This document shows, one piece after another, positions 1-64,000 of a DNA stretch of 64,000 nt (its first letter is position 1; the number at the start of each line of letters is the position of its first letter). Made by a program: the position numbers and the translations under genes. Below the pieces are notes generated by a model. It saw nothing but the letters and a program-made list of their open reading frames with translations. It did not search any database and was not told the origin of the DNA. Source of the DNA: Lepidostoma basale (Eukaryota; Arthropoda; Insecta; Trichoptera; Lepidostomatidae); NCBI GenBank assembly GCA_022606425.2, contig JAHDVF020000126.1:47501-111500 (forward strand). Reading direction: 5' to 3'.

Positions 1-399
1 TCCTAACAAGCTGCGTATTTTGTATATATAAAGTTGATAAGTAGGGTAAAAGCTCCAATATCTGACACATTTCAATTTCGAATCTAATTTTGTATACACA
101 GTTTACCCTACCTAATTGTGAAGCCGCGAATATAATACCTACGTTAACATACACAGCAAAATTAGCTCGTATACACAATATTCATAAAACAATGTTTTTG
201 TGTTTATTGTATGTAAATGCTCCCGCGTTGCACGAACGCAACAGAAGTGGGTCGTTTGAAGAAATTTAGTACGAAGTGCATTATATTTATTATAATTTGC
301 ATTCGCCATGCATTAACATACTAAAGCATACCTTTCTGGTGAACACGAATGCTAAAAATACAAATCTTTACCATACACACTATAAGAAGGATTTATGAT
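1..399. other. AT-rich stretch, nothing recognised
   Basis: No open frame of note, no repeat family shared with the rest of the window and no structured motif was seen. Confidence 0.5.
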
Positions 400-485
400 A
401 TTATTAATTTATTATTATTATTTATGATTTATTATTATTATTTATGATATTTTTATTATTATTATATTATTATTATTATTATTAT
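400..485 (+). repeat. (TTA)n-type microsatellite
   Basis: Imperfect run of TTA/ATT units broken by ATGAT. It directly abuts the truncated 5' end of the R1 copy at 484. Confidence 0.85.
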
Positions 486-926
486 GAAAGTAGAATAAAT
501 GCAGTAGAAATGAGATCTCTTAGACGAATGTGTGGATACTCTGTGTGTGATAGAGTATCGAATGAAAATATAAGAAGTGAATGCGGTGCGAATGATGGTG
601 TCATGAACAAAATAATGAAAGGATCATTAAGATGGTTTGGAAATATGAAAAGAATGAATGAAGAAAGAATGGTAAAAAAATTAAATGTTAATGATGTCAA
701 TGGAACCAGAAATAGAGGAAGACCAAGGAAAACGTGTCACGATCAAATAAATCAAATATTGAATGTCGGCCATGTGAGGAGTCAGAGAAATCGACGCGCG
801 TGCATGACACGATGTATGAATGTTGAAGAAGCGAGAGAAATATGTCAAGAAAGAAAAGTGTGGCAGTCCATTATTTCTGCCTACACCTTCGGGGAGACAG
901 CGTGATGGTTAGTTCGTTAGTTAGTT
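484..926 (+). mobile_element. R1 RTE-like retrotransposon 3' fragment, nearly uninterrupted frame
   Basis: The frame reads RINAVEMRSLRRMCG, then GSLRWFGNMKRM, RGRPRKTCHDQINQ, RRACMTRCMNVEEA and ends at a TGA at 903. It is the C-terminal tail that follows the reverse transcriptase domain in RTE-like elements; the catalytic domain is missing. After the stop comes GGTTAGTTCGTTAGTTAG, the (TTAG)n 3' tail typical of this family. The start is a 5' truncation at DESRI, so no initiation codon is meaningful. Non-functional relic. Confidence 0.85.
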
Positions 927-928
927 TT

Positions 929-1182
929 TTTATTATTATTATTTTGTTGAATCACTCTTTACATCATGACAGCGTGAGCTAAATCGATGTAAAGGGTAAA
1001 TTAGCTATCATAGTGATTCTCTCGACATGTGATAGGTACCTAATCTATCGCCATTTTATTGTCACGTGAATTCTACACCAGATCAAAGACAGTGTGACAA
1101 TCACACTGCCTTCGCCGGGAATCGAACCCCGAAACTTCGGGGTGGCAGTCAATGTACTTACCACTTGGCTACGAAGGTCGTC
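929..1182 (-). mobile_element. SINE-1, tRNA-derived SINE, near full length
   Basis: On the minus strand the 5' head has a pol III A box TAGCCAAGTGG (1171-1161) and B box GGTTCGATTCC (1128-1118), about 33 nt apart as in a tRNA. The body follows (TGTGATTGTCACACTG, TGTAGAATTCACGTGAC, AAAATGGCGATAGATT) and an (AAT)n tail at 948-929. Other copies lie at 7612-7893, 25788-26003 and 50945-51062, with fragments at 34337, 36597 and 37085. It sits at the end of the R1 tail. SINEs are mobilised by partner LINEs; the partner is not shown here. Confidence 0.88.
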
Positions 1183-1227
1183 AATTATATAGGGGTTGTA
1201 TGAATAGTCTTTAAACCTGCTTAAATA

Positions 1228-1295
1228 ACTGGCCTTCACGATGTTTTTTCGAAGGGTTAGGCAGTAAAAATGGACCGCTACACACTTTTGTTCCC
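1228..1295 (-). mobile_element. R1 3'-end fragment
   Basis: Reverse strand matches the last about 60 nt of R1 (TGGCGGTCCATT-like, then CCCTTCGAAAAAA and CATCGTG). Strongly diverged. Confidence 0.55.
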
Positions 1296-1407
1296 CTAAA
1301 CTATAAGATAAGTTCTAGAAAAAAATCATTTTCAATCCTAATTCTACACACAAGCTACATTGTTTTGTTTGCAGTTTTTGATTGTAGCAATTTTACATGT
1401 ATTATTC

Positions 1408-1503
1408 TGCTTATCGCGGCGGAGTCCTTGGAGAGCCCATGCGGAGTCCCCAAAGACCTTGCGGAGCCCTAGGGCTCAGCGGAGCACAGTTTGAGAACCG
1501 CTG
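1408..1503 (-). mobile_element. hAT-like transposon end
   Basis: Read on the minus strand it begins CAGCGGTTCTCAAACTGTG, a form typical of hAT terminal inverted repeats, and continues with GC-rich subterminal CTCCGC repeats. Only one end is visible and no target duplication could be paired. Confidence 0.4.
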
Positions 1504-1659
1504 GTCTAAGAGATATCATTTCCACCATTTTAATTCAACTTTCATCCGTCATTTGCCCGTTTCATACATAAGTTTTGGAAAATATTACTTACAAGTAAAT
1601 ACATCGAGTTACGACTATCCGTACAAGTTTCTAAGGTGGTATACTTTGTAAAAGTAAGG

Positions 1660-2095
1660 AAAATTATAATCATCATCAGTCGTCTGTCATCCACTGCTGA
1701 ACGTAGGCCTCTCTCAACCACCACCCCCTATCCATTGCCGCTCCCATCCATCCATGTCCAGCAATCCTCTTCAGATCGTCGATCCAGCGGGCAGGGGGAC
1801 GTCCGACTCTGCAGAATCCTGTACGCGGTCTCCACTCCAGAACCCGTCTCTCCCATCGGCCGTCGGTTCTCCGACAGATATGGCCAGCCCATCGCCACTT
1901 CAGCCCGCCCATCCTCAGGGTCACCTTAGTCACCTTGGTTTGTTGTCGAATAAATTCGTTTCTAAATCTGTCCCTCAAGGTTATTCCAAGTATGTCTCTT
2001 TCCATGGCTCGTTGGGCGACCTTGAATCTGTAGACTAGACCTTTTGTCAGTGTCCACATCTCGGCTCCGTACGTCATGATTGTCAAGGCGCACTG
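1660..2095 (-). mobile_element. R2 RTE-like retrotransposon 3' fragment
   Basis: The minus-strand frame (2086-1676) gives YGAEMWTLTKGLVYRFK, QRAMERDILGITLRDRFRN, MGGLKWRWAGHICRR and VGRPPARWIDDLKRIAG, ending AYVQQW. This is the post-RT C-terminal region of an RTE-like element. It is followed by a TGATGATGATTATAA tail near 1665, the usual short-repeat 3' end. The frame is open for 136 codons, so it is a fairly young copy, but the RT and endonuclease are absent. A plus-strand sister copy lies at 60040-60420. Confidence 0.85.
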
Positions 2096-2525
2096 ATTGA
2101 AGACTTATGAATCTCCCCATGCGTACCGCCTTAACCGTGGGGCGCTGAAATACCGAGAATAAATTGTTTCGCCCCATACGTGGGGCGCAATAATTATTTT
2201 TAGAATATTTCTAGATAGGGTTAGGATTTCATTTCATTTCATTTATTTTGATAAAAATCACAAACATTACAGACATACAATTCCTTATAGTTTGCAATTA
2301 CATTATAAAAAGAAAAGCATTAAAAAAATAAAAATTAAGCTTAAGAATAAGAAAAAATCATAACATTGATATTGTATCCCTGAGGCAACTCACACTATCA
2401 CGAAAAATGTCGACCTCCGAGGCGACTTTCGACTTACGACTTTCGACTACCAACGATATTAATTGATTAGTTCACACAATAAAATAATAAATAAGATAGT
2501 TACATCATAGAGACAGATGAATACT
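2096..2525. other. Unassigned stretch with a small hairpin
   Basis: Contains GCCCCATACGTGGGGC, a perfect 6-bp hairpin near 2171-2186, and a TTTCATTTCATTTCATTTA run at about 2227-2246 that resembles a LINE 3' end. No gene recognised. Confidence 0.4.
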
Positions 2526-2693
2526 GAATGGAGGCCAAGGTTGGGCCGGAGAAGTGTCGGAAGACAGCCTACAAGATGGAACGATGATATTGTGCGAATG
2601 GCGAGAAGGGCCTGGAGAACACTGGCGAGAGACCGAGAGGGATGGCGTGGGGGTGGAGAGGCTTACGTCCAGCATTGGATAGAGACAAGCTGA
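2526..2693 (+). mobile_element. RTE-like retrotransposon C-terminal fragment
   Basis: The frame from the TGG at 2529 to the TGA at 2691-2693 reads WRPRLGRRSVGRQPTRWNDD, then IVRMARRAWRTLARDREGW and AYVQHWIETS. This is the WRP..GRRSVGRP..RW.DD...EAYVQ.W signature that closes many insect RTE ORFs. It is too short (54 codons) to be found by length alone. Confidence 0.8.
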
Positions 2694-3215
2694 CGAAAAT
2701 GTTTTAGTAACTAAACAAACGATATTTCAAAATGTCATTATCTTACTACTTTAGAGGTTAAAGAATCGAGCCAAAAAGATGTCAACGACCCAAGATAACA
2801 AGCGTACATGGTAGCGATTTCGTTTATTTTACAAAATTTATTCCTTCTACACGGTATCGCAGCGCTGTGGAAGAATAATTAATTACCGCAGCGAAAATTT
2901 CCAGAATTATTAGCATAAACATTAAAATCTGTATTAATGACTTTTTGATTACAACATCGAGTTTTTGTGAGAGAATATTTTAAATAAGAACAAAAAATGG
3001 CAACGGTTTTATGGAAATATCAGTGGCGGGCGGTAAACCTTTTATGCAAGTAGCAAAAATTACACTACGAAAAAATAACACAAAAAATGAAAATTTTTAA
3101 TAGCATGAAAAGGGTTCTAGAGCCAATGACGATCACTTTCGTAATGATTGTTCAGGGACATTTTGCTTTTGAAGACATTATGTGATGCTTTAAACATTAT
3201 CAAAATATCATAATG
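2694..3215. other. AT-rich stretch, nothing recognised
   Basis: No recognisable coding, repeat or RNA motif. Confidence 0.45.
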
Positions 3216-4005
3216 TCATAATGTCCTAGCAATGCTAAACATATTACTAACATAATTTATAATAAAACTTTTGTAAACTGACAGATTTACATATTGTTTA
3301 TTTAATAATGAATAAAAGGCATAACGACCATAATAAATAGGACGACCAAGGCTGCGTTGTATAGGACTATGTATAGCACATTGGGATCCCTGAAAACTCT
3401 GCCGGTCCGAACGATGAAGCCCAACATCCTCAGTGCAGTACCACAAATCCAGCCAAGTACCACAAATCCAGCCAAAATACAAATGGCAGCCTACTCTCAT
3501 ACATGATCCCGAGATCTCTCATCGTAGATACATGTGCTAGTTGCTGGTTGTTCATTGTGTATCTATAATACACATGTTTCAATGCTCTTTTAAAAGATAG
3601 CATAACGCATTTAGAGACATTGAATTGCATTTAATTACTGTGACTCCAGTTAACAATATTATTAATGTCCGATTGGAGGTGTAGACAGTCGTCAAGATTG
3701 TTAATTTCTAGTAATAATTTCAGATCATCGGCAAATAAAAGAAATCGCGAGAAGTTTATCACCTTCACAATACCATTTATGAAGATGGTGAAGAGGAGTG
3801 GCCCTAGGTTTGAATCTTGTGGCACCCCTGAATGTACAAGAAAAGGTTCCGATTGAAAAATTCCGTATGAGACGAATTGTTTTCTTCCCTCGAGGTAACT
3901 AATGAAAAACATAATCAACTGATAGGATAATCCAATTTGAGATAGCTTTGCTATCAGAATGCCGTGGTTTACAGCATCAAAGACCTTTGAGAAATCTTAA
4001 GACTC
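3216..4005 (-). mobile_element. CRJ: CR1/Jockey-like LINE reverse transcriptase pseudogene
   Basis: Minus-strand translation, going down from about 4000, gives FDAVNHGILIAKLSQIGLSY, then SGVPQDSNLGPLLFTIFING and FADDLKLLLEI. These are RT palm motifs of CR1/Jockey-type LINEs, and FADD is the catalytic box. The next frame (3630-3430) continues FNVSKCVMLSFKR. A frameshifted piece with LRMLGFIVRTGRVFRDPN-type thumb sequence follows. Frame changes at about 3630 and 3450 and a 19-bp tandem duplication (TACCACAAATCCAGCCAAG region, 3437-3475) show it is dead. Confidence 0.85.
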
Positions 4006-4115
4006 TCTGGCCAAAGCTCACTCGTCATGAAAAATTGTGTTTGTTAAGGGAACATTTTTTCACAATCTGTTGTGAGAGGTGCTCGTTATGAGAAGTTCCA
4101 ATGTATATCCAACTC

Positions 4116-4685
4116 TTAACCGTTTTAGTGCTAAGAATTTTTTGTCAAATCGATGTAAATTGGAGCCGGCTCATTTTTTTCGGTAGTGTTGGAAACATAC
4201 AAAATATAAGAGTTGAGCACCATTTTTCCAAATATGTTGAATACTACTTTTTTCCAATATTTTAGGGTTCTTCGCTCGTCCAAATTTTATCAGATTCGTC
4301 CACACCTCCCATGTATTTGTTGTAGTCATCAATCATGCTTGGTTTCACCGTTTCGTGATCAAAATTCCCTTTATTTTTCTTGATCGTCACACTATTAGTA
4401 TCTGCATTGGATGAAATCAATATGACTGGGTTTGGTTTGGACTTTTTGTCTCTGAATGAACACATCAAAACCTTTTCATGTGCTAGGTTTCTCTCTTGTT
4501 TAAAAAGTTTTTTTTTAAATGTATAAGAATGAACTCTCGTTACAAATTATGCGCGAGGTTAGAGTACGTCCACTCCCACGGAGCACCAAAAACACGCTGA
4601 AACTCGCAGCGTTTTTGCGGTGCGTCGCAATTTTCGATACAAACGATCGCAGCGTTTTTGCGCCGCGTAGCATTCTAACGGTTAA
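4116..4685 (-). mobile_element. piggyBac-like element A, internal-deletion derivative with transposase C-part
   Basis: Ends are TTAACCGTTTTAGTGCTAAG on the left (4116) and GTAGCATTCTAACGGTTAA on the right (to 4685): an inverted terminal repeat flanked by TTAA, the piggyBac target. The minus frame 4468-4262 encodes KPSMIDDYNKYMGGVDESDK, matching the YNKYMGGVD signature of piggyBac transposases (DDE_Tnp_1_7). The frame ends early, and N-terminal and central catalytic parts are missing. The right subterminal region matches that of element B at 32668-33329. Confidence 0.85.
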
Positions 4686-5030
4686 ATAAATAAATAAAAT
4701 CATTAGGTGAGAACGCGCGATAATAAAACTGAGAGAATTTATTTAGTTGGCCTTATGTATTGCGAAACACACGATGTGTCGCGTTATGTGCCATTATGTA
4801 TTGTTCCATGTACCGCGTTACGTCTGCCCCAGGTGGCGTCCGCTGTGTGAACACAGTGTATAAGCACTTAAGGAAATAAGCAAAGACCAGCGGGTGGCCT
4901 TAATCAAGTTCGGAAGGGCTGGGGATAGCTTAGAAGGTTAGTTATTGAGACTTGTTTTAGATGGTGTTAAGGGAATATCGAGCGAAGCGCGATGCGAAAT
5001 CAATCTGTAATATCCAAAGTAAACAAAAAA
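4686..5030. other. Unassigned stretch
   Basis: Moderate GC content, CpG-containing, unique in this window. No gene or repeat recognised. Confidence 0.4.
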
Positions 5031-5032
5031 AC

Positions 5033-5165
5033 AATCAAATGATTCAAATGAAATCTCTTGATGGAAGTTCATTTTAAATAATAATAAAATAAAACGATTA
5101 TTTTTTTAAACTACTTCCACAAAACAAATGTGGAAGTAGTTGTAAAAAATATCGTTTTATTTAAT
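5033..5165. mobile_element. HH-G element remnant, hairpin without ribozyme
   Basis: Outer arms match the flanks of HH-G copies (AAATCTCTTGATGGAAGTTC, then AATAAAACG). The centre is a perfect 13-bp hairpin (5109-5121 against 5129-5141, CTACTTCCAC / GTGGAAGTAG) where complete copies carry two hammerheads. It reads as an inverted pair whose middle was deleted. Confidence 0.65.
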
Positions 5166-5207
5166 TAATAAGAATGAAAACGTCAGTTTTCTAGAAGTTT
5201 TATTATG
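5166..5207 (-). mobile_element. HH-A element terminal fragment
   Basis: Reads AATGAAAACGTCAGTTTTCT then AGAAGTTTTATTAT, the outer flank of HH-A elements. It is interrupted at 5208 by element P1. Confidence 0.6.
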
Positions 5208-5540
5208 AATGTTACCAATATTTGTAGACAAATACTGGATTTTACCCATTGCGAGTTGATCATTTTTTAAGGATTGATTGTATTTCAATAGAGACAAAGA
5301 TGTAAATTGTTTTTTGAAAACAGAATATGGTGGTCGAGGTGTTTATAGGACTTATGACCTGTCATTGGTTGGGTTAAGCGATCGCTTGATGTTTAACAAC
5401 ATTCCCCATTTCCCCCTTCTTACGACCACCACGTCTGCCAAATTTTTGAAAGATGTATATATGCTACTATGTTAAAAACACTTCACATTTTTTAGGTCAA
5501 TCTACACTAGCGCCATGTATTAAGATTATTTTTAAGCATT
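5208..5540 (+). mobile_element. P element copy P1
   Basis: P is a dispersed inverted-repeat element of unknown class. The plus arm runs ATATTTGTAGACAAATACTGG, TCAATAGAGACAAAGATG, GTCATTGGTTGGGTTAAG, GCGATCGC, GACCACCACGTCTG and ends near GCGCCATGTATTAAG. The copy keeps a frame with YRTYDLSLVGLSDR that recurs in other copies. It lies inside an HH-A fragment. Confidence 0.6.
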
Positions 5541-5679
5541 AAGCAGATTACATTTTTACATTATATTTTTACATCTATATTTTGACATTGTATACCTCCG
5601 ATAGGAGAGGAACAACAAGAAGAAGAAGTACTTATATACCAAATGTTAGGAAAAAAATCACATTATTGTGTAGTAGAAA

Positions 5680-5747
5680 CCGGGTGACATTGAAGCCAAG
5701 TCCCCTGAATGAGGAGCCATGATCTTTGTCCCCTAAACTACCACCAA
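5680..5747 (-). mobile_element. SINE-2 tRNA-like head fragment
   Basis: The minus strand reads GGTGGTAGTTTAGGGGAC, ATGGCTCCTCATTCAGGGGA, then a decayed B box GGCTTCAATGTC. The same tRNA-like head as at 25060-25135, diverged. Confidence 0.5.
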
Positions 5748-6035
5748 AATGACGAGATTTAACGACACAATCCTCATTAATAAATCTCTTATTTTTGTAA
5801 TGTTTTAACCAAGAAAGACCGTTATTACAAATTCATGCAATTACACATTAAACAGAGATTTGAGTTTTTTTTTTAAGAATTTCACTCAAAATGCAAAGCA
5901 CTACAGAAGATTAATGGCAAATACTTTAATTAAAACAAGAAGTTACCGCTACACATCGTTATTCCCATAAACAGTTAATATGTAGACAGTAATAAGTAGG
6001 CACTGTTTAATCAGTAAAAATATGTCATCTAAATC
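5748..6035. other. AT-rich stretch, nothing recognised
   Basis: No coding or repeat match seen apart from its position between SINE-2 and P2. Confidence 0.4.
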
Positions 6036-6431
6036 AAAATAGTAATGTTAACAACATTTTGAATGTATACAAATTCTTGTAGACAAATACTGGATTTCAC
6101 CCATTGCGGATAAATTATTTTTATTTTATAAGGATTAATTGTATCTCAATAGAGACGAAGATTAATAGATGACGTTAGTGTATAGTGAACTTAAAAATGT
6201 AAAGATAGGCGTAGAAACCTACCATATATACAAGTTCCAAAAATTTGTCAGACGTGGTGCTCATAAGGCGGAATGGGGAATGTTGTTAAACGTGAAGCGA
6301 TCGCTCAACCCAACCAATGACAGGTCATAAGTCCTGTAAGCGCCTCGGCCACCACCTTCTGTTCCCAGAAAACAATTTACATCTTCGTCTCTATTGAGAT
6401 ACAATTAATCCTTATAAAATAGTAATGTTAA
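6036..6431 (-). mobile_element. P element copy P2 with 16-bp target-site duplication
   Basis: Element 6052-6415 is flanked by AAAATAGTAATGTTAA at 6036-6051 and again at 6416-6431. The left part is plus orientation (TTTTGAATGTATACAAATTC to TAGAGACGAAG); the right part is the longer minus arm (CGTGGTGCTC, GCGATCGCTCAACCC, ATCTTCGTCTCTATTGAG). So the element is an unequal inverted repeat whose TSD length is that of a target-primed or retro-type insertion. Confidence 0.8.
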
Positions 6432-7084
6432 ATTGCAGCTGATTTATTCTAGAAATTTTTTCAAATTTCGAATTGAATTTCGTTCGAATCCCAACGTCTC
6501 AAACGGCGTTCTACAGAGAGAGTTTATACTAACATAACCTAATGCTACATTACAGTCAATCGGTATTATTATGGAGCAGCAAACCGAGTCGGTGCTCGTC
6601 AATCTCGGAAGGAGTTCGCCTCTCCATTTATTATTCACTCCAATCCGAGCAGAGCCCGTACTCGGAATGGCCGCACCGCCGTAAGAATTGCAAGATCTTT
6701 ATAAAGAATTTATCAGAAGCATTCGGAATACCGGCAAGCTTTTATTGATGGAGTATCGTAAGATTGTATTGTGAGTAAAAATAAAATAAACACAAAATAT
6801 TGCCGGCAGTTTATAAAATAAATATAATATAAATATTAATAGGCAACAACTCAAGAAAGAGTGCGAGAATATTTTAAGTACAGGAGAGCGAAAAAGGAAT
6901 ACTTTGATTCTCTCCGAAAGTAATTCGATATGCACTAGTTGTGAATGTCCGAGAACGTTTCCGGATTATTTTGAATTTTGTTCGGATTATTGTTGTATGA
7001 CAGTAGTGTATAAAAGAAAAGGAGAATAATTTTGTGTTGTTCATTGTGAAATTTTTAACGTGTCTCAAATAAATTATTTACATT
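6432..7084. other. Unassigned unique-looking stretch
   Basis: 6440-6700 is moderately GC-rich and unique in the window; the rest is AT-rich. No gene is recognised. Confidence 0.4.
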
Positions 7085-7228
7085 AAAACTGCTTCCCCGG
7101 AGAGGTAGGCAGTGAATGGACAACTTTACCGTTCTGTCCTGACATACCTGTCTAGCTTCATTCACATTCATACATCGTAACATGCATGCTCGTCGATTAT
7201 TTCGACTTCGAATGTGGCCGCCATTTTT
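7085..7228 (-). mobile_element. R1 3'-end fragment
   Basis: The minus strand encodes GGHIRSRNNRRACMLRCMNV then NEARQVCQDRTV, with the CTCTCCGGGGAAGCAG 3' end. No (TTAG)n tail is left. Confidence 0.8.
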
Positions 7229-7482
7229 GCACTTTTCACAAACATGTTTCGAGACAGAGAGACCCATTTTCAGAGTATAAATTTTAAACTCCCGAGGAAG
7301 ATCTCCTGTGTCCCGAAAGATGTTTGTGAAAAGTGCAAAAAAGTGTTTTGAAATTGCAATGTTTTTAAAAAATTATTCAAGTGGACATCACAACACAAAG
7401 TAATAGCGAATATAAAAGCAAGGCAAAATACTAAATTAGAGTTTTTTTAAATACAATAAAACCATTTGTTTAAATATAAAAA

Positions 7483-7975
7483 AAAAGGATTGACCAAATT
7501 AATCAAATACTGAAAGCAGCCATATTTGAAATCGGAAAAATCGACGAGCATGCATGTTATGATGTATGAATGTGGAGGAATAGAGAGGTATTTCAGGACC
7601 GAACGGTATCATTTATTATTTTGTTGAATCGCTCTTTACATCATGACAGCATGAGCCAAATCAATGTAAAGGGTATTATAGCTATCATAGTGAGTCTCAT
7701 GACATATGATAATCTATCTGATAACCATGTGATAAGCTAAATCTATCGCCATTTTATTGTCACGTGAATTCTACACCAGACCAATGACAGTGTGACAATC
7801 ACACTGCCCTCGCCGTGAATCGTACCCGGAACCTTCGGGGTGGCAGTCAATGCACTGTAAGTGCACTCGACCACGAAGGTCTGGCAGTCTATCCACGGCC
7901 ACGAAGGTATGGCGTTCTATCCTCTCTGCCTAGCCCTCCGGAAAAACGGCGTGATAGTTAATAAGTTAGTTAGTT
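7483..7975 (+). mobile_element. R1 3'-end copy split by a SINE-1 insertion
   Basis: The left piece (7483-7611) encodes DQINQILKA and RACYDV.MWR-type sequence. The right piece (7903-7975) encodes the final TCTCTGCCTA...GGCGTGAT and ends GTTAGTTAGTT. Between them sits SINE-1 on the minus strand. Joined, the pieces give one 3' end, so the SINE is the younger insertion. Confidence 0.75.
7612..7893 (-). mobile_element. SINE-1 copy nested in R1
   Basis: The body matches the copy at 929-1182 (TTGTTGAATCGCTCTTTACA, TGTCACGTGAATTCTACACC, ACAGTGTGACAATCACACTG). The B box is mutated (GGTACGATTC) and the A-box region is rearranged. At the head a 24-26 bp unit is tandemly duplicated (CCACGAAGGTCTGGC and CCACGAAGGTATGGC). 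Confidence 0.82.
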
Positions 7976-8435
7976 TTTTAATAGATCAGGCATAAAATAA
8001 TTTCTGGTACACGCGGGGAAAATTAATTAGGCAAAGGAAAATTCCTACATTGGTAAGGTTCTATCTGTTTATACATGCAAAGTCCTCGCAGAATTAATAC
8101 GGTCCCATTTTACAAATACAGTATTTCCCATACATAATAGTCTGTGTCCACCTGATTAAACAAAGATAAGACTGGGCAGTATGTAGGGCCAGCGTTAACC
8201 AGTGGCGGCTGCATAAAAATACAAATATAAAATTATTTTTATTTTTACCTACTTTAACTTTGGAATCAGCTTTTAACAAGAAACTACCTATTTTATTTAT
8301 AAGCTATTATTATGTTTCTGTTTCTAAAATCCATCCCGTGTTCTAAATGTAAAATTGCCTTCCAAACCTTACCTGCCCGCATTTGCCTCCTCAGTAAAAA
8401 CATTAAAATAATAATAATAATAATTATTATAATAT
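7976..8435. other. AT-rich stretch with (TAA)n microsatellite
   Basis: TAATAATAATAATAATTATT at about 8407-8432 is a simple repeat bordering the R1 fragment at 8436. The remainder is unassigned. Confidence 0.5.
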
Positions 8436-8548
8436 TACACATTCGTCTAAGAGATCTCATTTCTACTACATTAATTCGGCTTTCATTATATTGCCAGTTC
8501 CATGCTTCACTTTTCCATATATGAAGGTCGGTACACCTTTGCGCATTA
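8436..8548 (-). mobile_element. R1 internal fragment
   Basis: The reverse strand gives GKVKHGTGN and a decayed SLRRMC region (GAGATCTCTTAGACGAATGT). Both ends are missing. Confidence 0.75.
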
Positions 8549-8877
8549 TGATAGTACCGTGAATAATGGGGAAAAATAAAAATTAACCATGACCCGCCTC
8601 TGGTGAAAACCACTTACATAACTAAATTGGTACATAATTCGAATGTTTGTACATAGAGCGAGGGTGGGTGATGGTTTACTGAGAAACAAACAAAATTACT
8701 TAAGTGATAAAGGATGAAAAATTACAACTACCAGCAATGCGGGGAATCTAGACATTTAAGGAATTTACCTGTTTCTCCAGGATGAGTAAAAACTGATAAA
8801 TCTGCGTGCATTCAAAATAAATCAAAAAAATTTACTTGAAAACAATTTCCTTCGTAGAAAAGGTAAATAAAAGTTGG
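8549..8877. other. AT-rich stretch, nothing recognised
   Basis: No motif found. Confidence 0.4.
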
Positions 8878-9240
8878 GCTGAAAAGTTCGTAGGCTGACA
8901 CATAAATGGCGTTACTGGAATTAAATCCATATGATTTTTAGTTAGTACCAACCTTGAAAAGATACGTGTATAAATTTGACAGCTGTTGGACAATTGGTTT
9001 GTGAGATATAGCATTGTGAGTGAAAATACTTTTGTTATTGTGAAAAATATGGATAAAAAAAGGATTTCGTGTGTAAATGAAGTATTGCTTTTTGGCGAAA
9101 AATTTACTGTTAAAACCAAAGCTTAACTTCTTAATAAAAATTATTCGGACTCTGCACCAGGAAAATCTACCGTTGAGAAGTGGTTTGCTAAATTTAACCG
9201 AGTAAAAATGAGCATCGAAGACTGAGGTAAAGATAACAGT
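8878..9240 (+). mobile_element. mariner transposon 5' part, transposase N-terminal pseudogene
   Basis: Starts with a mariner-like end (TTGGGCTGAAAAGTTCGTAG). From the ATG at 9049 the frame reads MDKKRISCVNEVLLFGEKF, stops, then continues in frame with YSDSAPGKSTVEKWFAKFN. The N-terminal helix-turn-helix of mariner transposases has this SAPGKSTVEKW.AKF motif. In-frame stops and loss of everything after about 9240 (including the D,D34D domain) make it non-functional. Confidence 0.85.
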
Positions 9241-9266
9241 ACATAAAGGAGTTTTGTGCCAATTAA

Positions 9267-9679
9267 GGCCGTGCCACACTGTTTGAAACAAGCTCTCCAC
9301 AGGAGTGACCTTGGTGGAGAGATGTAAAGCCCACGGTTGCTGTAGCGTCCACATAATGTTGTAAACAAGCTCTCCACAGGGGTCACCTTTGTGGAGCCCA
9401 CGGTTGGTGTGGCATCCACAGTAGACACCATTTTCGTTCAATACGTCCGCACTCCACCGATGCAATGCCGCTATGCAACTGACCTTGACTGGTGGAATTG
9501 CGGAGCGCCCAAATTGTGGAATGCGTGTTTAACGGCGGGATCCACACGCTACTATGCGCGTCGGTCCACAAAGGTTGTTGAAGGTCAAACGAATTTTTGT
9601 TTCAAACAAGTGTCTACACAGTTTTAAACCGCCGGTGCAGACCGATGTGGGTAGCTTGTTTAAAACAGCGTGGAACGGC
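9267..9679. mobile_element. Non-autonomous DNA transposon with about 27-bp terminal inverted repeats
   Basis: The left end GCCGTGCCACACTGTTTGAA and the right end (reverse complement) GCCGTTCCACGCTGTTTTAA form inverted repeats, continuing into AACAAGCT. The interior has repeats of AAGCTCTCCACAGG and no coding frame of a transposase. A partial second copy is at 46945-47105. The class is uncertain. Confidence 0.75.
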
Positions 9680-9749
9680 TTTTATGTATGAAATTGAAGC
9701 TTGGAGATTGGCAGAAGAAAGTTGAAAATAAAATAAATAGAAATAAAAT

Positions 9750-9836
9750 CACCGAGCATTGATATTATATAGATATTTAAAATAATATAAAATTGTTTAC
9801 AAATATGGTCAGTTTTGACAGATGTTGTTATCCGGG
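9750..9836 (-). mobile_element. HH-F element fragment (upstream flank)
   Basis: The minus strand carries ACATCTGTCAAAACTGACC, ATATTTGTAAACAATTTT and AATATCA. These are the stretches just upstream of the HH-F ribozymes at 15276 and 20203. The ribozyme core has been lost (ATGCTCGG in place of CTGATGA). Confidence 0.6.
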
Positions 9837-9837
9837 C

Positions 9838-9975
9838 CACACAAATCATGCCCCCGAATAAACTAACAACCCACCAAATCACCTTCCAACAATGTTCCCA
9901 TCAGACGTAAGAGGAATAGCCACATGAGCTGAACCTCTGTAAGCCAGAAGATCCAAGTCCAAGTCCAAGTCCAAG
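9838..9975 (+). repeat. W repeat copy with (CCAAGT)n hexanucleotide run
   Basis: CAACAATGTTCCCATCAGAC, AACCTCTGTAAGCCAGAAGA and AACAACCCACCAA recur at 52620-52725. Related pieces are at 13450-13620 and 53770-53870. The end is four CCAAGT-type units at 9950-9973. Confidence 0.65.
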
Positions 9976-10235
9976 ACAGATGTTATAAAGATTTATTTTG
10001 GAACGTTTATGCTTTTGTTATAATAAATATTATGAATTAATTTAAATTTTAAAATAATAATTTTAATTTCTTATTGGGGTTCAGGTATTGACTTACAAAA
10101 AAGGAAATAAAACAATGATTCAACGCCAAAATTTCAATGCAAAAAAAAGATGCAAAATTTCAACACCATTCGAATTTCTACAAACTTTGTTTAAAGTGAG
10201 TGTTGTTGGATACATAGTATATAAAAAAGAAATAT
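9976..10235 (+). mobile_element. HH-F element flanks without ribozyme
   Basis: ATTATGAATTAATTTAAA and CCTTATTGGGTTCAGG-type sequence is shared in reverse with 20035-20140. GTGAGTGTTGT plus AGTATATAAAAAAGAA at 10195-10235 is the HH-F 3' end. The ribozyme is missing. Confidence 0.45.
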
Positions 10236-10741
10236 ATAATTAATTATATTCATGAAATATCCGCAAGGCAAAAATAAACACTTAATTTTCCCGGGAAAAT
10301 AGTATTACACAACTATTACGATTCGATTTCATGCAATTTCACGGAGTTCCCAGATTGTACTACTCGTATTTCAGCAACGTAAATAAATATCGACAGCAAT
10401 AAAACAGCAAAACCGTAACGACAAAATGGCGACCTTGTTAGCCCAGTGCCCCCGGAAGGGCGGGTCTATTTTTATTTATACAAGGCGAGGGCACTTTCTC
10501 AAATATGGGTTATTATTTATTGCAGTAGGAAGAATTCCCAGCTATACGAGTCTGGCAATGAATCACTTTCCTTCTGTTTCCATTGGCCCAAAATAATCAC
10601 TTTCTTAGATGGTTGTATTTTTATGTTTCATAAGTAAACCGTTTTATATACGAATGTACAAGCTACGGCGAAAATTATATAGGTAGTATATATTTTGTTA
10701 GCTTTGTGTATGTATTGGAAACTTAATACATATTAACGGTT
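10236..10741. other. Unassigned AT-rich stretch
   Basis: No coding or repeat match. Mildly GC-richer near 10420-10480. Confidence 0.4.
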
Positions 10742-11284
10742 CACTCTATATCAGCCATTACTGCAAATAGAAATATATCCACAGAAGCAAAGATGGCAGT
10801 ACACAATGGAGTTCTAGTGCCAACTATCATGTACGGAACTGAAGCTTGGAGCTGGCAAAAGAAGGATGAAAGCAGGATAAACGCCGTAGAAATGAGATCA
10901 CTAAGAAGAATGTGTGGTAAAACGTTGTATAATAGAATACCGAACGATGAAATAAGAAAGAAATATAAGGCAGATGACTGCATCATGGATAAAATTAAAA
11001 AAGGATCTCTGAGATGGTTTGGACATATGGAACGAATGAATGAGAGTAGAATGATTAAAAAGTTATACACAAGCAGCGTGAGTGGAAAAAAAAGCCGAGG
11101 ACGACCGAGGAAAACATGGCATGACCAAATTAATCAATTACTAAAAGGCGGCCACATTTGAAGTCGGAATAATCGACGTGCGTGCATCCGGAACCCCGAA
11201 AGGTATGCCAGAACAAAGCATTGTGGCGATCCATCCTCTCTGCCTACCCCTCCGGGTAAATGGCGTAATGGTTAGTTAGTTTTT
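10742..11284 (+). mobile_element. R1 RTE-like fragment, one of the longer copies
   Basis: Encodes AITANRNISTEAKMAVHNGV, VPTIMYGTEAWSWQKKDES, SLRRMCGKTLYNRI, GSLRWFGHMERMNE, RGRPRKTWHDQINQLL. A TGA at HI*SRNN and a small deletion after RACI break the last 40 residues. It ends GGTTAGTTAG. The closest relative here is the copy at 61165-61748 (shared KADDCIMDKIKK). Confidence 0.88.
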
Positions 11285-11294
11285 CTCTATATCA

Positions 11295-11350
11295 GGGCTC
11301 CGCAACCTGTGTGCCAACTGGTGTGCCGTGAGCCGGGTACAGGTATGACG
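11295..11350 (+). mobile_element. hAT-like transposon end
   Basis: CAGGGCTCCGCAACCTGTGT resembles hAT terminal inverted repeats. A single end only. Confidence 0.35.
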
Positions 11351-11469
11351 TGGTCAAATGCGTTATAAAAAATTATTTAGTTATAATATTGTCTATTCTT
11401 CAAAACACAGTATAGAAAAATAAATTCTACGGAAGCACTGTTGTCAAATTCGAGAGGAATTTATATAAT

Positions 11470-12437
11470 TACTAGCTGACCCGGCGAACTTCGTACCGCC
11501 TTAGAATCAATAAATGTTGTGTTAACTTATTAGCTGAACTATATTCAGTTATTTATTCACTTCCACTATTTTTTCAATACACTTTTATTACCTGATATGC
11601 TGGCAACAGTCATGACAAACGCCAGAAATCGGTTTACTCAGTATATGGAGAATGGGGGACGTCACCTACCTGATTTGGTATTCAAAAACTAAATAAAATG
11701 AAACTTTAGGTATGTGCCTACATTATAAAAAACAAATAAAAAATTCGGATTCAATTCGGGTTTTATTAAGTTTTGTAAAAATGAAGCTATGCGACAGCAC
11801 ACTTGAACATCCGTTCGAAAAGTAGGCCTCAACGGCAAACGCACGCTCCTCACTGTTCCAACGCACGATGCCGACTAAATTGTGTGGGGACAAAATTTAT
11901 AGTTTTCTAGTATCTCGAACGAGACCACTAGTGCTCCGCTACATCAACAGACTGAATGACGCGCATTTAAAAAAAATGAAGTTATGCTGCCGCACCCTGT
12001 ATTTGAACATAAAATATAATTATAATACATGACAAAATGTTATATACCGGATCTTTTAAAAAATATTTGGTATTTGTCCTACTGTGTACTTTTAAAAAGT
12101 CATTAAAGTTCCATATTTAAAATTATGATAAATCGTTCTTCCATTCTCTAAGACCGCCTATTCAAGCAATGACGGTTTCGTGATAGTCCCTCTTCTCGGG
12201 CAGGGAGCCCCGGGGCCGATCGTATTTCTGCAGTAAATCAAAAAGTTCCACCAATAGTCTGCGCAGGAGCGGGTCAATTTATTCCGCGGAGATTGCGGAT
12301 GTTGGGGGCATGTGGTACATAAAACAAATTGGAAGGAACTGAGGAAAACGGCCATGATTTGTTGGGCTGAACGGACCTGGGCGACGTACCGGGCACGATC
12401 AACACGCAAAGAGTCTACTGAACCTATAATATGATAT
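11470..12437. other. Unassigned stretch with a repeat end and an internal direct repeat
   Basis: ACTAGCTGACCCGGCGAACT at about 11472 resembles a dispersed repeat end found in many insects (from memory, unverified). AAAATGAAGCTATGCGACAG at about 11777 and AAAATGAAGTTATGCTGCCG at about 11970 form an imperfect direct repeat. No coding gene is recognised. Confidence 0.4.
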
Positions 12438-13216
12438 GTTTACTAACTAACTAACCATTAATAATAATATTATAATAATAATAATTTGGCTAATTTGTAT
12501 AGCGCCGTTTTCGTGAATAGCTCACCTCAAGGGCGCTTTGACAATGTTTTTAGTCATGAGAGCTGCATGTGACACCAGCAATCAGATAACCGTTGTTTAC
12601 ATTTTGTGGGATATTTTGAAAAGGTGGGTTTTTAGGTGAGATTTAAAGTCTGTCGGATTGTCAATGCATCTGAGGCGTGCAGGAAGCATATTCCAGGCGG
12701 ACGGACCTGCCACTGCGAAGGCCCGATCTCCGAAATTTGTCCGGGGGTTGCGCTTACACCGTTTCTCCGAAGGGGTAGGCAGAGAGTGTGTACCGCCATA
12801 TTGCTCTGTACTTACATATCTCTCTAGATTCCTCTACATTTATAAATCATTACATGTAAGCTCGTCGATTTTTCAGACTTCGAATGTAACCCCCTTTCAG
12901 TATTTGATTAATTTGATCATTCCATCATTTCCTTGGTCTTCCGCGACTTTTCTTTCCACTCACACTGCATGTATACAACATTTTAACCATTCTTCTCTCG
13001 TCCATTCGTTCCATATGTCCAACCCGTCTCCGAGATCATTTTTAATGTTACTTATGATGCAATCATCTGTCTTACATTTCTTCCTTAGTTCGTCGTTCTG
13101 TATTCTATCATACGTCGTTTTTGCGTTCATTCTTAGTGCTCCCATTTTACGCCATTTATCCTACTTTCATTATTTTTTACCAGCTTCAAGTTTCACTTCC
13201 ATACATAAGGATTGGC
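12438..13216 (-). mobile_element. R1 copy interrupted by a CRJ LINE tail
   Basis: The (TTAG)n tail in antisense (ACTAACTAACTAACCAT, 12441-12457) is separated from the rest of the 3' end (ACACCGTTTCTCCG at 12757 onward) by the LINE fragment 12458-12762. The body (12763-13216) reads antisense RALRRMN, DELRKKCKTDDCII and EWTREEWLK with several frame breaks. Confidence 0.75.
12458..12762 (-). mobile_element. CRJ LINE ORF2 C-terminus, open to its natural stop
   Basis: The minus frame reads RNPRTNFGDRAFAVAGPSAW, NMLPARLRCIDNPTDFKSHL, KTHLFKISHKM and stops at TAA 12599-12597. GDRAF.VAGP..WN.LP and FK..LKTHLF are hallmarks of CR1/Jockey-type ORF2 ends. The 3' UTR has GCGCTATACAAATTAG and a (TAA)n-like tail. 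Inserted in R1. Confidence 0.85.
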
Positions 13217-13245
13217 ACTATATTAATTAACCCCCATTGTGCGGT

Positions 13246-13393
13246 TGACTACATTTGGCAGGCGGTATAATGACATCAAAAGAGTGGCAGGAGGCCAATG
13301 GCAACGAATAAAAATTGCAGAAGTCGGGTAGGGAGACCTATGTCCAACACTGGACGATTGATTATGTTTGAATGAACAAGAAAAAAAAAAAAA
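13246..13393 (+). mobile_element. RTE-like C-terminal fragment with poly(A)
   Basis: Reads RRYNDIKRVAGGQWQRI, then frameshifted VG.GDLCPTLDD (expected ETYVQHWTID). It ends in a 14-base A run at 13380-13393. Degenerate. Confidence 0.6.
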
Positions 13394-13449
13394 GTTCTTG
13401 GATCTTAGATACGCCAGTGCTAATATGTTCTACGTCCGACGTTTCTGGT

Positions 13450-13620
13450 ATTGATCATGCCTCCGACAGCGTTTTGGACTTGGATCGTTGCACTTGTTGG
13501 AGTGAGACTCGGAAGTCTATTACTCCTTCCCAATGATGTGTTATGTTGGTGGGTTGTTTTATTGTGGATGTGTGTTTGTGGTGTATTGTGTTTGCTTCTA
13601 TGGGATTAAGTTTACCGTGT
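13450..13620 (-). repeat. W repeat copy
   Basis: GTTGGAGTGAGACTCGGAAG with GGACTTGGATC is the reverse complement of 53815-53860. GTTGGTGGGTTGTTTTATTG matches the AACAACCCACCAA motif of other W copies. Confidence 0.5.
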
Positions 13621-14224
13621 GGGAGGTGCGAGTTTAGTTGCAAATTGTGCAAAAAAAAAATAAAGAGGACCAATTTTTCAGGGAGGTTAAGGCATATATT
13701 ACGTCGGGTGGGGCACGGCATAATTGTTGTGTGCGATTCGATGCGAGGAGCCGCACTCGTGGCATATTGTCTCCTGGCGTGCTGCCACGCCATAGGATTG
13801 TAATGACCAACTATTGGGGGCGATACCGTGCCGTCAGCAACGCAACAGGACAAAATTCGACTGATTTCGTTTAGAAGCTAATGTTAGGCGCATGATATTA
13901 CGCAGGCTTGATGAAGATACAAATGATCATACAACACAAATTAGTCATAGTCTTTTTACGGTTAACGATGAGAAATTAAGCTTTTATGTAAAACCTTGAA
14001 AGAAATACCTCATTTAAATTTAAATGGATGAGAAAATTAAGGGATGTAGTATGTATGTTTGTACATTTAGTTGGCAATATAATAGGTAAAATTTCAGTTC
14101 CAAAACACAGGCAGGAAAATATCATAGTTAAGTTTGCGTCAAACATAAATTAAATAAGTTAGAAGGAATGTAATAATTATAACATTAACCTTAAAACTTT
14201 ATTATTTATTCGCACTTAAATGAC
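13621..14224. other. Unassigned stretch
   Basis: The first 250 bases are moderately GC-rich with several overlapping short open frames. None shows a family motif. The rest is AT-rich. Confidence 0.4.
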
Positions 14225-15000
14225 ACAAACTAATGTAAAGTGTCTCTCTCGACAGAACAGATGTCGTGCCGGTGGGTGAAGGCGCGGGGTGAGGACTCGA
14301 AAATTTTCACGGCTAAAAGACAGAGTGCGGGCAATTTACACGGAGCAATATTCAACCTTCTATTAAATGATTTCGCAAAATATTTGGGCCGCAAAAAAGA
14401 TAAAATAAGGAGAGCCGCGATCTGAAACAGGGCGGCGAGTACACCTGCTGTGAGGGAACGGGGAACAAAGCGGCATTCGCCACTTATCGCTACTGTAGAC
14501 ACACTTTAATGGCTGCCCGAGTTTGCTCTTTTTCCCCGTCTTTAGGGCGGTTAAAGAACATTAACTTTGTCATTTTTGAAAATATTGGCCGGCGCTTACA
14601 AGATGGCGCAAACAACAATTTAAATTATGGCGCTTTTAAACTCCGCTTACGGGGTTTTATCACATTAACGGCCCCGAGCTGCGGATCCATAAAGCGGCAA
14701 CGGTTCCAGGCGCCCATCGCGCTATCTCCAGCTATCTTTGTTTACTTCCCGGAACAGATCGGGAGGGACGATTTAGGATGTCTCCGTCGGATAAACCAGC
14801 CAGGAGAACACCCGCTAATGTACCGGCTCGGCCAAACCCCGTGTTGTATTACAAGCAGTATTAGCAGTCTGCCAAGGATCGCTTGTCCTCGAGTCCTACT
14901 TGACAACTCAACTCAAAATACTGGCGCTGTTATTACAAAGCCGCAAAACAAAATGGCGCCGCTCAAGCACCACTCACATCAAGGACTTTTTAATCAATAA
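14225..15000. other. GC-richer, single-copy-looking island
   Basis: No repeat family of the window enters here and base composition is clearly less AT-rich than the surroundings. A 163-codon plus frame (14509-15000) shows no recognisable domain and no clear initiation or splice context. It could be old host sequence, for example an intron or a regulatory region. Confidence 0.4.
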
Positions 15001-15204
15001 TTTGAACATATTAATATTGAATTTCGATTCAATACTGATAGCGAATTAATTTTACATATTAAAACGAATAAAAACGCATGTTATCAAGATATTTTATAAT
15101 ATTTCAGAATGACTTGGTTTCCTTACTAAGGTACAAATGAATTCCCAGAAGACAGACTTTTTCATTCAAATTAGTGATTTAATTTAGAGTTTCATTAATC
15201 TATT

Positions 15205-15390
15205 AGTTTAGAGACATCTGTCAAAACTGACCATATTGGTAAACAATTTTATAATATTTTAAATATTTATATAATAATATCACTGATGAAGGACTGGTAA
15301 GTCCGCAACATGTTTGATATTTTATTTTAATTTTATTTTTTTAATAAATATGAGTGTTGTATACAAAGTATATAAAAAAAGAATCATAAA
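15205..15390 (+). mobile_element. HH-F element (hammerhead-bearing retroelement-like repeat)
   Basis: ACATCTGTCAAAACTGACC upstream, a ribozyme at 15276-15321, then TTAATAAATATGAGTGTTGT and ATACAAAGTATATAAAAAAA at the 3' end. Further copies are at 19738-19872, 20030-20312 and 49471-49702. Confidence 0.7.
15276..15321 (+). ncRNA. Hammerhead-like ribozyme, HH-F
   Basis: Stem I AATATCA (15276-15282) pairs perfectly with TGATATT (15315-15321). CTGATGA (15283-15289) is the conserved box. Stem II is GGAC/GTCC with loop TGGTAA. The second box is GCAA instead of GAAA (15305-15308), which should cripple cleavage. Stem III ACATGT is palindromic. Confidence 0.75.
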
Positions 15391-15394
15391 ATAT

Positions 15395-15755
15395 TATCTG
15401 ATTAAAAATAAAAAAAACTTCGTTATTAATATCACAATTGATTATACCATATTTTCTCGCGACACCTGTTTCGCTAACCGATATCAGCATCATCTGGTCT
15501 TACAATCAACTAAAAGATACATCAGAAAGACTTAGTTTATTTACAAAATTATTAGAACGGGAAGAAACTACACACAATATTGTTAACAATTATAATATGA
15601 GATGGGAAAAAACAGTAATCTGATTTAGGTTAGGAGAAAATATAATCAATTGTAATATTTATAACATTAATTTTTAATTTTTAAACAGTTAATAATGTTG
15701 AAATATCAAAGTGTTTCCGCCAAAACAATGGATTATCTAAACTTTTAACTATCTA
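15395..15755 (-). mobile_element. HH-E element
   Basis: Contains a minus-strand ribozyme at 15432-15510, TATAATCAATTGTAATATTT, and the terminal motif AAAGTGTTTCCGCCAAAAC at about 15710 that also ends the copies at 40975 and 42535. Confidence 0.65.
15432..15510 (-). ncRNA. Hammerhead-like ribozyme, HH-E (one core change)
   Basis: On the minus strand: distal stem I TTGATT/AATCAA, box CAGATGA (15496-15490, second base changed), stem II ending GGTTAGC, GAAAC, AGGTGTC. Sister copies at 40662 and 42326 give the intact form. Confidence 0.6.
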
Positions 15756-16214
15756 TCACATCGTTTTTCCGAAGTGGACCAAAACGACGAATTAAAAAAT
15801 ATGAAATATTGCAAAGTAGAAAAAAGCTGTGTGTCGAAAATATGAGACAACTCAAAACAATTCTTATTTCTCGAGAAAAGTTTTGTAATATCGCCCTACG
15901 TGTTATATTGTACGTGGGCAAAGTTACGATAATCGAGCTTCGATTTTCTGATACTCGGCCTAGTTTGTCACCACCATTAGAGTATCATGTGTTAGGTATA
16001 CTGTTCCGCTTAGACTTCCATTTATTAATGGTTCCGGTGGGCGGTGGTGACGCAAGACAAGCGCCCCCTTCTCAATATGATGCGAGTATAATTATGAAAA
16101 ATAGTATTCGAAGAAATTGGACCCAACATTGCCCAGCCTTTTCACAATACGTTATTTATTTATTGAAGGGTAACATACAGTGATTGTTAATACACATACA
16201 GTTAAATAAAGACA
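15756..16214. other. Unassigned stretch
   Basis: A 124-codon frame (15809-16183) has no recognisable domain. No repeat match seen. Confidence 0.35.
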
Positions 16215-16720
16215 TAAAAGATTAACCGCCGCTTACCCGAAGCTTATAGGACGCAGCGGTGCCCCTTCGTCAGTTTCACTCAAACAATCCCTAGGCCCGC
16301 CCCCCATCGACGCAGGATTTACATTAGCTGGAGAATGCACCATTCCAGAAAAAAAAGCAAAAAGGTTATCTAGGCCACATTTAATCCAGATTAATTTCAA
16401 TCCACTTCTATGTCCCAATCTAACAAAACAAAGCAAAATATGGTACATGATTTTATGGCCTATTAAAGTTATTACTGTTTTTTTTGTATTCAACAACGAA
16501 AATTAGCTACCGCTTACTCGAAGCTGTTATAGGACGCAGCGCCGCCCTTTCGCCAGCTTAGCTCATGCAGGCCCGTCCCTCGTCCATGTGGGATTTACGT
16601 TAAATGGGTAATGCAATATTCCAAAAAAAGTATGAGAGAACCAGGCCACATTTAATCTAATTTATTTTTCACTTCTATATCCATATCTCACAAAACATGT
16701 TACACGATAAAACATAAAAA
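16215..16720 (+). repeat. X repeat, two tandem-like copies
   Basis: Copy 1 (16215-16455) and copy 2 (16503-16720) share CGCTTACCCGAAGCT, ATAGGACGCAGCG, GGATTTACATTA and GGCCACATTTAATC, in the same order about 285 bp apart. A third copy lies at 37470-37680. Class unknown; no coding capacity. Confidence 0.75.
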
Positions 16721-16879
16721 TAAAAACTTAAATACCATATATAACCAAGTGTAATTATACATTTAATTACATTTGGTATTACAACACTTTATTTCAATAA
16801 CAACAGACATGTCGATTGGTATTTAATAATATAACCTTCACCAATATACACAATTTTACCAACAAAATAAAAACATAGT

Positions 16880-17160
16880 GGTCACTTATATACTAAAAGG
16901 GGGTGAAGTTATGTATAAAGGTGGAGGGGGTATAATAAGATTGAGAGGAAGGGAGATATAACAGGAACATTTCGAACATGGGAATTGAATTTTAATTTAA
17001 CTGGTTGTTTATTATATTTTCACATGCCTGTATTGCACACTGTGCTTGCTAATGCACTGTGTGAAACATGTCTACGTTGAGTGAAATAAAGTGTTTAGTA
17101 CCAACTGTAATTATATTTATTCAAATATGAATCCACAACACAAAGTGAAGGCGAATATAG
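16880..17160 (+). repeat. Y repeat
   Basis: ATATACTAAAAGGGGGTGAA, AGGTGGAGGGGGTATAA and ATTTCGAACATGGGAATTG are found in reverse complement at 53650-53765. AATCCACAACACAAAGTGAA at about 17128 recurs at 53968, and in part at 7388. Confidence 0.6.
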
Positions 17161-17639
17161 ATGTATTTTAATGTCTTTAAATTTAGATATTACAACAAAA
17201 CGTTTTTTAACTACCCATACCTTCAAAAACCGCCATTTGATGGTGAAGATATTATTACGCCATTAACAAACAGCTTACCTGAAACAACAGAAAGAAAATA
17301 ATTAATTTCATAATAGTAACATAAGTTTAAATAATAATATACCCATATCAACATTGAAAATACAGTTATTATACAGAATAATTGGATTTTGATAAGCTCT
17401 TTAAAATATTGATCAAGAAGGCTTCCCAAGAAAACACAGGAAGCGAAAACCTGTTTTATACACTAACGCCAATCGTTTCTACTTCTTTGATAGCGAATTA
17501 TTATCGAGAAGAATTTTAAAAAACAATTATAATTGTAATAAGACTTTTTTATTATATCATAAGAATAAAAGAGCACACAAGATGTCTATGAGTGTCTAAT
17601 GAGTAAAAAAAAACTAATTATTTATTATAACTTCCATAG
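17161..17639. other. AT-rich stretch, nothing recognised
   Basis: No motif found. Confidence 0.4.
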
Positions 17640-18228
17640 TAAAGTTGTCATCGCAAACAAAAACCTATCCAAAAAAGCTAGAATGGCAGTGCACAATGGT
17701 GTTCTTCTACCGACCCTTATGTATGGAAGCGAAGCATGAAACTGGCAAAAGAAGGATGAAAGTAAAATAAATGCGGTGGAAATTAGATCTCTTAGACGAA
17801 TGTGTGGATACTCTGTGTATGATAAGAGTGTCGAATGAAAATATAAGAAGTGAATGCGGTGCGAATGATGGTGTCATGAACAAAATAATGAAAGGATCAT
17901 TAAGGTGGTTTGGACATACGGAAAGAATGAATGAAGAAAGAATGGTAAAAAAATTATATGTTAATGATGTGGTTCCATTAAAATAAAAATTATATGTTAA
18001 TGGAACCAGAAATAGAGGAAGACCGAGGAAAACGTGGCACGATCAAATAAATCAAATATTGAATGTCGGCCATGTGAGGAGTCAGAGAAATCGACGCGCG
18101 TGCATGACACGATGTATGAATGTTGAGGAAGCGAGAGAAATATGTCAGGAAAGAAAACTGTGGCAGTCCATTCTTTCTGCCTACCCCTTCGGGGAGACGG
18201 CGTGATGGTTAGTTAGTTAGTTTAGTAA
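17640..18228 (+). mobile_element. R1 fragment with a templated inverted insertion
   Basis: Encodes VVIANKNLSKKARMAVHN-like, LMYGSEA, a stop in AWNW, then SLRRMCGYSVYD, GSLRWFGHTERM and, after a break, RGRPRKTWHDQINQILN, RRACMTRCMNVEEA. At 17955-18010 the segment TTATATGTTAATG is repeated with an intervening inverted GGTTCCATTAA, a template-switch signature. Tail GGTTAGTTAGTTAG. Confidence 0.85.
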
Positions 18229-18254
18229 TAAATATGCGACACTTTTTTTTATTT

Positions 18255-18392
18255 TGTACTAAACCTCGCGCGGACACCCTGACGTTGTTCAGGGACCCCC
18301 AAATAAATTTTTAATTTTCCACAGATCTCCTGAATGATCCCAGGGACCCCTGGAGGTCAGTACGGATCACATTGGGAACTAATGATCTTAAT
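18255..18392 (-). mobile_element. hAT-like transposon end
   Basis: The reverse strand GATCATTAGTTCCCAATGTG followed by CAGGGGTCCCTGGG resembles hAT subterminal sequence. Single end, low certainty. Confidence 0.3.
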
Positions 18393-18623
18393 GATGAAAA
18401 TAAATATAATAGCTATTTAAAAGGCCTAGTAATTGGAATTGACAACCGAAATATTGTAGATGTAAATCATCGCAAATATTATATAAAACGATTAAATTTA
18501 AATTAGGGTCTACAAACTTGTTTAGGCGCCAATAAAATTTTCGAAGAGCCCATTCAAGGCAGGAATATCCAACATTTTTTTTCGAGCCATATACATATGT
18601 TTGCTAAGTTACGAAGACCGCAA

Positions 18624-18777
18624 CATTATACTGATTTCAATATGTTTTTTGGGATCTTGAGCAAATCCGTACCCGAGAAGATGGAGACTGTAACAATTTC
18701 CGAAACGTCGATCTAGAGAGACGAATTACACGGAAAAATCCCAAGATCCCAAAAAAACATATTGCCATTATACTGAT
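18624..18777. mobile_element. Short inverted-repeat element with 12-bp target-site duplication
   Basis: A unit of about 130 bp (18636-18765) has near-perfect arms TATGTTTTTTGGGATCTTG (18641-18659) and its complement at 18742-18761. It is flanked by CATTATACTGAT at 18624-18635 and 18766-18777. The loop holds AGAAGATGGAGACTG and TTTCCGAAACGTC, which looks like a decayed hammerhead. Confidence 0.7.
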
Positions 18778-18779
18778 AT

Positions 18780-18920
18780 AACTAACAAACAAACCATCAC
18801 GCCGTTTCCCCGAAAGGGTTCCTCGATAGGTGAGAATGAACCGCCACAATATTTTAACCTGACACACTTCTCTAGCATTTTCCACATTCACACAACGAGC
18901 CAAACACGCACGTTGATTAA
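18780..18920 (-). mobile_element. R1 3'-end fragment
   Basis: Minus strand: ARCVNVENAREVCQ and WRFIL, then a GGTTTGTTTGTTA tail. Starts right after the TSD of the preceding element. Confidence 0.75.
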
Positions 18921-18974
18921 CTTTATAACAAAAAATATATAGGTAAGAACACTATTGATTGGTTAAAACCCTAG

Positions 18975-19245
18975 GTATACGATTTTCTTCTTCTTTTTGT
19001 CCTGTCACACATCCGTGTGCATAGGGCCTCGAGAAACCTTCTCCACCCGGCTCTATCGCATGCCTGATGCCTAACATCATCCCAAGTGAGACCTGCTGCC
19101 TTAACCTCGTCCTGCAGGGCTCTTCTCCGGGTGGCTCTAGGTCTGCCTCGCTTCCTCTTTCTCCCCATAGGGGACCAGTCTAGTGCGCCCTGAGTGATGC
19201 AGGCTGGGTTCCATCTTAAAGTGTGACCGATCCACTGTCATTTGC
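18975..19245 (-). mobile_element. R8 RTE-like C-terminal fragment
   Basis: The minus frame gives MGRKRKRGRPRATRRRALQD, EVKAAGLTWDDVRHQACDRA and GWRRFLEALCTR, with LRWNPACITQGALDWSP upstream in a shifted frame. The GKRKRGRP..TWRR.....GLTW...AQDR..WR..V.ALC pattern is a known LINE C-terminal tail. A different family from R1. Confidence 0.8.
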
Positions 19246-19737
19246 GTCTAGCGATACGATATATCGTAAACCTAAGTTCACGATACCCGAGTAAAATGCA
19301 AGGCCCAGCGAGCGATGATTGTTTGGGCTAATTTCAAGTAAATCAAAACATAGAATGCCAGATTTTTTTTATATCACATGCCCTGATAATAAAAGGGGTT
19401 AGTAATTTGGCGCGCCGCGGACCGTGGGTTTAGTATGGCTGATCTAAAGGAACCCAAGTCGATAAGATAATCAGCAATTAAAATGATAACCAACAATTCT
19501 TGTTACGCTATTTTAATGACCCATAGATTACGAACAAAGGAAATGTAATCTATAAATTCTACGAAAATAATAATATATTTTGTATGATAGTAAAAGTAAT
19601 GCTCGATTGTAAATTTAACTGTTCTCTTTTATTTGTTTTGTTTATGTCTTCTTCGTCTTATTTTTACTCTCGGCTTAGGTCGTATGACCTGTTTGTGACG
19701 ATGAATTGTCCCGGGATGTTGACATCCAGTGGTCCTT
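19246..19737. other. Unassigned stretch
   Basis: Nothing recognised. Confidence 0.4.
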
Positions 19738-19872
19738 CCCTAATCAGTCAATATCTTTGTATGTTTCTTTTTCTTTTTTTATATACTTTGCACAAAACAC
19801 TCACATTTATTAAAATAAATAATAATTAAATATCAAACATGTTTCGTACAAACCAGGCCTTCATTTAATAAA
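19738..19872 (-). mobile_element. HH-F element with decayed ribozyme
   Basis: Minus strand: AAGGCCTGGTTTGTACGAAA, CATGTTTGATATT and the 3' flank AAGTATATAAAAAAAG. The first box is lost (TAAATGA in place of CTGATGA, near 19866). Confidence 0.6.
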
Positions 19873-20029
19873 GATAATAGAGTTGAAATTATGCATGTTT
19901 ATAATTGGAAATATAACTTTGAACAGTCTCGAAATTTTAGAAATAAAAAAAGCAATTAAAAATAAAGAAAATATTATAAATAATCAAATAAATTTAACGT
20001 CAAGTTCAATAGTTGATTTATTTTCTTTG

Positions 20030-20312
20030 TTATAAGTTAATACCTGAACCCAATAAGAACTTAAAGTTATTATTTTTAAATTTTCATTTATTCATAATAT
20101 TTGGTATAACAAAAGCATAAACATTTCAAAATAAATCATTATAACATCTGTCAAAACTGACCATATTTGTTAATAATTGTACAATATTTTTAATATTTAT
20201 ATAATTTCATTGACAAAGGGCTAGTTAGTCCGAAACACGTTTGATATTTAATTTTTATTTTTTTAATAAAAGTGAGGGTTGTATACAAAGTACATATAAA
20301 AAAAAGAATCAT
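20030..20312 (+). mobile_element. HH-F element
   Basis: Upstream flank ACATCTGTCAAAACTGACC, ribozyme at 20203-20248, then AAAGTGAGGGTTGTATACAA and ATATAAAAAAAAGAATC. Also carries the 20035-20140 flank shared with 9976-10100. Confidence 0.65.
20203..20248 (+). ncRNA. Hammerhead-like ribozyme, HH-F with U3-A8 form
   Basis: AATTTCA pairs with TGATATT at 6 of 7 positions. The box is TTGACAA (20210-20216) in place of CTGANGA: both members of the core C3-G8 pair are changed to U-A. Stem II is GGGCT AGTT AGTCC. GAAA is intact (20232-20235), followed by CACGTT. Confidence 0.65.
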
Positions 20313-20361
20313 CTAAAAACAAGGTTTTGGCGAACATAGAGAAATATTTTTGTAACTTACT

Positions 20362-20470
20362 AACCATCACACCGTTTCCCGAGAGGGGTAGGCAGAGAGG
20401 ATGGACTGCCACACTGTTCTATATTGACATAACTCTCGCGCATCCTCCACATTCACACACCGTGACGTTT
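20362..20470 (-). mobile_element. R1 3'-end fragment
   Basis: Antisense CTTACTAACCATCACACCG, GTAGGCAGAGAGGATGG and CATCCTCCACATTCACAC, the last about 100 nt of R1. Confidence 0.8.
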
Positions 20471-20519
20471 AACAGTGACCGAGGACAGATGGTTGATAAC
20501 TGAACTAAACTATTATAAA

Positions 20520-20640
20520 ACATACCACAATTTATTTATTAATTTCTATGACATTATCATGAAAACTGTTTCCCCAACCATTGTTGACATCATCAGGTTT
20601 ACAAACAATTAATAAATAAAATTAGCACTTTTTTTCAAAT
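20520..20640 (-). mobile_element. HH-D element, single copy
   Basis: Holds the ribozyme at 20555-20602 with HH-D-like flanks (ACAATTTATTTATTAATT, CAATTAATAAATAAAATTAG). Confidence 0.55.
20555..20602 (-). ncRNA. Hammerhead-like ribozyme, HH-D, intact boxes
   Basis: Minus strand: CTGATGA (20596-20590), stem II GTCAAC AATG GTTGGG (5 of 6 pairs with one wobble), GAAA, then CAGTTTTC. Stem III is weakened, but both conserved boxes are exact. Confidence 0.7.
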
Positions 20641-20710
20641 TTTCAATCGCTTTGCGGTGTTAAATTCAGCCTTCAGCCGCTATCAAATAATATAAAATAA
20701 GTGGAAGAAT

Positions 20711-20860
20711 TATTATTATTATTATTATGATGATTTGTATTTTAAGTGCGCCGTTTTGTAAAATCAATTACTCCAAGGGCGCACTAGGAAATGACTGACC
20801 GAACAGTGCAGTCTTCAGATGTTTCTTAAATTTAACGTCACTATCCTCATACTATTATAT
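20711..20860 (-). mobile_element. CRJ LINE 3' end
   Basis: Matches the 3' end of the copies at 28985 and 43676 (GGGCGCACTAGGAAATGACT, CAGTGCAGTCTTCAGATG), with an ATT-rich tail at its outer end (20711-20730). Confidence 0.8.
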
Positions 20861-20879
20861 TATAAATATTATTATTAAG

Positions 20880-21450
20880 AATATTCGATTGGGCCGAAAT
20901 AACCAAACCACAGAGCTAAAAAAAAGAATTGGACTAAGCTGGGCAGCTTTCGGAAACATGAGTTACATCCTTAAAAAACGGAAAATACCGATTAACCTGA
21001 AACGAAAAGTATGTGAAGCCTGCGTTCTGCCAGTTGGTACTTATGGTCTTGAATCTGTTACATTGTCCAAACAAAGTGCCGAGAAACTACGAGTGACCCA
21101 AAGAGCCATGGAAAGAGCCATGTTAGGAATAAGCCTAAGAGACAGAGTCAGAAACGATACGGTGAGAGAAAAAACAAAGGTCACTGACAACATCCACCGG
21201 GTGGCGACTCTAAAATGGCAATGGGCAGGTCACGTAGCCAGAAGCTCAGATGATAAACAGACAAGAATTCTGCTGACTTGGAGACCGTGGACGGCAAAGA
21301 GAAGTGCAGGGCAACTACGATGGAAGGATGATCTGAACAGACACGTCGGAATAACCTGGATGCAGTCTGCACAGGACAGAGTGACATGGAAGCGAATGGA
21401 GGAGGCCTTTGTCCAGGAGTGGACGGAAATAGGCTGAGGAAGAAGAAGTG
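20880..21450 (+). mobile_element. R3 RTE-like C-terminal region, best preserved copy
   Basis: The frame 20889-21437 is open for 182 codons: GLSWAAFGNMSYILKKRKIP, VLPVGTYGLESVTL, QRAMERAMLGISLRDRVRN, TLKWQWAGHVARSSDD, TWRPW, LRWKDDLNRHVGITW and AFVQEWTEIG, then a GAAGAAGAAG tail. It is the post-RT region of an RTE-like ORF; the RT and endonuclease are absent. It serves as reference for the rearranged copies at 41562 and 54823. Confidence 0.88.
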
Positions 21451-22280
21451 GAAGAAATGGGTCTTCTCGTGTAACAGTCACGACAGGAATGAACTCGCGT
21501 TTCACTAGTCACTAGGTATCCACCACCGTGCGGCGAGTATTAGAGTAATAAAACATAAAAAAATAAAACTTGTTCTTGCAAAGTTACAGATAACAAATTT
21601 ACATCTCTCTTATGCGACAGTAAAGTTAAGTACGAGGAAAATGGCATACTTTACCACCGCTAAACAGGTAAGGTACTTTTGTATATTAGGAAAAGGTACC
21701 TACCTTAATTTACAACCCCAAAGTTATCCATGGAGACATTATTTTTATAACAGGGGATTTAATAGATTCGCCATAAAATTGTCGGATAACATTACCAGGA
21801 AGAAGCCGGCAGGGGAAGGGGCGGGGCAAAGGTAAACTTTTGACGTTCGTGTCATCGCGGGTCGCTCGTAAATTCGAAATTTAAATTGGTTAAATTCAAA
21901 ATTCGAATGGAACGACATAATTTTGAAGTAGTGGGGGGACTCCCGCGCGGAATTACTCCGTCCTAATAAATTAAAATAACACCAAGTTTAATTAAACGTC
22001 CTCTTGAGTAGGACACTTTTTTTCCGGGTAGGTGCCAGACCTACCTACACCCATTCTTGATTAAATTTTCATAGTCTGTAAAGTTTTATTCACTTCAATT
22101 ATAAAGTTTATTTATGTTCCCTGTCTTTTAAGAGTTGAATTTTATGAAGGTGGAAGGATTTTTAAAAGTCTTCCATTAGAAATACTACTTTTAGAGAAAA
22201 TTAAGCTTTAGCTAAAAGATAAATTTCAAATAATAAAATTAAGCACTTTTTCACTTAGTTTAAACCACTTTATTTGGCAT
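21451..22280. other. Unassigned stretch
   Basis: Includes a slightly GC-rich section at 21780-22030; no coding or repeat match seen. Confidence 0.4.
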
Positions 22281-23085
22281 TCTTCTTCTTCTTCACGTGT
22301 CCTGCTGGGTCCCCCCGACGTTGACGACCATTTTGGAGAAAGCTTCCTTGTCCTGGGGGGCGCGAAACAGCTCCCCCACAGTTCTGACGCCGCTCCTTTC
22401 TCGGATGCTTCGAAGCCAGGAGAGCTGTCTTCTGCCGACCCCTCTGCGGCCCTTAATATTCCCCTTCCCGACGAGCTGAAGTGCGATGTATTTGTTACCT
22501 CTCATTAACTAACTAACTGACTAACCATCACGCCGTTTCCCCGGAGGGGTAGGCAGAGAGGATGGATCGCCACATTGTTCTATTCTGGCATATGTCTCGC
22601 GCCTCTTCTACATTCACACATCGTGACATGCACGCTCGTCTATTGTTCCTACTTCAAACGTGGCCGCCTTTCAGTAATTGATTAATTTGGTCGTGCCATT
22701 TGGTTACCTCATTTCTTCGGTATTTACCTACTTTCATCCTTCTTCTGCCAACTCCAAGCTTCAATTCCAAACATAAGGGTCGGGATTGTGCACTGCCATC
22801 TTTGCTTCAGTCGATATATTTCTATTTGCGGTAATGACTTTGAGTGCAGCATTTATTTTGTTTCCAGCTCCAACCGTTCTTCCGATATCTTTCTACATTT
22901 TTCATCTCTTGTAAACATGCTTCCCAGATAAACAAATTCGGTAACTTGTTTTGATTTCTCACCTCTCATTACATGGCCAAAATATGATATTTTATGGAGC
23001 TTAACAGAGGTGAACAGTTCTCTATTTGCACTGGCTCTACGTAATACATAAGTGTGTGTTATCTGTGTGATATTTGGCATAAACC
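22281..23085 (-). mobile_element. R5 RTE-like fragment, split by R1
   Basis: Read on the minus strand it starts THTYVLRRASANRELF, KISYFGHVMRG (23085-22972), is broken by R1, and resumes NKYIALQLVGKGNIKGRRGV, GRRQLSWLRSIRE, AFSKMVVN (22496-22281), ending in an AGAAGAAGAA tail. Removing R1 and one TSD restores HVMRGNKY, the usual family sequence. Confidence 0.85.
22497..22971 (-). mobile_element. R1 copy nested in R5, with 11-bp TSD
   Basis: ACCTCTCATTA lies at 22497-22507 and again at 22961-22971. The element (22508-22960) ends in a (TTAG)n tail at its left side. It encodes VYLGSMFTRDEKC, TLMFGIEAWSWQKKDES and the RACM region, with an internal deletion that removes SLRRMCG to GRPRKTW. Confidence 0.88.
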
Positions 23086-23502
23086 ATGTCTATATTTGTG
23101 TATAGTTCCGAAGAAGCTCGCCACAGCGATACTTACTCAAATCAAGTTGTTTACACTAAATGAAAAAGTGTTCAATTTTATTTTGAAATATGTCAAGCCT
23201 TCAAGATAAATTTCACTTGATTGAAGGTTCAGGTGTTAGTTAACACTGTGGAATTCCATTGTAATCTGGAATAGAATTAATTTATAAAACAAAATAGGTC
23301 ACCTCCGAATTTGATGTGATTGCCATTTTTATTCAAACAAAAAATTGGAATAAAAACAGTATTGTTTATTCTATTAAATAATAAATTTCACAATCAAAAT
23401 CGTAAAGAAAGGGAGTAAGAATTTTTATCAAAATTATATTGATAAACAAAACTGTTGGATGGAATAAAAACTGTGTACAATTAATTTAAATTATGATATA
23501 AC
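23086..23502. other. AT-rich stretch
   Basis: AACACTGTGGAATTCCATT at about 23245 matches the outer end of HH-K elements (51495, 51741). The rest is unassigned. Confidence 0.4.
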
Positions 23503-23565
23503 GAGGCCACTGTCCAGGAGTGGACGGGAATAGGCAGAGGAAGAAGAAGAAGAAGAACGACATAT
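23503..23565 (+). mobile_element. R3 extreme 3' end
   Basis: CCAGGAGTGGACGGGAATAG followed by (GAA)n is the last about 60 nt of R3. Confidence 0.65.
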
Positions 23566-23568
23566 TTC

Positions 23569-23595
23569 GCGTTGCTAAGGCATTATCAAATGTAC
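23569..23595 (-). ncRNA. Hammerhead-like motif, HH-A
   Basis: Box TTGATAA (23589-23583), GCCTTAGC stem II start, GAAATATGTC. Second strand of stem II decayed. Confidence 0.45.
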
Positions 23596-23636
23596 AATAT
23601 TTACATTTGATGACACCTTAGCAAAATTGGTAACAT

Positions 23637-23680
23637 GACAATTGATAATGCCTTGGCATGGCGAAATATGTCATTCCTAT
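23637..23680 (+). ncRNA. Hammerhead-like motif, HH-A
   Basis: TTGATAA (23642-23648), stem II GCC/GGC, GAAA (23663-23666), TATGTC. Confidence 0.5.
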
Positions 23681-23724
23681 AAAATATAATAAAACTTCTA
23701 TAAAATAGAAGTTTTTTATTTTAT

Positions 23725-23770
23725 GGGAGTGACATGTTTAGCCCTTCTAAGGCATTATCAAATGTGACGA
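23725..23770 (-). ncRNA. Hammerhead-like motif, HH-A, GAAA mutated
   Basis: TTGATAA (23762-23756), stem II GCCTTAGAAGGGC, then TAAACATGTC (GAAA changed to TAAA). Confidence 0.45.
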
Positions 23771-23839
23771 AATTTCAGCTCGTTGCTGTTTATATACACT
23801 ATTAAATGTAGTAAAATATTATATAAACAGATGTTAAAA

Positions 23840-23885
23840 TAATAGATAATGCCTTAGAAGGGCGAAACATGTCATTCCCATAAAA
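23840..23885 (+). ncRNA. Hammerhead-like motif, HH-A
   Basis: TAGATAA box, stem II GCCTTAGAAGGGC, GAAACATGTC, ATTCCC. Confidence 0.45.
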
Positions 23886-23933
23886 TATAATAAAACTTCT
23901 AGAAAACTGACGTTTTCATTCGTATTAATTATT

Positions 23934-24375
23934 TTGACCTATGTATGGAGTATCTTGATGTACAGCTTCGAGACATGGTGCCTATCCGAAAGAGATAAGC
24001 GGAGACTAGAGGCTTTTGAGATGTGGTCCCATAGAAGACTATTAGGAATTTCCTGGAGAGACCACATCACGAATAAGGAAGTTCTTCAAGGAATCGAAGG
24101 AGGAAGGCACCTGCTCAGGACCTTGTCCGAAAGGCGTGCAAGATGGATCGGCCATGTTATACGTCAAGAAGGTCTCTTGCATGCCATAATGGAGGGTATG
24201 ACCGAGGGGACAAACTTTAGGGGACGCCCACGTCGAGAGTACCTGGAGGACCTGTTGGTAGAAGTGCGCTGCTCATCATATGCAGATTTCAAAAGAGCCG
24301 TACAAGACAGGGAAGAATGGAAGAGAAGAATACAAGAAATTGCTGCAAACCAATCCCAGGATTGAAACTTTCTAA
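23934..24375 (+). mobile_element. R4 RTE-like C-terminal region, open frame
   Basis: 143 codons open to the TGA at 24363: LEAFEMWSHRRLLGISWRDH, ITNKEVLQGI, ERRARWIGHVIRQEGLLH, RGRPRREYLEDLLVEVRCSS, REEWKRRIQEIAANQ. It is a LINE C-terminal tail with the same logic as R1 but a distinct family. 5' truncated directly at the HH-A element. Sister copy at 50548-50940. Confidence 0.85.
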
Positions 24376-24792
24376 AAAAATGATTTTGAGTCAAATTTAT
24401 TTTTTTATGTCAGTTACAGTCACTTACTTCAATCTTTGATTTCATCAAAGAAACTCTCGGTTCAAGAGGAGATCGGATATCAAAAAAGGAAAATTACAAC
24501 GGGATTCAGGTATTTTTTCTTCGCAATAGCGAGAGAAAACCTTGAAAATCTATAACGAACAACGTACTTCATAATAATAAATTGAGCTACTAACGATGAG
24601 TTTGCATAATTTCTCGTAATTATTTTGTACGAGGAAAACAAAACGGTATCTTTTATAAACGTTGGAGGCAGTTTGCTCCCGAGAGGGATTCTGTGATCAA
24701 TAAATTAATGATCCTCGTGGAAGAGCAACGCAATGTTCCAAGGTAATTTTTTGTCATCGAAATACGGGCCTCTTGACAATTTGTTTAACATT
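24376..24792. other. Unassigned AT-rich stretch
   Basis: Nothing recognised. Confidence 0.4.
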
Positions 24793-25465
24793 AAAATAAA
24801 TGTATATCAATAGAGACGAAGATGCAAATTGGAAACTGAATATGGTTGATCAAGATGTTTACAGGACTTATGACCTGTCATTGTTTGGGTTAAGTGTACA
24901 CTTTATGTAATTAAAACATTCCCCATTCCACCTTTGTTATTATTTTTTTTTTCTTAAAAAAGACTAACACCAAGGATTTTAATCAATGATATAAGAATTT
25001 ATTTTACAATCTTCAATATGAGCAGAAAATAGCTCATTATTATGAAGAAGGAATCTGGTCGTGTCCAGGCTTGAACCCATGTCCCCTGGATCAGGAGCCA
25101 AGCGTTCTATCCCCTAGACCACCACTTATGACCATGTCTGACAAATTTTTGGAAGTTGTATATATGTTAAAGTCCAACGCCAGAATTCACATGTCAGTTT
25201 CAATGCGCCATCTATGAAGATTTTGATTATATATGTTAATCTCTAAGATTAATCTATATATAATCTACATACGAACGCCATCTATGAAGATTTTAATGAA
25301 GATTTTAATTTTTTAACACAATGTGAAAGGCTACCCCGCATATTCAGTTTCCAATTTGCATCTTCGTCTCTATTGAGATACAATTAAATCATAAAAATTG
25401 ATAACCCGCAATGGGTGAAATCCAGTATTCGTATACAAGTATATGTATACATTCAAAAAATATTG
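24793..25465. mobile_element. P element copy P3, interrupted by SINE-2
   Basis: The plus arm 24793-24930 (TCAATAGAGACGAAGATG, GACTTATGACCTGTCATTG) continues after SINE-2 at 25128 (CATGTCTGACAAATTTTTGG, CGCCATCTATGAAGATTTT). A minus arm (CATCTTCGTCTCTATTGAGA, CCCGCAATGGGTGAAATCC) closes it at 25340-25465. Confidence 0.7.
24930..25135 (-). mobile_element. SINE-2, tRNA-derived SINE inserted in P3
   Basis: On the minus strand the A box is TGGTCTAGGGG (25131-25121) and the B box GGTTCAAGCC (25077-25068). The tRNA-like fold carries CTCCTGATCCAGGGGAC between them. The body reads ATAATGAGCTATTTTCTG and a T/A-rich tail ends near 24945. P sequence resumes on both sides, with TTAT at each border. Confidence 0.75.
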
Positions 25466-25485
25466 TAAATGTATATTTTACGAAC

Positions 25486-25645
25486 TAACTAACCATCACG
25501 CCGTCTCGCCAGAGGGGAAGGCAGAAAGAATGAAAGAATGAGGACCTTGACTGTATGACAGTAGAGGAAGCTAGAGAAGTATGTCAGGATAAAACAGTGT
25601 GGCGGTCCAATATTTCTACTTATCCTATCGGGTAGACGGATGGAT
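25486..25645. mobile_element. Two R1 3'-end scraps, head to tail reversed
   Basis: The minus scrap (25486-25535: ACTAACTAACCATCACGCCG) is followed by a plus scrap (25550-25645: GTAGAGGAAGCTAGAGAAGT, GTGTGGCGGTCC). The two are probably independent or rearranged. Confidence 0.6.
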
Positions 25646-25787
25646 AACTACCAATCACGCCGTCTCATGTTTGTTTATACCGGGTTATTGGTAATTGAAT
25701 ACATTCATTCTAAGAGGTTGTAGGGGAGGTAATTTCCGATGAATTATGTCATCTAAGGCATCATGCAAAAGTGAACTATTTTTGAAG

Positions 25788-26003
25788 CAACCCCGAAGGT
25801 TTCGGGTTCGATTCCCGGCGACGGTAGTGTGATTGTCACACTGTCTTTGGTCTGGTGTAGAATTCACGTGACAATAAAATGGCGATACATTATCTACCTA
25901 TCACATGTCACGAGAATATGATAGCTGTAATACCCTTTACATCGATTTGGCTCTTGCTGTCATGATGTAAATAGCGATTCAACAAAATAATAATAATAAT
26001 AAT
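25788..26003 (+). mobile_element. SINE-1 copy, 5' truncated
   Basis: B box GGTTCGATTCC at about 25805, TGTGATTGTCACACTG, TGTAGAATTCACGTGAC, AAAATGGCGATACATT, CATGATGTAAATAGCGATTC and an (AAT)n tail at 25985-26003. The A box is lost. Confidence 0.85.
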
Positions 26004-26297
26004 GACCGACATACTTCTCTTGATTCCTCTACATTCATAAATCTTGTCATGCACGCACGTCGATTTCTCACCGAAGTTGTGACCGACATTTAATATTTTA
26101 TTGATTTAATCGTGCCACGTTTTCTCGTCTTTCCTCTATTTCTAGCTCCGTCCCCGTCGTTTACATACACTTTCTTCACCATTCTGTCTTCACTCATTCT
26201 TTTCATATGTCTCAACCATCTTAACGACCCCTTGCATTATTTTGTTCATAACACTTTCATTCGCACCGCATTCACTTCTTATATTTGCATTTGACAC
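26004..26297 (-). mobile_element. R1 fragment
   Basis: Antisense R1 from the RACM region (CATGCACGCACGTCGATTTC) to the NENI/ECGA region (CGCACCGCATTCACTTCTTA). It abuts the SINE-1 tail. Confidence 0.8.
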
Positions 26298-26361
26298 TCA
26301 ATAATTACAATTATTATTTAAATATATATTACATATTTCCCCATTCATAAACATACTCGTA

Positions 26362-26462
26362 ATTACTAACTAACTAACTAACCATCACGCCGTCTTTCCG
26401 AAGGGGTAGGCAGAAAGAGTGGACTGCTACACTTTAACAGATACGGCACTCCATCCTCCTCT
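26362..26462 (-). mobile_element. R1 3'-end variant
   Basis: ACTAACTAACTAACCATCAC, CCGAAGGGGTAGGCAG, then CACTTTAACAGATACGGCAC. This extension is shared with the copy at 53090-53180 and absent elsewhere, so the two form a variant lineage. Confidence 0.75.
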
Positions 26463-26699
26463 TTTCGCCCCCGCGGAAGACGCGGTGTGATGGGTTGGGA
26501 TGGCGTCCAACATCCACAAAATAAATCTAAAATAAATAATAAAATACAATGATAAAAAATAAAATAACAAAAGAAAAATAATATAACACACAATGTTCTT
26601 TTAGATTTATATGTATGAATTCATTTTTAATTTCGAATTGTAGAAGGATGTGGTTCCCCAAAACATAAAAAGAGATGTACGTAAAAAAAAAGTAGTCGA

Positions 26700-26840
26700 A
26701 TATAGAAGAAGTTTCTTCAGCCTTCTTCCCTCTACTGCTGGATATGGGCCTCGGCCATTTTCCTCTTCTCGTCCCTTCCACATTACGTGCTATCCCAACT
26801 TATTGTGCTGACTGTTGGGGTCGGCTTTTCTCGGTCACAA
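26700..26840 (-). mobile_element. RTE-like 3' end fragment
   Basis: Minus: GAGGAAAATGGCCGAGGCCC, ATATCCAGCAGTAGAGGGAA, GAAGGCTGAAGAAAC, i.e. EKMAEAHIQQ.REEG. Short and decayed. Confidence 0.5.
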
Positions 26841-26915
26841 GCTGTACTTTTTATGGTTGAGTATCGCCTTTACTCAAGCATTAATTAAACATAATTATAT
26901 AAACTTTAATTCTCT

Positions 26916-27414
26916 TTGTTGGTCCCAACCCTTATGTATGGAAGCGAAGCATGGAACTGGCAGAAGAAAGATGAGAGCAGAATAAATGCGGTAAAGATGA
27001 GGTCCCTAAGACGTATGTGTGGTAGAACGATGTACGACAGAATCTCAAATGCTGATATTAGGAAGGAATGTAGAGCGAAAGAAGATATTATGAACAAAAT
27101 TATGAAAGGTTCGCTGCGTTGGTTCGGACATATGGAGCGCATGGGTGAAGAAAGAATGGTTAAAATATATACGTTAACGATGTAAATGGAGTAAGGAATC
27201 GAGGTAGACCGAGGAAAATATGGCATGGCCAAATTAATCAAATATTAAAGGTTGGTCATGTCAGAAGCCGGAAGAATCAACGTGCGTGTATGACTCGATG
27301 TATGAATGTGGAGGAAGCTTGAGAGGTGTGCCAGGATAGAGTAGTGTGGCGGTCCATTCTCTCTGCCTACCCCTGCGGGGAAACGGCGTGATGGTTTGTT
27401 GTTGTTGTTGTTAA
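26916..27414 (+). mobile_element. R1 subfamily b fragment with (TTG)n tail
   Basis: LVPTLMYGSEAWNWQKKDES, SLRRMCGRTMYDRIS, GSLRWFGHMERMGEE. A frameshift at about 27165 moves the rest (RGRPRKIWHGQINQIL, RRACMTRCMNVEEA-like) to another frame. The tail is TGTTGTTGTTGTTG, unlike the TTAG tail of subfamily a. Confidence 0.85.
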
Positions 27415-28055
27415 TTCTTGGAACAGAGTTCTAAAAATAATTATAGCGAGGAGCTAATTCTAGAGAATTACGAAAATAGACTGTTTATAAAATTATGAAT
27501 TTAATGTATTTCAAATAATCGTAGGTTTAATTTTTTAAACGTGTCGTTAACAACGTTTTTATGATTGATCGTAGTCCAAGAACACAACGTTTTTTATCAA
27601 GGGTCATCAATTTTACTTTAGACAAATCACTTAAGACCACTAACGCAGTAACTAAAGAAACTAAACGGGGCAAATAGAATGATATAATGGCCAAATCTCA
27701 AAATCCGCGAAGGGCGCGCGCGGCCCGGCACGGACTGCGGGCCCTATGCAAATAGGCACGGAAAAAATCAACCCTCTTCAATCGTCCGGACATCTTGACG
27801 TCTGGGCTGGCATTAATCAACGTCACGGCTGCGCTGGTCGGTGACCCCTGTATGGTAATGGATTTTTAAGTACTCGGGTCGCCATATTGGACCGATCCCG
27901 TGGGGCAACGGATCGGCCACTTCAAATTAGGAGCCAAATTTTATCCAGGGTATCCATAGTGACCATATATCTAAACAATCTCATAGTTATTTGTTGGGAA
28001 TGACGATAATTATTATTACTTAGATGATTTATATTTACGATTTCTATTAGTAAAA
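27415..28055. other. Unassigned stretch with a GC-rich core
   Basis: 27690-27960 is markedly GC- and CpG-rich and matches no repeat in the window (contains ATGCAAAT). Possibly constrained host sequence; no coding evidence. Confidence 0.4.
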
Positions 28056-28372
28056 CGATGAGGAGATTAGACGCCGAACAAAAATAACGGACATCATGGA
28101 ACGACTAGCGAGACTGAAGTGGCAATGGACGGGTCATGTGGCAAGACAAAGAGGATAGATGGACCCAGAAAATAATAAGATGGAGACCATGGGAAAATAG
28201 AAGCGTCGGCAGGCCGCAAAAAAGGTGGCTCGACGACATTGCTGACGTGGGGGGAGAGGGGGAATGTGCCTGCAGCTGGCAGAAAATAGAGACGAGTGAA
28301 AAGGAAGGGAAGAGGCCTATGTCCAGCAGTGGACCGATGAAGTCTGACGAAGAAGAAGAAGAAGATTAGAAA
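28056..28372 (+). mobile_element. RTE-like C-terminal fragment
   Basis: RRRTKITDIMERLARLKWQW, TGHVARQ, then in a shifted frame IIRWRPWENRSVGRPQKRWL, DDIADV, and EEAYVQQWTDEV with a GAAGAAGAAGAAG tail. Two frame shifts. Confidence 0.8.
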
Positions 28373-28377
28373 AAGAA

Positions 28378-28984
28378 GTGCTTAACAATATCAAAATATC
28401 CTCTCAGATGTAAGCTGATCATCGATAACACACCTATTGAGCAAGTCATGCGATTCACTTACCTAGGCATAGAGATCGGTAGCTACAGTGACCTATATGA
28501 CGAGGTGCGAGCACAAACCGACAAAGCGACAGCCGTGGCTGGCTGCTTGCGCGACACCATATAGAGGAACAAATACATGCTAACCGAAAGTAAAGTCAAG
28601 ATATACAAGGCATGCGTTCGCCCCATCATGACGTATGGAATAGAGGTCTGAGCCGATAGAAATAGAACTAAGAACCTTCTTAGAGTAGCAGAAATGTAAA
28701 CCCTACGCTCCATCGCAGGCAAAACCCTCAGAGAACAATAAGGTCTGTCTGTGGTGTTGAAGACATAGTGAAATGGGGAAGAAGCAGAAGGCGCTTTTGG
28801 AGAGACCACGTGGACTGCATGAAGAATACAAGAATTGCAAAAATTGTTAAAGATAGCAGGCAAGAAGCAAAAGATTACCAGGAAGGCTACCGAAGAGATG
28901 GAGAGATGGCTGGACATCATCACTCCAGGACAGCCCACCATCACAAACAGGTCATACGACCTTAACTAAGAGGAAGAAGAAGAT
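28378..28984 (+). mobile_element. R6 RTE-like fragment
   Basis: Conceptual frames give RFTYLGIEIGSYSDLYDEVR, TDKATAVAGCLRDTI, ESKVKIYKACVRPIMTYGIE, LRSIAGKTLRE and, after a shift, VEDIVKWGRSRRRFWRDHVD. It ends (GAA)n at 28970-28984. Stops within the frame show it is dead. Minus-strand relative at 45380-45930. Confidence 0.8.
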
Positions 28985-29268
28985 ATTTTAAGTGCCCGTT
29001 TTGTAAAATCAATTACTCCAAGGGCGCACTAGGAAATGACTGACCAAACAGTGCAGTCTTTAGAACTAAATTTAACGTCACTATCCTCATACTTAATACT
29101 AACATGGAGGCTATTCCACGCCAACGGACCCGCAACGCTGAATGCACGATCATAGAAATTTCTTTATTGGCTCTGACTGGAATTGCTATATTGTTTGCAC
29201 TTGTTTCTACTGATCGGAGTGAACGTTGCCTTTCCGTTGGCATGGGTGGGGACACTACAAAAGAAATA
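28985..29268 (-). mobile_element. CRJ LINE ORF2 C-terminal fragment
   Basis: Minus: MPTERQRSLRSVETSANNIA, IPVRANKE, then frameshifted GVAGPLAWN-type and LKTALFGQSFPSAPLE. The same family as 43676-44020, placed end to end with the R6 tail. Confidence 0.8.
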
Positions 29269-29299
29269 ACGAGGGTCGTAGCTTCATCAATATGTTGGT

Positions 29300-29660
29300 A
29301 ATGATTAATGACTGGGCCCAGTCTGTCGATGCCAGCGAGCCTGGCGAAACCGGTCGCTGTCGAATAAAAACATAATTGGAAGTAGTTAAAACACTTAATG
29401 TTTTTAATTGAAATTTCTTGGTAGAAGTTCATTTTAAATAATGAAAACAAAAAAAATATATACCAAATATACTTCCACCTGTGGAAGCACACTAAATACA
29501 TAATAATAATGAAATTTGATATAATTTTTTTTTTTTTTCATTATTTAGTTAAAACACATTGTTTTATTTAATTTTTATTTAAAATGAACTTCCGTAAATT
29601 CATTTGATTATATTTAAAAAGATTTCAGTAAATTCATTTGATTATCTTTAAAAAATATAT
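29300..29660 (+). mobile_element. HH-G element
   Basis: Ribozyme at 29319-29359, then TGTCGAATAAAAACATAATT, GGAAGTAGTTAAAACA and outer flank AATGAACTTCCGTAAATTCA. A small central palindrome CTTCCACCTGTGGAAG is at about 29468. Confidence 0.65.
29319..29359 (+). ncRNA. Hammerhead-like ribozyme, HH-G (A6 to U)
   Basis: Stem I CAGT/GCTG (one wobble), box CTGTCGA (29323-29329), stem II GCCAG CGAGC CTGGC with five perfect pairs, GAAA (29346-29349), stem III ACCGGT, cleavage triplet GTC. Only core position 6 departs from consensus. Confidence 0.7.
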
Positions 29661-30164
29661 TAAATAGGAAGTTTAACAACACTGTTCAAGATACAATAAA
29701 TAAAATAAAACATAATTTTTATTTAGTATCCAAAAATATTTTCTAACAAAAATGGAGTTACAGGGTTTTCGAATGAAGTAAGGTTGGAGATATGAAATAT
29801 TGAAAATGTGAAGAACGTGAGGGTTAATGGTAACCCTTGGGGGCTGATATGAAGGGAAATATGTCAACTTTAAGGGTATAATTGCGAGATTTTCACTGAA
29901 AATTCAGGTAAATAAAACGGGAAATCTCATGTGGTGAACGTCAGAAATGGAGGTGGGTGTTTTGCCGAGTCATTAGAAAAAATATGTCCCTCACCTGAAA
30001 TACTGAAGGTCGCTGGGCACTTTAAAAATAATCCGGGGGCGTTCGTGCTGGGACTATCGATTTAAAACAAACAGATATAAACGTAGCAGTTATATATTCA
30101 GGTTAAACGAAAAACTGTACGAAAAAACGAACGAAGATGATTAAAACATAAAAATAAGAAAACT
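29661..30164. other. Unassigned stretch
   Basis: AT-rich to 29880; 29930-30060 is more GC-rich and unique. Nothing recognised. Confidence 0.4.
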
Positions 30165-30350
30165 TTTTTATAAGGATTAATTGTATCTCAATAGAGACAA
30201 AGATGTAAATTGTTTTCTGGGAACAGAATATGGTAGGACTTATGACCTGTCATTGGTTGGGTTAAGCGATCGCTTTATGTTTAACAACATTCCCCATTTC
30301 TCCCTTCTTACGACCACCACGTCTGCCAAATTTTTGGAAACAATAAATCA
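30165..30350 (+). mobile_element. P element copy P4
   Basis: TCTCAATAGAGACAAAGATG, TATGACCTGTCATTGGTTGG, GCGATCGC, GACCACCACGTCTG. One arm only, with a small internal deletion. Confidence 0.7.
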
Positions 30351-30361
30351 TAAGTGTAGTT

Positions 30362-30562
30362 ATTATCTTACTAACTAATATTTACACCGTCTCCCAGAAG
30401 GAATAGGTAGAAATAATCAAACGCCACACTGTTCTTTTTTTACCTACTTCACTCGCTTCCTCAACATTCATACATCGTTTCATGCACGCACGTCAATTTC
30501 TCCGACTCCTCACGTAGCCGATATTTAATATTTGATTTATTTGATCGTGCCACGCTTTCCAA
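30362..30562 (-). mobile_element. R1 3' fragment
   Basis: Antisense ACACCGTCTCCCAGAAGG, CATTCATACATCGTTTCATG, TTTGATCGTGCCACGCTTTC. Tail partly decayed. Confidence 0.8.
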
Positions 30563-31334
30563 AAAATATATTTTCCGTTATAATACTCAGAAATCAAATT
30601 ACTGTCTAGATATAAAAATAATGGATGACTTTTTGAATTCCTCGTCAATCAATAGATAGATTGATAGATTCAGTCTCCTAAGGACGTAAAACGTATAGGT
30701 AGTAGAGAACGTACAAAAACAAAGTACCCGGCATTAAATTCGGGAGGACCAACTATCGAAAATTTAAGACTCGTTAAAATTTCTCAAGTCTCATTATAAA
30801 GCACTAAACTGTTCGTACCGCTCACCGGGACTGGCGCCCGAATCTGTGTAATAAAAAAACAATAAAGAAACGCCCTTAAAAAAAGTTAAGGGCAAATTTT
30901 TATTTCGCTAATTTCGTGTGTAGCTTGAATTAAGATCCGACATTTTTACGAAGGTGTATTAAAAAAAAATCAACCTGATATTACTTCTCATTTTTTTCCT
31001 TTAATTTTATACAGCTTCTTCTTTCGCCTGGCCATTCGCCGCTTTTTGGGGTCGGCTCTTCTAATATGGCTCCGTCAAGTCTCGCGATCCTGTGTCATCT
31101 GACTGTCTATAGGCCGTTTATCCTTAGAATACCATGTGACGGCCTGTGACGTGCATGCTTCGCCCATTCTTCCTTCTAGTGCTCTCAACACTTTCAATCC
31201 CAGGATACTAATAAAATTGAAATATTTTAAATAATACGATAAATAACGGTCGGATAGATACTGAAGACAGTTCCGCTAGCCAATAGGGCTGCGCGGGGAT
31301 GAGGGAACGTAGCGGAGGGAGAGGAATGCGCAGT
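30563..31334. other. Unassigned stretch
   Basis: 31020-31150 (TTTTTGGGGTCGGCTCTTCT) resembles LINE 3'-end sequence that also appears near 26818 (TTGGGGTCGGCTTTTC). The remainder is unassigned. Confidence 0.4.
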
Positions 31335-31555
31335 AGGAACCAAATTTCGTCTTCTCACAGGGTATTCTTATGATGGATCAACAATAGTCCCAGCGCCCTC
31401 AAGTCGTTCCTAATTGTGGACATCGACGTTACAGGAGGCTGGCCCGGTCCCCTTCTTCCATCTTCCAGTTGCAGGGCCTTGTGGACAATGTATTCATCGT
31501 CCCTCCTGCTCACATGACCGTACCACCGCAAACGACCTTTAATTTTAAACATAAC
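31335..31555 (-). mobile_element. R7 RTE-like C-terminal fragment
   Basis: The minus frame reads MFKIKGRLRWYGHVSRRDDE, YIVHKALQLEDGRRGPGQPP and TIRNDLRALGL. The GRLRWYGHV.RRD..Y..KK.....GRR..GRP...W.DTIR pattern marks another LINE C-terminus. Confidence 0.8.
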
Positions 31556-32037
31556 TAACTAACTAACTAACCATCACGATAGGCAGAAAGAATGGACTGC
31601 CACACTCTTCTTTTCCTGACATATTTCTCTCGCTTCCTCAACATTCATACATCGTGTCATGCACGCGCGTCGATTTCTCTGACTCCTCACGTGGCCGACA
31701 TTCAATATTTGATTTATTCGATCGTGCTGCGTTCTCCTCAGTCTTCCTCTATTTCTAGCTCCGTTTATGCCGTATACATATATGTACCTTGTTTACCATT
31801 CTGTCTTCACTCATTCTTTCCATGTATCCGAACCATCTTAATAACCCTTTCATTATTTTGTTCATAACACTTTCATTCGCACCACATCACATCTTATACT
31901 TGCATTTGACACTCTATCATATAGAGATTTGCCACACATTCGTCTTAGTGATCTCATTTCTACTGCATTTATTCTGCTTTCAACCTTCTTTTGCCAGTTC
32001 CATGCTTCACTTCCATACATAAGGGTCGGCACAAGTA
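31553..32037 (-). mobile_element. R1 fragment
   Basis: Antisense copy starting at its TTAG tail (ACTAACTAACTAACCATCAC, 31556-31577) and reaching LVPTLMYGSEAWNWQKK upstream, with SLRRMCGKSLYDRV. Head-to-head with the plus fragment that follows. Confidence 0.85.
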
Positions 32038-32067
32038 GCTCACGTATCAAATTTAATTTTACTAATG

Positions 32068-32207
32068 ATGCAATCAAATACTGAAAGGCGGCCACATTCG
32101 AAGTCGGAAAAATCGACGAGCATGCATGTTACGATGTATGAATGTGGAGGAATCTAGAGAAGTATGCCTACCCCTCAGGAGAAACGGCGTGATGCTTAGT
32201 TAGTTAC
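32068..32207 (+). mobile_element. R1 3' fragment
   Basis: CAAATACTGAAAGGCGGCCA, ATCGACGAGCATGCATGTTA, GGAGAAACGGCGTGATG, TTAGTTAG. Its 5' end faces the 5' end of the previous copy. Confidence 0.75.
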
Positions 32208-32667
32208 GTATTAAATTTACGTTATGTTTTTAATAAAACCTCACGAGACAAGGACTTTGCGAATAGCCAAGGCGATTTAAAATTTGGGTACGTCCCCATG
32301 TCATGAACGAACTGATATCCTGTCGAGGCCCAAACGTATTATAAGGGGATATTTAAGCTCATAACGCGCCCTGTCACAAATGCGACATGTGAGCATTAAC
32401 ATCCCAATGCCGGGAGATGATAATACTGGAGGACACAGATCGGTCAGCATCACATGAGAGTAATGAATAATGATACGTATTTAAAACGCGTAGAAAATAA
32501 CTATACAATAGATGGTTTACGAAATAGAGCATTATTTAAAATTATTTATTGTTTCTTGAACAGTGATATAAACTCCATATTAAATCATTAATACGAATGA
32601 AAACATCTGTTTTGTAGAAGTTTTATTATAGGAAATTGAAAATAAATTTGTTTAATCCTCTAATTAT
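32208..32667. other. Unassigned, ends with an HH-A terminal fragment
   Basis: 32540-32635 carries TTCTTGAACAGTGATATAAA, CTCCATATTAAATCATTAAT and TTTTGTAGAAGTTTTATTAT, the outer flank of HH-A without ribozyme. The rest is unassigned. Confidence 0.5.
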
Positions 32668-33329
32668 TTAACCGTTTGAGTGCTAAGCAATTTTAGTAAA
32701 AATCTATTGGAAAATGCTATGCATATTTTGATTACTCTAAAGGAAAAAATTATGGTGTCAAATAAAACACTCTAATTTAGACAAATATTAATCAATTTTA
32801 ATAAATCTTTTTGGGTTATACAGAAAAAAGGTTAATTAATATGAATATGAAGAAATAAACATAAAATATCATTACTATTATATTTTTATTTGGTTTTGAA
32901 AATAAAAATTATAAAAAAAAACAAAATTTGTCAAAAGATTGTATTTCTTCCGTTTCTGAAGATGGTGATGAAGAAGAAGACTCACTTTCCATTCTCAATC
33001 TTTTTCTTCGATGTAATATGACACTGCTGTCATCACTACTAATTTCTGTTTCACTATCCTAGCCGCAAAATCACTACACATCGAATTTACGTCTGAAATA
33101 TTATCACGTGACATGGCTATTTTTTTGTCAATAATTGTAAAAACGCAAAAAATTTATTTTTAAAGCATAAAAATGCACCGTCGTTATAAATTATGTGTGA
33201 GGTCAGCGTACGTCCACTCCCGCGGAACGCCAAAAACGCACTGAAACTCGCGTCAGTTTTGCGCTGCGTCGCACTTTTCGATACAAATCGCCGCAGCGCA
33301 AAATCGCTGCTTAGCACTCTAACGGTTAA
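32668..33329 (-). mobile_element. piggyBac-like element B, keeps the transposase N-terminus
   Basis: TTAACCGTTTGAGTGCTAAG on the left and CTTAGCACTCTAACGGTTAA on the right (to 33329) are inverted ends with TTAA. The minus strand codes MSRDNISDVNSMCSDFAA and, one frameshift later, DSETEISSDDSSVILHRRKR with an acidic and Ser-rich run, the usual disordered N-terminus of piggyBac transposases. No catalytic domain. The right subterminal 150 bp match element A. Confidence 0.85.
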
Positions 33330-33343
33330 AAAAATATTAAAAC

Positions 33344-33382
33344 ACACGACACGTTTCGGAGGATACCACCATCTTCAGGTGT
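33344..33382 (-). ncRNA. Hammerhead ribozyme, HH-J, intact core
   Basis: Stem I ACAC (33382-33379) with GTGT (33347-33344). CTGAAGA (33378-33372). Stem II GGTGG TAT CCTCC (4 of 5 pairs). GAAA, stem III ACGTGT, GTC. All conserved core bases are present. Confidence 0.82.
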
Positions 33383-33432
33383 AAAAATATAATTAAAAAT
33401 AATAATAATATAAAACATAAAACTTTTTTTTT

Positions 33433-33471
33433 ACACCTGAATATGGAGGAATCCTCCGAAACATGTCGTGT
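33433..33471 (+). ncRNA. Hammerhead-like ribozyme, HH-J (G8 changed)
   Basis: ACAC/GTGT stem I, CTGAATA (33437-33443), stem II GGAGG AAT CCTCC fully paired, GAAA, ACATGT, GTC. Confidence 0.7.
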
Positions 33472-33524
33472 TTTTTAATATTTTTTAAATAATTAGTGGA
33501 TTAAACAAAGTTATTTTCAATAAT

Positions 33525-33835
33525 CCAATGTTTTGGCCGAAACACTATGATACTTTAACATTTTATAACTATTAATGCAAAAACTTTGTTTTATATCATA
33601 ATTGTATTTATTTTACGAAAGCTGTTTAATCAACCAATGTTGACATCATCAGATGTTACAAAAATATATTAAATGTAAAATTTTCGTAATTTTTCGAATC
33701 TTTGTGTATTTGTTCCATTGAATAATTTCTTATATCACATTGAATAATTTCTTTGAAATCGGAAATTTTATTATAAAATAAATCCAATTGTGATATAAAA
33801 CAAAGTTTTTGCATTAACAGTTATAAAGTTATTTT
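33525..33835 (-). mobile_element. HH-D element
   Basis: TTTGGCCGAAACACTATGAT end motif, AACTTTGTTTTATATCATAA, ribozyme 33611-33660, and inverted TTGTGATATAAAACAAAG at 33787. Same layout as 38290-38735. Confidence 0.65.
33611..33660 (-). ncRNA. Hammerhead-like ribozyme, HH-D (GAAA to TAAA)
   Basis: CTGATGA (33652-33646), stem II GTCAAC ATTG GTTGAT (six pairs, one wobble), then TAAACAGCTTTC. G12 is lost. Confidence 0.6.
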
Positions 33836-33879
33836 CAATTTTCTAAGTATATTACTATGGAATTCCAGAGTGCCTTAGC

Positions 33880-34060
33880 GCTCAGTAAGTTGTTTTTATT
33901 ATAGTTTATAGGAATGACATGTTCACCGTTCTAAGACATTATCAAATATAATAATTTTTAATGATAATATCAAATGTAACAATTTTAATGATACACATTT
34001 GATAATGCCTAAGAAAGGCGAAATATTTCAATCCCATGAATTATAATAAAACTTCTGAAA
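33880..34060. mobile_element. HH-A inverted pair
   Basis: Minus motif (33910-33950, TTGATAA, decayed GAAA) and plus motif (33990-34035: TTGATAA 33999-34005, stem II GCCT/AGGC, GAAA 34020-34023). Confidence 0.6.
33990..34035 (+). ncRNA. Hammerhead-like motif, HH-A
   Basis: TTGATAA, GCCT AAGAA AGGC, GAAATATTTC, AATCCC. Core pair 3-8 is U-A as in the family. Confidence 0.5.
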
Positions 34061-34336
34061 ATATTGAAGTCGTAAAATCCATGAACAGTAAATTATTGTA
34101 AAATTTCATTTGGCTCTCCTAATAAATTAGTTATTGATGACATAAATCTCTTTACCAAAATCTCACAAAATTTTAATTTAATTAAAATTATGCGAATAGT
34201 GGGAACAAATCGAAAATCGGGCTTAAAGTAAAAATTTCTCGATTGAAATACATATAAACATTTTCTATATTGTTAATAAGATTTTTATTGTTCTTACAAA
34301 CATAATAAAAATATAAAATGTGAAATTTCGCCTCTA

Positions 34337-34420
34337 TTGCAACACTATCTTTAGTTTGGTGTAGAATTCACGTGACTATAAAATGGCGATAGATTAGTCA
34401 TGAGAATCAATATCTAAAAA
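34337..34420 (+). mobile_element. SINE-1 internal fragment
   Basis: GTGTAGAATTCACGTGACTA, AAATGGCGATAGATT, GTCATGAGAAT. No pol III boxes. Confidence 0.7.
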
Positions 34421-34921
34421 ACAAATTTTATCGTACTGCGATTTGGTTCAAAAAACCTGTTGTACATAAAAAAAAACATACCAATAACCCTGATTTATTC
34501 AGTTCAATACTTCAATTTTACACTTAAGGATGGGTAGAAAATCTTCATTATAATAAAAAATAGATGCAAGAAATATAGACCCAATAAACCTTAGAAAGAT
34601 ATAAGAATATTAGACAGGGAAAGATAACTGCGAAATATTCTTAAAACAAATTGTATTAAAGGGAACGTGGAAGGTGCCCGAATATAATACGTAAGTTATG
34701 TTCGAATTTCAAATTTCCTAGAGGCCGGTTTTAAAATTTAAATCTAATTTTCTCGAATGCCAGAGAGCGTGGGAGGTGAGCACTATGCTCTCTTTGTTGC
34801 AATTGTAAAAATTGAATTACCAAGTATGCCCATACAAAGGAGCAGACGCCTGGAGAAATACAAAAAACACTACATTAATAAATAATCTTATTTTTACTAT
34901 TTAAAAACCATTTTTCATATT
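34421..34921. other. Unassigned stretch
   Basis: Nothing recognised. Confidence 0.4.
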
Positions 34922-35486
34922 ATTGAGATGGAAGAGGAAACCCAATCACTTCAACTGGGATATAGGATGCGATAGTAAATTTTTAATGTGGTCTGTTATG
35001 CAGACGATGCTATAATACTAGCTGAAAACAATAATACTTACAAAAAATGCTAGACAGACTATATCACACCTGTAAGAAATACAACATGACGATCTCTATC
35101 GAAAAAACAAAATGTATGACCTTTTCCAAAACACCCAAAACATGTAACCTGGCTATAGAAAATCAGCCCATAGAACAAGTCAGGACATTCAAGTATCTAG
35201 GCATAGACCTGGTGGGAGAAGCTGATCTGCGGGAAGAAATACAAGCCCAAGTAAACAAGGCAGCTGCAATCTCTGGCGTTCTAAAATCCACAATATGAAA
35301 AAACAAGAAATGGCCATTAATAGTAAGATGAGAATCTATAAAGCATGCGCAAGACCAATAATAACATATGGCGTCGAATCAAGTGCAGAAACAGGAAGAA
35401 CCAAACAAGTTTTGAGGACTTTCGAGATGAAGACACTGAGGACGATAACAGGCAAGACACCGAGAGATCGCATAAGGAACATATAC
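34922..35486 (+). mobile_element. R6-like reverse transcriptase fragment with YADD box
   Basis: Frames give VVCYADDAIILAEN (catalytic YADD near 34999), then after a shift MLDRLYHTCKKYNMTISIEK, VRTFKYLGIDLVGEADLREE, QVNKAAAISGVLKSTI, a stop, and KMRIYKACARPIITYGVES, LRTITGKTPRDRIRN. This includes the RT palm end and thumb that other fragments here lack. Cut at 35486 by an HH-A element. Confidence 0.85.
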
Positions 35487-35600
35487 GTAGTATAATGGGA
35501 CATTTGATAATGCATTAGAAAGGCGAAACATGTCATTTCCATAAAATATAATAAAACTTCTAGAAAACTGACGTTTTCATTCGTATTGATTAAATAAAAA
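35487..35600 (+). mobile_element. HH-A element, single arm
   Basis: Ribozyme 35497-35542, then ATAAAATATAATAAAACTTC, TAGAAAACTGACGTTTTCAT. It interrupts the R6-like pseudogene. Confidence 0.65.
35497..35542 (+). ncRNA. Hammerhead-like ribozyme, HH-A, U3-A8 form
   Basis: Stem I GGGACAT with ATTTCC (5 of 6 pairs), TTGATAA (35504-35510), stem II GCATT AGA AAGGC (4 of 5), GAAA (35525-35528), stem III ACATGT, GTC. Confidence 0.6.
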
Positions 35601-36211
35601 TAATAATAATACGAAGATTTAGTTAACTTGTGCAAATAAGTATTATTAGTTCAAGGAATGATATAAAATAAACTATTTTATCAAATGTCTTTGAAATACG
35701 ATGGAAAATGTATGAGGGGAATAAGGGGCACGCCGCAAAGCGTTATTATTCAAAGTATCAGTGCGCGCACAAAAAGTGAAGAAATTTCCATCAATTTTGG
35801 CAAAGTGGCCCGATGTTCCTGGGTCTCTCTGATCCCTCCATGTCACCGGGATCAGCTAACGGAGGCAATACATCACTGCAGAGCACAGAGATAAGGCGAT
35901 ACAAATATATGGAAGGCGGCGAGATGTCACCTGGCTGAAATAAATAGGATTTTCGGGTGAAAAAATGTGTTAACCTGAGAATAGGGGAGAGAAACATCCA
36001 CAATCTCTGGGAAATGCAAACTACTGTAGTGTTTGACGCGAAAACACGTATAAAAAGTCCATTTGTATGTCTAAATAAATAAAGAAAAGTCCCAGTCGAG
36101 TGAAATACTTTTAATATTATCAGAAATAACCTTGCGGCCACACATTTTATAGCGCGCATTTGAAAATAGGAAGAATAGAAATATCTCCTTCAAAGAGTTT
36201 AAAGTTTCTAA
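35601..36211. other. Unassigned stretch
   Basis: 35710-35890 is somewhat GC-rich and unique; no family motif. Confidence 0.35.
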
Positions 36212-36596
36212 GTGTTCATAAAGATGTCTTACGTAAATTATTTTGTAGTGTCACGTTTAGATTATTGCAACGGAATATACGCTGGATTGCCAAATAATCA
36301 ATTAAGCAGAATACAAAGCGTATTTAATGCTGCTGCCCGATTGATTATGGGGCAACAAAAATACTGTCATATCACGCCGCTCCTGAAGGAACTTCACTGG
36401 CTTAAAATCCGAGAGCAAGTACAATACAAATTTTGTTTGACAGTGTTTAAGGCTCGACACCAGAGAGTGCCAGCGTAAATATCGGACCTCTGCGTGACAC
36501 CCATGCCAACGGAAAGGCAACGTTCACTCCGATATGTAGAAACAAGTGCAAACAACATAACAATTCCAGTCAGAGCCAATAAAGCAAGCAAATAAT
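36212..36596 (+). mobile_element. CRJ LINE ORF2 C-terminal region
   Basis: VVSRLDYCNGIYAGLPNNQL, SRIQSVFNAAARLIMGQQKY, HITPLLKELHWLKIREQVQY, KFCLTVFKARHQRVPA, then a stop where YISDLCV would follow and ERQRSL/ETSANN in other frames. SRLDYCN..Y.GLP and ITP.L..LHWL are strong CR1-like C-terminal motifs. It joins onto the sequence of the 43676 and 28985 copies. Confidence 0.88.
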
Positions 36597-36680
36597 AATA
36601 TCTTTGATCTGGTGTAGGATTCACGCAAAAATAAAATGGTGATAGATTAGCTACCTATCAATTGTCATGAGAAGCTATAG
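36597..36680 (+). mobile_element. SINE-1 internal fragment
   Basis: TCTTTGATCTGGTGTAGGAT, TCACGCAAAAATAAAATGG, GATAGATTAGCTACCTATCA. Confidence 0.7.
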
Positions 36681-37084
36681 CAAAAAATTTGTTTTGGGTT
36701 CAAATAACTTGCTGTTTACACATGCGGAAAATAACGGGAAACTACCACATTAAAAGCCCAAGTATCCTATGAACCAAAATAACACGTGTCAAGTAGAAGG
36801 AGTGGCATCTTTAGGGTGAAATGTTCACTTCGCTATGCAATTCAATCAATTTGCACCTTTTATTGGCCTGCACCATTAAAGCACAGTTATTTGCGTTAAT
36901 GTTCAACACCAATTGGGATCAAAAACTTATTTTGTCTTTTTTGATACTTGGCACCTTCATAATAATCTTCGATGATAACGTACAAAATGATGACGTTTGA
37001 CAATGTCTTAGCTTATTAGAACTTCTAAAAAAATACGTTTTTACTCATATTATGGTATAATTTTTTTCATCTTCAAAATCTTTA
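36681..37084. other. Unassigned stretch
   Basis: Nothing recognised. A SINE-1 tail scrap (TTTGTTGAATCGCTCTTTG) follows at 37088-37108. Confidence 0.4.
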
Positions 37085-37110
37085 TTATTTTGTTGAATCG
37101 CTCTTTGTAA

Positions 37111-37413
37111 ATTACGAAAGGATCGCTGCATTGGTTCGGACATATGGAGCGCATGGATGAAGAAAGAATGGTTAAAAAGTATACTTTAACGATGTAAATG
37201 GAGTAAGGAGTCGAGGTAGACCGAGGAAAACATGGCATGACCAAATTAATCAAATATTAAAGGTTGGTCATGTCAGAAGCCGGAAGAATCGACGTGCATG
37301 TATGCCTCGATGTATGAATGTGGAGGAAGCTAGAGAGGTATGTCAGGATAGAGTAGTGTGGAGGTCCATTCTCTTTGCCTACCCCTGCGGGGAAACGGCG
37401 TGATGGTGTTGTT
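37111..37413 (+). mobile_element. R1 subfamily b 3' fragment
   Basis: LHWFGHMERMDEERMVKK, RGRPRKTWHDQINQILK, RRACMPRCMNVEEAREVCQD with frame shifts, then GGTGTTGTTGCTG in place of TTAG. Confidence 0.8.
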
Positions 37414-37469
37414 GCTGTCATCAGTTTTATTAATGCTTTTAGTATAACATTTTTTTTTTTAATTTTTTA

Positions 37470-37680
37470 AGGAACATAGAAGTTCCCGCCACATACCCGA
37501 GGCTGTTATAGGGCGTAGCGGCGCCCTTTTTTCAGTCTCGCTCGTACACCCCCTGGGCCTGTTCCCGGTCCATCCGGGACTTACATTTAAAGACGGCAAC
37601 AACAAGGGGGTGCCAGACCACATTTAATCTACCCCATCTTACTTCTATGCTCCGCTGTACTTTATTGATAGTATAATAAT
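37470..37680 (+). repeat. X repeat, third copy
   Basis: CACATACCCGAGGCTGTTAT, AGGGCGTAGCGGCGCCC, GGGACTTACATTTAAA, ACCACATTTAATCTA. Same order of blocks as at 16215 and 16503. Confidence 0.7.
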
Positions 37681-38289
37681 CGTAAATATATTATAGTTTA
37701 AGAAGATTCGAATAAATCCGAAGCGGTAAGCTAGACAAATCACAAGTATTCCTTTGATAAGTCCTGCCACAAATGGCTTCTGCATGCAAATAAGTTACCC
37801 AAAATACCAGGACAACAGAAGCTAGGAGGAGTGTATTCAGCTTAGTTCCATATTATCCGGTGCCGGGGCATTATCTTAATGGATGGGGGCACGGACCACT
37901 TAGGGGATGCAGTGCCATCTACTCCGGTTAGTTGTAATTAACGTTCGGGGATAATTTCAGTAGTTGCTTTGGCTAGGTCTGCAGGTGTATCTGCGACCGC
38001 CTCATGAACGTGTGCTCCTGGTATTCGCTAAATTCTATGAAGCGGGTTTGTGGTTTAGTTTCACTAAATTTGATAATGCAAGTTGTTTCATGAGCGCAGT
38101 GTATCGGATTCTCTTTATTATTCGTATTAAATGAACATAAATATGCAATATATTGCAATTATTACAAAAAAAAATATGAGGTGAAACGAGTACAGAATCG
38201 AGGAAGAAAAAGTATGAAACAGAAGTAAAGAATATAAATTGTTATTTTTGCGCTCCACATAAAAGAATTAGGCATACTAAAAAACAATT
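37681..38289. other. Unassigned stretch
   Basis: 37780-37990 is slightly GC-richer; nothing recognised. Confidence 0.4.
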
Positions 38290-38363
38290 ATTTTTAACAA
38301 TTATAAACTGTTAAATTTAAAAAAAAATGTTTTGGGTATAACAATTTTAACAATTTTATTCTT

Positions 38364-38405
38364 CACGATAGCTGTTTCGTCAACCATTGTTGACATCGTC
38401 AGGTG
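38364..38405 (-). ncRNA. Hammerhead ribozyme, HH-D, intact core
   Basis: CAC (38405-38403) with GTG (38366-38364), CTGACGA (38402-38396), stem II GTCAAC AATG GTTGAC with six perfect pairs, GAAA (38378-38375), cleavage triplet ATC. Stem III ACAGCTAT has one mismatch. Confidence 0.82.
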
Positions 38406-38611
38406 TTATAATAATACTCGTATATCAAATGTCAAATTTTCGTGATTTTTCGAAAATTTATGTGTGTTTGTTCCAATGTTCCTAAGTTCTTGCTGGAGTT
38501 GGGTTAGAACTTCAAAATTAATTCAAAGAAATTATTCAAATCGGCATAGGAACAAATATACATAAAGGTTCGAAAAATCACGAAAATTTGACATTTGATA
38601 TATTATTGTAA

Positions 38612-38655
38612 CACCTGATGATGTCAATGTAGATTGACGAAATAGCTGTCGCAAA
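38612..38655 (+). ncRNA. Hammerhead ribozyme, HH-D, intact core
   Basis: CTGATGA (38615-38621), stem II GTCAAT GTAG ATTGAC with six perfect pairs although its bases differ from the sister motif, GAAA (38639-38642), stem III ATAGCTGT, GTC. Distal stem I ATTGTA pairs with TACAAT beyond 38665. Confidence 0.82.
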
Positions 38656-38807
38656 AAATAAAAATACAATTGTGATACATAAAGCAAAGCAAATTTAATT
38701 TAACAGTTTAAAATGTTAAGGTATCATGTTATTTATTGTTTCGGCATTCACTTTGGGGTAGGACATGATTAAATTGTAAATAAAACACTTGTTTTTCACC
38801 ACTTGAG

Positions 38808-38870
38808 TATATTATTTTACACGACTAGTTTCGGAAGCTACAGATGCTTCCATCTACAGGTTTCAATATA
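38808..38870 (-). ncRNA. Hammerhead-like ribozyme, HH-H (A6 to U)
   Basis: Distal stem I TATATT/AATATA, CTGTAGA (38859-38853), stem II GGAAGC/GCTTCC with six pairs, GAAA, stem III ACTAGT, GTC. Confidence 0.7.
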
Positions 38871-38893
38871 AACTCTGAGTTTAGTTTTATAAG

Positions 38894-38955
38894 TTTATAT
38901 TGAAACCTGTAGATTAAGCATCTGTAGCTTCCGAAACTAGTCATGTAAAATATAA
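38894..38955 (+). ncRNA. Hammerhead-like ribozyme, HH-H (A6 to U)
   Basis: TATATT distal stem, CTGTAGA (38907-38913), stem II (TTAAGC/GCTTCC, partly mismatched), GAAA (38933-38936), ACTAGT, GTC. Confidence 0.65.
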
Positions 38956-39261
38956 TACTCAAGTGGTGAAAAACAAGTGTTTTATTTACAATTTAAGGTA
39001 TCATAGTGTTTCGGCCAAAACAATGGACTATTTAGAAAAATAATAATATCAGAAATTCTGAGTAATAAAGGTCTGTTCGTCCATGCAAGAAAGTGCGTGC
39101 ACGAAGACGTCCGTGCGCAAGGATGTGTCCGAGGCCAGTGAGCCCATTACGGCAGAACTTCTGCGTATATTGTAAGACAGATGACAGTATCCCTATGTAG
39201 ATGTGCAAACGCAAATTGTCGATCTGATGCGTGGGATTGATATTCTCACATATAAATCAGG

Positions 39262-39345
39262 AAAAAGGTAAAAAGATTTGTCTGAATTAAATAGTGTTTT
39301 GGTCCATTTGTTCTACCTACTCCTCCCTGGAAAACGGCGTGATGG
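39262..39345 (+). mobile_element. R1 3'-end fragment
   Basis: GTTTTGGTCCATTTGTTCTA, CCTGGAAAACGGCGTGATGG. Diverged. Confidence 0.55.
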
Positions 39346-40407
39346 TATATTTGTTCGTTTAATTGAGTTTAATTTAACTTTATCATTAAGTAATTTCTTT
39401 TCGGGGGAAGCAAGTACATGAAATCATTTGACGCCATTTACAAACGATCAATTCTCATACATACATATTTCGCACGTAAATTGAACGAGGTACTCGTATT
39501 GATCAAACCAGGCGCGTACAGCATTAACTAAAACGTGATTCGAGTTACACGTTACCCTGTGAATAATAAATACAACCAATGCATATTTAAATCCACGACT
39601 AATTAGAGCTTCCCTCGCCGATTCAATCAATCCCATTCACTCGGCGGTCCGCCCCGCTCTGTACGACTGGCATAATAAATGGCCCGGGGCGGAGGCACCT
39701 CACCTAAATCTGAAGATGTACGGGAACGGAATAATAAATCATAATTAGCAACGATACTCCCTTTTTACTCTCGACACTATGAAAACCTGCACGTACTTAA
39801 AATTTTGAACTAAAGAAATTTTGAATCATAAAACGTTCAGAATTAGAAACAAATGAACGTATTGTTTTAACACTCGGTTTTTTACCGCCATCAAACCGTT
39901 TTCTTCAAAACGGAGCTTTTGCTCTTACCGTAGTGGAAATAACAAAACAAAATATGTTATATTTCCCAGGTGAAGCTCCTTTGGAATGAAACCGGTATGC
40001 AGTATTAAAAAAAGAATAATACTTTTGAGTGGAAAAAACAATGTTTAAATTCATAAAATGTAAAATGTCGTCATTGTGAAATTCCACAGAGTTTATAAAA
40101 AAAATACAAGTGTCTCAACTATTTTTAAAAATTTCACACCGTAAATAAAGTGTTTCAATGAATGTAATGTTTAGATGTTTTTGAACCGTGTTATGAAACA
40201 GTTCATATTATATATATTTTTTCCAGATATAAAATGTTTCGTTCGTAGATATTTTTCCCGAATGTCAAATAATCCATTGAGAAATTGCTTGATTTTTTTT
40301 ATAAAATTTTCAGTATCCGCGCGTTTTCTGAAAGTTTCATATTAATGTATTTGAAATCAACGACATTATAGAATACCCTTCAGTGAAAACAAATATAAAA
40401 GAAATAC
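39346..40407. other. Unassigned stretch
   Basis: 39590-39720 is GC-richer and unique. 40060-40100 resembles the HH-K outer end (CGTCATTGTGAAATTCCAC). Nothing else recognised. Confidence 0.4.
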
Positions 40408-40510
40408 TAATAAATTGGTTTATTTTTTCTTGAACAGTGATGTAAAACTCCATATAAAATAATGAATACGAATGAAAACTTCAGTTTTCTTGAAGTTTTA
40501 TTATATTTTA

Positions 40511-40552
40511 TGGGAATGACATGTTTCGCCTTTCTAAGGCATTATCAAATTT
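40511..40552 (-). ncRNA. Hammerhead-like ribozyme, HH-A, best stem II
   Basis: TTGATAA (40548-40542), stem II GCCTT AGA AAGGC with five perfect pairs, GAAA, stem III ACATGT, GTC. Confidence 0.6.
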
Positions 40553-40555
40553 CGT

Positions 40556-40596
40556 CACATTCGATAATGCCTAGAAGAGCGAAACATGTCATTCCC
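40556..40596 (+). ncRNA. Hammerhead-like motif, HH-A
   Basis: TCGATAA box, GCCTAGAAGAGC, GAAACATGTC, ATTCCC. Confidence 0.45.
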
Positions 40597-40661
40597 ATAA
40601 AATATAATAAAACTTCTAGAAAACTGCCGTTTTCATTCGTATTATTTAATTAATAAATTAG

Positions 40662-40728
40662 TTGATTGTAAAACCTGACGATGCTAACATCGGTTAGCGA
40701 AACAGCTGTCGCGACAAAAGATAATCAA
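40662..40728 (+). ncRNA. Hammerhead ribozyme, HH-E, intact core
   Basis: Distal stem I TTGATT (40662-40667) with AATCAA (40723-40728), CTGACGA (40675-40681), stem II GCTAAC ATCG GTTAGC perfect (40683-40698), GAAA (40699-40702), stem III ACAGCTGT perfect palindrome, GTC (40708-40710). Confidence 0.82.
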
Positions 40729-40751
40729 TTGTGACATTTATAGCAAAGAAT

Positions 40752-40920
40752 TTTTTAAGGATTAAATTTGGAAACAGAATATGGTAGTCGAGGCATTTAC
40801 AGAACTTATGATCTGTCATTGGTTGGGTTAAGCGATCACTTTATGTTTAACAACATTCACCATTCTTACGACACCACGTCTGACAATTTTTTTGAACTTA
40901 TATATAAATGTTCATATTTT
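40752..40920 (+). mobile_element. P element copy P5 inside HH-E
   Basis: AATTTGGAAACAGAATATGG, GACCACCACG decayed to GACACCACGTCTGAC, GTCATTGGTTGGGTTAAGCG. One arm only. Confidence 0.7.
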
Positions 40921-40975
40921 TTATTTAAACATTTCATAATGTTGAAACATTAAAGTGTTTCCGCCAAAACAATGG

Positions 40976-41561
40976 ATTAACTAATAAATCTTTTCGGTTT
41001 TGAATGTGTTAGGGAATATCCTAAAGAGGATGTATTGGTAAAAACATAAATAATGGGAGCCAAAATAAAATTGTCGAGTAAGGCCTCGTTCCCGTCAGAC
41101 TCGGAAGAGGAAGAACTACGTAAAAGCTCTCAAACTGGTGCCCGATCCTCGGTTTAACCGCGAGAGTACATTTATTAACATTTCTCCGATCCGCTGACAA
41201 GGGGATCAGCCCTCGGCGGGGCTTACTACGTCACTGGAGTGTATTGATGGAACTTATTATATAAATTAAAGTGGAAGATTTGCGGGACCCCCCCGCGCAC
41301 TCGCACCCTCCAGAGGCGGTGCGTCAATTCTCCGAAGCTTAAAAAAAATAGCACACACTTAATCTTGATTAGCATTCAAGATTATCTTACTTTTTATTTT
41401 ACTGTTGTTCATATGCATTTTTATTGTCAAAAAATCTAAATTAATTAAGTTTATTTATAGACATTACAAATAAAAATTAGGTTTAAGGCATCTACCTAGA
41501 ACAGATAGAATATAATACCAGGAACGCATAAGAGATGGTTCGATTTAAGGAAGACTAGATG
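40976..41561. other. Unassigned stretch with GC-richer part
   Basis: 41130-41340 is GC-rich and unique. No coding or repeat match. Confidence 0.4.
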
Positions 41562-41822
41562 CCCCCAGAGCTTAAAAGAATAATTGGACTAAGCTGGGCA
41601 GCTTTCGGAAATATGAGTTACATCCTTAAAAACCGGAAAATATCGATCAACCTGAAACGAAAAGTCTATGAAGCCTGCGTTCTGCCAGTGGCTACTTATG
41701 GTCTTGAAACAGACACGTCGGAATAACCTGGATTCAGTCTACACAGGACAGAGTGACATGGAAGCGAATGGAGGAGGCATTTGTCAAGGAGTGGACGGGA
41801 ATAGGCTGAGTAAGAAGAAGAA
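41562..41822 (+). mobile_element. R3 copy with large internal deletion
   Basis: IIGLSWAAFGNMSYILKN, LPVATYGLE joins at 41706 directly to DTSE/HVGITW sequence (ACAGACACGTCGGAATAACC), skipping about 300 bases present in 20880-21450. TGAA is shared at both breakpoints. Confidence 0.85.
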
Positions 41823-42073
41823 AAAGATACCCCCAACTAATTCTTATAATCGTTCTAAAGGTGTCGACAAACTGTCAAAATACAGGTGAGAGAGAGATCT
41901 AAAGGGCTGGATGCAGGCGCCAAAATCCTTCTTCGGTCTTCGTCTGTATCTTGTTCCGTTTATATCATTAACAAAGACTTTCTTTATAATTTTTCTACAT
42001 TCATTCATAAATAAATATTGACGATTTTTTTATGAATTGAAACAGGTTTTTTTCTGCTTTTTAGTTAATTTTT

Positions 42074-42118
42074 CTCGACATGTTTCAAACGCTTTACACT
42101 TTCATCATCGGGAGAGCG
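42074..42118 (-). ncRNA. Hammerhead-like motif, HH-K (U4 to C)
   Basis: Stem I TCTC/GAGA, box CCGATGA (42111-42105), weak stem II, GAAA, ACATGT, GTC. Confidence 0.5.
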
Positions 42119-42136
42119 ATATAAACGTTTATATAG

Positions 42137-42182
42137 TTCTCCCGACAATTAAGGTGTAAAAACTTACGAAAAATGTCGAGAA
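42137..42182 (+). ncRNA. Hammerhead-like motif, HH-K
   Basis: Stem I TTCTC/GAGAA perfect, CCGACAA (42142-42148), stem II TAAG/CTTA, GAAA, ATGTC. Both boxes altered or weakened. Confidence 0.45.
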
Positions 42183-42297
42183 AAATAAACTCAAAAGTGG
42201 AAAATAAAGTGATTTAATTAAAAACGAAATCGTCATTATGGAATTTGCACAGTATTAATGCTTTGAATTTATCTGGGGGAAAAATAACTGTTTAAAT

Positions 42298-42535
42298 AAA
42301 AAAAACTTTGTTATAAATATCACAATTGATTATATTTTGGAGCGACAACTGTTTCACTAACCGATGTTAGCATCGCCAGGTCTAACAATTGTGATATTTA
42401 TAACAAAGTATTTTAGATAGTTCTCAGGTCTTACAATTGTGATAATTTATAACAAAGTTTTTTTTATTTAAACTGTTAATAATGTTTTAATACTAAAGGG
42501 TTTCCGCCAAAACAATGGATTATCTAAAAATTAAA
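42298..42535 (-). mobile_element. HH-E element with internal tandem duplication
   Basis: Ribozyme 42326-42388. The piece AGGTCTAACAATTGTGATA...AACAAAG (42377-42412) is repeated at 42426-42462. Ends TTTCCGCCAAAACAATGG. Confidence 0.65.
42326..42388 (-). ncRNA. Hammerhead-like ribozyme, HH-E (A6 to G)
   Basis: CTGGCGA (42378-42372), GCTAAC ATCG GTTAGT stem II, GAAA, ACAGTTGT, GTC. Confidence 0.6.
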
Positions 42536-42656
42536 AAATTAACCTTTTTTAATATAATCAAATGATTTTACTGAAATCTCTTGATCGATGTTCATTTTAA
42601 ATAATAATTAAATAAAACATTTTTTTTAACTACTTCCACTTTTGTCTTTATTTCGA

Positions 42657-42698
42657 CAGCAACCGGTTTCGCCAGGCTCGCTAGCATCGACAGACTGG
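42657..42698 (-). ncRNA. Hammerhead-like ribozyme, HH-G (A6 to U)
   Basis: CTGTCGA (42693-42687), stem II GCTAG/CTGGC with loop CGAGC, GAAA, ACCGGT, triplet GTT. Confidence 0.65.
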
Positions 42699-42719
42699 TT
42701 TCTGGACGCTATGATTGAC

Positions 42720-42759
42720 CAGTCTGTCGATGCCAGCGAGCCTGCGAAACCGGTCGCTG
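42720..42759 (+). ncRNA. Hammerhead-like ribozyme, HH-G (A6 to U)
   Basis: CAGT/GCTG stem I, CTGTCGA (42724-42730), stem II GCCAG/CTG-GC with one base lost, GAAA (42746-42749), ACCGGT, GTC. Confidence 0.65.
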
Positions 42760-42790
42760 TCGAAATAGAGAAAAAAATATTAATTAACCC

Positions 42791-43271
42791 TTTATTGCAT
42801 AGTGATGGAAATATCCATCATACCCTTAGGTTAAGAATATTTTCGCACCGCCACTGCCGCATGTAATTAAAGAGTTTCACCCCTGCCTCTGAAACATTCA
42901 CAACATCTTCCTTACTCCCCCAAACTTTGTACATTTCGGATAACTCGGCGAATCCTGTGTTTCCTCCGAACGAGTACGTATATTTTATTCCAACAATTTC
43001 CAGTAAAAAATGGTAATCCTTACACAATTCCGCGAATAATGAAAGCGCCGAAGTTTTTTTTACCCCGCCGGGTATAAAATTACATAGGAAATAAACGTTT
43101 TAAACTTGCAAGGCGAAATAATTTTCTGGAAAATTAGTTTCAACTAACATTTATGCCTGAAAACAGTTATAATTCTTTGCTGAGCGATAACAATAAATAT
43201 TTTAAATGCAATTTTTATACATCTTCACAAATGCCTTCATGAGCGTGAAAATGAAAAACAACAACAAAAAA
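42791..43271. other. Unassigned stretch
   Basis: A 69-codon minus frame (43027-42818) has no recognisable domain. Nothing else seen. Confidence 0.4.
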
Positions 43272-43400
43272 CAATCTCGCCATTTCTCCGAAGGGGAGGC
43301 AGTTGAAAATAGACCGCCACACTACTCGATCCTCACACACTTCTCTTCCACATAAGTTACATACAGCGAGTCATATACTCGTATGTACGAGTACGTCGAT
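43272..43400 (-). mobile_element. R1 3'-end fragment
   Basis: Antisense TCGCCATTTCTCCGAAGGGG, AATAGACCGCCACACTAC, GCGAGTCATA. Diverged. Confidence 0.65.
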
Positions 43401-43439
43401 TCTTTCGAAATGAATAAGTTCCGAAGTGAAAGTTAATAC

Positions 43440-43520
43440 TAAAATATACATTTTTTATAAGTTTTATTATTTTGTGTGAGTGACATGTTTTCGCCTTGCT
43501 AGAGCATTATCAAATATATC
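43440..43520 (-). mobile_element. HH-A fragment with decayed ribozyme
   Basis: TAAGTTTTATTATTTTGTGT, GACATGTTTTCGCC (one extra T in GAAAC), TTATCAA box at 43507-43513. Confidence 0.5.
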
Positions 43521-43675
43521 CTAGTAAAAGAAAAGACTCTTTACTTTAATAAATTTCATAATTTTTCTAATAAATACTCCCTGTAAAGTGTTTTCTATAA
43601 AGATCTTCTGCTTAATCCTTAATCCAATCTTAATAGATGGCGCTAGTGTAGATTGAACTAAAAAATGTGAAGAGT

Positions 43676-44020
43676 AGTCCAACATTGTAGCATTTATTTA
43701 TTTATTATTATGATGATTTGTATTTTAAGCGCGCCGTTTTGTAAAATCAATTACTCCAAGGGCGCACTAGGAAATGACTGACCGAACAGTGCAGTCTTCA
43801 GATGTTTCTTAAATTTAACGTCACTATCCTCATACTTAATACTAACATGGAGGCTATTCCACGCCAACGGACCTGCAACGCTGAAAGCACGATCATAGAA
43901 ACATGCTTTATTGGCTCTGACTGGAATCGCTATGTTGTTTGCACTTGTTTCTACTGATCGGAGTGAACGTTGCCTCTCCGTTGGCATGGGTGTCACGCAG
44001 AGGTCCGATATATACGCTGG
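43676..44020 (-). mobile_element. CRJ LINE ORF2 C-terminus, open frame, nested in P6
   Basis: The minus frame (44038-43751) reads YISDLCVTPMPTERQRSLRS, VETSANNIAIPVRANKACFY, DRAFSVAGPLAWNSLHVSIK, YEDSDVKFKKHLKTALFGQS. AFSVAGPLAWN.L and FKKHLKTALF are CR1/Jockey ORF2 C-terminal motifs. The 3' tail is ATTATTATTATG-like. The upstream RT is missing. Confidence 0.88.
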
Positions 44021-44084
44021 CATATATACATCTTCCAAAAAATTGTCAGACGTGGTGATCGTAAGAAGGGAGGAATGGGGAATG

Positions 44085-44172
44085 TTGTATTATTATAATA
44101 CATAAAGCTATTATAATAGCATAAAGTTATATTATAATAGCATAAAGTTGTATTATTGTAATACATAAAGCT
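44085..44172. repeat. Minisatellite-like expansion inside P6
   Basis: About four units of TATTATAATAGCATAAAG-type sequence (about 22-26 bp) replace the single P stretch before CTTAACCCAACCAATGAC. Confidence 0.7.
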
Positions 44173-44345
44173 TAACCCAACCAATGACGGTCATAAGTCC
44201 TGTAAACGCCTCGACCACCATATTCTGTTTCCAATTTGCATCTTCGTCTCTATTGAGATACAATTAATCCTTAAAATGATAACCCGCAATGGGTAAAATC
44301 CAATATTCGTCTACAAATATTTATATACATTCAAAATAACAAAAT

Positions 44346-44883
44346 GTATTAATTTCTCTGTTTTATTGTTCTAACGAATAAATGTGGATTTTTTCAAATT
44401 ATCAATTGTGTTCACATTAATTCGAACAATACTGTAGTATCTAATATACAGCCAATACAGTTCGGGTTATGACAGAATTACCTCCAAACAATGTACCAGA
44501 ATTGGATTGTATTTAAGATTCAATCTACGGAGCATTGTAGCGAGCTTTACAGCCGCATACACCAGTTAGAGGAAGAAGATTACAGGCGGCTGCGGTCGGT
44601 ACACTCGGCCAGGATGACCGCCGGAGACCTATGACCGAGGGCGCTTAGTGACGGTCCACCGGGCTCTGGTTAAGTTATGGTGAATGCACGCGCTGCACAT
44701 CCGACAGACAATCGCATACATGGACAGTTCGTGTCGCATACAAGTACATGTGCTTGAATTCGGATCGGTTCTTGCGTCGAATTAAGCACACCAAATATGG
44801 AGAATAGACAGCGAAATCAAATGTACTAACAATTTACAACGCTATGTATTGTATAATAAATAAAAAAATTGAAATACATTTTT
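44346..44883. other. Unassigned stretch with GC-richer part
   Basis: 44560-44730 is GC-rich and unique. Nothing recognised. Confidence 0.4.
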
Positions 44884-45366
44884 TTGGCAGTGCACAATGG
44901 TGTTCTTCTACCGACCCTTACGTATGGAAGCGAAGCATGGAACTGGCAAAAGAAGGATGAAAATAGAATAAATGCAGTAGAAATGAGATCTCTTAGAATG
45001 TGTTGAATGAAAATATAAGAAGTGAATGCGGTGCGAATGATGGTGTCATGAACAAAATAATGAAAGGATCATTAAGATGGTTTGGACATATGGAAAGAAT
45101 GAATTAAGAAAGAATGGTAAAAAAATTATATGTTAACGATGTAAATGGAGCCAGAAATAGAGGAAGACCGAGGAAAACGTGGCACGATCAAATAAATCAA
45201 ATATTGAATGTCGGCCATGTGAGGAGTCAGAGAAATCGACGCGCGTGCATGACACGATGTATGAATGTTGAGGAATCGAGAGAAATATGTCAGGAAAGAA
45301 AAGTGTGGCAGTCCATTCTTTCTGCCTGCCCCTTCGGAGAGACGGCGTGATGGTTAGTTAGTTATA
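44884..45366 (+). mobile_element. R1 fragment
   Basis: GGCAGTGCACAATGGTGTTC start, LPTLTYGSEAWNWQKKDENR, a deletion at SLRR(M)C, then frame shifts, and from 45114 an open MVKKLYVNDVNGARNRGRPR, KTWHDQINQILN, RRACMTRCMNVEESREICQE. TTAG tail at 45352. Confidence 0.85.
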
Positions 45367-45379
45367 TATATTTTTTGTT

Positions 45380-45930
45380 ACAAATACGATTTTTTTTTAC
45401 AATTCTTTCATGGCAATTATTTTCTTATTCTTCTTCTTCTGCTTTATTCAGGACTGTGTCCTGTTATTTCTCGGAGCCTGTTCCTGGGATACAGATGTCC
45501 AACTGTCTCGCCATCTTGTTCCTGCCGTTCGATTTCCTGTTGGTACTTTATTTGCGGCTATATTGATCACTCTTTCAGAACATGCTCTCTCCAGTAGCGT
45601 CTTCTCAGTCTTCCCCATCACGCGACATCTTCTACATTGCAGATGTTTCTTATTTCAGAATTCTGTCTCGGAGTGTCGTTGCCGCAACGGATCGGAGAGT
45701 CTTCATTTCTGTGGTTCTTAGGAGACGTTTTGATCTGATCTTGTCAGCTCTCGTTTCTATTCCATATGTCATTATAGGACGTACGCATGTCTTGTAGATT
45801 CGAATTTTACTCTTCTTTATCATATTTTTATTTTTCCAAACAGCATTCGTCAAGCAGCCAGCCACAACGGCGGCCCTGTTTGTTCGTTCACTTACTTCTC
45901 CGTAAAGGTCACTGCTGGTAATAATAAAAT
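45380..45930 (-). mobile_element. R6 RTE-like fragment
   Basis: Minus: SSDLYGEVSERTNRAAVVAG, CLTNAVWKNKNMIKKSKIRI, YKTCVRPIMTYGIETRADKI, LRSVAATTLRDRILK, then in other frames RARWRDSWTSVSQEQ-like sequence. 5' truncated relative of 28378-28984. Confidence 0.82.
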
Positions 45931-45949
45931 GTCAATATAATCACTGATG

Positions 45950-46345
45950 GTAATCGAAGGTTGAGGCAGAAAGAATGGATTGCAACACTCTTCTTTCCTG
46001 ACACATATCTGTCGCATCCTCAACGTTCATACATCGTGTCATGCACGCGCATCGATTTCTCTGACTCCTCACGTGGCCAACACTCAATATTTGATTCATT
46101 TGATCGTGCCACGTTTTCCTCAGTCTTCCTTTATTTCTAATTCCATTTACATCGTTAACATATACTTTTTTACCATTCTTTCTTCATTCATTCTTTCCAT
46201 GTGTCCAAACCATCTTAATGGTCCTTTCATTATTTCGTTCATAACACCATCATTCGCACCGCATTCACTTCTTATTCGACACTCTATCATACACATAGTA
46301 TTCGCACATTCGTCTAAGAGGTCTCATTTCTACTGCATTTATACA
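45950..46345 (-). mobile_element. R1 fragment
   Basis: Antisense from AGGCAGAAAGAATGGATTGC to TCTCATTTCTACTGCATTTA. It lacks the tail and has one small deletion in the NENIRSEC region. Confidence 0.82.
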
Positions 46346-46944
46346 AATAACAGCCGCGGGCCGTGCTTTGGACAGTCGTATTCTGTACAAAAGAGCCAAG
46401 ACAAGTCTGGTGATGGTACAATTCTATCAATTAACATTTAACAAGCGCGCGTACAGGAATCAATATTCAAATAAAAAAATATACATTACTGAACGTTCCT
46501 TTTTAAATATACGAGTAAGTGATTGTACACCGCTGTAAGTATGTAGGACTACGAAAGTGTACAAAGTACATACCGGAATTAGAGACCGTTCAAGCACCGG
46601 AAACGAATTCAGGAATTCAGGATGTATCCCATACACAATAATTATTATTCAGGTACCACGACTCCCAATATCATTGAACGGAAATTGAAATGACTTTCAT
46701 TGAATAATTAATTCTCCGACAAAGTCGAGCACATGAGTGTTTACATTAGCGTGCCTCTGTACTCGTAACGTATTGATACAAAAATACATATACATTTTCT
46801 ATTAAATAATAAGTACTTACCCCATATTTCGTATGTGGCCCTGGTACCTTCGAGTGTACCTGGTACCCGTGTATACAATATCAAATGGTTAATTTGGAAT
46901 TAAAAACAATGAAAATAAAAAGAACGAAAAATCAGTCGTAGTGT
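46346..46944. other. Unassigned stretch
   Basis: Nothing recognised. Confidence 0.4.
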
Positions 46945-47105
46945 TAAAGGCGGGCCACACTGTGGTAAACAAGCTCTCCACAAGGGTGACCTTGGTGGGA
47001 GCTGTGGAGCCCGCGGTTGGTTTAGCGTCCACACTTGGTTTAAAACCAACTCTCCACCGTAGACACTATTTTCGTATACGTCCGCACTCCACTGATGCAC
47101 GGTGT
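46945..47105 (+). mobile_element. Partial copy of the TIR transposon of 9267-9679
   Basis: GGCGGGCCACACTGTGGTAA, ACAAGCTCTCCACAAGGGTG, GTAGACACTATTTTCGTATA, CGTCCGCACTCCACTGATGC. Left end present, right half missing. Confidence 0.7.
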
Positions 47106-47177
47106 TTCAGGGTGAGATATTACGAGCAACTTTTGGTAAAAACCCAATGACATGGAAATGGCTAATTATAAGTGTCC

Positions 47178-47378
47178 TAATCATTCGCACCGCATTCACT
47201 TATTATATTTTCATTCGACATTCTATCATACACAGAGTATCCGCACATTCGTCTAAGAGATCTCATTTATACTGCATTTATTCTACTTTCATCCATCTTT
47301 TGCCAGTTCCATGCTTCGCTTCCATACATAAGGGTCGGTAGAAGAACACCATTGTGCACTGTGCCATTCTAGCTAATA
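47178..47378 (-). mobile_element. R1 internal fragment
   Basis: Antisense CGCACATTCGTCTAAGAGAT, CCAGTTCCATGCTTCGCTTC, AACACCATTGTGCACTGTGC. 3' part missing. Confidence 0.8.
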
Positions 47379-48224
47379 TCGAATATCAAATAATCAATGA
47401 AAACACACTCGTAATCCTGATTTACACGAACTCTTAATCTGACTAAAGTCAGTCGTGGCAGATAAACAGTTAATTTTTAGAAAATCGAAATTAGAAGATG
47501 ATATGGTATAAATTCTAAATTCAAAAATGGTTAAGTACGTTACTTGTGTAACATATAACAAGTTTGATACCCAATCGTGTCGTTGCGAGAGAACAAGAAA
47601 TGAAGAATAAAAGTGGGCATGGTTCCATTTGTAGGCGGCGGGCATAATTCGCCTACGACCTGCCTTATATTAATTTAACCATAGCCATTTTGTGAAACGT
47701 CTAAACAGGCACTTTGGGCGGGAAATAGTTTCATTATCTTATTTCGTATTCCAGAAAGATCTCTCAAACGCGATGCGTGTCACATCTTAATTTTTAGAAA
47801 CGCCCAGAAAAAGTTTTCCAAGTATCGCCCATAAAATCCAACAAAAACAAATATATAATAAAAAAAACGTCTTTCGTAAAAAAACTTTGTCTATGGTTAT
47901 TTATGGTTCGCATCCCGAATAACGGGCGAGGGATGTAAAACCTTTTTTAATGATATTATTTATATCTTTAACGAGCAGGATACAAACAGGGGTCGATAAC
48001 ACAAGCTAATGCAGTAAAAAATATTTTATTACTACCCGAACTTTGATTATTACTAGCACGGTGTAAACATCATGTTTTTATGTGAATTTATTTTGATGCT
48101 GAGAGTAAGTACTGTGTAGAAATTATGGTTGTTGACAATACTAACAAATAATCCTAGACGACTGTGTGGTAGAACATTGCATTATTCGAGTACAAATAAT
48201 TTATAACCTTGAATTAAATTATTA
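47379..48224. other. Unassigned stretch
   Basis: AT-rich; nothing recognised. Confidence 0.4.
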
Positions 48225-48261
48225 ATACGAATAAAAACGTCTTTTTTCTAGAAGTTTTATT

Positions 48262-48631
48262 ACATTTTATGGGACATTTTGAATGTATACAAATACTTGT
48301 AGACAAGTACTGGATTTAACCCATTGCGGGTCAGTCATTTTTAAGATTAATTTTTATCTCAATAGAGACGAAGATGTAAATTGTTTTTTGGAAACAGAAT
48401 ATGGTGGTCGAGGCGTTTACAGGACTTATGATATTGGTTGGGTCAAGCGATCGCTTTATATAATACAACATTCCCCATTCCGCCCTTCTTGTTGGAATGT
48501 TGTATTGCATAAAGCGATCGCTTAACCCAACCAATGACAGGTCATAAGTCCTGTAAACGCCTCTACCACCATATTCTGTTTCCAAAAAACAATTTACATC
48601 TTCACCTCTATTGAGATAACATTTTATGGGA
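48262..48631. mobile_element. P element copy P7, long palindrome with 13-bp TSD
   Basis: ACATTTTATGGGA at 48262-48274 and 48619-48631. The insertion (48275-48618) is a head-to-head repeat: the plus arm TGGTGGTCGAGGCGTTTACA...GCGATCGC and the minus arm GCGATCGCTTAACCCAACC...ACCACCATATTCTG, about 100 bp each, joined near 48490. Confidence 0.85.
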
Positions 48632-48668
48632 ATTACATGTTTCGCCTTTCTAAGGCATTATCAAATGT
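48626..48668 (-). ncRNA. Hammerhead-like ribozyme, HH-A
   Basis: TTGATAA (48664-48658), stem II GCCTT AGA AAGGC perfect, GAAA, ACATGT, triplet GTA. Confidence 0.55.
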
Positions 48669-48711
48669 TCTACGGCTATATCATTTGATAATAATATTCG
48701 TGTTTCAAATG

Positions 48712-48810
48712 TTACATTTGATAATGCTAAGGCATTTTGACATATTTTGGCATTTTGGCATTTGACATTTTGGCATTTGGCCCTTCTAAAGAAGGGCGAA
48801 ACATGTCATT
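48712..48810 (+). ncRNA. Hammerhead-like motif with expanded stem II, HH-A
   Basis: TTGATAA (48718-48724) and GAAACATGTC (48798-48807) are 73 bases apart instead of about 17. The gap is filled by GGCATTTTGACAT-like repeats and ends in GCCCTTCTAAAGAAGGGC, itself a perfect hairpin. Confidence 0.5.
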
Positions 48811-49020
48811 CCCATAAAATATAATAAAACTTCTAGAAACCTGACGTTTTCATTCGTATTAATTATTTAATATGGAGTTTTACAACATTGTTCAAGAAAC
48901 ACTGAATAAATTTAATTAAATTAATCTAAATTCTTCCACCCGTTCAATTCTATATCTTCTAGAAGTTAATTAATATAGACGATGTGTATAACATCTCAGA
49001 AGCTTGTGGGGATAAATAAA

Positions 49021-49063
49021 CTTAATGACACGTTTCGCCATGTAAAGATATTATCAAACGCAG
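49021..49063 (-). ncRNA. Hammerhead-like motif, HH-A type
   Basis: TTGATAA (49057-49051), ATATCTTTACATGGC, GAAACGTGTC, ATTAAG. Stem II weak. Confidence 0.4.
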
Positions 49064-49144
49064 TGAGAATTAAACGCACAGCTGTTTATATATACGAGCA
49101 AATGGAGCAGAATAATATTCTTGGGGTAATTGATGTGGTTTAAT

Positions 49145-49310
49145 ACATGACGACGTGGTCCTAGCAGGAGGCAAACGTCTTGGTACCAAAAAGACTGGAG
49201 TGGAATAAGGAGTGTGGAGGAGTTGCTCTGGTATACGCAAGACAGAGAAACATTTTCGGAAACGATGGCCAACATCGGTGAAACTTAGCGCAAGAAGATG
49301 AAGAATACAA
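49145..49310 (+). mobile_element. R5 RTE-like C-terminal fragment
   Basis: RRGPSRRQTSWYQKDWSG, IRSVEELLWYTQDRETFSET, MANIG. Matches the GRRQLSWL...ELFRA..DKEAFSKMV tail at 22281-22496. Confidence 0.7.
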
Positions 49311-49359
49311 TAATTAAAAGGCAAGAGAAAAAACCCCAAATATGAAATTGTATATGTCA

Positions 49360-49435
49360 TTTCCAAAAAACATAAGAAAACTTCTAGAAAACAGATGTTT
49401 TCATTCATATTAATTATTTAATCTGGATTTAAACA
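49360..49435 (+). mobile_element. HH-A terminal fragment
   Basis: AAAACTTCTAGAAAACAGAT, GTTTTCATTCATATTAATTA. No ribozyme. Confidence 0.5.
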
Positions 49436-49522
49436 GCATTTATCCCTATTTCCTTTATCCCTTTCTTTTTTATATACTTTGTATACATATACAACACTAA
49501 CTTTAATTTATTTTTTTAATTA

Positions 49523-49567
49523 AATCTCAGACATGTTTCGGACAACCGATCCTTCCTCAGTGATATA
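49523..49567 (-). ncRNA. Hammerhead ribozyme, HH-F, intact core
   Basis: Stem I ATATCA/TGAGAT (5 of 6), CTGAGGA (49560-49554), stem II GGAT/GTCC with loop CGGTT, GAAA, stem III ACATGT, GTC (49532-49530). Confidence 0.82.
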
Positions 49568-49600
49568 ATAAAGATACATATTTTAAATATGCGTCTTTAT

Positions 49601-49644
49601 AATATCACTGAGGAAGGAACATTGTCCGAAACATATCTGATATT
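49601..49644 (+). ncRNA. Hammerhead ribozyme, HH-F, intact boxes, perfect stem I
   Basis: AATATCA (49601-49607) with TGATATT (49638-49644), seven pairs. CTGAGGA (49608-49614), stem II GGA...TCC with an A bulge, GAAA (49628-49631), ACATAT, ATC. Confidence 0.82.
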
Positions 49645-49794
49645 TAATTTTTTTTTATTTAAAGTTAGTGTTGTATTATATATACAAAGTATATAAAAAA
49701 GAAAAATACAAATAAAACATCTAAACATATGGCGAACATAGAAGAAATGAAACAGCATTGTCCAAAAAAAAACAATAAATATCATTATACGAAT

Positions 49795-49985
49795 GCGAAC
49801 GTATATTTTCTAGAAGTTTTATTATATTTTATGTGTTCAAATGATTACAATTGATAATGCCCTAGACTGGCGAAACATGCCGTTCACATAAAATAGAATA
49901 AAATTTCTAGCTAACAGACCTCTTCAATCATATTAATTATTTAAAATGGAGTTTTACATCATCGTTCAAGAATTAATATAGTATT
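49795..49985 (+). mobile_element. HH-A element with ribozyme-like motif
   Basis: CTAGAAGTTTTATTATATTT, then TTGATAA (49851-49857), stem II GCC/GGC, GAAA (49872-49875), CATGCC (16.1 U lost), ACATAAAATAGAATAAAATT, AAATGGAGTTTTACATCATC. Confidence 0.6.
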
Positions 49986-50491
49986 TCCAAACTGACACCA
50001 AAATCGCGTTATTAAAAAACGAGTGCGAACTGTTTTGACATTATTATTCTAAACCAAAACACTATAATATAATAGAATATAAGACGATACGGGATAACAA
50101 ATTGTTTGACAAACAACGAAACGTGAATTATGACATCAGTGAGCCATCCCTGCAAGAGGGTTGTAAAAATGTTACATGGATGTTACATCCCCTATTCGCA
50201 GAGGAGGGAATGATAAAACTATAAATATTGCCAAAACACATAGGAAAATTGTGCGTTCGGGTGTTTCAATATATGTGAGATACATAAAGAAGCCTTTAAA
50301 GGATCTTTGTATTGGAATAACATCTCAAGGGGGTAGTTTAAGTACACCGAAACACGCGACAAGTCGTATTTCATAAGATGTAAGATGCTGTAAAATGGGA
50401 TGGCAAAAATAGGAGTAAAATATAATCGAATTTATACGGCATGTCATTCGAATAGTTAATATGTTATAAAGAAAACAAAATATAGGACTGG
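49986..50491. other. Unassigned stretch
   Basis: A 66-codon frame (50176-50376) has no known domain. Nothing recognised. Confidence 0.35.
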
Positions 50492-50940
50492 ACTGGTTAC
50501 AACCCTTATGTATTTAAGCGAAGCATGGAACTGGCAAACTAGAATACTTGAATTTATTCTACACCAAAAGGCTGGAGGCATTTGAGATGTGGACCTACCG
50601 ACGAATTGTTCATGTTTCGTGGAGGGACCACGTTACAAATGAAGAGGTTCTCAGCAGAGTTGAAGAGAATAGGCACATGTTGAACACCACAGCGGAGAGG
50701 CGCGCGAGATGGATTGGTCATGTGTTGCGACACGAATGTTTTCTGCATAATGTATTGGAGGGAATGGTCGAGAGATCGATTGTCAAACGACGACCTCGCC
50801 AGGAGTACCTAGACCAGATTTTCCGAGATATGGGCTGCACCTCTTATGCGGAGTTGAAGAGAGTTGCCGAGGAACGAACGGAGTGGAGGAGGAGTTGCGT
50901 CGCCTTTCTGCAGACCAATCATTAGATTGAGACCGGAGAA
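50492..50940 (+). mobile_element. R4 RTE-like C-terminal region preceded by an R1 scrap
   Basis: 50492-50538 encodes TTLMYLSEAWNWQ (R1). From about 50560 the R4 frame runs KRLEAFEMWTYRRIVHVSWR, DHVTNEEVLSRVEENRHMLN, ERRARWIGHVLRHECF, RRPRQEYLDQIFRDMGCTSY and ends at TAG 50923. The LINE scraps of two families are fused. Confidence 0.85.
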
Positions 50941-50944
50941 GAAG

Positions 50945-51062
50945 ATTTTACACCAGACCCAAGACAGTGTGTCAATCACACTGCCATCATCAGGAATCGA
51001 ACCCGGTAACTTCGGTGTGGCACTCATAGCACTTGCCACTCAGACACGAAGGTCGTCGAGGA
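50945..51062 (-). mobile_element. SINE-1 head fragment
   Basis: Minus: ACGACCTTCGTGTCTGAGTG with decayed A box, B box GGTTCGATTCC (about 51007-50997), ACTGTCTTGGGTCTGGTGTA. 3' half missing. Confidence 0.75.
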
Positions 51063-51484
51063 ATCATTAAAACTAATTTGTACATTAAGAAGAATATTTA
51101 ACTTTGGTTAAAATATAAAAATGTAAGACCACTAATAAATAAAAAATGTTAGGTCAATAATCGTCAATACAAATGGCATTTAATAGATCTAGAAATTCTA
51201 AGCACTTTTCCGAATAGCGGGCGAACAATCCCTCCTGTGTTTACACCTCCAATTGTATCCAGGTCGATGGAAACTCCTTATATATTATTTGCCATTAAGA
51301 GTGGGTATTTTAGAATAAGGGTCAAAGGGTTGGGGCTACTTGGTCTCGGTGGGACCTGCACGTTTTAAAAACCCGCACTGATTATCTCTTGTTGCCTGAG
51401 CTCCGGGCAGGGTTATGCTAATAAGCAGTACCCATCGATACCCCGTAAACGAAACTTTATACCAAAAGTTAATTGTTTTTAGAT
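51063..51484. other. Unassigned stretch
   Basis: 51220-51440 is GC-richer and unique. Nothing recognised. Confidence 0.4.
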
Positions 51485-51830
51485 AAACTTAAGGCGTTAA
51501 CACTGTGGAATTCCATAATGACGATTTTTTTTAAATTAAAACACTGTTTTTTCAACTTATGAGTTTATTTTTCTCGACATGTTTCGTTGTTGTGTCCCTG
51601 GTACTTCCCTAATTTAACTAACACATTTTATATAAATATGTTTCTAGGTTTTCGCCCTCACCTTTCTTCGAAACATGTGGAAAAAACAGTGTTTTAATTT
51701 GTAAAAATTTGTAAATTGTTTTTATTGTATAAACTGAAGGCGTTAACACTGTGGAATTCCATAATGACGATTTTCTTATGAATTAAAACACTGTTTTTCC
51801 CACATTTTTTTTTTGTCTCTCGATATATGA
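51485..51830. mobile_element. HH-K elements in direct repeat
   Basis: CGTTAACACTGTGGAATTCC with ATAATGACGATTTT occurs at 51494 and 51740, about 246 bp apart in the same orientation. Between them a minus-strand half ribozyme (CGAAACATGTC, GAGAAAAATAAACTC) and a plus half (TTCGAAACATGTGG). Confidence 0.65.
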
Positions 51831-51985
51831 GGCGTGTTTATTTTATGTTAGTACCTTTTTGATATTTAAAAAAAAAACAAGTATTTACTTTTCCACATAA
51901 TTATCCACAAATATTAAGACACTTGTCATATCGAACTTCAAGCTTTTTTATTCCGTTGTGATAGAAGTTTGCATTATAACAGCAT
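51826..51985 (-). mobile_element. mariner transposon 3' part, transposase C-terminal pseudogene
   Basis: The minus strand encodes ANFYHNGIKKLEVRYDKCLN, ICG, a stop where DNYVE would follow, as in the ending of mariner transposases (..L..RY.KC....GDYVE). A terminal end GGTACTAACATAAAATAAAC faces the outside. The rest of the element is absent. Confidence 0.8.
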
Positions 51986-52403
51986 TATAATGCTCCAAGA
52001 TAGATAGATAAGATAATTTATACCGGCTATCAGTATCAAATACTCAAATCGATATATTGGTATCGATGCTGTCCCATCCCTACCATTAGAGGCCTTCCCT
52101 GCTTTGGCGAAACGGGTTAAATTTTAACAACTCGAGTTTTTATGCTCCTAATAGGGATTTTTATGTTTGGTATACGGGTTCAAATTAAACACCCGTCTGT
52201 TATATGAAAAGTCATTAGCCCTGTTTCGAGACATACACATGAACGAATACGTATACAAGAATAAACATATCCGCATGTCAGAGCGAAATAGATGTTATAG
52301 GGTATCTAAAACAGATGATTTTTTTTTGTTTATTTTTTACATGAAACATTCTTCAAAAGGCGAAAAAGGGTGCATTTGTTTTTATAATAAAATATTTATT
52401 AAT
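51986..52403. other. Unassigned stretch
   Basis: Nothing recognised. Confidence 0.4.
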
Positions 52404-52464
52404 TAACACTTAATTAAACACTTTTTGTACTTTGTATACAACCACTTTATTTGTGAGGATGATG

Positions 52465-52501
52465 GCCTACCGGTTTCGCTCTATGCGAGCTTCTTCAGGG
52501 C
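52465..52501 (-). ncRNA. Hammerhead ribozyme, HH-I, intact core
   Basis: GCC/GGC stem I with distal TGTG/CACA, CTGAAGA, stem II GCTC GCATA GAGC perfect, GAAA, stem III ACCGGT, triplet GTA. Confidence 0.85.
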
Positions 52502-52803
52502 TTTACACATACGGTATGTGTAACAGTATCATACAGTCAGTGGGGGTACTCCCATAGAAGCCCAGAAGCCCGACTTGCGTAAGAAATTTTGAATCAAAAC
52601 CCCCAAATCTAAGAAATCGTGCCCCCGCATAAACCAACAACCCACCAATTAACCACCCAACAATGTTCCCATCAGACATAAGAGGAATAGTCAGAAGAGC
52701 TTAACCTCTGTAAGCCAGAAGAGGTTTTGATTTAAAATTTCTTACGCAAGCCTGGCTTCTGGGCTTCTATGGGAGTACCACCACTGCATACAGTATGTGT
52801 AAA

Positions 52804-52840
52804 GCCCTGAAGAAGCTCGCATAGAGCGAAACCGGTAGGC
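52804..52840 (+). ncRNA. Hammerhead ribozyme, HH-I, intact core
   Basis: GCC (52804-52806) with GGC (52838-52840), CTGAAGA (52807-52813), stem II 52815-52818 with 52824-52827, GAAA (52828-52831), ACCGGT (52831-52836), predicted cleavage after A52837. Distal stem I TGTG/CACA. Confidence 0.85.
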
Positions 52841-53089
52841 CCCCATCTTCACAAATAAAGTGGTTGTATACCAAGTACAAAAAGTCTTTAATTAAGTGTT
52901 ATATATGTCCAACCACCAAGCAATGATTTCTTATCAAAGTTTATTAATTAATTGTTTACAAACTATAAAACTTGATTTGTATGAATCAAAACACTTTTTT
53001 TCACTTGTATGAGTTTGTTTATCTAGATACAATTGTATATGTTATAAACACAGTTATCCTTCACCATCGGTTAAACAAAGATAACTATC

Positions 53090-53180
53090 TTACTAACTAA
53101 CCATCACACCGTCTCCCGAAGGGGTAGACAGAAAGAATGGACTGCAACACTTTAATCGATGCAGCACTCCATCCTTCTCT
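53090..53180 (-). mobile_element. R1 3'-end variant
   Basis: TTACTAACTAACCATCACAC, CGAAGGGGTAGACAG, CACTTTAATCGATGCAGCAC. Shares its unusual extension with 26362-26462. Confidence 0.75.
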
Positions 53181-53244
53181 TGAACAAACATAACATGTGT
53201 ATAATTAAAACTATTGTTCGTGAAGGATTATATTTTTGGGACAT

Positions 53245-53290
53245 TACGCATGTTTCGGGTGGTTATTACTTATTACCCTTCTTCATTGTA
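53245..53290 (-). ncRNA. Degenerate hammerhead-like motif, HH-L
   Basis: ATGAAGA (53286-53280), GGGT/ACCC stem II, GAAA, ACATGCG. First box base changed and cleavage side altered. Confidence 0.4.
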
Positions 53291-53470
53291 CACATTTTAT
53301 AAATAAAACGGTATATTATCGTTCAATAAAAAGAGTGAATTTAAATGCAGAGGTTTTAGATTCCTAAACGGTACAGATTTAGAGATATCTAATTCAATAC
53401 CAAATACGTTGTAATGAAAATGACAAAATTAAAAAATTAAAATAAATTATGTATATTTAACATTTTTTAT

Positions 53471-53530
53471 TGTCTAGATCTTCTGGATGATCAGAAGATG
53501 GCAGCGAGTTTCCGAAACCGGTCGTAGACA
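53471..53530 (+). ncRNA. Degenerate hammerhead-like motif, HH-M
   Basis: Distal stem I TGTCTA/TAGACA, box CAGAAGA (53492-53498), weak stem II, GAAA, stem III ACCGGT, GTC. Confidence 0.45.
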
Positions 53531-53649
53531 CAAACATGAGTGGATTTTAACAAATATACATTTTAAAGAAACGTTATACATAAGTTTTTATGAAATTATT
53601 CATCATCAGACTATAATTCTTAAACAAAATGTAAATCAAATCAGATAAA

Positions 53650-53999
53650 AAACAATCAATTAAATTTAAATTCTATTCCCATGTTCGAAATGTACCCGTT
53701 AACTTATACCCCTTCCACCTTTATAATTAACTCCACCCTTTTAGTATATAAGTGATTACTCTGTTTTATTGTATTGTTCCACAAACCACATAACTCGTCA
53801 ATGGGAATGAGTAACAGACTTCCGAGTCTCACTCCAACAAATCACAGATCCAAGTCCAAGTATTGTATTGTTAAAATTTGTACATCGACAAAGTTGGATC
53901 ACAACCAAAATATGTCTTTGAAAAGTGTTGTAAAAATACGGAGTGTATTTATATCTATTTAAATGTGAATCCACAACACAAAGTGAAGGCGAATATAGA
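53650..53999. repeat. Y repeat (minus) and W repeat piece
   Basis: 53650-53765 is the reverse complement of 16880-17010. 53770-53870 matches 13450-13530 in reverse. 53955-53999 repeats AATCCACAACACAAAGTGAA. Confidence 0.55.
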
Positions 54000-54410
54000 A
54001 CAAATCAGATTCCCGAGTCACTTACTGCTCAGATCTACTCATAAAATATTCGAAATACCATTAGCGGTAATAACCTATTTTTACGTTTAGTAAAAAGCCA
54101 CACTTCGGTTAAATTAGTCGATTAACCGAGGAAATCCGATATTCGAATAACGAAGGGATGGCACACTTCCACAATACGATCCCCCGATATGCGGCCACCT
54201 GTAATTACGTTAACGGCGATGTGTGGTGTTTTAATTCTCCGTTCGCGTGCCCGAGAAGCCTGACTAATTGGTCGACCGGCTGAACAAAGAATCCCGGAGG
54301 AAAAAACGGTTCCCAAAAAGTAGTCTTTTTGGGAACCAGGAGGAACCGGAAAAAAAATCATAATGAAACAATGAACGACAAAAAGCGTCATCTGCTAGCT
54401 CATTTAGGAA
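54000..54410. other. Unassigned stretch with a perfect hairpin
   Basis: 54308-54320 (GGTTCCCAAAAAG) pairs perfectly with 54325-54337 around TAGT. 54130-54300 is GC-richer and unique. Confidence 0.5.
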
Positions 54411-54730
54411 ATAATAATTAAATAAAACAATGTTTTTTTATTAAAAAACTGACTAGTTGTCTTTATTTTGACAGCGACCGATTTCGCTACGCTCGCTGTC
54501 AAAATAAAGACAACAAGTGGAAGAAGCTAATATAAAACATCGTTTTATTAAATTATTACAATATTTAAAATGAACTACCATCCACAGATTTCAGTAAAAT
54601 CATTAGATTATCTTAAAATTAATTATTAATTAAAACAACGTGATTTTATTAACTGCTTCCAGTTATTGTCTTTTTCGGTCACTTATTTCAACAGTGACCG
54701 GTTTCGCTAGGCTGGTGGTGACACTATTTA
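54411..54730. mobile_element. HH-G element remnants
   Basis: A perfect 22-bp inverted repeat (54456-54477 with 54493-54514) has the HH-G outer sequence TCTTTATTTTGACAGCG around a 15-base loop with the half motif CGATTTCGC. A second decayed half (AGTGACCGGTTTCGCTAGGC) is at about 54686. Confidence 0.6.
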
Positions 54731-54822
54731 AAACTTACTCTTTTATATACATAAAGATCAGGGGTAGTAGAATAAAAAAAGTAATATTAAAATAAGTATG
54801 TTAAATTTACTCAATTTCTTCT

Positions 54823-55205
54823 TCTTCTTCTTCCTCAGCCTATTTCTGTCCACTCCTGGACAAAGGCCTCCTCCATTCGCTTCCATGTCACTCTGTCTTG
54901 TGCAGACTGCATCCAGGTTATTCCGACATGTCTGTTCAGATCATCCTTCCACTTGGACTAAGTTGGGTAGTTTTTGGAAAAAGCCATATTAGGAATACGC
55001 CTAAGAGACAGAGTCAGAAACGATACGGTGAGAGAAAAACAAAGGTCACTGACATCATCCGCCGGGTGGCGACTCTAAAATGGCAATTGGCAGGTCACGA
55101 AGCCAGAAGCTCAGAAGAAAAATGGACAAGAAGACTGCTGACTTGGAGACCGTGGACGGCAAAGAGAAGTGCAGGGCGACCGCAACTACGGTGGAAGGAC
55201 TCAAT
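54823..55205. mobile_element. R3 copy with 5' inversion (twin-priming form)
   Basis: 54823-54951 is R3 3' end on the minus strand (GAAGAAGAAG tail, EEAFVQEWTEIG reversed, up to WKDDLNR). 54951-55200 is the upstream part on the plus strand (LSWVVFGK, a deletion, RLRDRVRNDTVRE, LKWQLAGHEARSS, TWRPWTAKRSAGRP, LRWKD). The two halves meet at the same codon region (GTGGAAGGA in both). Confidence 0.85.
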
Positions 55206-55334
55206 TTAAATATTGATATTAATATCATGGTAAATTTTGTTTTGAATGTAATGGAATTTAAAGAAATTACAGCTGACATTTCAATAATTGTTTTAAAAAA
55301 ATGATATATTTACTTTTAACACTACGACTGGAAC

Positions 55335-55560
55335 AATAACTAACCATCACGCCGTCTATACGGAGAGGTAGGCAAAAATAATAGACCGCCACATTGTTCT
55401 GTCCTGACATACTTTTCTCGGTTCCTCTACATCTATACATCGTGTCATGCACGTAGGTAGATTTCTCCGACTCCTTACGTGACGTACATTTAATATTTGA
55501 CTAATTTGATCGTGCCGCATTTTCCTCGGCCTTCCTCTTTTTCTAGCTCCGTTTGTGTCT
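55335..55560 (-). mobile_element. R1 3' fragment
   Basis: Antisense TAACTAACCATCACGCCGTC, ACATCGTGTCATGCACGTAG, TTTGATCGTGCCGCATTTTC. Diverged. Confidence 0.8.
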
Positions 55561-55964
55561 TTGTTTTTTTTTTAGTTAATTATCTCTTTAATATAGATTA
55601 AATAAAATGTAATACATAAAATAGTGCATCTATTTTGAAGCATATGATTATGTTATTCATTCATAAGTAGACTCTTTGTTCGATAGGACAAAAACAGATT
55701 CACATTAACGTGATTAAAAATAATTCTAAATTAATTCAAGTGGATATAGTAGGGCCGTGAGTGATGATCTAAACTCAATTATTTGATTAAAAAGATACTA
55801 ATAATATCTTTAAACACACAATAAAGAAGGTTGGTTTTCTATAAATTGTTATATATTGAAACTTTGTCAAGAAGCCAATACTTTTAAAAATTGAATACAC
55901 ACTTTTTTCAAACACTTTGTATAAAAACCACTTTATTTTGAGTAAGGAGCGAGGTTGCAGACTG
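55561..55964. other. Unassigned AT-rich stretch
   Basis: CACTTTGTATAAAAACCACT at about 55913 resembles the HH-I outer end. Otherwise nothing. Confidence 0.4.
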
Positions 55965-56190
55965 TCATGATTTCTTCTTTTCAAGAACGTTGGATTTATT
56001 AACATTCATCATCAGATCATTTCGCATGCATACCTTATACATACTATTCACCAGGACTTGTAGTTCATGCTCGTTGTCTGCAAGTAGGACAGCGTCATCC
56101 GCATACAAGAGACAGCTTACTGACACTCCGCTCATTTTGGCACCTACATCCAACCCTTTCAGCTCTTTCATACACTTATCGTATTAACGA
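55965..56190 (-). mobile_element. Reverse transcriptase palm fragment with YADD, probably R1
   Basis: The minus frame reads MKELKGLDVGAKMSGVSVSC, LLYADDAVLLADNEHELQVL, VNSMYKVCMRNDLMMNVNKS, NVLEKK. LLYADDAVL is the RT catalytic box. It is the only window fragment with an intact YADD in this LINE type and lies next to the R1 tail copy at 56212. Confidence 0.82.
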
Positions 56191-56211
56191 ATGATTATTA
56201 AATAAATAAGG

Positions 56212-56482
56212 ATAAAATAATGAAAGGATCATTAAGATGGTTTGGACATATGGAAAGAATGAATAAAGAAAGAATGGTAAAAAGATTATATGTTAACGAT
56301 GTAAATGGAACCAAAAATAGAGGAAGACCGAGGAAAACGTGGCACGATCAAATAAATCGACGCGCGTGCATGACACGATGTATGAATGTTGAGTGAATAT
56401 GTCAGAAAAGAAAAGTGTGGCAGTCCATTATTTCTGCCTACCCCTTCAGAGAGACGGCGTGGTGGTTAGTTAGTTAGTTTTT
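56212..56482 (+). mobile_element. R1 3' fragment with microhomology deletion
   Basis: IMKGSLRWFGHMERMNKERM, RGRPRKTWHDQIN joins directly to RRACMTRCMNVE (about 45 bases lost between two AAATC). It ends GGTTAGTTAGTTAG. Confidence 0.85.
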
Positions 56483-57098
56483 TTTTAGTTATTTTATTAA
56501 ATAAGTGGTCTGAAAAGGTTTGACATGGTACGAATGTAATATTCTTACATTCCGTGCAACAAATTGAAGCATTTACTTGGAAAACTGCGATGCAAGTAGG
56601 GTATTTTTTATCCCTGAAATATTTACAAGCGGGTTATGCATATTTGAATTTTATTACCCGCTTTCTCATGCACCCCTGGCTGGGTACATCTACTAAGTGA
56701 TTTTTCAATATCGTGTTTCTCTGCATCTCATCTCTGCATTTATTTCAGTCGTTAAATGAGTTTTATGAATATCGTGATTTGCTTATCTTTCTCGTATTTT
56801 TAACCATATAAAACTAGCATAAAACACATTATTTCGATTCGAGAGAACCCGCAAAATGTTCAACTTCCTTAACACAATCTCAATTCAAAGTTCACAAACT
56901 TTAACCGCAAACATTATCAGTTGAAAATCGAAGTTCAAGATTCAGGTAATTCGATTTTTAAAAGTTAATTTACATCAACATGCTGGTATACAAATAATTT
57001 TAGTTCAAAAGAAAGACACAATATGGAACAAAAAAATACGGTTAATTTTTTCTCTTCCGTAATAAATATTATTTTAAAAATCAACAATATGAGAACAT
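56483..57098. other. Unassigned stretch
   Basis: Nothing recognised. Confidence 0.4.
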
Positions 57099-57389
57099 AC
57101 CATATATTGGTTGAATGGTTGAATGGTTAAAAAAGTATACGTTAACAATGTAAATGGAGTAAGGAGTCGAGGTAGACCGAGGAAAACATGGCATGACCAA
57201 ATTAATCAGATATTAAAAGTTGGTCATGTCAGAAGCCGGAAGAGTCGACGTGCGTGTATGACTCGATGTAGGAATGTGGAGGAAGCTAGAGAGGTGTGCC
57301 AGGATAGAGTAGTGTGGCGGTCCATTCTCTCTGCCTACCCCTGCAGGGAAACTGCGTGATGGTTTGTTGTTGTTGTTGAACCATATATT
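57099..57389 (+). mobile_element. R1 subfamily b 3' fragment with 10-bp TSD
   Basis: ACCATATATT at 57099-57108 and 57380-57389. The element encodes VKKVYVNNVNGVRSRGRPRK, TWHDQINQILKVGHVRSRKS, RRACMTRCRNVEEAREVCQD, WRSILSAYPCRETA, then GTTTGTTGTTGTTGTTG. Confidence 0.88.
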
Positions 57390-57511
57390 TTTTATAAAGA
57401 CAAAAAAAACACTTTTTTCTTGTGAGATTAACTGTGAACTAACTAACTAAAAATCGAGATATTTATTAATAATTAAACAGATTTTTTTAAACAAATAATG
57501 AATTTATAATA

Positions 57512-57781
57512 TTTTTACTTTGATTTTTAATGTATATGTTAACGATGTTAATGGAACCAGAAATAGAAGAAGACCGAGGAAAACGCGGCACGATCAAATA
57601 AATCAAATATTGAATGTCGGCCATGTGAAGAGTCAGAGAAATCGACGCGCGTGCATGACACGATGTATGAATGTTGAGGAAGCAAGAGAAATATGTCAGG
57701 AAAGAAAAGTGTGGCAGTCCATTCTTTCTGCCTACCCCTTCGGGGAGACGGCGTGATGGTTAGTTAGTTTTTTACTTTGAT
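57512..57781 (+). mobile_element. R1 subfamily a 3' fragment with 13-bp TSD
   Basis: TTTTTACTTTGAT at 57512-57524 and 57769-57781. The frame reads VYVNDVNGTRNRRRPRKTRH, RRACMTRCMNVEEAREICQE, WQSILSAYPFGETA, and the tail is GGTTAGTTAG. Confidence 0.9.
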
Positions 57782-58379
57782 AAATATTTAAAAATATTCA
57801 TATAATATAATATATTTGTATTATATGGTTTGCAGTATATACTAGTAGTATTAGAATGTCATGACCGGTTTCGTATTCAACGCAAATTCCAATTCAAATT
57901 CCAATGTATAATAAAAAAACAGACATCGATTCAAATTTAGCAATACTCAAATAGCGTATATTACATTCAAATTATACAAATAAAGGTTGAAATTATTTGG
58001 ATTTTAATATTTTAATAATAATAAAAAAAACGCATACACAGATTTTAATAACGATCGACCACAATATCAAATGCCGGCCCTACTACTCAAAACTGAGTAC
58101 GCTATTAGTCCACTTTATGAGCTGAGCTGACCACTAATATCGCGGGAACATCAAACAAATGAAGCGGCAGGAAACAAAACAATTGAAGGTACAGACCGAA
58201 ACCTCAACTATTGTATAAGACCCATTGTACTTTGTAGTGATGGGTAATCGGACTATTATTATAGTTTAGACAAGAAAACTTATAAAAGTATTTAAATCTA
58301 CTCAACCAAATCACAATACAAATGAATGAGAGACATCTGTTAATTTAAATCAAATTCAAAAAACAAAAACAAAACTCAG
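57782..58379. other. Unassigned stretch
   Basis: GCGTTGAATACGAAACCGGT (minus, about 57895-57870) resembles a hammerhead 3' half without its first box. Otherwise nothing. Confidence 0.4.
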
Positions 58380-58520
58380 GACGTCCCTAACATCGATGGA
58401 GAGACGATATTGGTACGACATGTATGCGTGCTGCTCCAGGATCGACAGACATGAAAGCAGATAGAGAAAGCCTACGTCCAGGAGTGGACGGCTCCAGGCT
58501 AATGATGATGATGGTGACTT
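58380..58520 (+). mobile_element. RTE-like C-terminal fragment
   Basis: HRWRDDIGTTCMRAAPGSTD, then shifted KAYVQEWTAPG, stop and an ATGATGATGATGG tail. Close in form to R2. Confidence 0.65.
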
Positions 58521-58639
58521 AAATACTCGAAACGAAACGAAAAATACTCTGTAATTAACTAAAGCGCTTGACTTGGATTTTGAAATAAAGTGAATTTAAG
58601 TTGCTCGTGCCGTATTAAATAAAATAAGAACCATCTCAT

Positions 58640-59115
58640 GCAACGATAATCTTAACCCGAAACTCCGACAATGAATGGGTAAATGTTATACGAGTATATG
58701 GTCTGTTCTACTTTATGGCTGTAGAATAAACTTGGACTCTAAAAGTGAATATAATGAACCAGTTGGGGGCGTTTTAGATGTGGATATACTTCAAAATGCT
58801 CCGTATATCGTGGACCAAAAGGTCAGTAATGCAGACGTACTACATAGAGCCGAAGCCAATAGATGGCTATTGTCCAGAATGAAAATAAGAAAAATGTCAT
58901 ATTTGGGTCATGTGCTAAGGGGAGAAAAATACCATATCTTTCGGCTGATAATCATGGGTAATATAGAGGAACGACAGTTAGTTGGCAGAAGGTAGTGTTA
59001 GATCGGAAAAGAATTAGGAAACTTGAGAACCTGTTTTAAGAAGCGCATGACAGAGATGCTTTCGATGCAGTGATCGCCTATATTAGAGGGACCTGACACG
59101 CACCAGAATAATAAA
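58640..59115 (+). mobile_element. R5 RTE-like fragment
   Basis: SVLLYGC, frameshifted MWIY.KMLRISW, KVSNADVLHRAEANRWLLSR, MKIRKMSYLGHVLRGEKY, FRLIIMGNIEERQLVGRR, then frame loss and RDAFDAVIAYIRGT near 59070. Tail AATAATAAAAAAAA. Confidence 0.82.
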
Positions 59116-60039
59116 AAAAATCTGTAATCCATTTTCCATAATGAAATATTGAGATGAAATATCGAAGATGTCAAACCCGGGTAATTATGTCAGCATCTTT
59201 ACGGAGTAATTCATTGACCTTTACCGCGCGCGTATCCCGATACCATTACGGTCCCAGCGCGACCCAGGGTAACCATAGTAAACACCGGGTGATTATTTGC
59301 CCCAAACCCGGCGTTATCTCCGCTGATAACCCAGTCTTTAGCGTCCGCAAAGTCACCCCTTTCACCGTGGAAGGCGGCAAACTGAAACCAGGGGGTGGAT
59401 TCAGGGTCGGATTTAATTATTTGCGAGGATTTATATAAAAACCTGATTCGCCAATAGTAAGGATTCTAGTTTCAGATAGTTTATTTATTTGGGTACTTAA
59501 AAAAAAATTACATTTAACACCGGAATCCCTTATTACACATTTTTTAATGAATACGATGGTTTTTCCATTTATGAAAGTTTATTTATTACAGATTGTATTA
59601 CTCGTATATACTTTCATCATTGGCTTTAGCCGATAGCCGATAGTGAGATTATATTATTAAAAATATGAATACGTACACAATAAAAACATTGTTTTGAAAA
59701 TACATACTAATGTTTTAATTATAATTTATTATTTTTTTATTTAAAAATAAATAACCAACCTGCTTCTGGAGGGCATTCAGAGTCTGCTGAACATGATCAC
59801 CTCGGAGATTGACGTCTTTCATATTAGCGAAAATATGTTCAAAAAACAATACTCCTGTCATTAGAGAGAACCTTATCTTCTTAAAGTAGAACCATCCCTT
59901 GTGCGTTTGTGGTATTTTACCTGTTCTAAAAAATCTCGTATATCATAAACTATAAATATGTATAATGTCTTTTAAGAAGAAAAAAAAACTGGTTTGATTT
60001 GATCAATGTAACAACCTTATGTTACTATTATAATACAAT
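59116..60039. other. Unassigned; GC-rich island 59190-59450
   Basis: The island is CpG-rich and unique in the window. A 94-codon frame (59154-59438) has no recognisable domain. The rest is AT-rich. Confidence 0.4.
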
Positions 60040-60420
60040 TCTTCAACCAGTGCGTCTTGCCGGTCATGAGGTACGGAGCCGAGACGTGGAAACTGACAAA
60101 AGATCTAGTCTACGGATTCAAGGTCGCCCAACGCGCCATGGAAAGAGCCATGCTTGGAATAACCTTGAGGGATAGATTTAGAAACGAATTTATTCGACAG
60201 CAAACCAAGGTGACTGAGGTGGCTCTGAGGATGGGCGGGCTGAAGTGGCGATGGGCTAGCCATATCTGTCGGAAAACCGACGACCGATGGGGGAGACGGG
60301 TTCTGGAGTGGAGACCGCGTACAGGATTCCGCAGAGTTGGACGTCCCCCTGCCCGCTGGACCGACGATCTGGAGAGGATTGCTGGACATGGATGGACAGA
60401 GAGCTGATGATAATGATGAA
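60040..60420 (+). mobile_element. R2 RTE-like C-terminal fragment, open frame
   Basis: LPVMRYGAETWKLTKDLVYG, QRAMERAMLGITLRDRFRNE, QQTKVTEVALRMGGLKWRWA, SHICRKTDDRWGRRVLEWRP, RRVGRPPARWTDDLERIAGH. The last about 20 residues (EAYVQQW) are deleted and it ends TGATGATAATGATGAA. Confidence 0.88.
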
Positions 60421-60997
60421 CATACTTATTATGGGAAAATAAGAGAGAATACCATAAAAGAAAAATATAGAAATCAAAAATATATGCAAGTACTTGGCCC
60501 TAATTCCGCCCTGTTGCCAGCTGAAGGAGCTCAGTGACAATATTAATAATCATTTTGATAATCCCAGTACGCGTTGTAAAGATAAAGTACAGGGGCGTAA
60601 TAGGGTAATACTAATTAATGTACACATACACACGTACATACTATCAAATATGTAGTTACATGTGTGAACAAATTATTTTATAAATCCACCAGATAATTCG
60701 AAAGCTAAAGAAAATAATCGTAATAGTTAAAAAAACATAAGTTAAAAGCATCGTTTTACTTAATTATTAAAAAAAAAACTTTAATAACTAACTATTGAGC
60801 CATTTTTGGAGTAGGCAAGAATAAACAGACATACTCTACTATTCTGATAGACTTATAAATCCTGATATATGTATATATAAAAAGAACCTTTTGTATTCTA
60901 ACCACGGAATAGTTGTTATAAGAAAGCCAAATAGCATAGCTTGTACCAATCCTTCTTCAATACATTATAATAACTTACACTAACTCTTAGTTCCTAT
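60421..60997. other. Unassigned stretch
   Basis: Nothing recognised. Confidence 0.4.
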
Positions 60998-61045
60998 ATT
61001 GCCCCGATGAGGCTTTAGTACAGACGAAACTAGTTAACTTCAATT
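60998..61045 (+). ncRNA. Degenerate hammerhead-like motif, HH-N
   Basis: CCGATGA (61004-61010, U4 to C), stem II GGCT/AGAC (3 of 4), GAAA (61026-61029), stem III ACTAGT, triplet GTT. Flank ATTCCGTGGTTAAAATACAG at about 61051 echoes ATTCTAACCACGGAAT at 60894. Confidence 0.5.
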
Positions 61046-61164
61046 AAAATTATTATTCCGTGGTTAAAATACAGAGCGTTTTTTTTCACATATAATTAAA
61101 AATGTTTAGCTGCAAAATAAGTGCTTCAAGTTAATTTCGATTTGGCTATCATATGTTTTCCTCT

Positions 61165-61748
61165 GTGTGAAACGATTTAAATGGCGCACTCAAAGTCATA
61201 ACTGCAAATAGAAATATATCCACAGAAGCAAATATGGCAGTACACAATGGAGTTCTAGTGCCAACCCTCATGTATGGAAGTGAAGCTTGGAACTGGCAAA
61301 AGAAGGATGAAAGCAGGATAAAAGCCGTAGAAATGAGATCACTAAGAAGAATGTGCGTGGAAACGTATGATAGAATACCGAACGATGAAATAAGAAATAA
61401 ATGTAAGGCAGATGACTGCATCATGGATAAAATTAAAAAAGGATCCCTGAGATGGTTTGGACATATGGAACGAATGGATGAGAGTAAAATGGTTAAAAAG
61501 TTGTACACAAGCAGCGTGAGTGGAAAAAGAAGCCGAGGACGACCAAGGAAAACATGGCATGACCAAATCAGTCAATTACTAAAAGGTGGCTACATTCGAA
61601 GTCGGAATAATCGACGTGCGTGCATGGTACGATGTATGAATGTAGAGGAAGCCCGAGACGTATGCCAGGATAGAGCATTGTGGCGATCCATCCTCTGTGC
61701 CTACCCCTCCGAGGAAATGGCGTGATGGTTAGTTAGTTAGCTAGTTAT
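61165..61748 (+). mobile_element. R1 RTE-like C-terminal region, longest open copy
   Basis: The frame 61234-61725 is open for 163 codons: MAVHNGVLVPTLMYGSEAWN, WQKKDESRIKAVEMRSLRRM, KKGSLRWFGHMERMDESKM, RSRGRPRKTWHDQISQLL, RSRNNRRACMVRCMNVEEA, WRSILCAYPSEEMA. The (TTAG)n tail follows. Upstream sequence (ITANRNISTEA) continues the family frame. It lacks the RT and the endonuclease, so it cannot move itself. The Met is internal to the original ORF. Confidence 0.9.
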
Positions 61749-61804
61749 ATCATAACTCCCTAAAATATGTCCCTCCCATAGTTTATGAGATACCTCTATT
61801 AAAT

Positions 61805-61937
61805 TCAACAGAGTGTGCGTGTCACGATGTGTAAATGTAGAAGAGGCGGGAGAGTTTTGTCAGGATAGAACAGTGTGGCGGTCCATCCTCTCTGCCTACC
61901 GCTCCAAGGAAACGGCGTGATGGTTAGTAAGTTATAT
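61805..61937 (+). mobile_element. R1 3'-end fragment
   Basis: VCVSRCVNVEEAGEFCQDRT, VWRSILSAYRSKETA, stop, GGTTAGTAAGTTA. A second insertion just downstream of the long copy. Confidence 0.82.
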
Positions 61938-62914
61938 TTTAGAAAAAAAATAATTTCAGAAAGTTTGCGTCAATGTGCAAAATTATAAATAAATCCTAGG
62001 TAATTTAGAACAATTTTGTTCAAACGTCGGATATTTACGAAGCAAAGGCCTCATCAATCAACAACGTATTTTCAAAATCAAACACGCGAAAGCTTAAAGG
62101 CATTTCTAATTGTTTCAGTGTCAATAATTAGCGGTGTGCGGCAAAACATCATTAATTAGAAAGCCATTATTAATCAAAAACGAACGGTACGTCACACGTG
62201 TGCGGCGAGTACATCACACGTGCGCGGCACGTCAAAATGGCCATCTGTTATAATTTATAATGCTTCATTGCATTCGCATGCCTGATCACTCCCGCGACCA
62301 CTCCATCAAACTCAATACGCTTTGTGCTATAAATTATTTACATACAATGTATTGTTGATATTTCAAAACATTGTTGCAGTGAAATAGTATTTACGTGGAA
62401 CACTGGCTGTAGATGATTACTTGTGTACCTACCCGAGAGCCATAATGTCTTATGTTTTTTGGCAGAAAATGAGCCATGAGAAAAATTCAGTATATAGTGT
62501 ACAATTGTATGCAAACTGCATTTAGCGAATCTTCTGTGGTTCTTGGCTGCATGAGAAAGGACTTTTCAACGAAGGGCAGGCATAATTTTTTTTAATTTTA
62601 TTTATATTTGAGAACATAATTTGAAGAGTCATTGACATAAGATACATGACAAATAAAAAAAATGAATATACAATTATAATAAGGACAGTGCTTCCCTCAG
62701 GTGAGCCAGACTATCTCAAAATGCGTCAAATTCCGAGGTGATACGATTTAACAAAGACTCTACCTACCGGCATAACCATTGGCAGGTTCTGCATCGTGCA
62801 ATATAAAAAATCGATGGCCCCTTTCTCGAAGATAATTATCAGGGACGAACAGACCTACATCACTCAGGATTTCTGAGTTGTGTATACAGCCCCCCTCAGT
62901 TGGATACTCAGTCA
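61938..62914. other. Unassigned stretch
   Basis: 62190-62235 has a short direct repeat (ACATCACACGTGCGCGGC after ACACGTGTGCGGCGAGT). The rest is unassigned. Confidence 0.4.
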
Positions 62915-63105
62915 ACAGATGCTCAGTTGGAGACCATGGGCAAATAGGCGAAGTGTCCGAAGGCCACCGATGATATTGTAAAAAGGGTTGGAAAATCTTG
63001 GACACAAAGGGGGTAGGATAGAGACGAGTGGAGGAAATTAGAAGAAGCCTATATCCAACAGTGGAGGGAAGAAGGCTAGCAATTAAGAAGAAGAAGAAGT
63101 ATACA
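62915..63105 (+). mobile_element. RTE-like C-terminal fragment
   Basis: DDIVKRVGKSWTQ, DRDEWRKLEEAYIQQWREEG, stop, then AAGAAGAAGAAGAAG. Upstream WRPWAN-type sequence is shifted. Confidence 0.8.
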
Positions 63106-63694
63106 ACAGCCCATCAGTCGAAAGAAGTGAACACCCAAGTGAATGTCTCGTCTCCTCTCAAGTGATTGGTAGCCCAGATTAAAATTAAAATTTAAAAATA
63201 TTCCACACAAATTTTAATAAATTTTTCGGTTTGTAGCAAATTTGCAATTATTATAAATTTGGTACGACACAAGTCACTCTGATTAAATATAAAATGGCGG
63301 TGACAAAGCCTCACTAGAAATGACAGCCGAGGTATATAAAATTCACCATTTAGTATCTTTCGCACTCCATTGTCAAGTACGGCGTCTCTTTGTTGTGATA
63401 ACTAGAATTCATAACCGCTAAAAGAAGAAGCAATTAAACTCGAGATCTCTAACAATGATATTTACGCAAAACTATGAAGGGAGGTTTAAATAAATAAAAC
63501 AAGAATACTTTTAATTAATTGCCGCTTCGTAATACTGGGCAGGGCCCTAACAAATGGGGCTGCATATTTACTGTCGGAACATGAAAGGAGAAAAAATGTA
63601 CGAACATTAAAATAAAGAAGCTTAAAAAATCATAAATTCTCCCGGCCGACTCTGCAAGCCTTCAAAGTTTCAAAATAGCTATTTCTAAAGTTCA
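63106..63694. other. Unassigned stretch
   Basis: Nothing recognised. Confidence 0.4.
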
Positions 63695-64000
63695 TTTTTT
63701 TTTCTCTTTTTCATTTTTATATACTTTAGATATGATAAGGTTTGCTAACGATATTGCTATGGTTGCTGAAAGTGAAGAAGAACTGCAAGAGGCCTTAACA
63801 ACTATGCAGAGCGTTCTTCAAAATAACTACAACGTGAAGATAAATAGAGACAGAACAAAGGTGCTGACTGTAGGCCGAACGCAACATCGGGTGAAAGTGG
63901 TGATGTCAGGAGTTCCACAAAAGAACACCATTTGTCTACCTCGGGAGCAAAATAACATGGGACGGTCGGTCTAGGAGCGAAGTCGACAGCCGTATACATC
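63695..64000 (+). mobile_element. RTE-like reverse transcriptase palm fragment, catalytic box altered, runs off the window
   Basis: MIRFANDIAMVAESEEELQE, ALTTMQSVLQNNYNVKINRD, RTKVLTVGRTQHRVKV. The expected FADD box reads FAND, so the first catalytic aspartate is replaced. The left neighbour (63695-63730) is the AT-rich end motif of HH-F (TTTTTATATACTTTAGAT). The element may continue beyond the window. Confidence 0.8.

What the first reader, a model, noticed from the sequence alone, without database searches (positions are those of the whole stretch)
15276..61045. A dense array of hammerhead-ribozyme motifs in about a dozen sequence families
Seen: at least 30 sites fit CUGANGA - stem II - GAAA - short palindrome - UH. 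Nine have both boxes exact (20555, 33344, 38364, 38612, 40662, 49523, 49601, 52465, 52804). Stem II bases differ between families but still pair (GCTC/GAGC, GTCAAC/GTTGAC, GTCAAT/ATTGAC, GCTAAC/GTTAGC), which is covariation. Established: hammerheads with a very short stem III occur in Penelope-like retroelements, retrozymes and some animal satellites. Inference: these repeats are decayed, non-autonomous relatives of such retroelements.
Basis: partly seen in the sequence, partly recalled or inferred. Interest (0 to 1): 0.9.

Follow-up and report, generated by a model that had tools for sequence, protein, structure and literature searches.

The report
Penelope retroelement hammerhead ribozyme repeats
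This stretch of an insect (probably moth or butterfly) genome holds many short relics of Penelope-like jumping genes, each carrying a small hammerhead-ribozyme-like fold; the kind is already known, but here it is very abundant and shows how the copies were probably inserted.

Summary
The sites are real. Rfam's hammerhead models find none. Likely reasons: the eight aligned families have one extra nucleotide between A9 and stem II, and stem III is only a 6-8 nt palindrome. Canonical spacing is not enriched (3 vs 2.3 expected); one-nucleotide spacing is (16 vs 2.5). Stem II covaries. Core bases 3 and 8 are C-G or U-A in 76 of 82 sites.

The host genome is held (769 Mb). GCGAAACATGTC occurs 26,790 times against 24 for its reversed control. 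GIY-YIG loci, two confirmed to carry reverse transcriptase too, have the motif downstream in 29 of 34, of window families F and G. So F and G are Penelope relics; the others very likely. About half of scored family B arms (86 of 174) form head-to-head pairs. In six of six family F pairs one arm is long, one short; five of five testable have 12-13 nt target duplications.

This matches published Penelope biology. Cleavage was not tested; family F has A6U.

The parts
40667..40716 (+). HHR-like site, family A (CTGACGA-T-GCTAAC/GTTAGC-GAAACAGCTGTC)
   Evidence: R1 55.3 bits, E 4.5e-11
38607..38656 (+). HHR-like site, family A, right arm of a head-to-head pair with 38361-38410
   Evidence: R1 50.7 bits
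38361..38410 (-). HHR-like site, family A, left arm
   Evidence: R1 50.0 bits; inverted arms 38421-38478/38545-38602, 91%
15455..15504 (-). HHR-like site, family A
   Evidence: R1 49.6 bits
42338..42387 (-). HHR-like site, family A
   Evidence: R1 47.7 bits
20555..20604 (-). HHR-like site, family A, decayed stem II
   Evidence: R1 33.4 bits
33611..33660 (-). HHR-like site, family A, decayed GAAA box
   Evidence: R1 40.6 bits
40408..40659 (.). Family B head-to-head foldback (sites 40510-40556 - and 40553-40598 +), one long and one short arm; 9-nt word TAATAAATT at 40408 and 40651 is a possible target duplication
   Evidence: the word is not significant alone (16 of 200 shuffles)
23551..23951 (.). 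Family B composite of four sites (23551-23597 -, 23634-23680 +, 23723-23769 -, 23835-23881 +)
   Evidence: R1 26.1, 25.2, 33.2, 41.2 bits
48213..48908 (.). Family B head-to-head pair (48626-48672 - and a decayed right core at 48778-48815 +, E 1.4), left arm interrupted by another foldback at 48346-48627
33908..34037 (.). Family B pair (33908-33953 -, 33991-34037 +), decayed
   Evidence: R1 18.3 and 29.1 bits
35496..35542 (+). HHR-like site, family B
   Evidence: R1 32.8 bits
43474..43521 (-). HHR-like site, family B
   Evidence: R1 24.9 bits
49843..49889 (+). HHR-like site, family B
   Evidence: R1 30.6 bits
38769..38996 (.). Family C foldback (sites 38815-38867 - and 38899-38950 +; core CTGTAGA, A6U)
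   Evidence: arms 81 nt, 96% complementary; R1 40.9 and 18.9 bits
52395..52951 (.). Family D foldback (sites 52460-52506 - and 52799-52845 +) with 12-nt target duplication TTTATTAATTAA at 52395 and 52940; right arm about 41 nt longer than left
   Evidence: arms 115 nt, 95%; word of this length in 1 of 200 shuffles
49522..49645 (.). Family E foldback (sites 49522-49568 - and 49600-49645 +)
   Evidence: R1 31.9 and 20.8 bits; stem I AATATCA/TGATATT by eye
15275..15322 (+). HHR-like site, family E, GCAA in place of GAAA
   Evidence: R1 22.1 bits, E 0.0046
29315..29363 (+). HHR-like site, family F (core CTGTCGA, A6U)
   Evidence: R1 41.3 bits; same motif follows GIY-YIG frames
42653..42763 (.). 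Family F head-to-head pair (42653-42701 -, 42716-42763 +)
   Evidence: R1 38.2 and 34.5 bits
33308..33507 (.). Family G foldback (sites 33340-33386 - and 33429-33475 +)
   Evidence: R1 31.9 and 40.5 bits; same motif follows GIY-YIG frames
53484..53531 (+). HHR-like site, family H (core CAGAAGA, U4A)
   Evidence: R1 38.8 bits
7233..7281 (-). HHR-like site, family I (weak)
   Evidence: R1 20.7 bits, E 0.01

Best explanation
The sites are 3'-end relics of several families of EN-containing Penelope-like elements (PLEs) in an insect, probably lepidopteran, genome. Each arm carries a minimal type I hammerhead motif: core C/U3-U4-G5-A6-N7-G/A8-A9, one extra nucleotide, stem II, GAAA, a 6-8 nt palindrome as stem III, U-H, and a short stem I. 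The palindrome would let two RNAs form a full stem III, so any cleavage would be dimeric. Insertion by the PLE protein: nicks on both target strands (staggered about 12-13 nt) each prime reverse transcription inside the RNA, at one of two sites downstream of the motif. The two cDNAs run toward the RNA 5' end and are joined head to head, giving an inverted pair with tails outward and a target duplication. Shown: motif, covariation, abundance, linkage to GIY-YIG loci (families F and G), head-to-head arrangement, two discrete 3' ends in family F, target duplications. Inferred: dimer cleavage, double target-primed reverse transcription, and PLE origin of the families without a coding copy in hand.
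For: Window sites. Core 3-8 covariation: 76 of 82 Watson-Crick against a shuffle mean of 41.7, maximum 55 in 2000. Palindrome exact in 45 of 71 GAAA-bearing sites. Abundance: 26,790 vs 24. PLE frames: 62 PF01541 matches, 150 of 541 candidates scored; RVT_1 1.4e-13 and GIY-YIG 6.6e-5 in the L043 frame; named relatives near the top of the list in Phthorimaea and Euphydryas. Motif on the same strand downstream of GIY-YIG: 4 of 4, 9 of 9 (356-453 bp away by arithmetic), 3 of 6, 13 of 15, together 29 of 34; background 52 sites per 200 kb. Orientation: five of five adjacent GIY-YIG pairs in the list are (-,+); family B neighbours -+ 43, -- 9, ++ 2, +- 1. Two 3' ends. Target duplications of 12-13 nt in 5 of 5 testable family F pairs, reached in 0-1 of 500 shuffles each. 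Literature: PMC11167929 (section 3 read whole), PMC3846280 (passages), PMC3088659 (section 8 read, other passages), PMC7761336 and PMC7229834 (passages).
Against: Rfam hammerhead models do not match. Family F, whose inverted arms are 97-100% complementary, has A6U; PMC3088659 reports low activity for A6C, so the ribozyme of this young family may be weak. Families H (U4A) and C (A6U) also deviate. Stem I is only 1-4 bp in most families by eye. By the fixed rule the one-long-one-short pattern in family B is only modestly above chance (19 of 27, p 0.045), and 16 further pairs could not be scored. Half of the scored family B arms (88 of 174) show no head-to-head partner by the rule. Five of 34 GIY-YIG loci lack the motif in the stretch fetched. 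Window foldbacks other than D have no convincing target duplication.
Confidence: 0.9

Rival explanations
1. Retrozymes: small non-autonomous tandem repeats with type I hammerheads that spread as circular RNA.
For: One array, L003, has a monomer of about 134 bp repeated in tandem, each unit with a motif.
Against: Among close family B neighbours head-to-head outnumbers tandem 43 to 11, and 5 of the 9 -- cases are that one array (listing). The motif has the PLE-type minimal stem III. GIY-YIG loci carry the same motif families F and G.
Confidence: 0.05
2. Foldback or MITE DNA transposons whose terminal inverted repeats happen to contain a hairpin.
For: Inverted arms; target duplication of family D.
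Against: The two arms have unequal, discrete 3' ends and, in L043-L045, different 5' truncation, and the same arms end reverse-transcriptase/GIY-YIG frames. Transposon termini would be symmetrical.
Confidence: 0.03
3. Head-to-head pairs arise by self-priming or template jumping on an antisense PLE transcript (the proposal in PMC3846280) instead of two target-primed reactions.
For: PMC3846280 argues this from palindromes at junctions; L046 is a perfect palindrome with 1 nt between its arms.
Against: In L044 and L045 the arms differ in 5' end by hundreds of nt. The two arms end at two different sites that fit the published RT start sites. The published Poseidon protein nicks and extends both strands (PMC11167929).
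Confidence: 0.25
4. The hammerhead likeness is vestigial: the hairpin is kept as a protein-binding or RNA-dimer structure, not as a ribozyme.
For: A6U in families F and C and U4A in H with intact stem II and palindrome; insertion of Poseidon RNA does not need hammerhead activity in vitro (PMC11167929).
Against: Core nucleotides are well kept overall: U4 in 70 of 82, A6 in 74 of 82, 3-8 pair in 76 of 82. Poseidon's motif cleaves with protein (PMC11167929).
Confidence: 0.3

Closest known systems
Poseidon element of Anolis carolinensis (PAc), Penelope/Poseidon PLE (PMC11167929, section 3 read)
   Same: RT + GIY-YIG ORF; hammerhead motif beside the ORF start; two internal RT start sites with the optional 'tail' between them; protein cuts and extends both strands. 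[quoted passage not shown]
   Different: Here several families and, for family B alone, over 26,000 exact copies of a 12-nt box; family F has A6U; many copies are short head-to-head pairs.
Minimal type I hammerheads of PLEs (Cervera & de la Pena 2014; Lunse et al. 2017; known here only through passages and reference lists of citing papers)
   Same: Very short or missing stem III, dimer cleavage, dispersed in animal genomes.
   Different: Whether the extra nucleotide after A9 is described for that class could not be checked; neither paper is held.
Adineta vaga Penelope elements (PMC3846280, passages)
   Same: Inverted pLTRs with head-to-head as the commonest inverted layout, 8-10 bp target duplications, a 31-bp tail at one of the inverted pLTRs.
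   Different: A few copies there; here the pattern could be counted in dozens of loci, and family B pairs are reduced to roughly 200-350 bp. The word hammerhead does not occur in that paper (term search).
Metazoan retrozymes (PMC7229834, passages)
   Same: Small non-coding repeats with type I hammerheads.
   Different: Retrozymes are tandem repeats of about 170-400 nt with canonical hammerheads; here one array with about 134-bp units was seen (L003).

Membership tests
EN-containing Penelope-like elements | Single ORF with telomerase-like RT and C-terminal GIY-YIG endonuclease | tested here: met
   RVT_1 and GIY-YIG in the two frames scanned, L043 and L044; 62 GIY-YIG matches in the genome. Met in the genome, not in the window. 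Telomerase likeness of the RT was not tested.
EN-containing Penelope-like elements | Hammerhead motif in the pLTR region | tested here: met
   29 of 34 GIY-YIG loci have it downstream on the same strand.
EN-containing Penelope-like elements | Inverted or direct partial second copy, optional 3' tail, short target duplications | tested here: met
   window family D.
EN-containing Penelope-like elements | Direct pLTRs on both sides of the ORF | tested here: inconclusive
   L043 has an inverted, not a direct, upstream copy; no complete tandem unit was fetched.
Hammerhead ribozyme (type I, minimal) | CUGANGA core with 3-8 pair | tested here: met
   55 of 82 sites have an intact core with C3-G8 or U3-A8; 76 of 82 keep the 3-8 pair. 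Consensus cores of families C, F (A6U) and H (U4A) deviate.
Hammerhead ribozyme (type I, minimal) | Stem II directly after A9, then GAAA | tested here: not met
   One extra U or A intervenes in the eight aligned families. An extra core nucleotide is known in a viroid hammerhead (title of De la Pena & Flores 2001 in reference lists; its position is recalled, not read).
Hammerhead ribozyme (type I, minimal) | Stem II covariation | tested here: met
Hammerhead ribozyme (type I, minimal) | Match to Rfam hammerhead models | tested here: not met
Hammerhead ribozyme (type I, minimal) | Self-cleavage | not testable with these tools
   Needs bench assay.
Retrozyme | Tandem array of 150-450 bp units with canonical type I hammerhead | tested here: not met
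   Window sites are dispersed or in head-to-head pairs; only L003 is a clear tandem array, with about 134-bp units.

The most novel reading that the evidence does not exclude
Each insertion is made from one PLE RNA that offers two reverse-transcription entry sites, one for each nicked target strand. This would force one long and one short arm (6 of 6 family F pairs; 19 of 27 classified family B pairs by the fixed rule). The hammerhead fold, kept even where A6 or U4 is mutated, would then serve mainly as an RNA architecture (palindromic dimer contact beside the entry sites) and no longer as a ribozyme.
Probability: 0.2. Interest if true: 0.6.

Novelty: new member of a known kind. Interest (0 to 1): 0.38.

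Why it matters
Penelope-like elements are among the least understood retrotransposons. This genome offers many thousands of small insertions that record where reverse transcription began and ended on both strands, so models of PLE insertion and the role of its hammerhead could be tested by counting. It also suggests that standard Rfam models can miss this hammerhead class, so its abundance in insect genomes may be underestimated.

Tried and rejected
Rejected: canonical hammerhead geometry (no enrichment); Rfam support (none); miRNA-precursor and other matches below gathering score (taken as foldback or chance matches); copying of the foldback as a unit, suggested by L043 and L055 sharing a junction, because they also share the left flank and so look like one duplicated locus; Penelope coding remnants in the window (the strong tblastn rows come from a different LINE frame in L054; the best Penelope row is a 24-aa stretch at 19919-19990, E 0.01-0.09, in an A-rich tandem repeat).

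Led nowhere: whole-genome pattern and DNA searches to count long/short pairs (not completed). A 'C3-G8' paper search found nothing; the U3-A8 precedent was then found in PMC3088659. Papers not held: PMC4209133, PMC5785218. Two-strand folding had no control and is not used as evidence.
Full report
What was claimed.

Is it there? Rfam gives no hammerhead match at gathering score, at E<=10 over the window, or on the 121 bases around site 38607. My own scan for a CUGANGA-like core, stem II and GAAA gave 3 sites with no spacer before stem II, 16 with one nucleotide and 3 with two. Dinucleotide shuffles gave 2.3, 2.5 and 2.5 (30 shuffles). So the motif is real, but it carries one extra nucleotide between A9 and stem II. 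In the 82 sites compared that nucleotide was U in 68 and A in 14, by the model's own alignment. A model (R1) from 16 sites of eight families (A-H) found 33 sites at E<=0.04 with filters off, 17 of them not used in training. R1 is built from the window's own sites, so the training sites match by construction.

Is it a fold? Stem II in the 16-site alignment: 94.9% of 79 cells pair, 5 of 6 pairs change on both sides, 0 of 500 shuffles reach the covariation score, and slides of 1-3 columns give 18-57% paired. Of 85 sites from the window and 200 kb of the same genome, three were dropped because of gaps. In the other 82 the core bases 3 and 8, which pair in the hammerhead core, are C-G in 46, U-A in 30 and otherwise in 6; shuffling gives a mean of 41.7 Watson-Crick and a maximum of 55 in 2000. 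Related copies inflate such counts. At family level the U-A families are B and the families of L040:9273 and L040:6694, plus one site of E (window 20202, E 0.14), and the rest are C-G. Natural U3-A8 and its in vitro activity are reported in PMC3088659 (section 8 read). The 6-8 nt after GAA is an exact palindrome in 45 of the 71 sites that have GAAA: ACATGT 21, ACAGCTGT 11, ACCGGT 11, ACTAGT 2. About 1-2 would be expected at 1 in 64 (my arithmetic).

The genome. The window lies in a held genome of 769 Mb. GCGAAACATGTC, the 3' box of family B, occurs 26,790 times, against 24 for its reversed control. Twenty 10-kb stretches of one contig (200 kb) hold 52 R1 sites at E<=0.05 (default filters), so the window, with 33 in 64 kb, looks richer than that sample.

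The link to Penelope. A GIY-YIG search scored 150 of 541 candidates and gave 62 matches. The L043 frame (758 aa, open) and the L044 frame have RVT_1 and GIY-YIG; the best-ranked named relatives of L043 are moth and butterfly proteins, so the host is probably a lepidopteran (inference). R1 finds a site on the same strand downstream of GIY-YIG in 4 of 4, 9 of 9, 3 of 6 and 13 of 15 loci, 29 of 34 in all. One of the five misses (L074) was fetched only up to the tail. L043 and L055 share a flank and are not independent. In the nine loci the distance is 356-453 bp. Two element groups appear, with the window's family F and family G motifs. No convincing Penelope coding sequence was found in the window. 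The other families have no coding copy in hand; their link rests on the shared motif and architecture.

Architecture. All five adjacent GIY-YIG pairs in the list are (-,+), head to head. In family B, 174 arms were scored in the window, L003-L042 and L076-L115: neighbours within 250 bp are -+ 43, -- 9, ++ 2, +- 1, and 86 of the 174 arms are in a head-to-head pair. Fifteen of the 43 pairs come from L003-L022, where 15 of 20 loci had been chosen because cores lay close together; 28 come from the window, the random stretches and 40 loci picked for a single core (18 of those 40 show a partner). Among the 33 window sites, 10 neighbouring pairs (20 sites) are head to head within one family (A, B, C, D, E, F, G); the four +- neighbours are of different families except one in the B composite at 23.6 kb.

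Ends. Family F arms end at one of two places 49 nt apart, downstream of the motif. In six of six pairs (C742, C453, C1549, C1107, C1139, C542) one arm is short and the other long. The partners of 13 single GIY-YIG loci (L063-L075) were not examined. In five of five testable pairs a word of 12-13 nt repeats at the two outer ends, reached in 0, 0, 0, 0 and 1 of 500 shuffles; C742 sits in an AT repeat and cannot be judged. Window family D has a 12-nt duplication (1 of 200 shuffles); the other six window foldbacks tried gave 9 to 159 of 200. In family B the fixed rule gives 19 long/short, 3 long/long, 5 short/short, and 16 pairs with a truncated or edge arm that could not be scored; permutation p is 0.045. 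If two borderline long/long calls, which look short by eye, are moved, the count is 21/1/5 and p 0.0035. Family F alone gives 0.016 under equal chances, 0.07 by permutation.

How it works. The Poseidon protein nicks and extends both target strands, starts reverse transcription at two internal sites, and the 'tail' is the sequence between them (PMC11167929, section 3 read whole). Its ORF starts at the start of stem II; here six of the eight aligned families have an ATG formed by A9, the extra U and the first base of stem II. In L053 the two ends lie 86 and 135 nt from that ATG, near the published start site at 111-118 nt and its 30-40 nt tail. PMC3846280 (passages) already reports head-to-head inverted copies, short target duplications and a tail at one of the inverted pLTRs. 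The simplest reading is two target-primed reactions joined head to head. That paper's alternative, self-priming on antisense RNA, remains open; L046 is a perfect palindrome. PMC11167929 saw no difference in start site between strands in vitro, which speaks against a strict one-site-per-strand rule.

Is it a working ribozyme? Unknown. Families A, E and G have copies with an intact core. Family F, young by its arms (97-100% complementary), has A6U. PMC3088659 reports low activity for A6C. PMC11167929 found that insertion in vitro does not need hammerhead activity. So the motif may be kept for structure.

Novelty. Penelope hammerheads, dimer cleavage, the head-to-head layout and one-sided tails are known from the papers above. 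The extra nucleotide could not be compared with the two key papers, which are not held; a viroid precedent is known here by title only. The local value is abundance and countability.

Noticed in passing
L003 (G000:C1:1463000-1466000), about 908-1708: Tandem array of a family B unit of about 134 bp in two alternating variants (period 269); a retrozyme-like arrangement with a very short unit.
   Followed up: partly
675-891, 12756-13043, 17957-18215, 22506-22699, 27057-27377, 30364-30560, 31612-31782, 37109-37389, 45063-45348, 45955-46275, 55337-55595, 57128-57336, 57529-57742, 61436-61723: A second dispersed repeat of about 200-300 bp in both orientations. Some stop-to-stop frames there read like the 3' end of a LINE.
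   Followed up: no
5262-5523/6162-6420, 24797-24844/25339-25386, 48346-48431/48542-48627: Another foldback family with the sequence CTCAATAGAGACGAAGATG...GGAAACAGAATATGG, without a clear hammerhead stem II.
   Followed up: no
L046 centre, about 1065-1067: Perfect palindrome with 1065-nt arms and 1 nt between them, made of two family F copies truncated at nearly the same point.
   Followed up: partly
1747-2106 and 60037-60396: Inverted pair of a LINE-like fragment, 93% complementary over 360 nt, 58 kb apart.
   Followed up: no
L043 and L055: Two loci on different contigs sharing the left flank and the Penelope insertion at 98%, with different right flanks: duplicated locus or allelic contigs.
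   Followed up: partly
49024-49060 (minus strand): By eye, a further family B-like motif (TTTGATAATATCTTTACATGGCGAAACGTGTC) that R1 did not list at E<=10.
   Followed up: no
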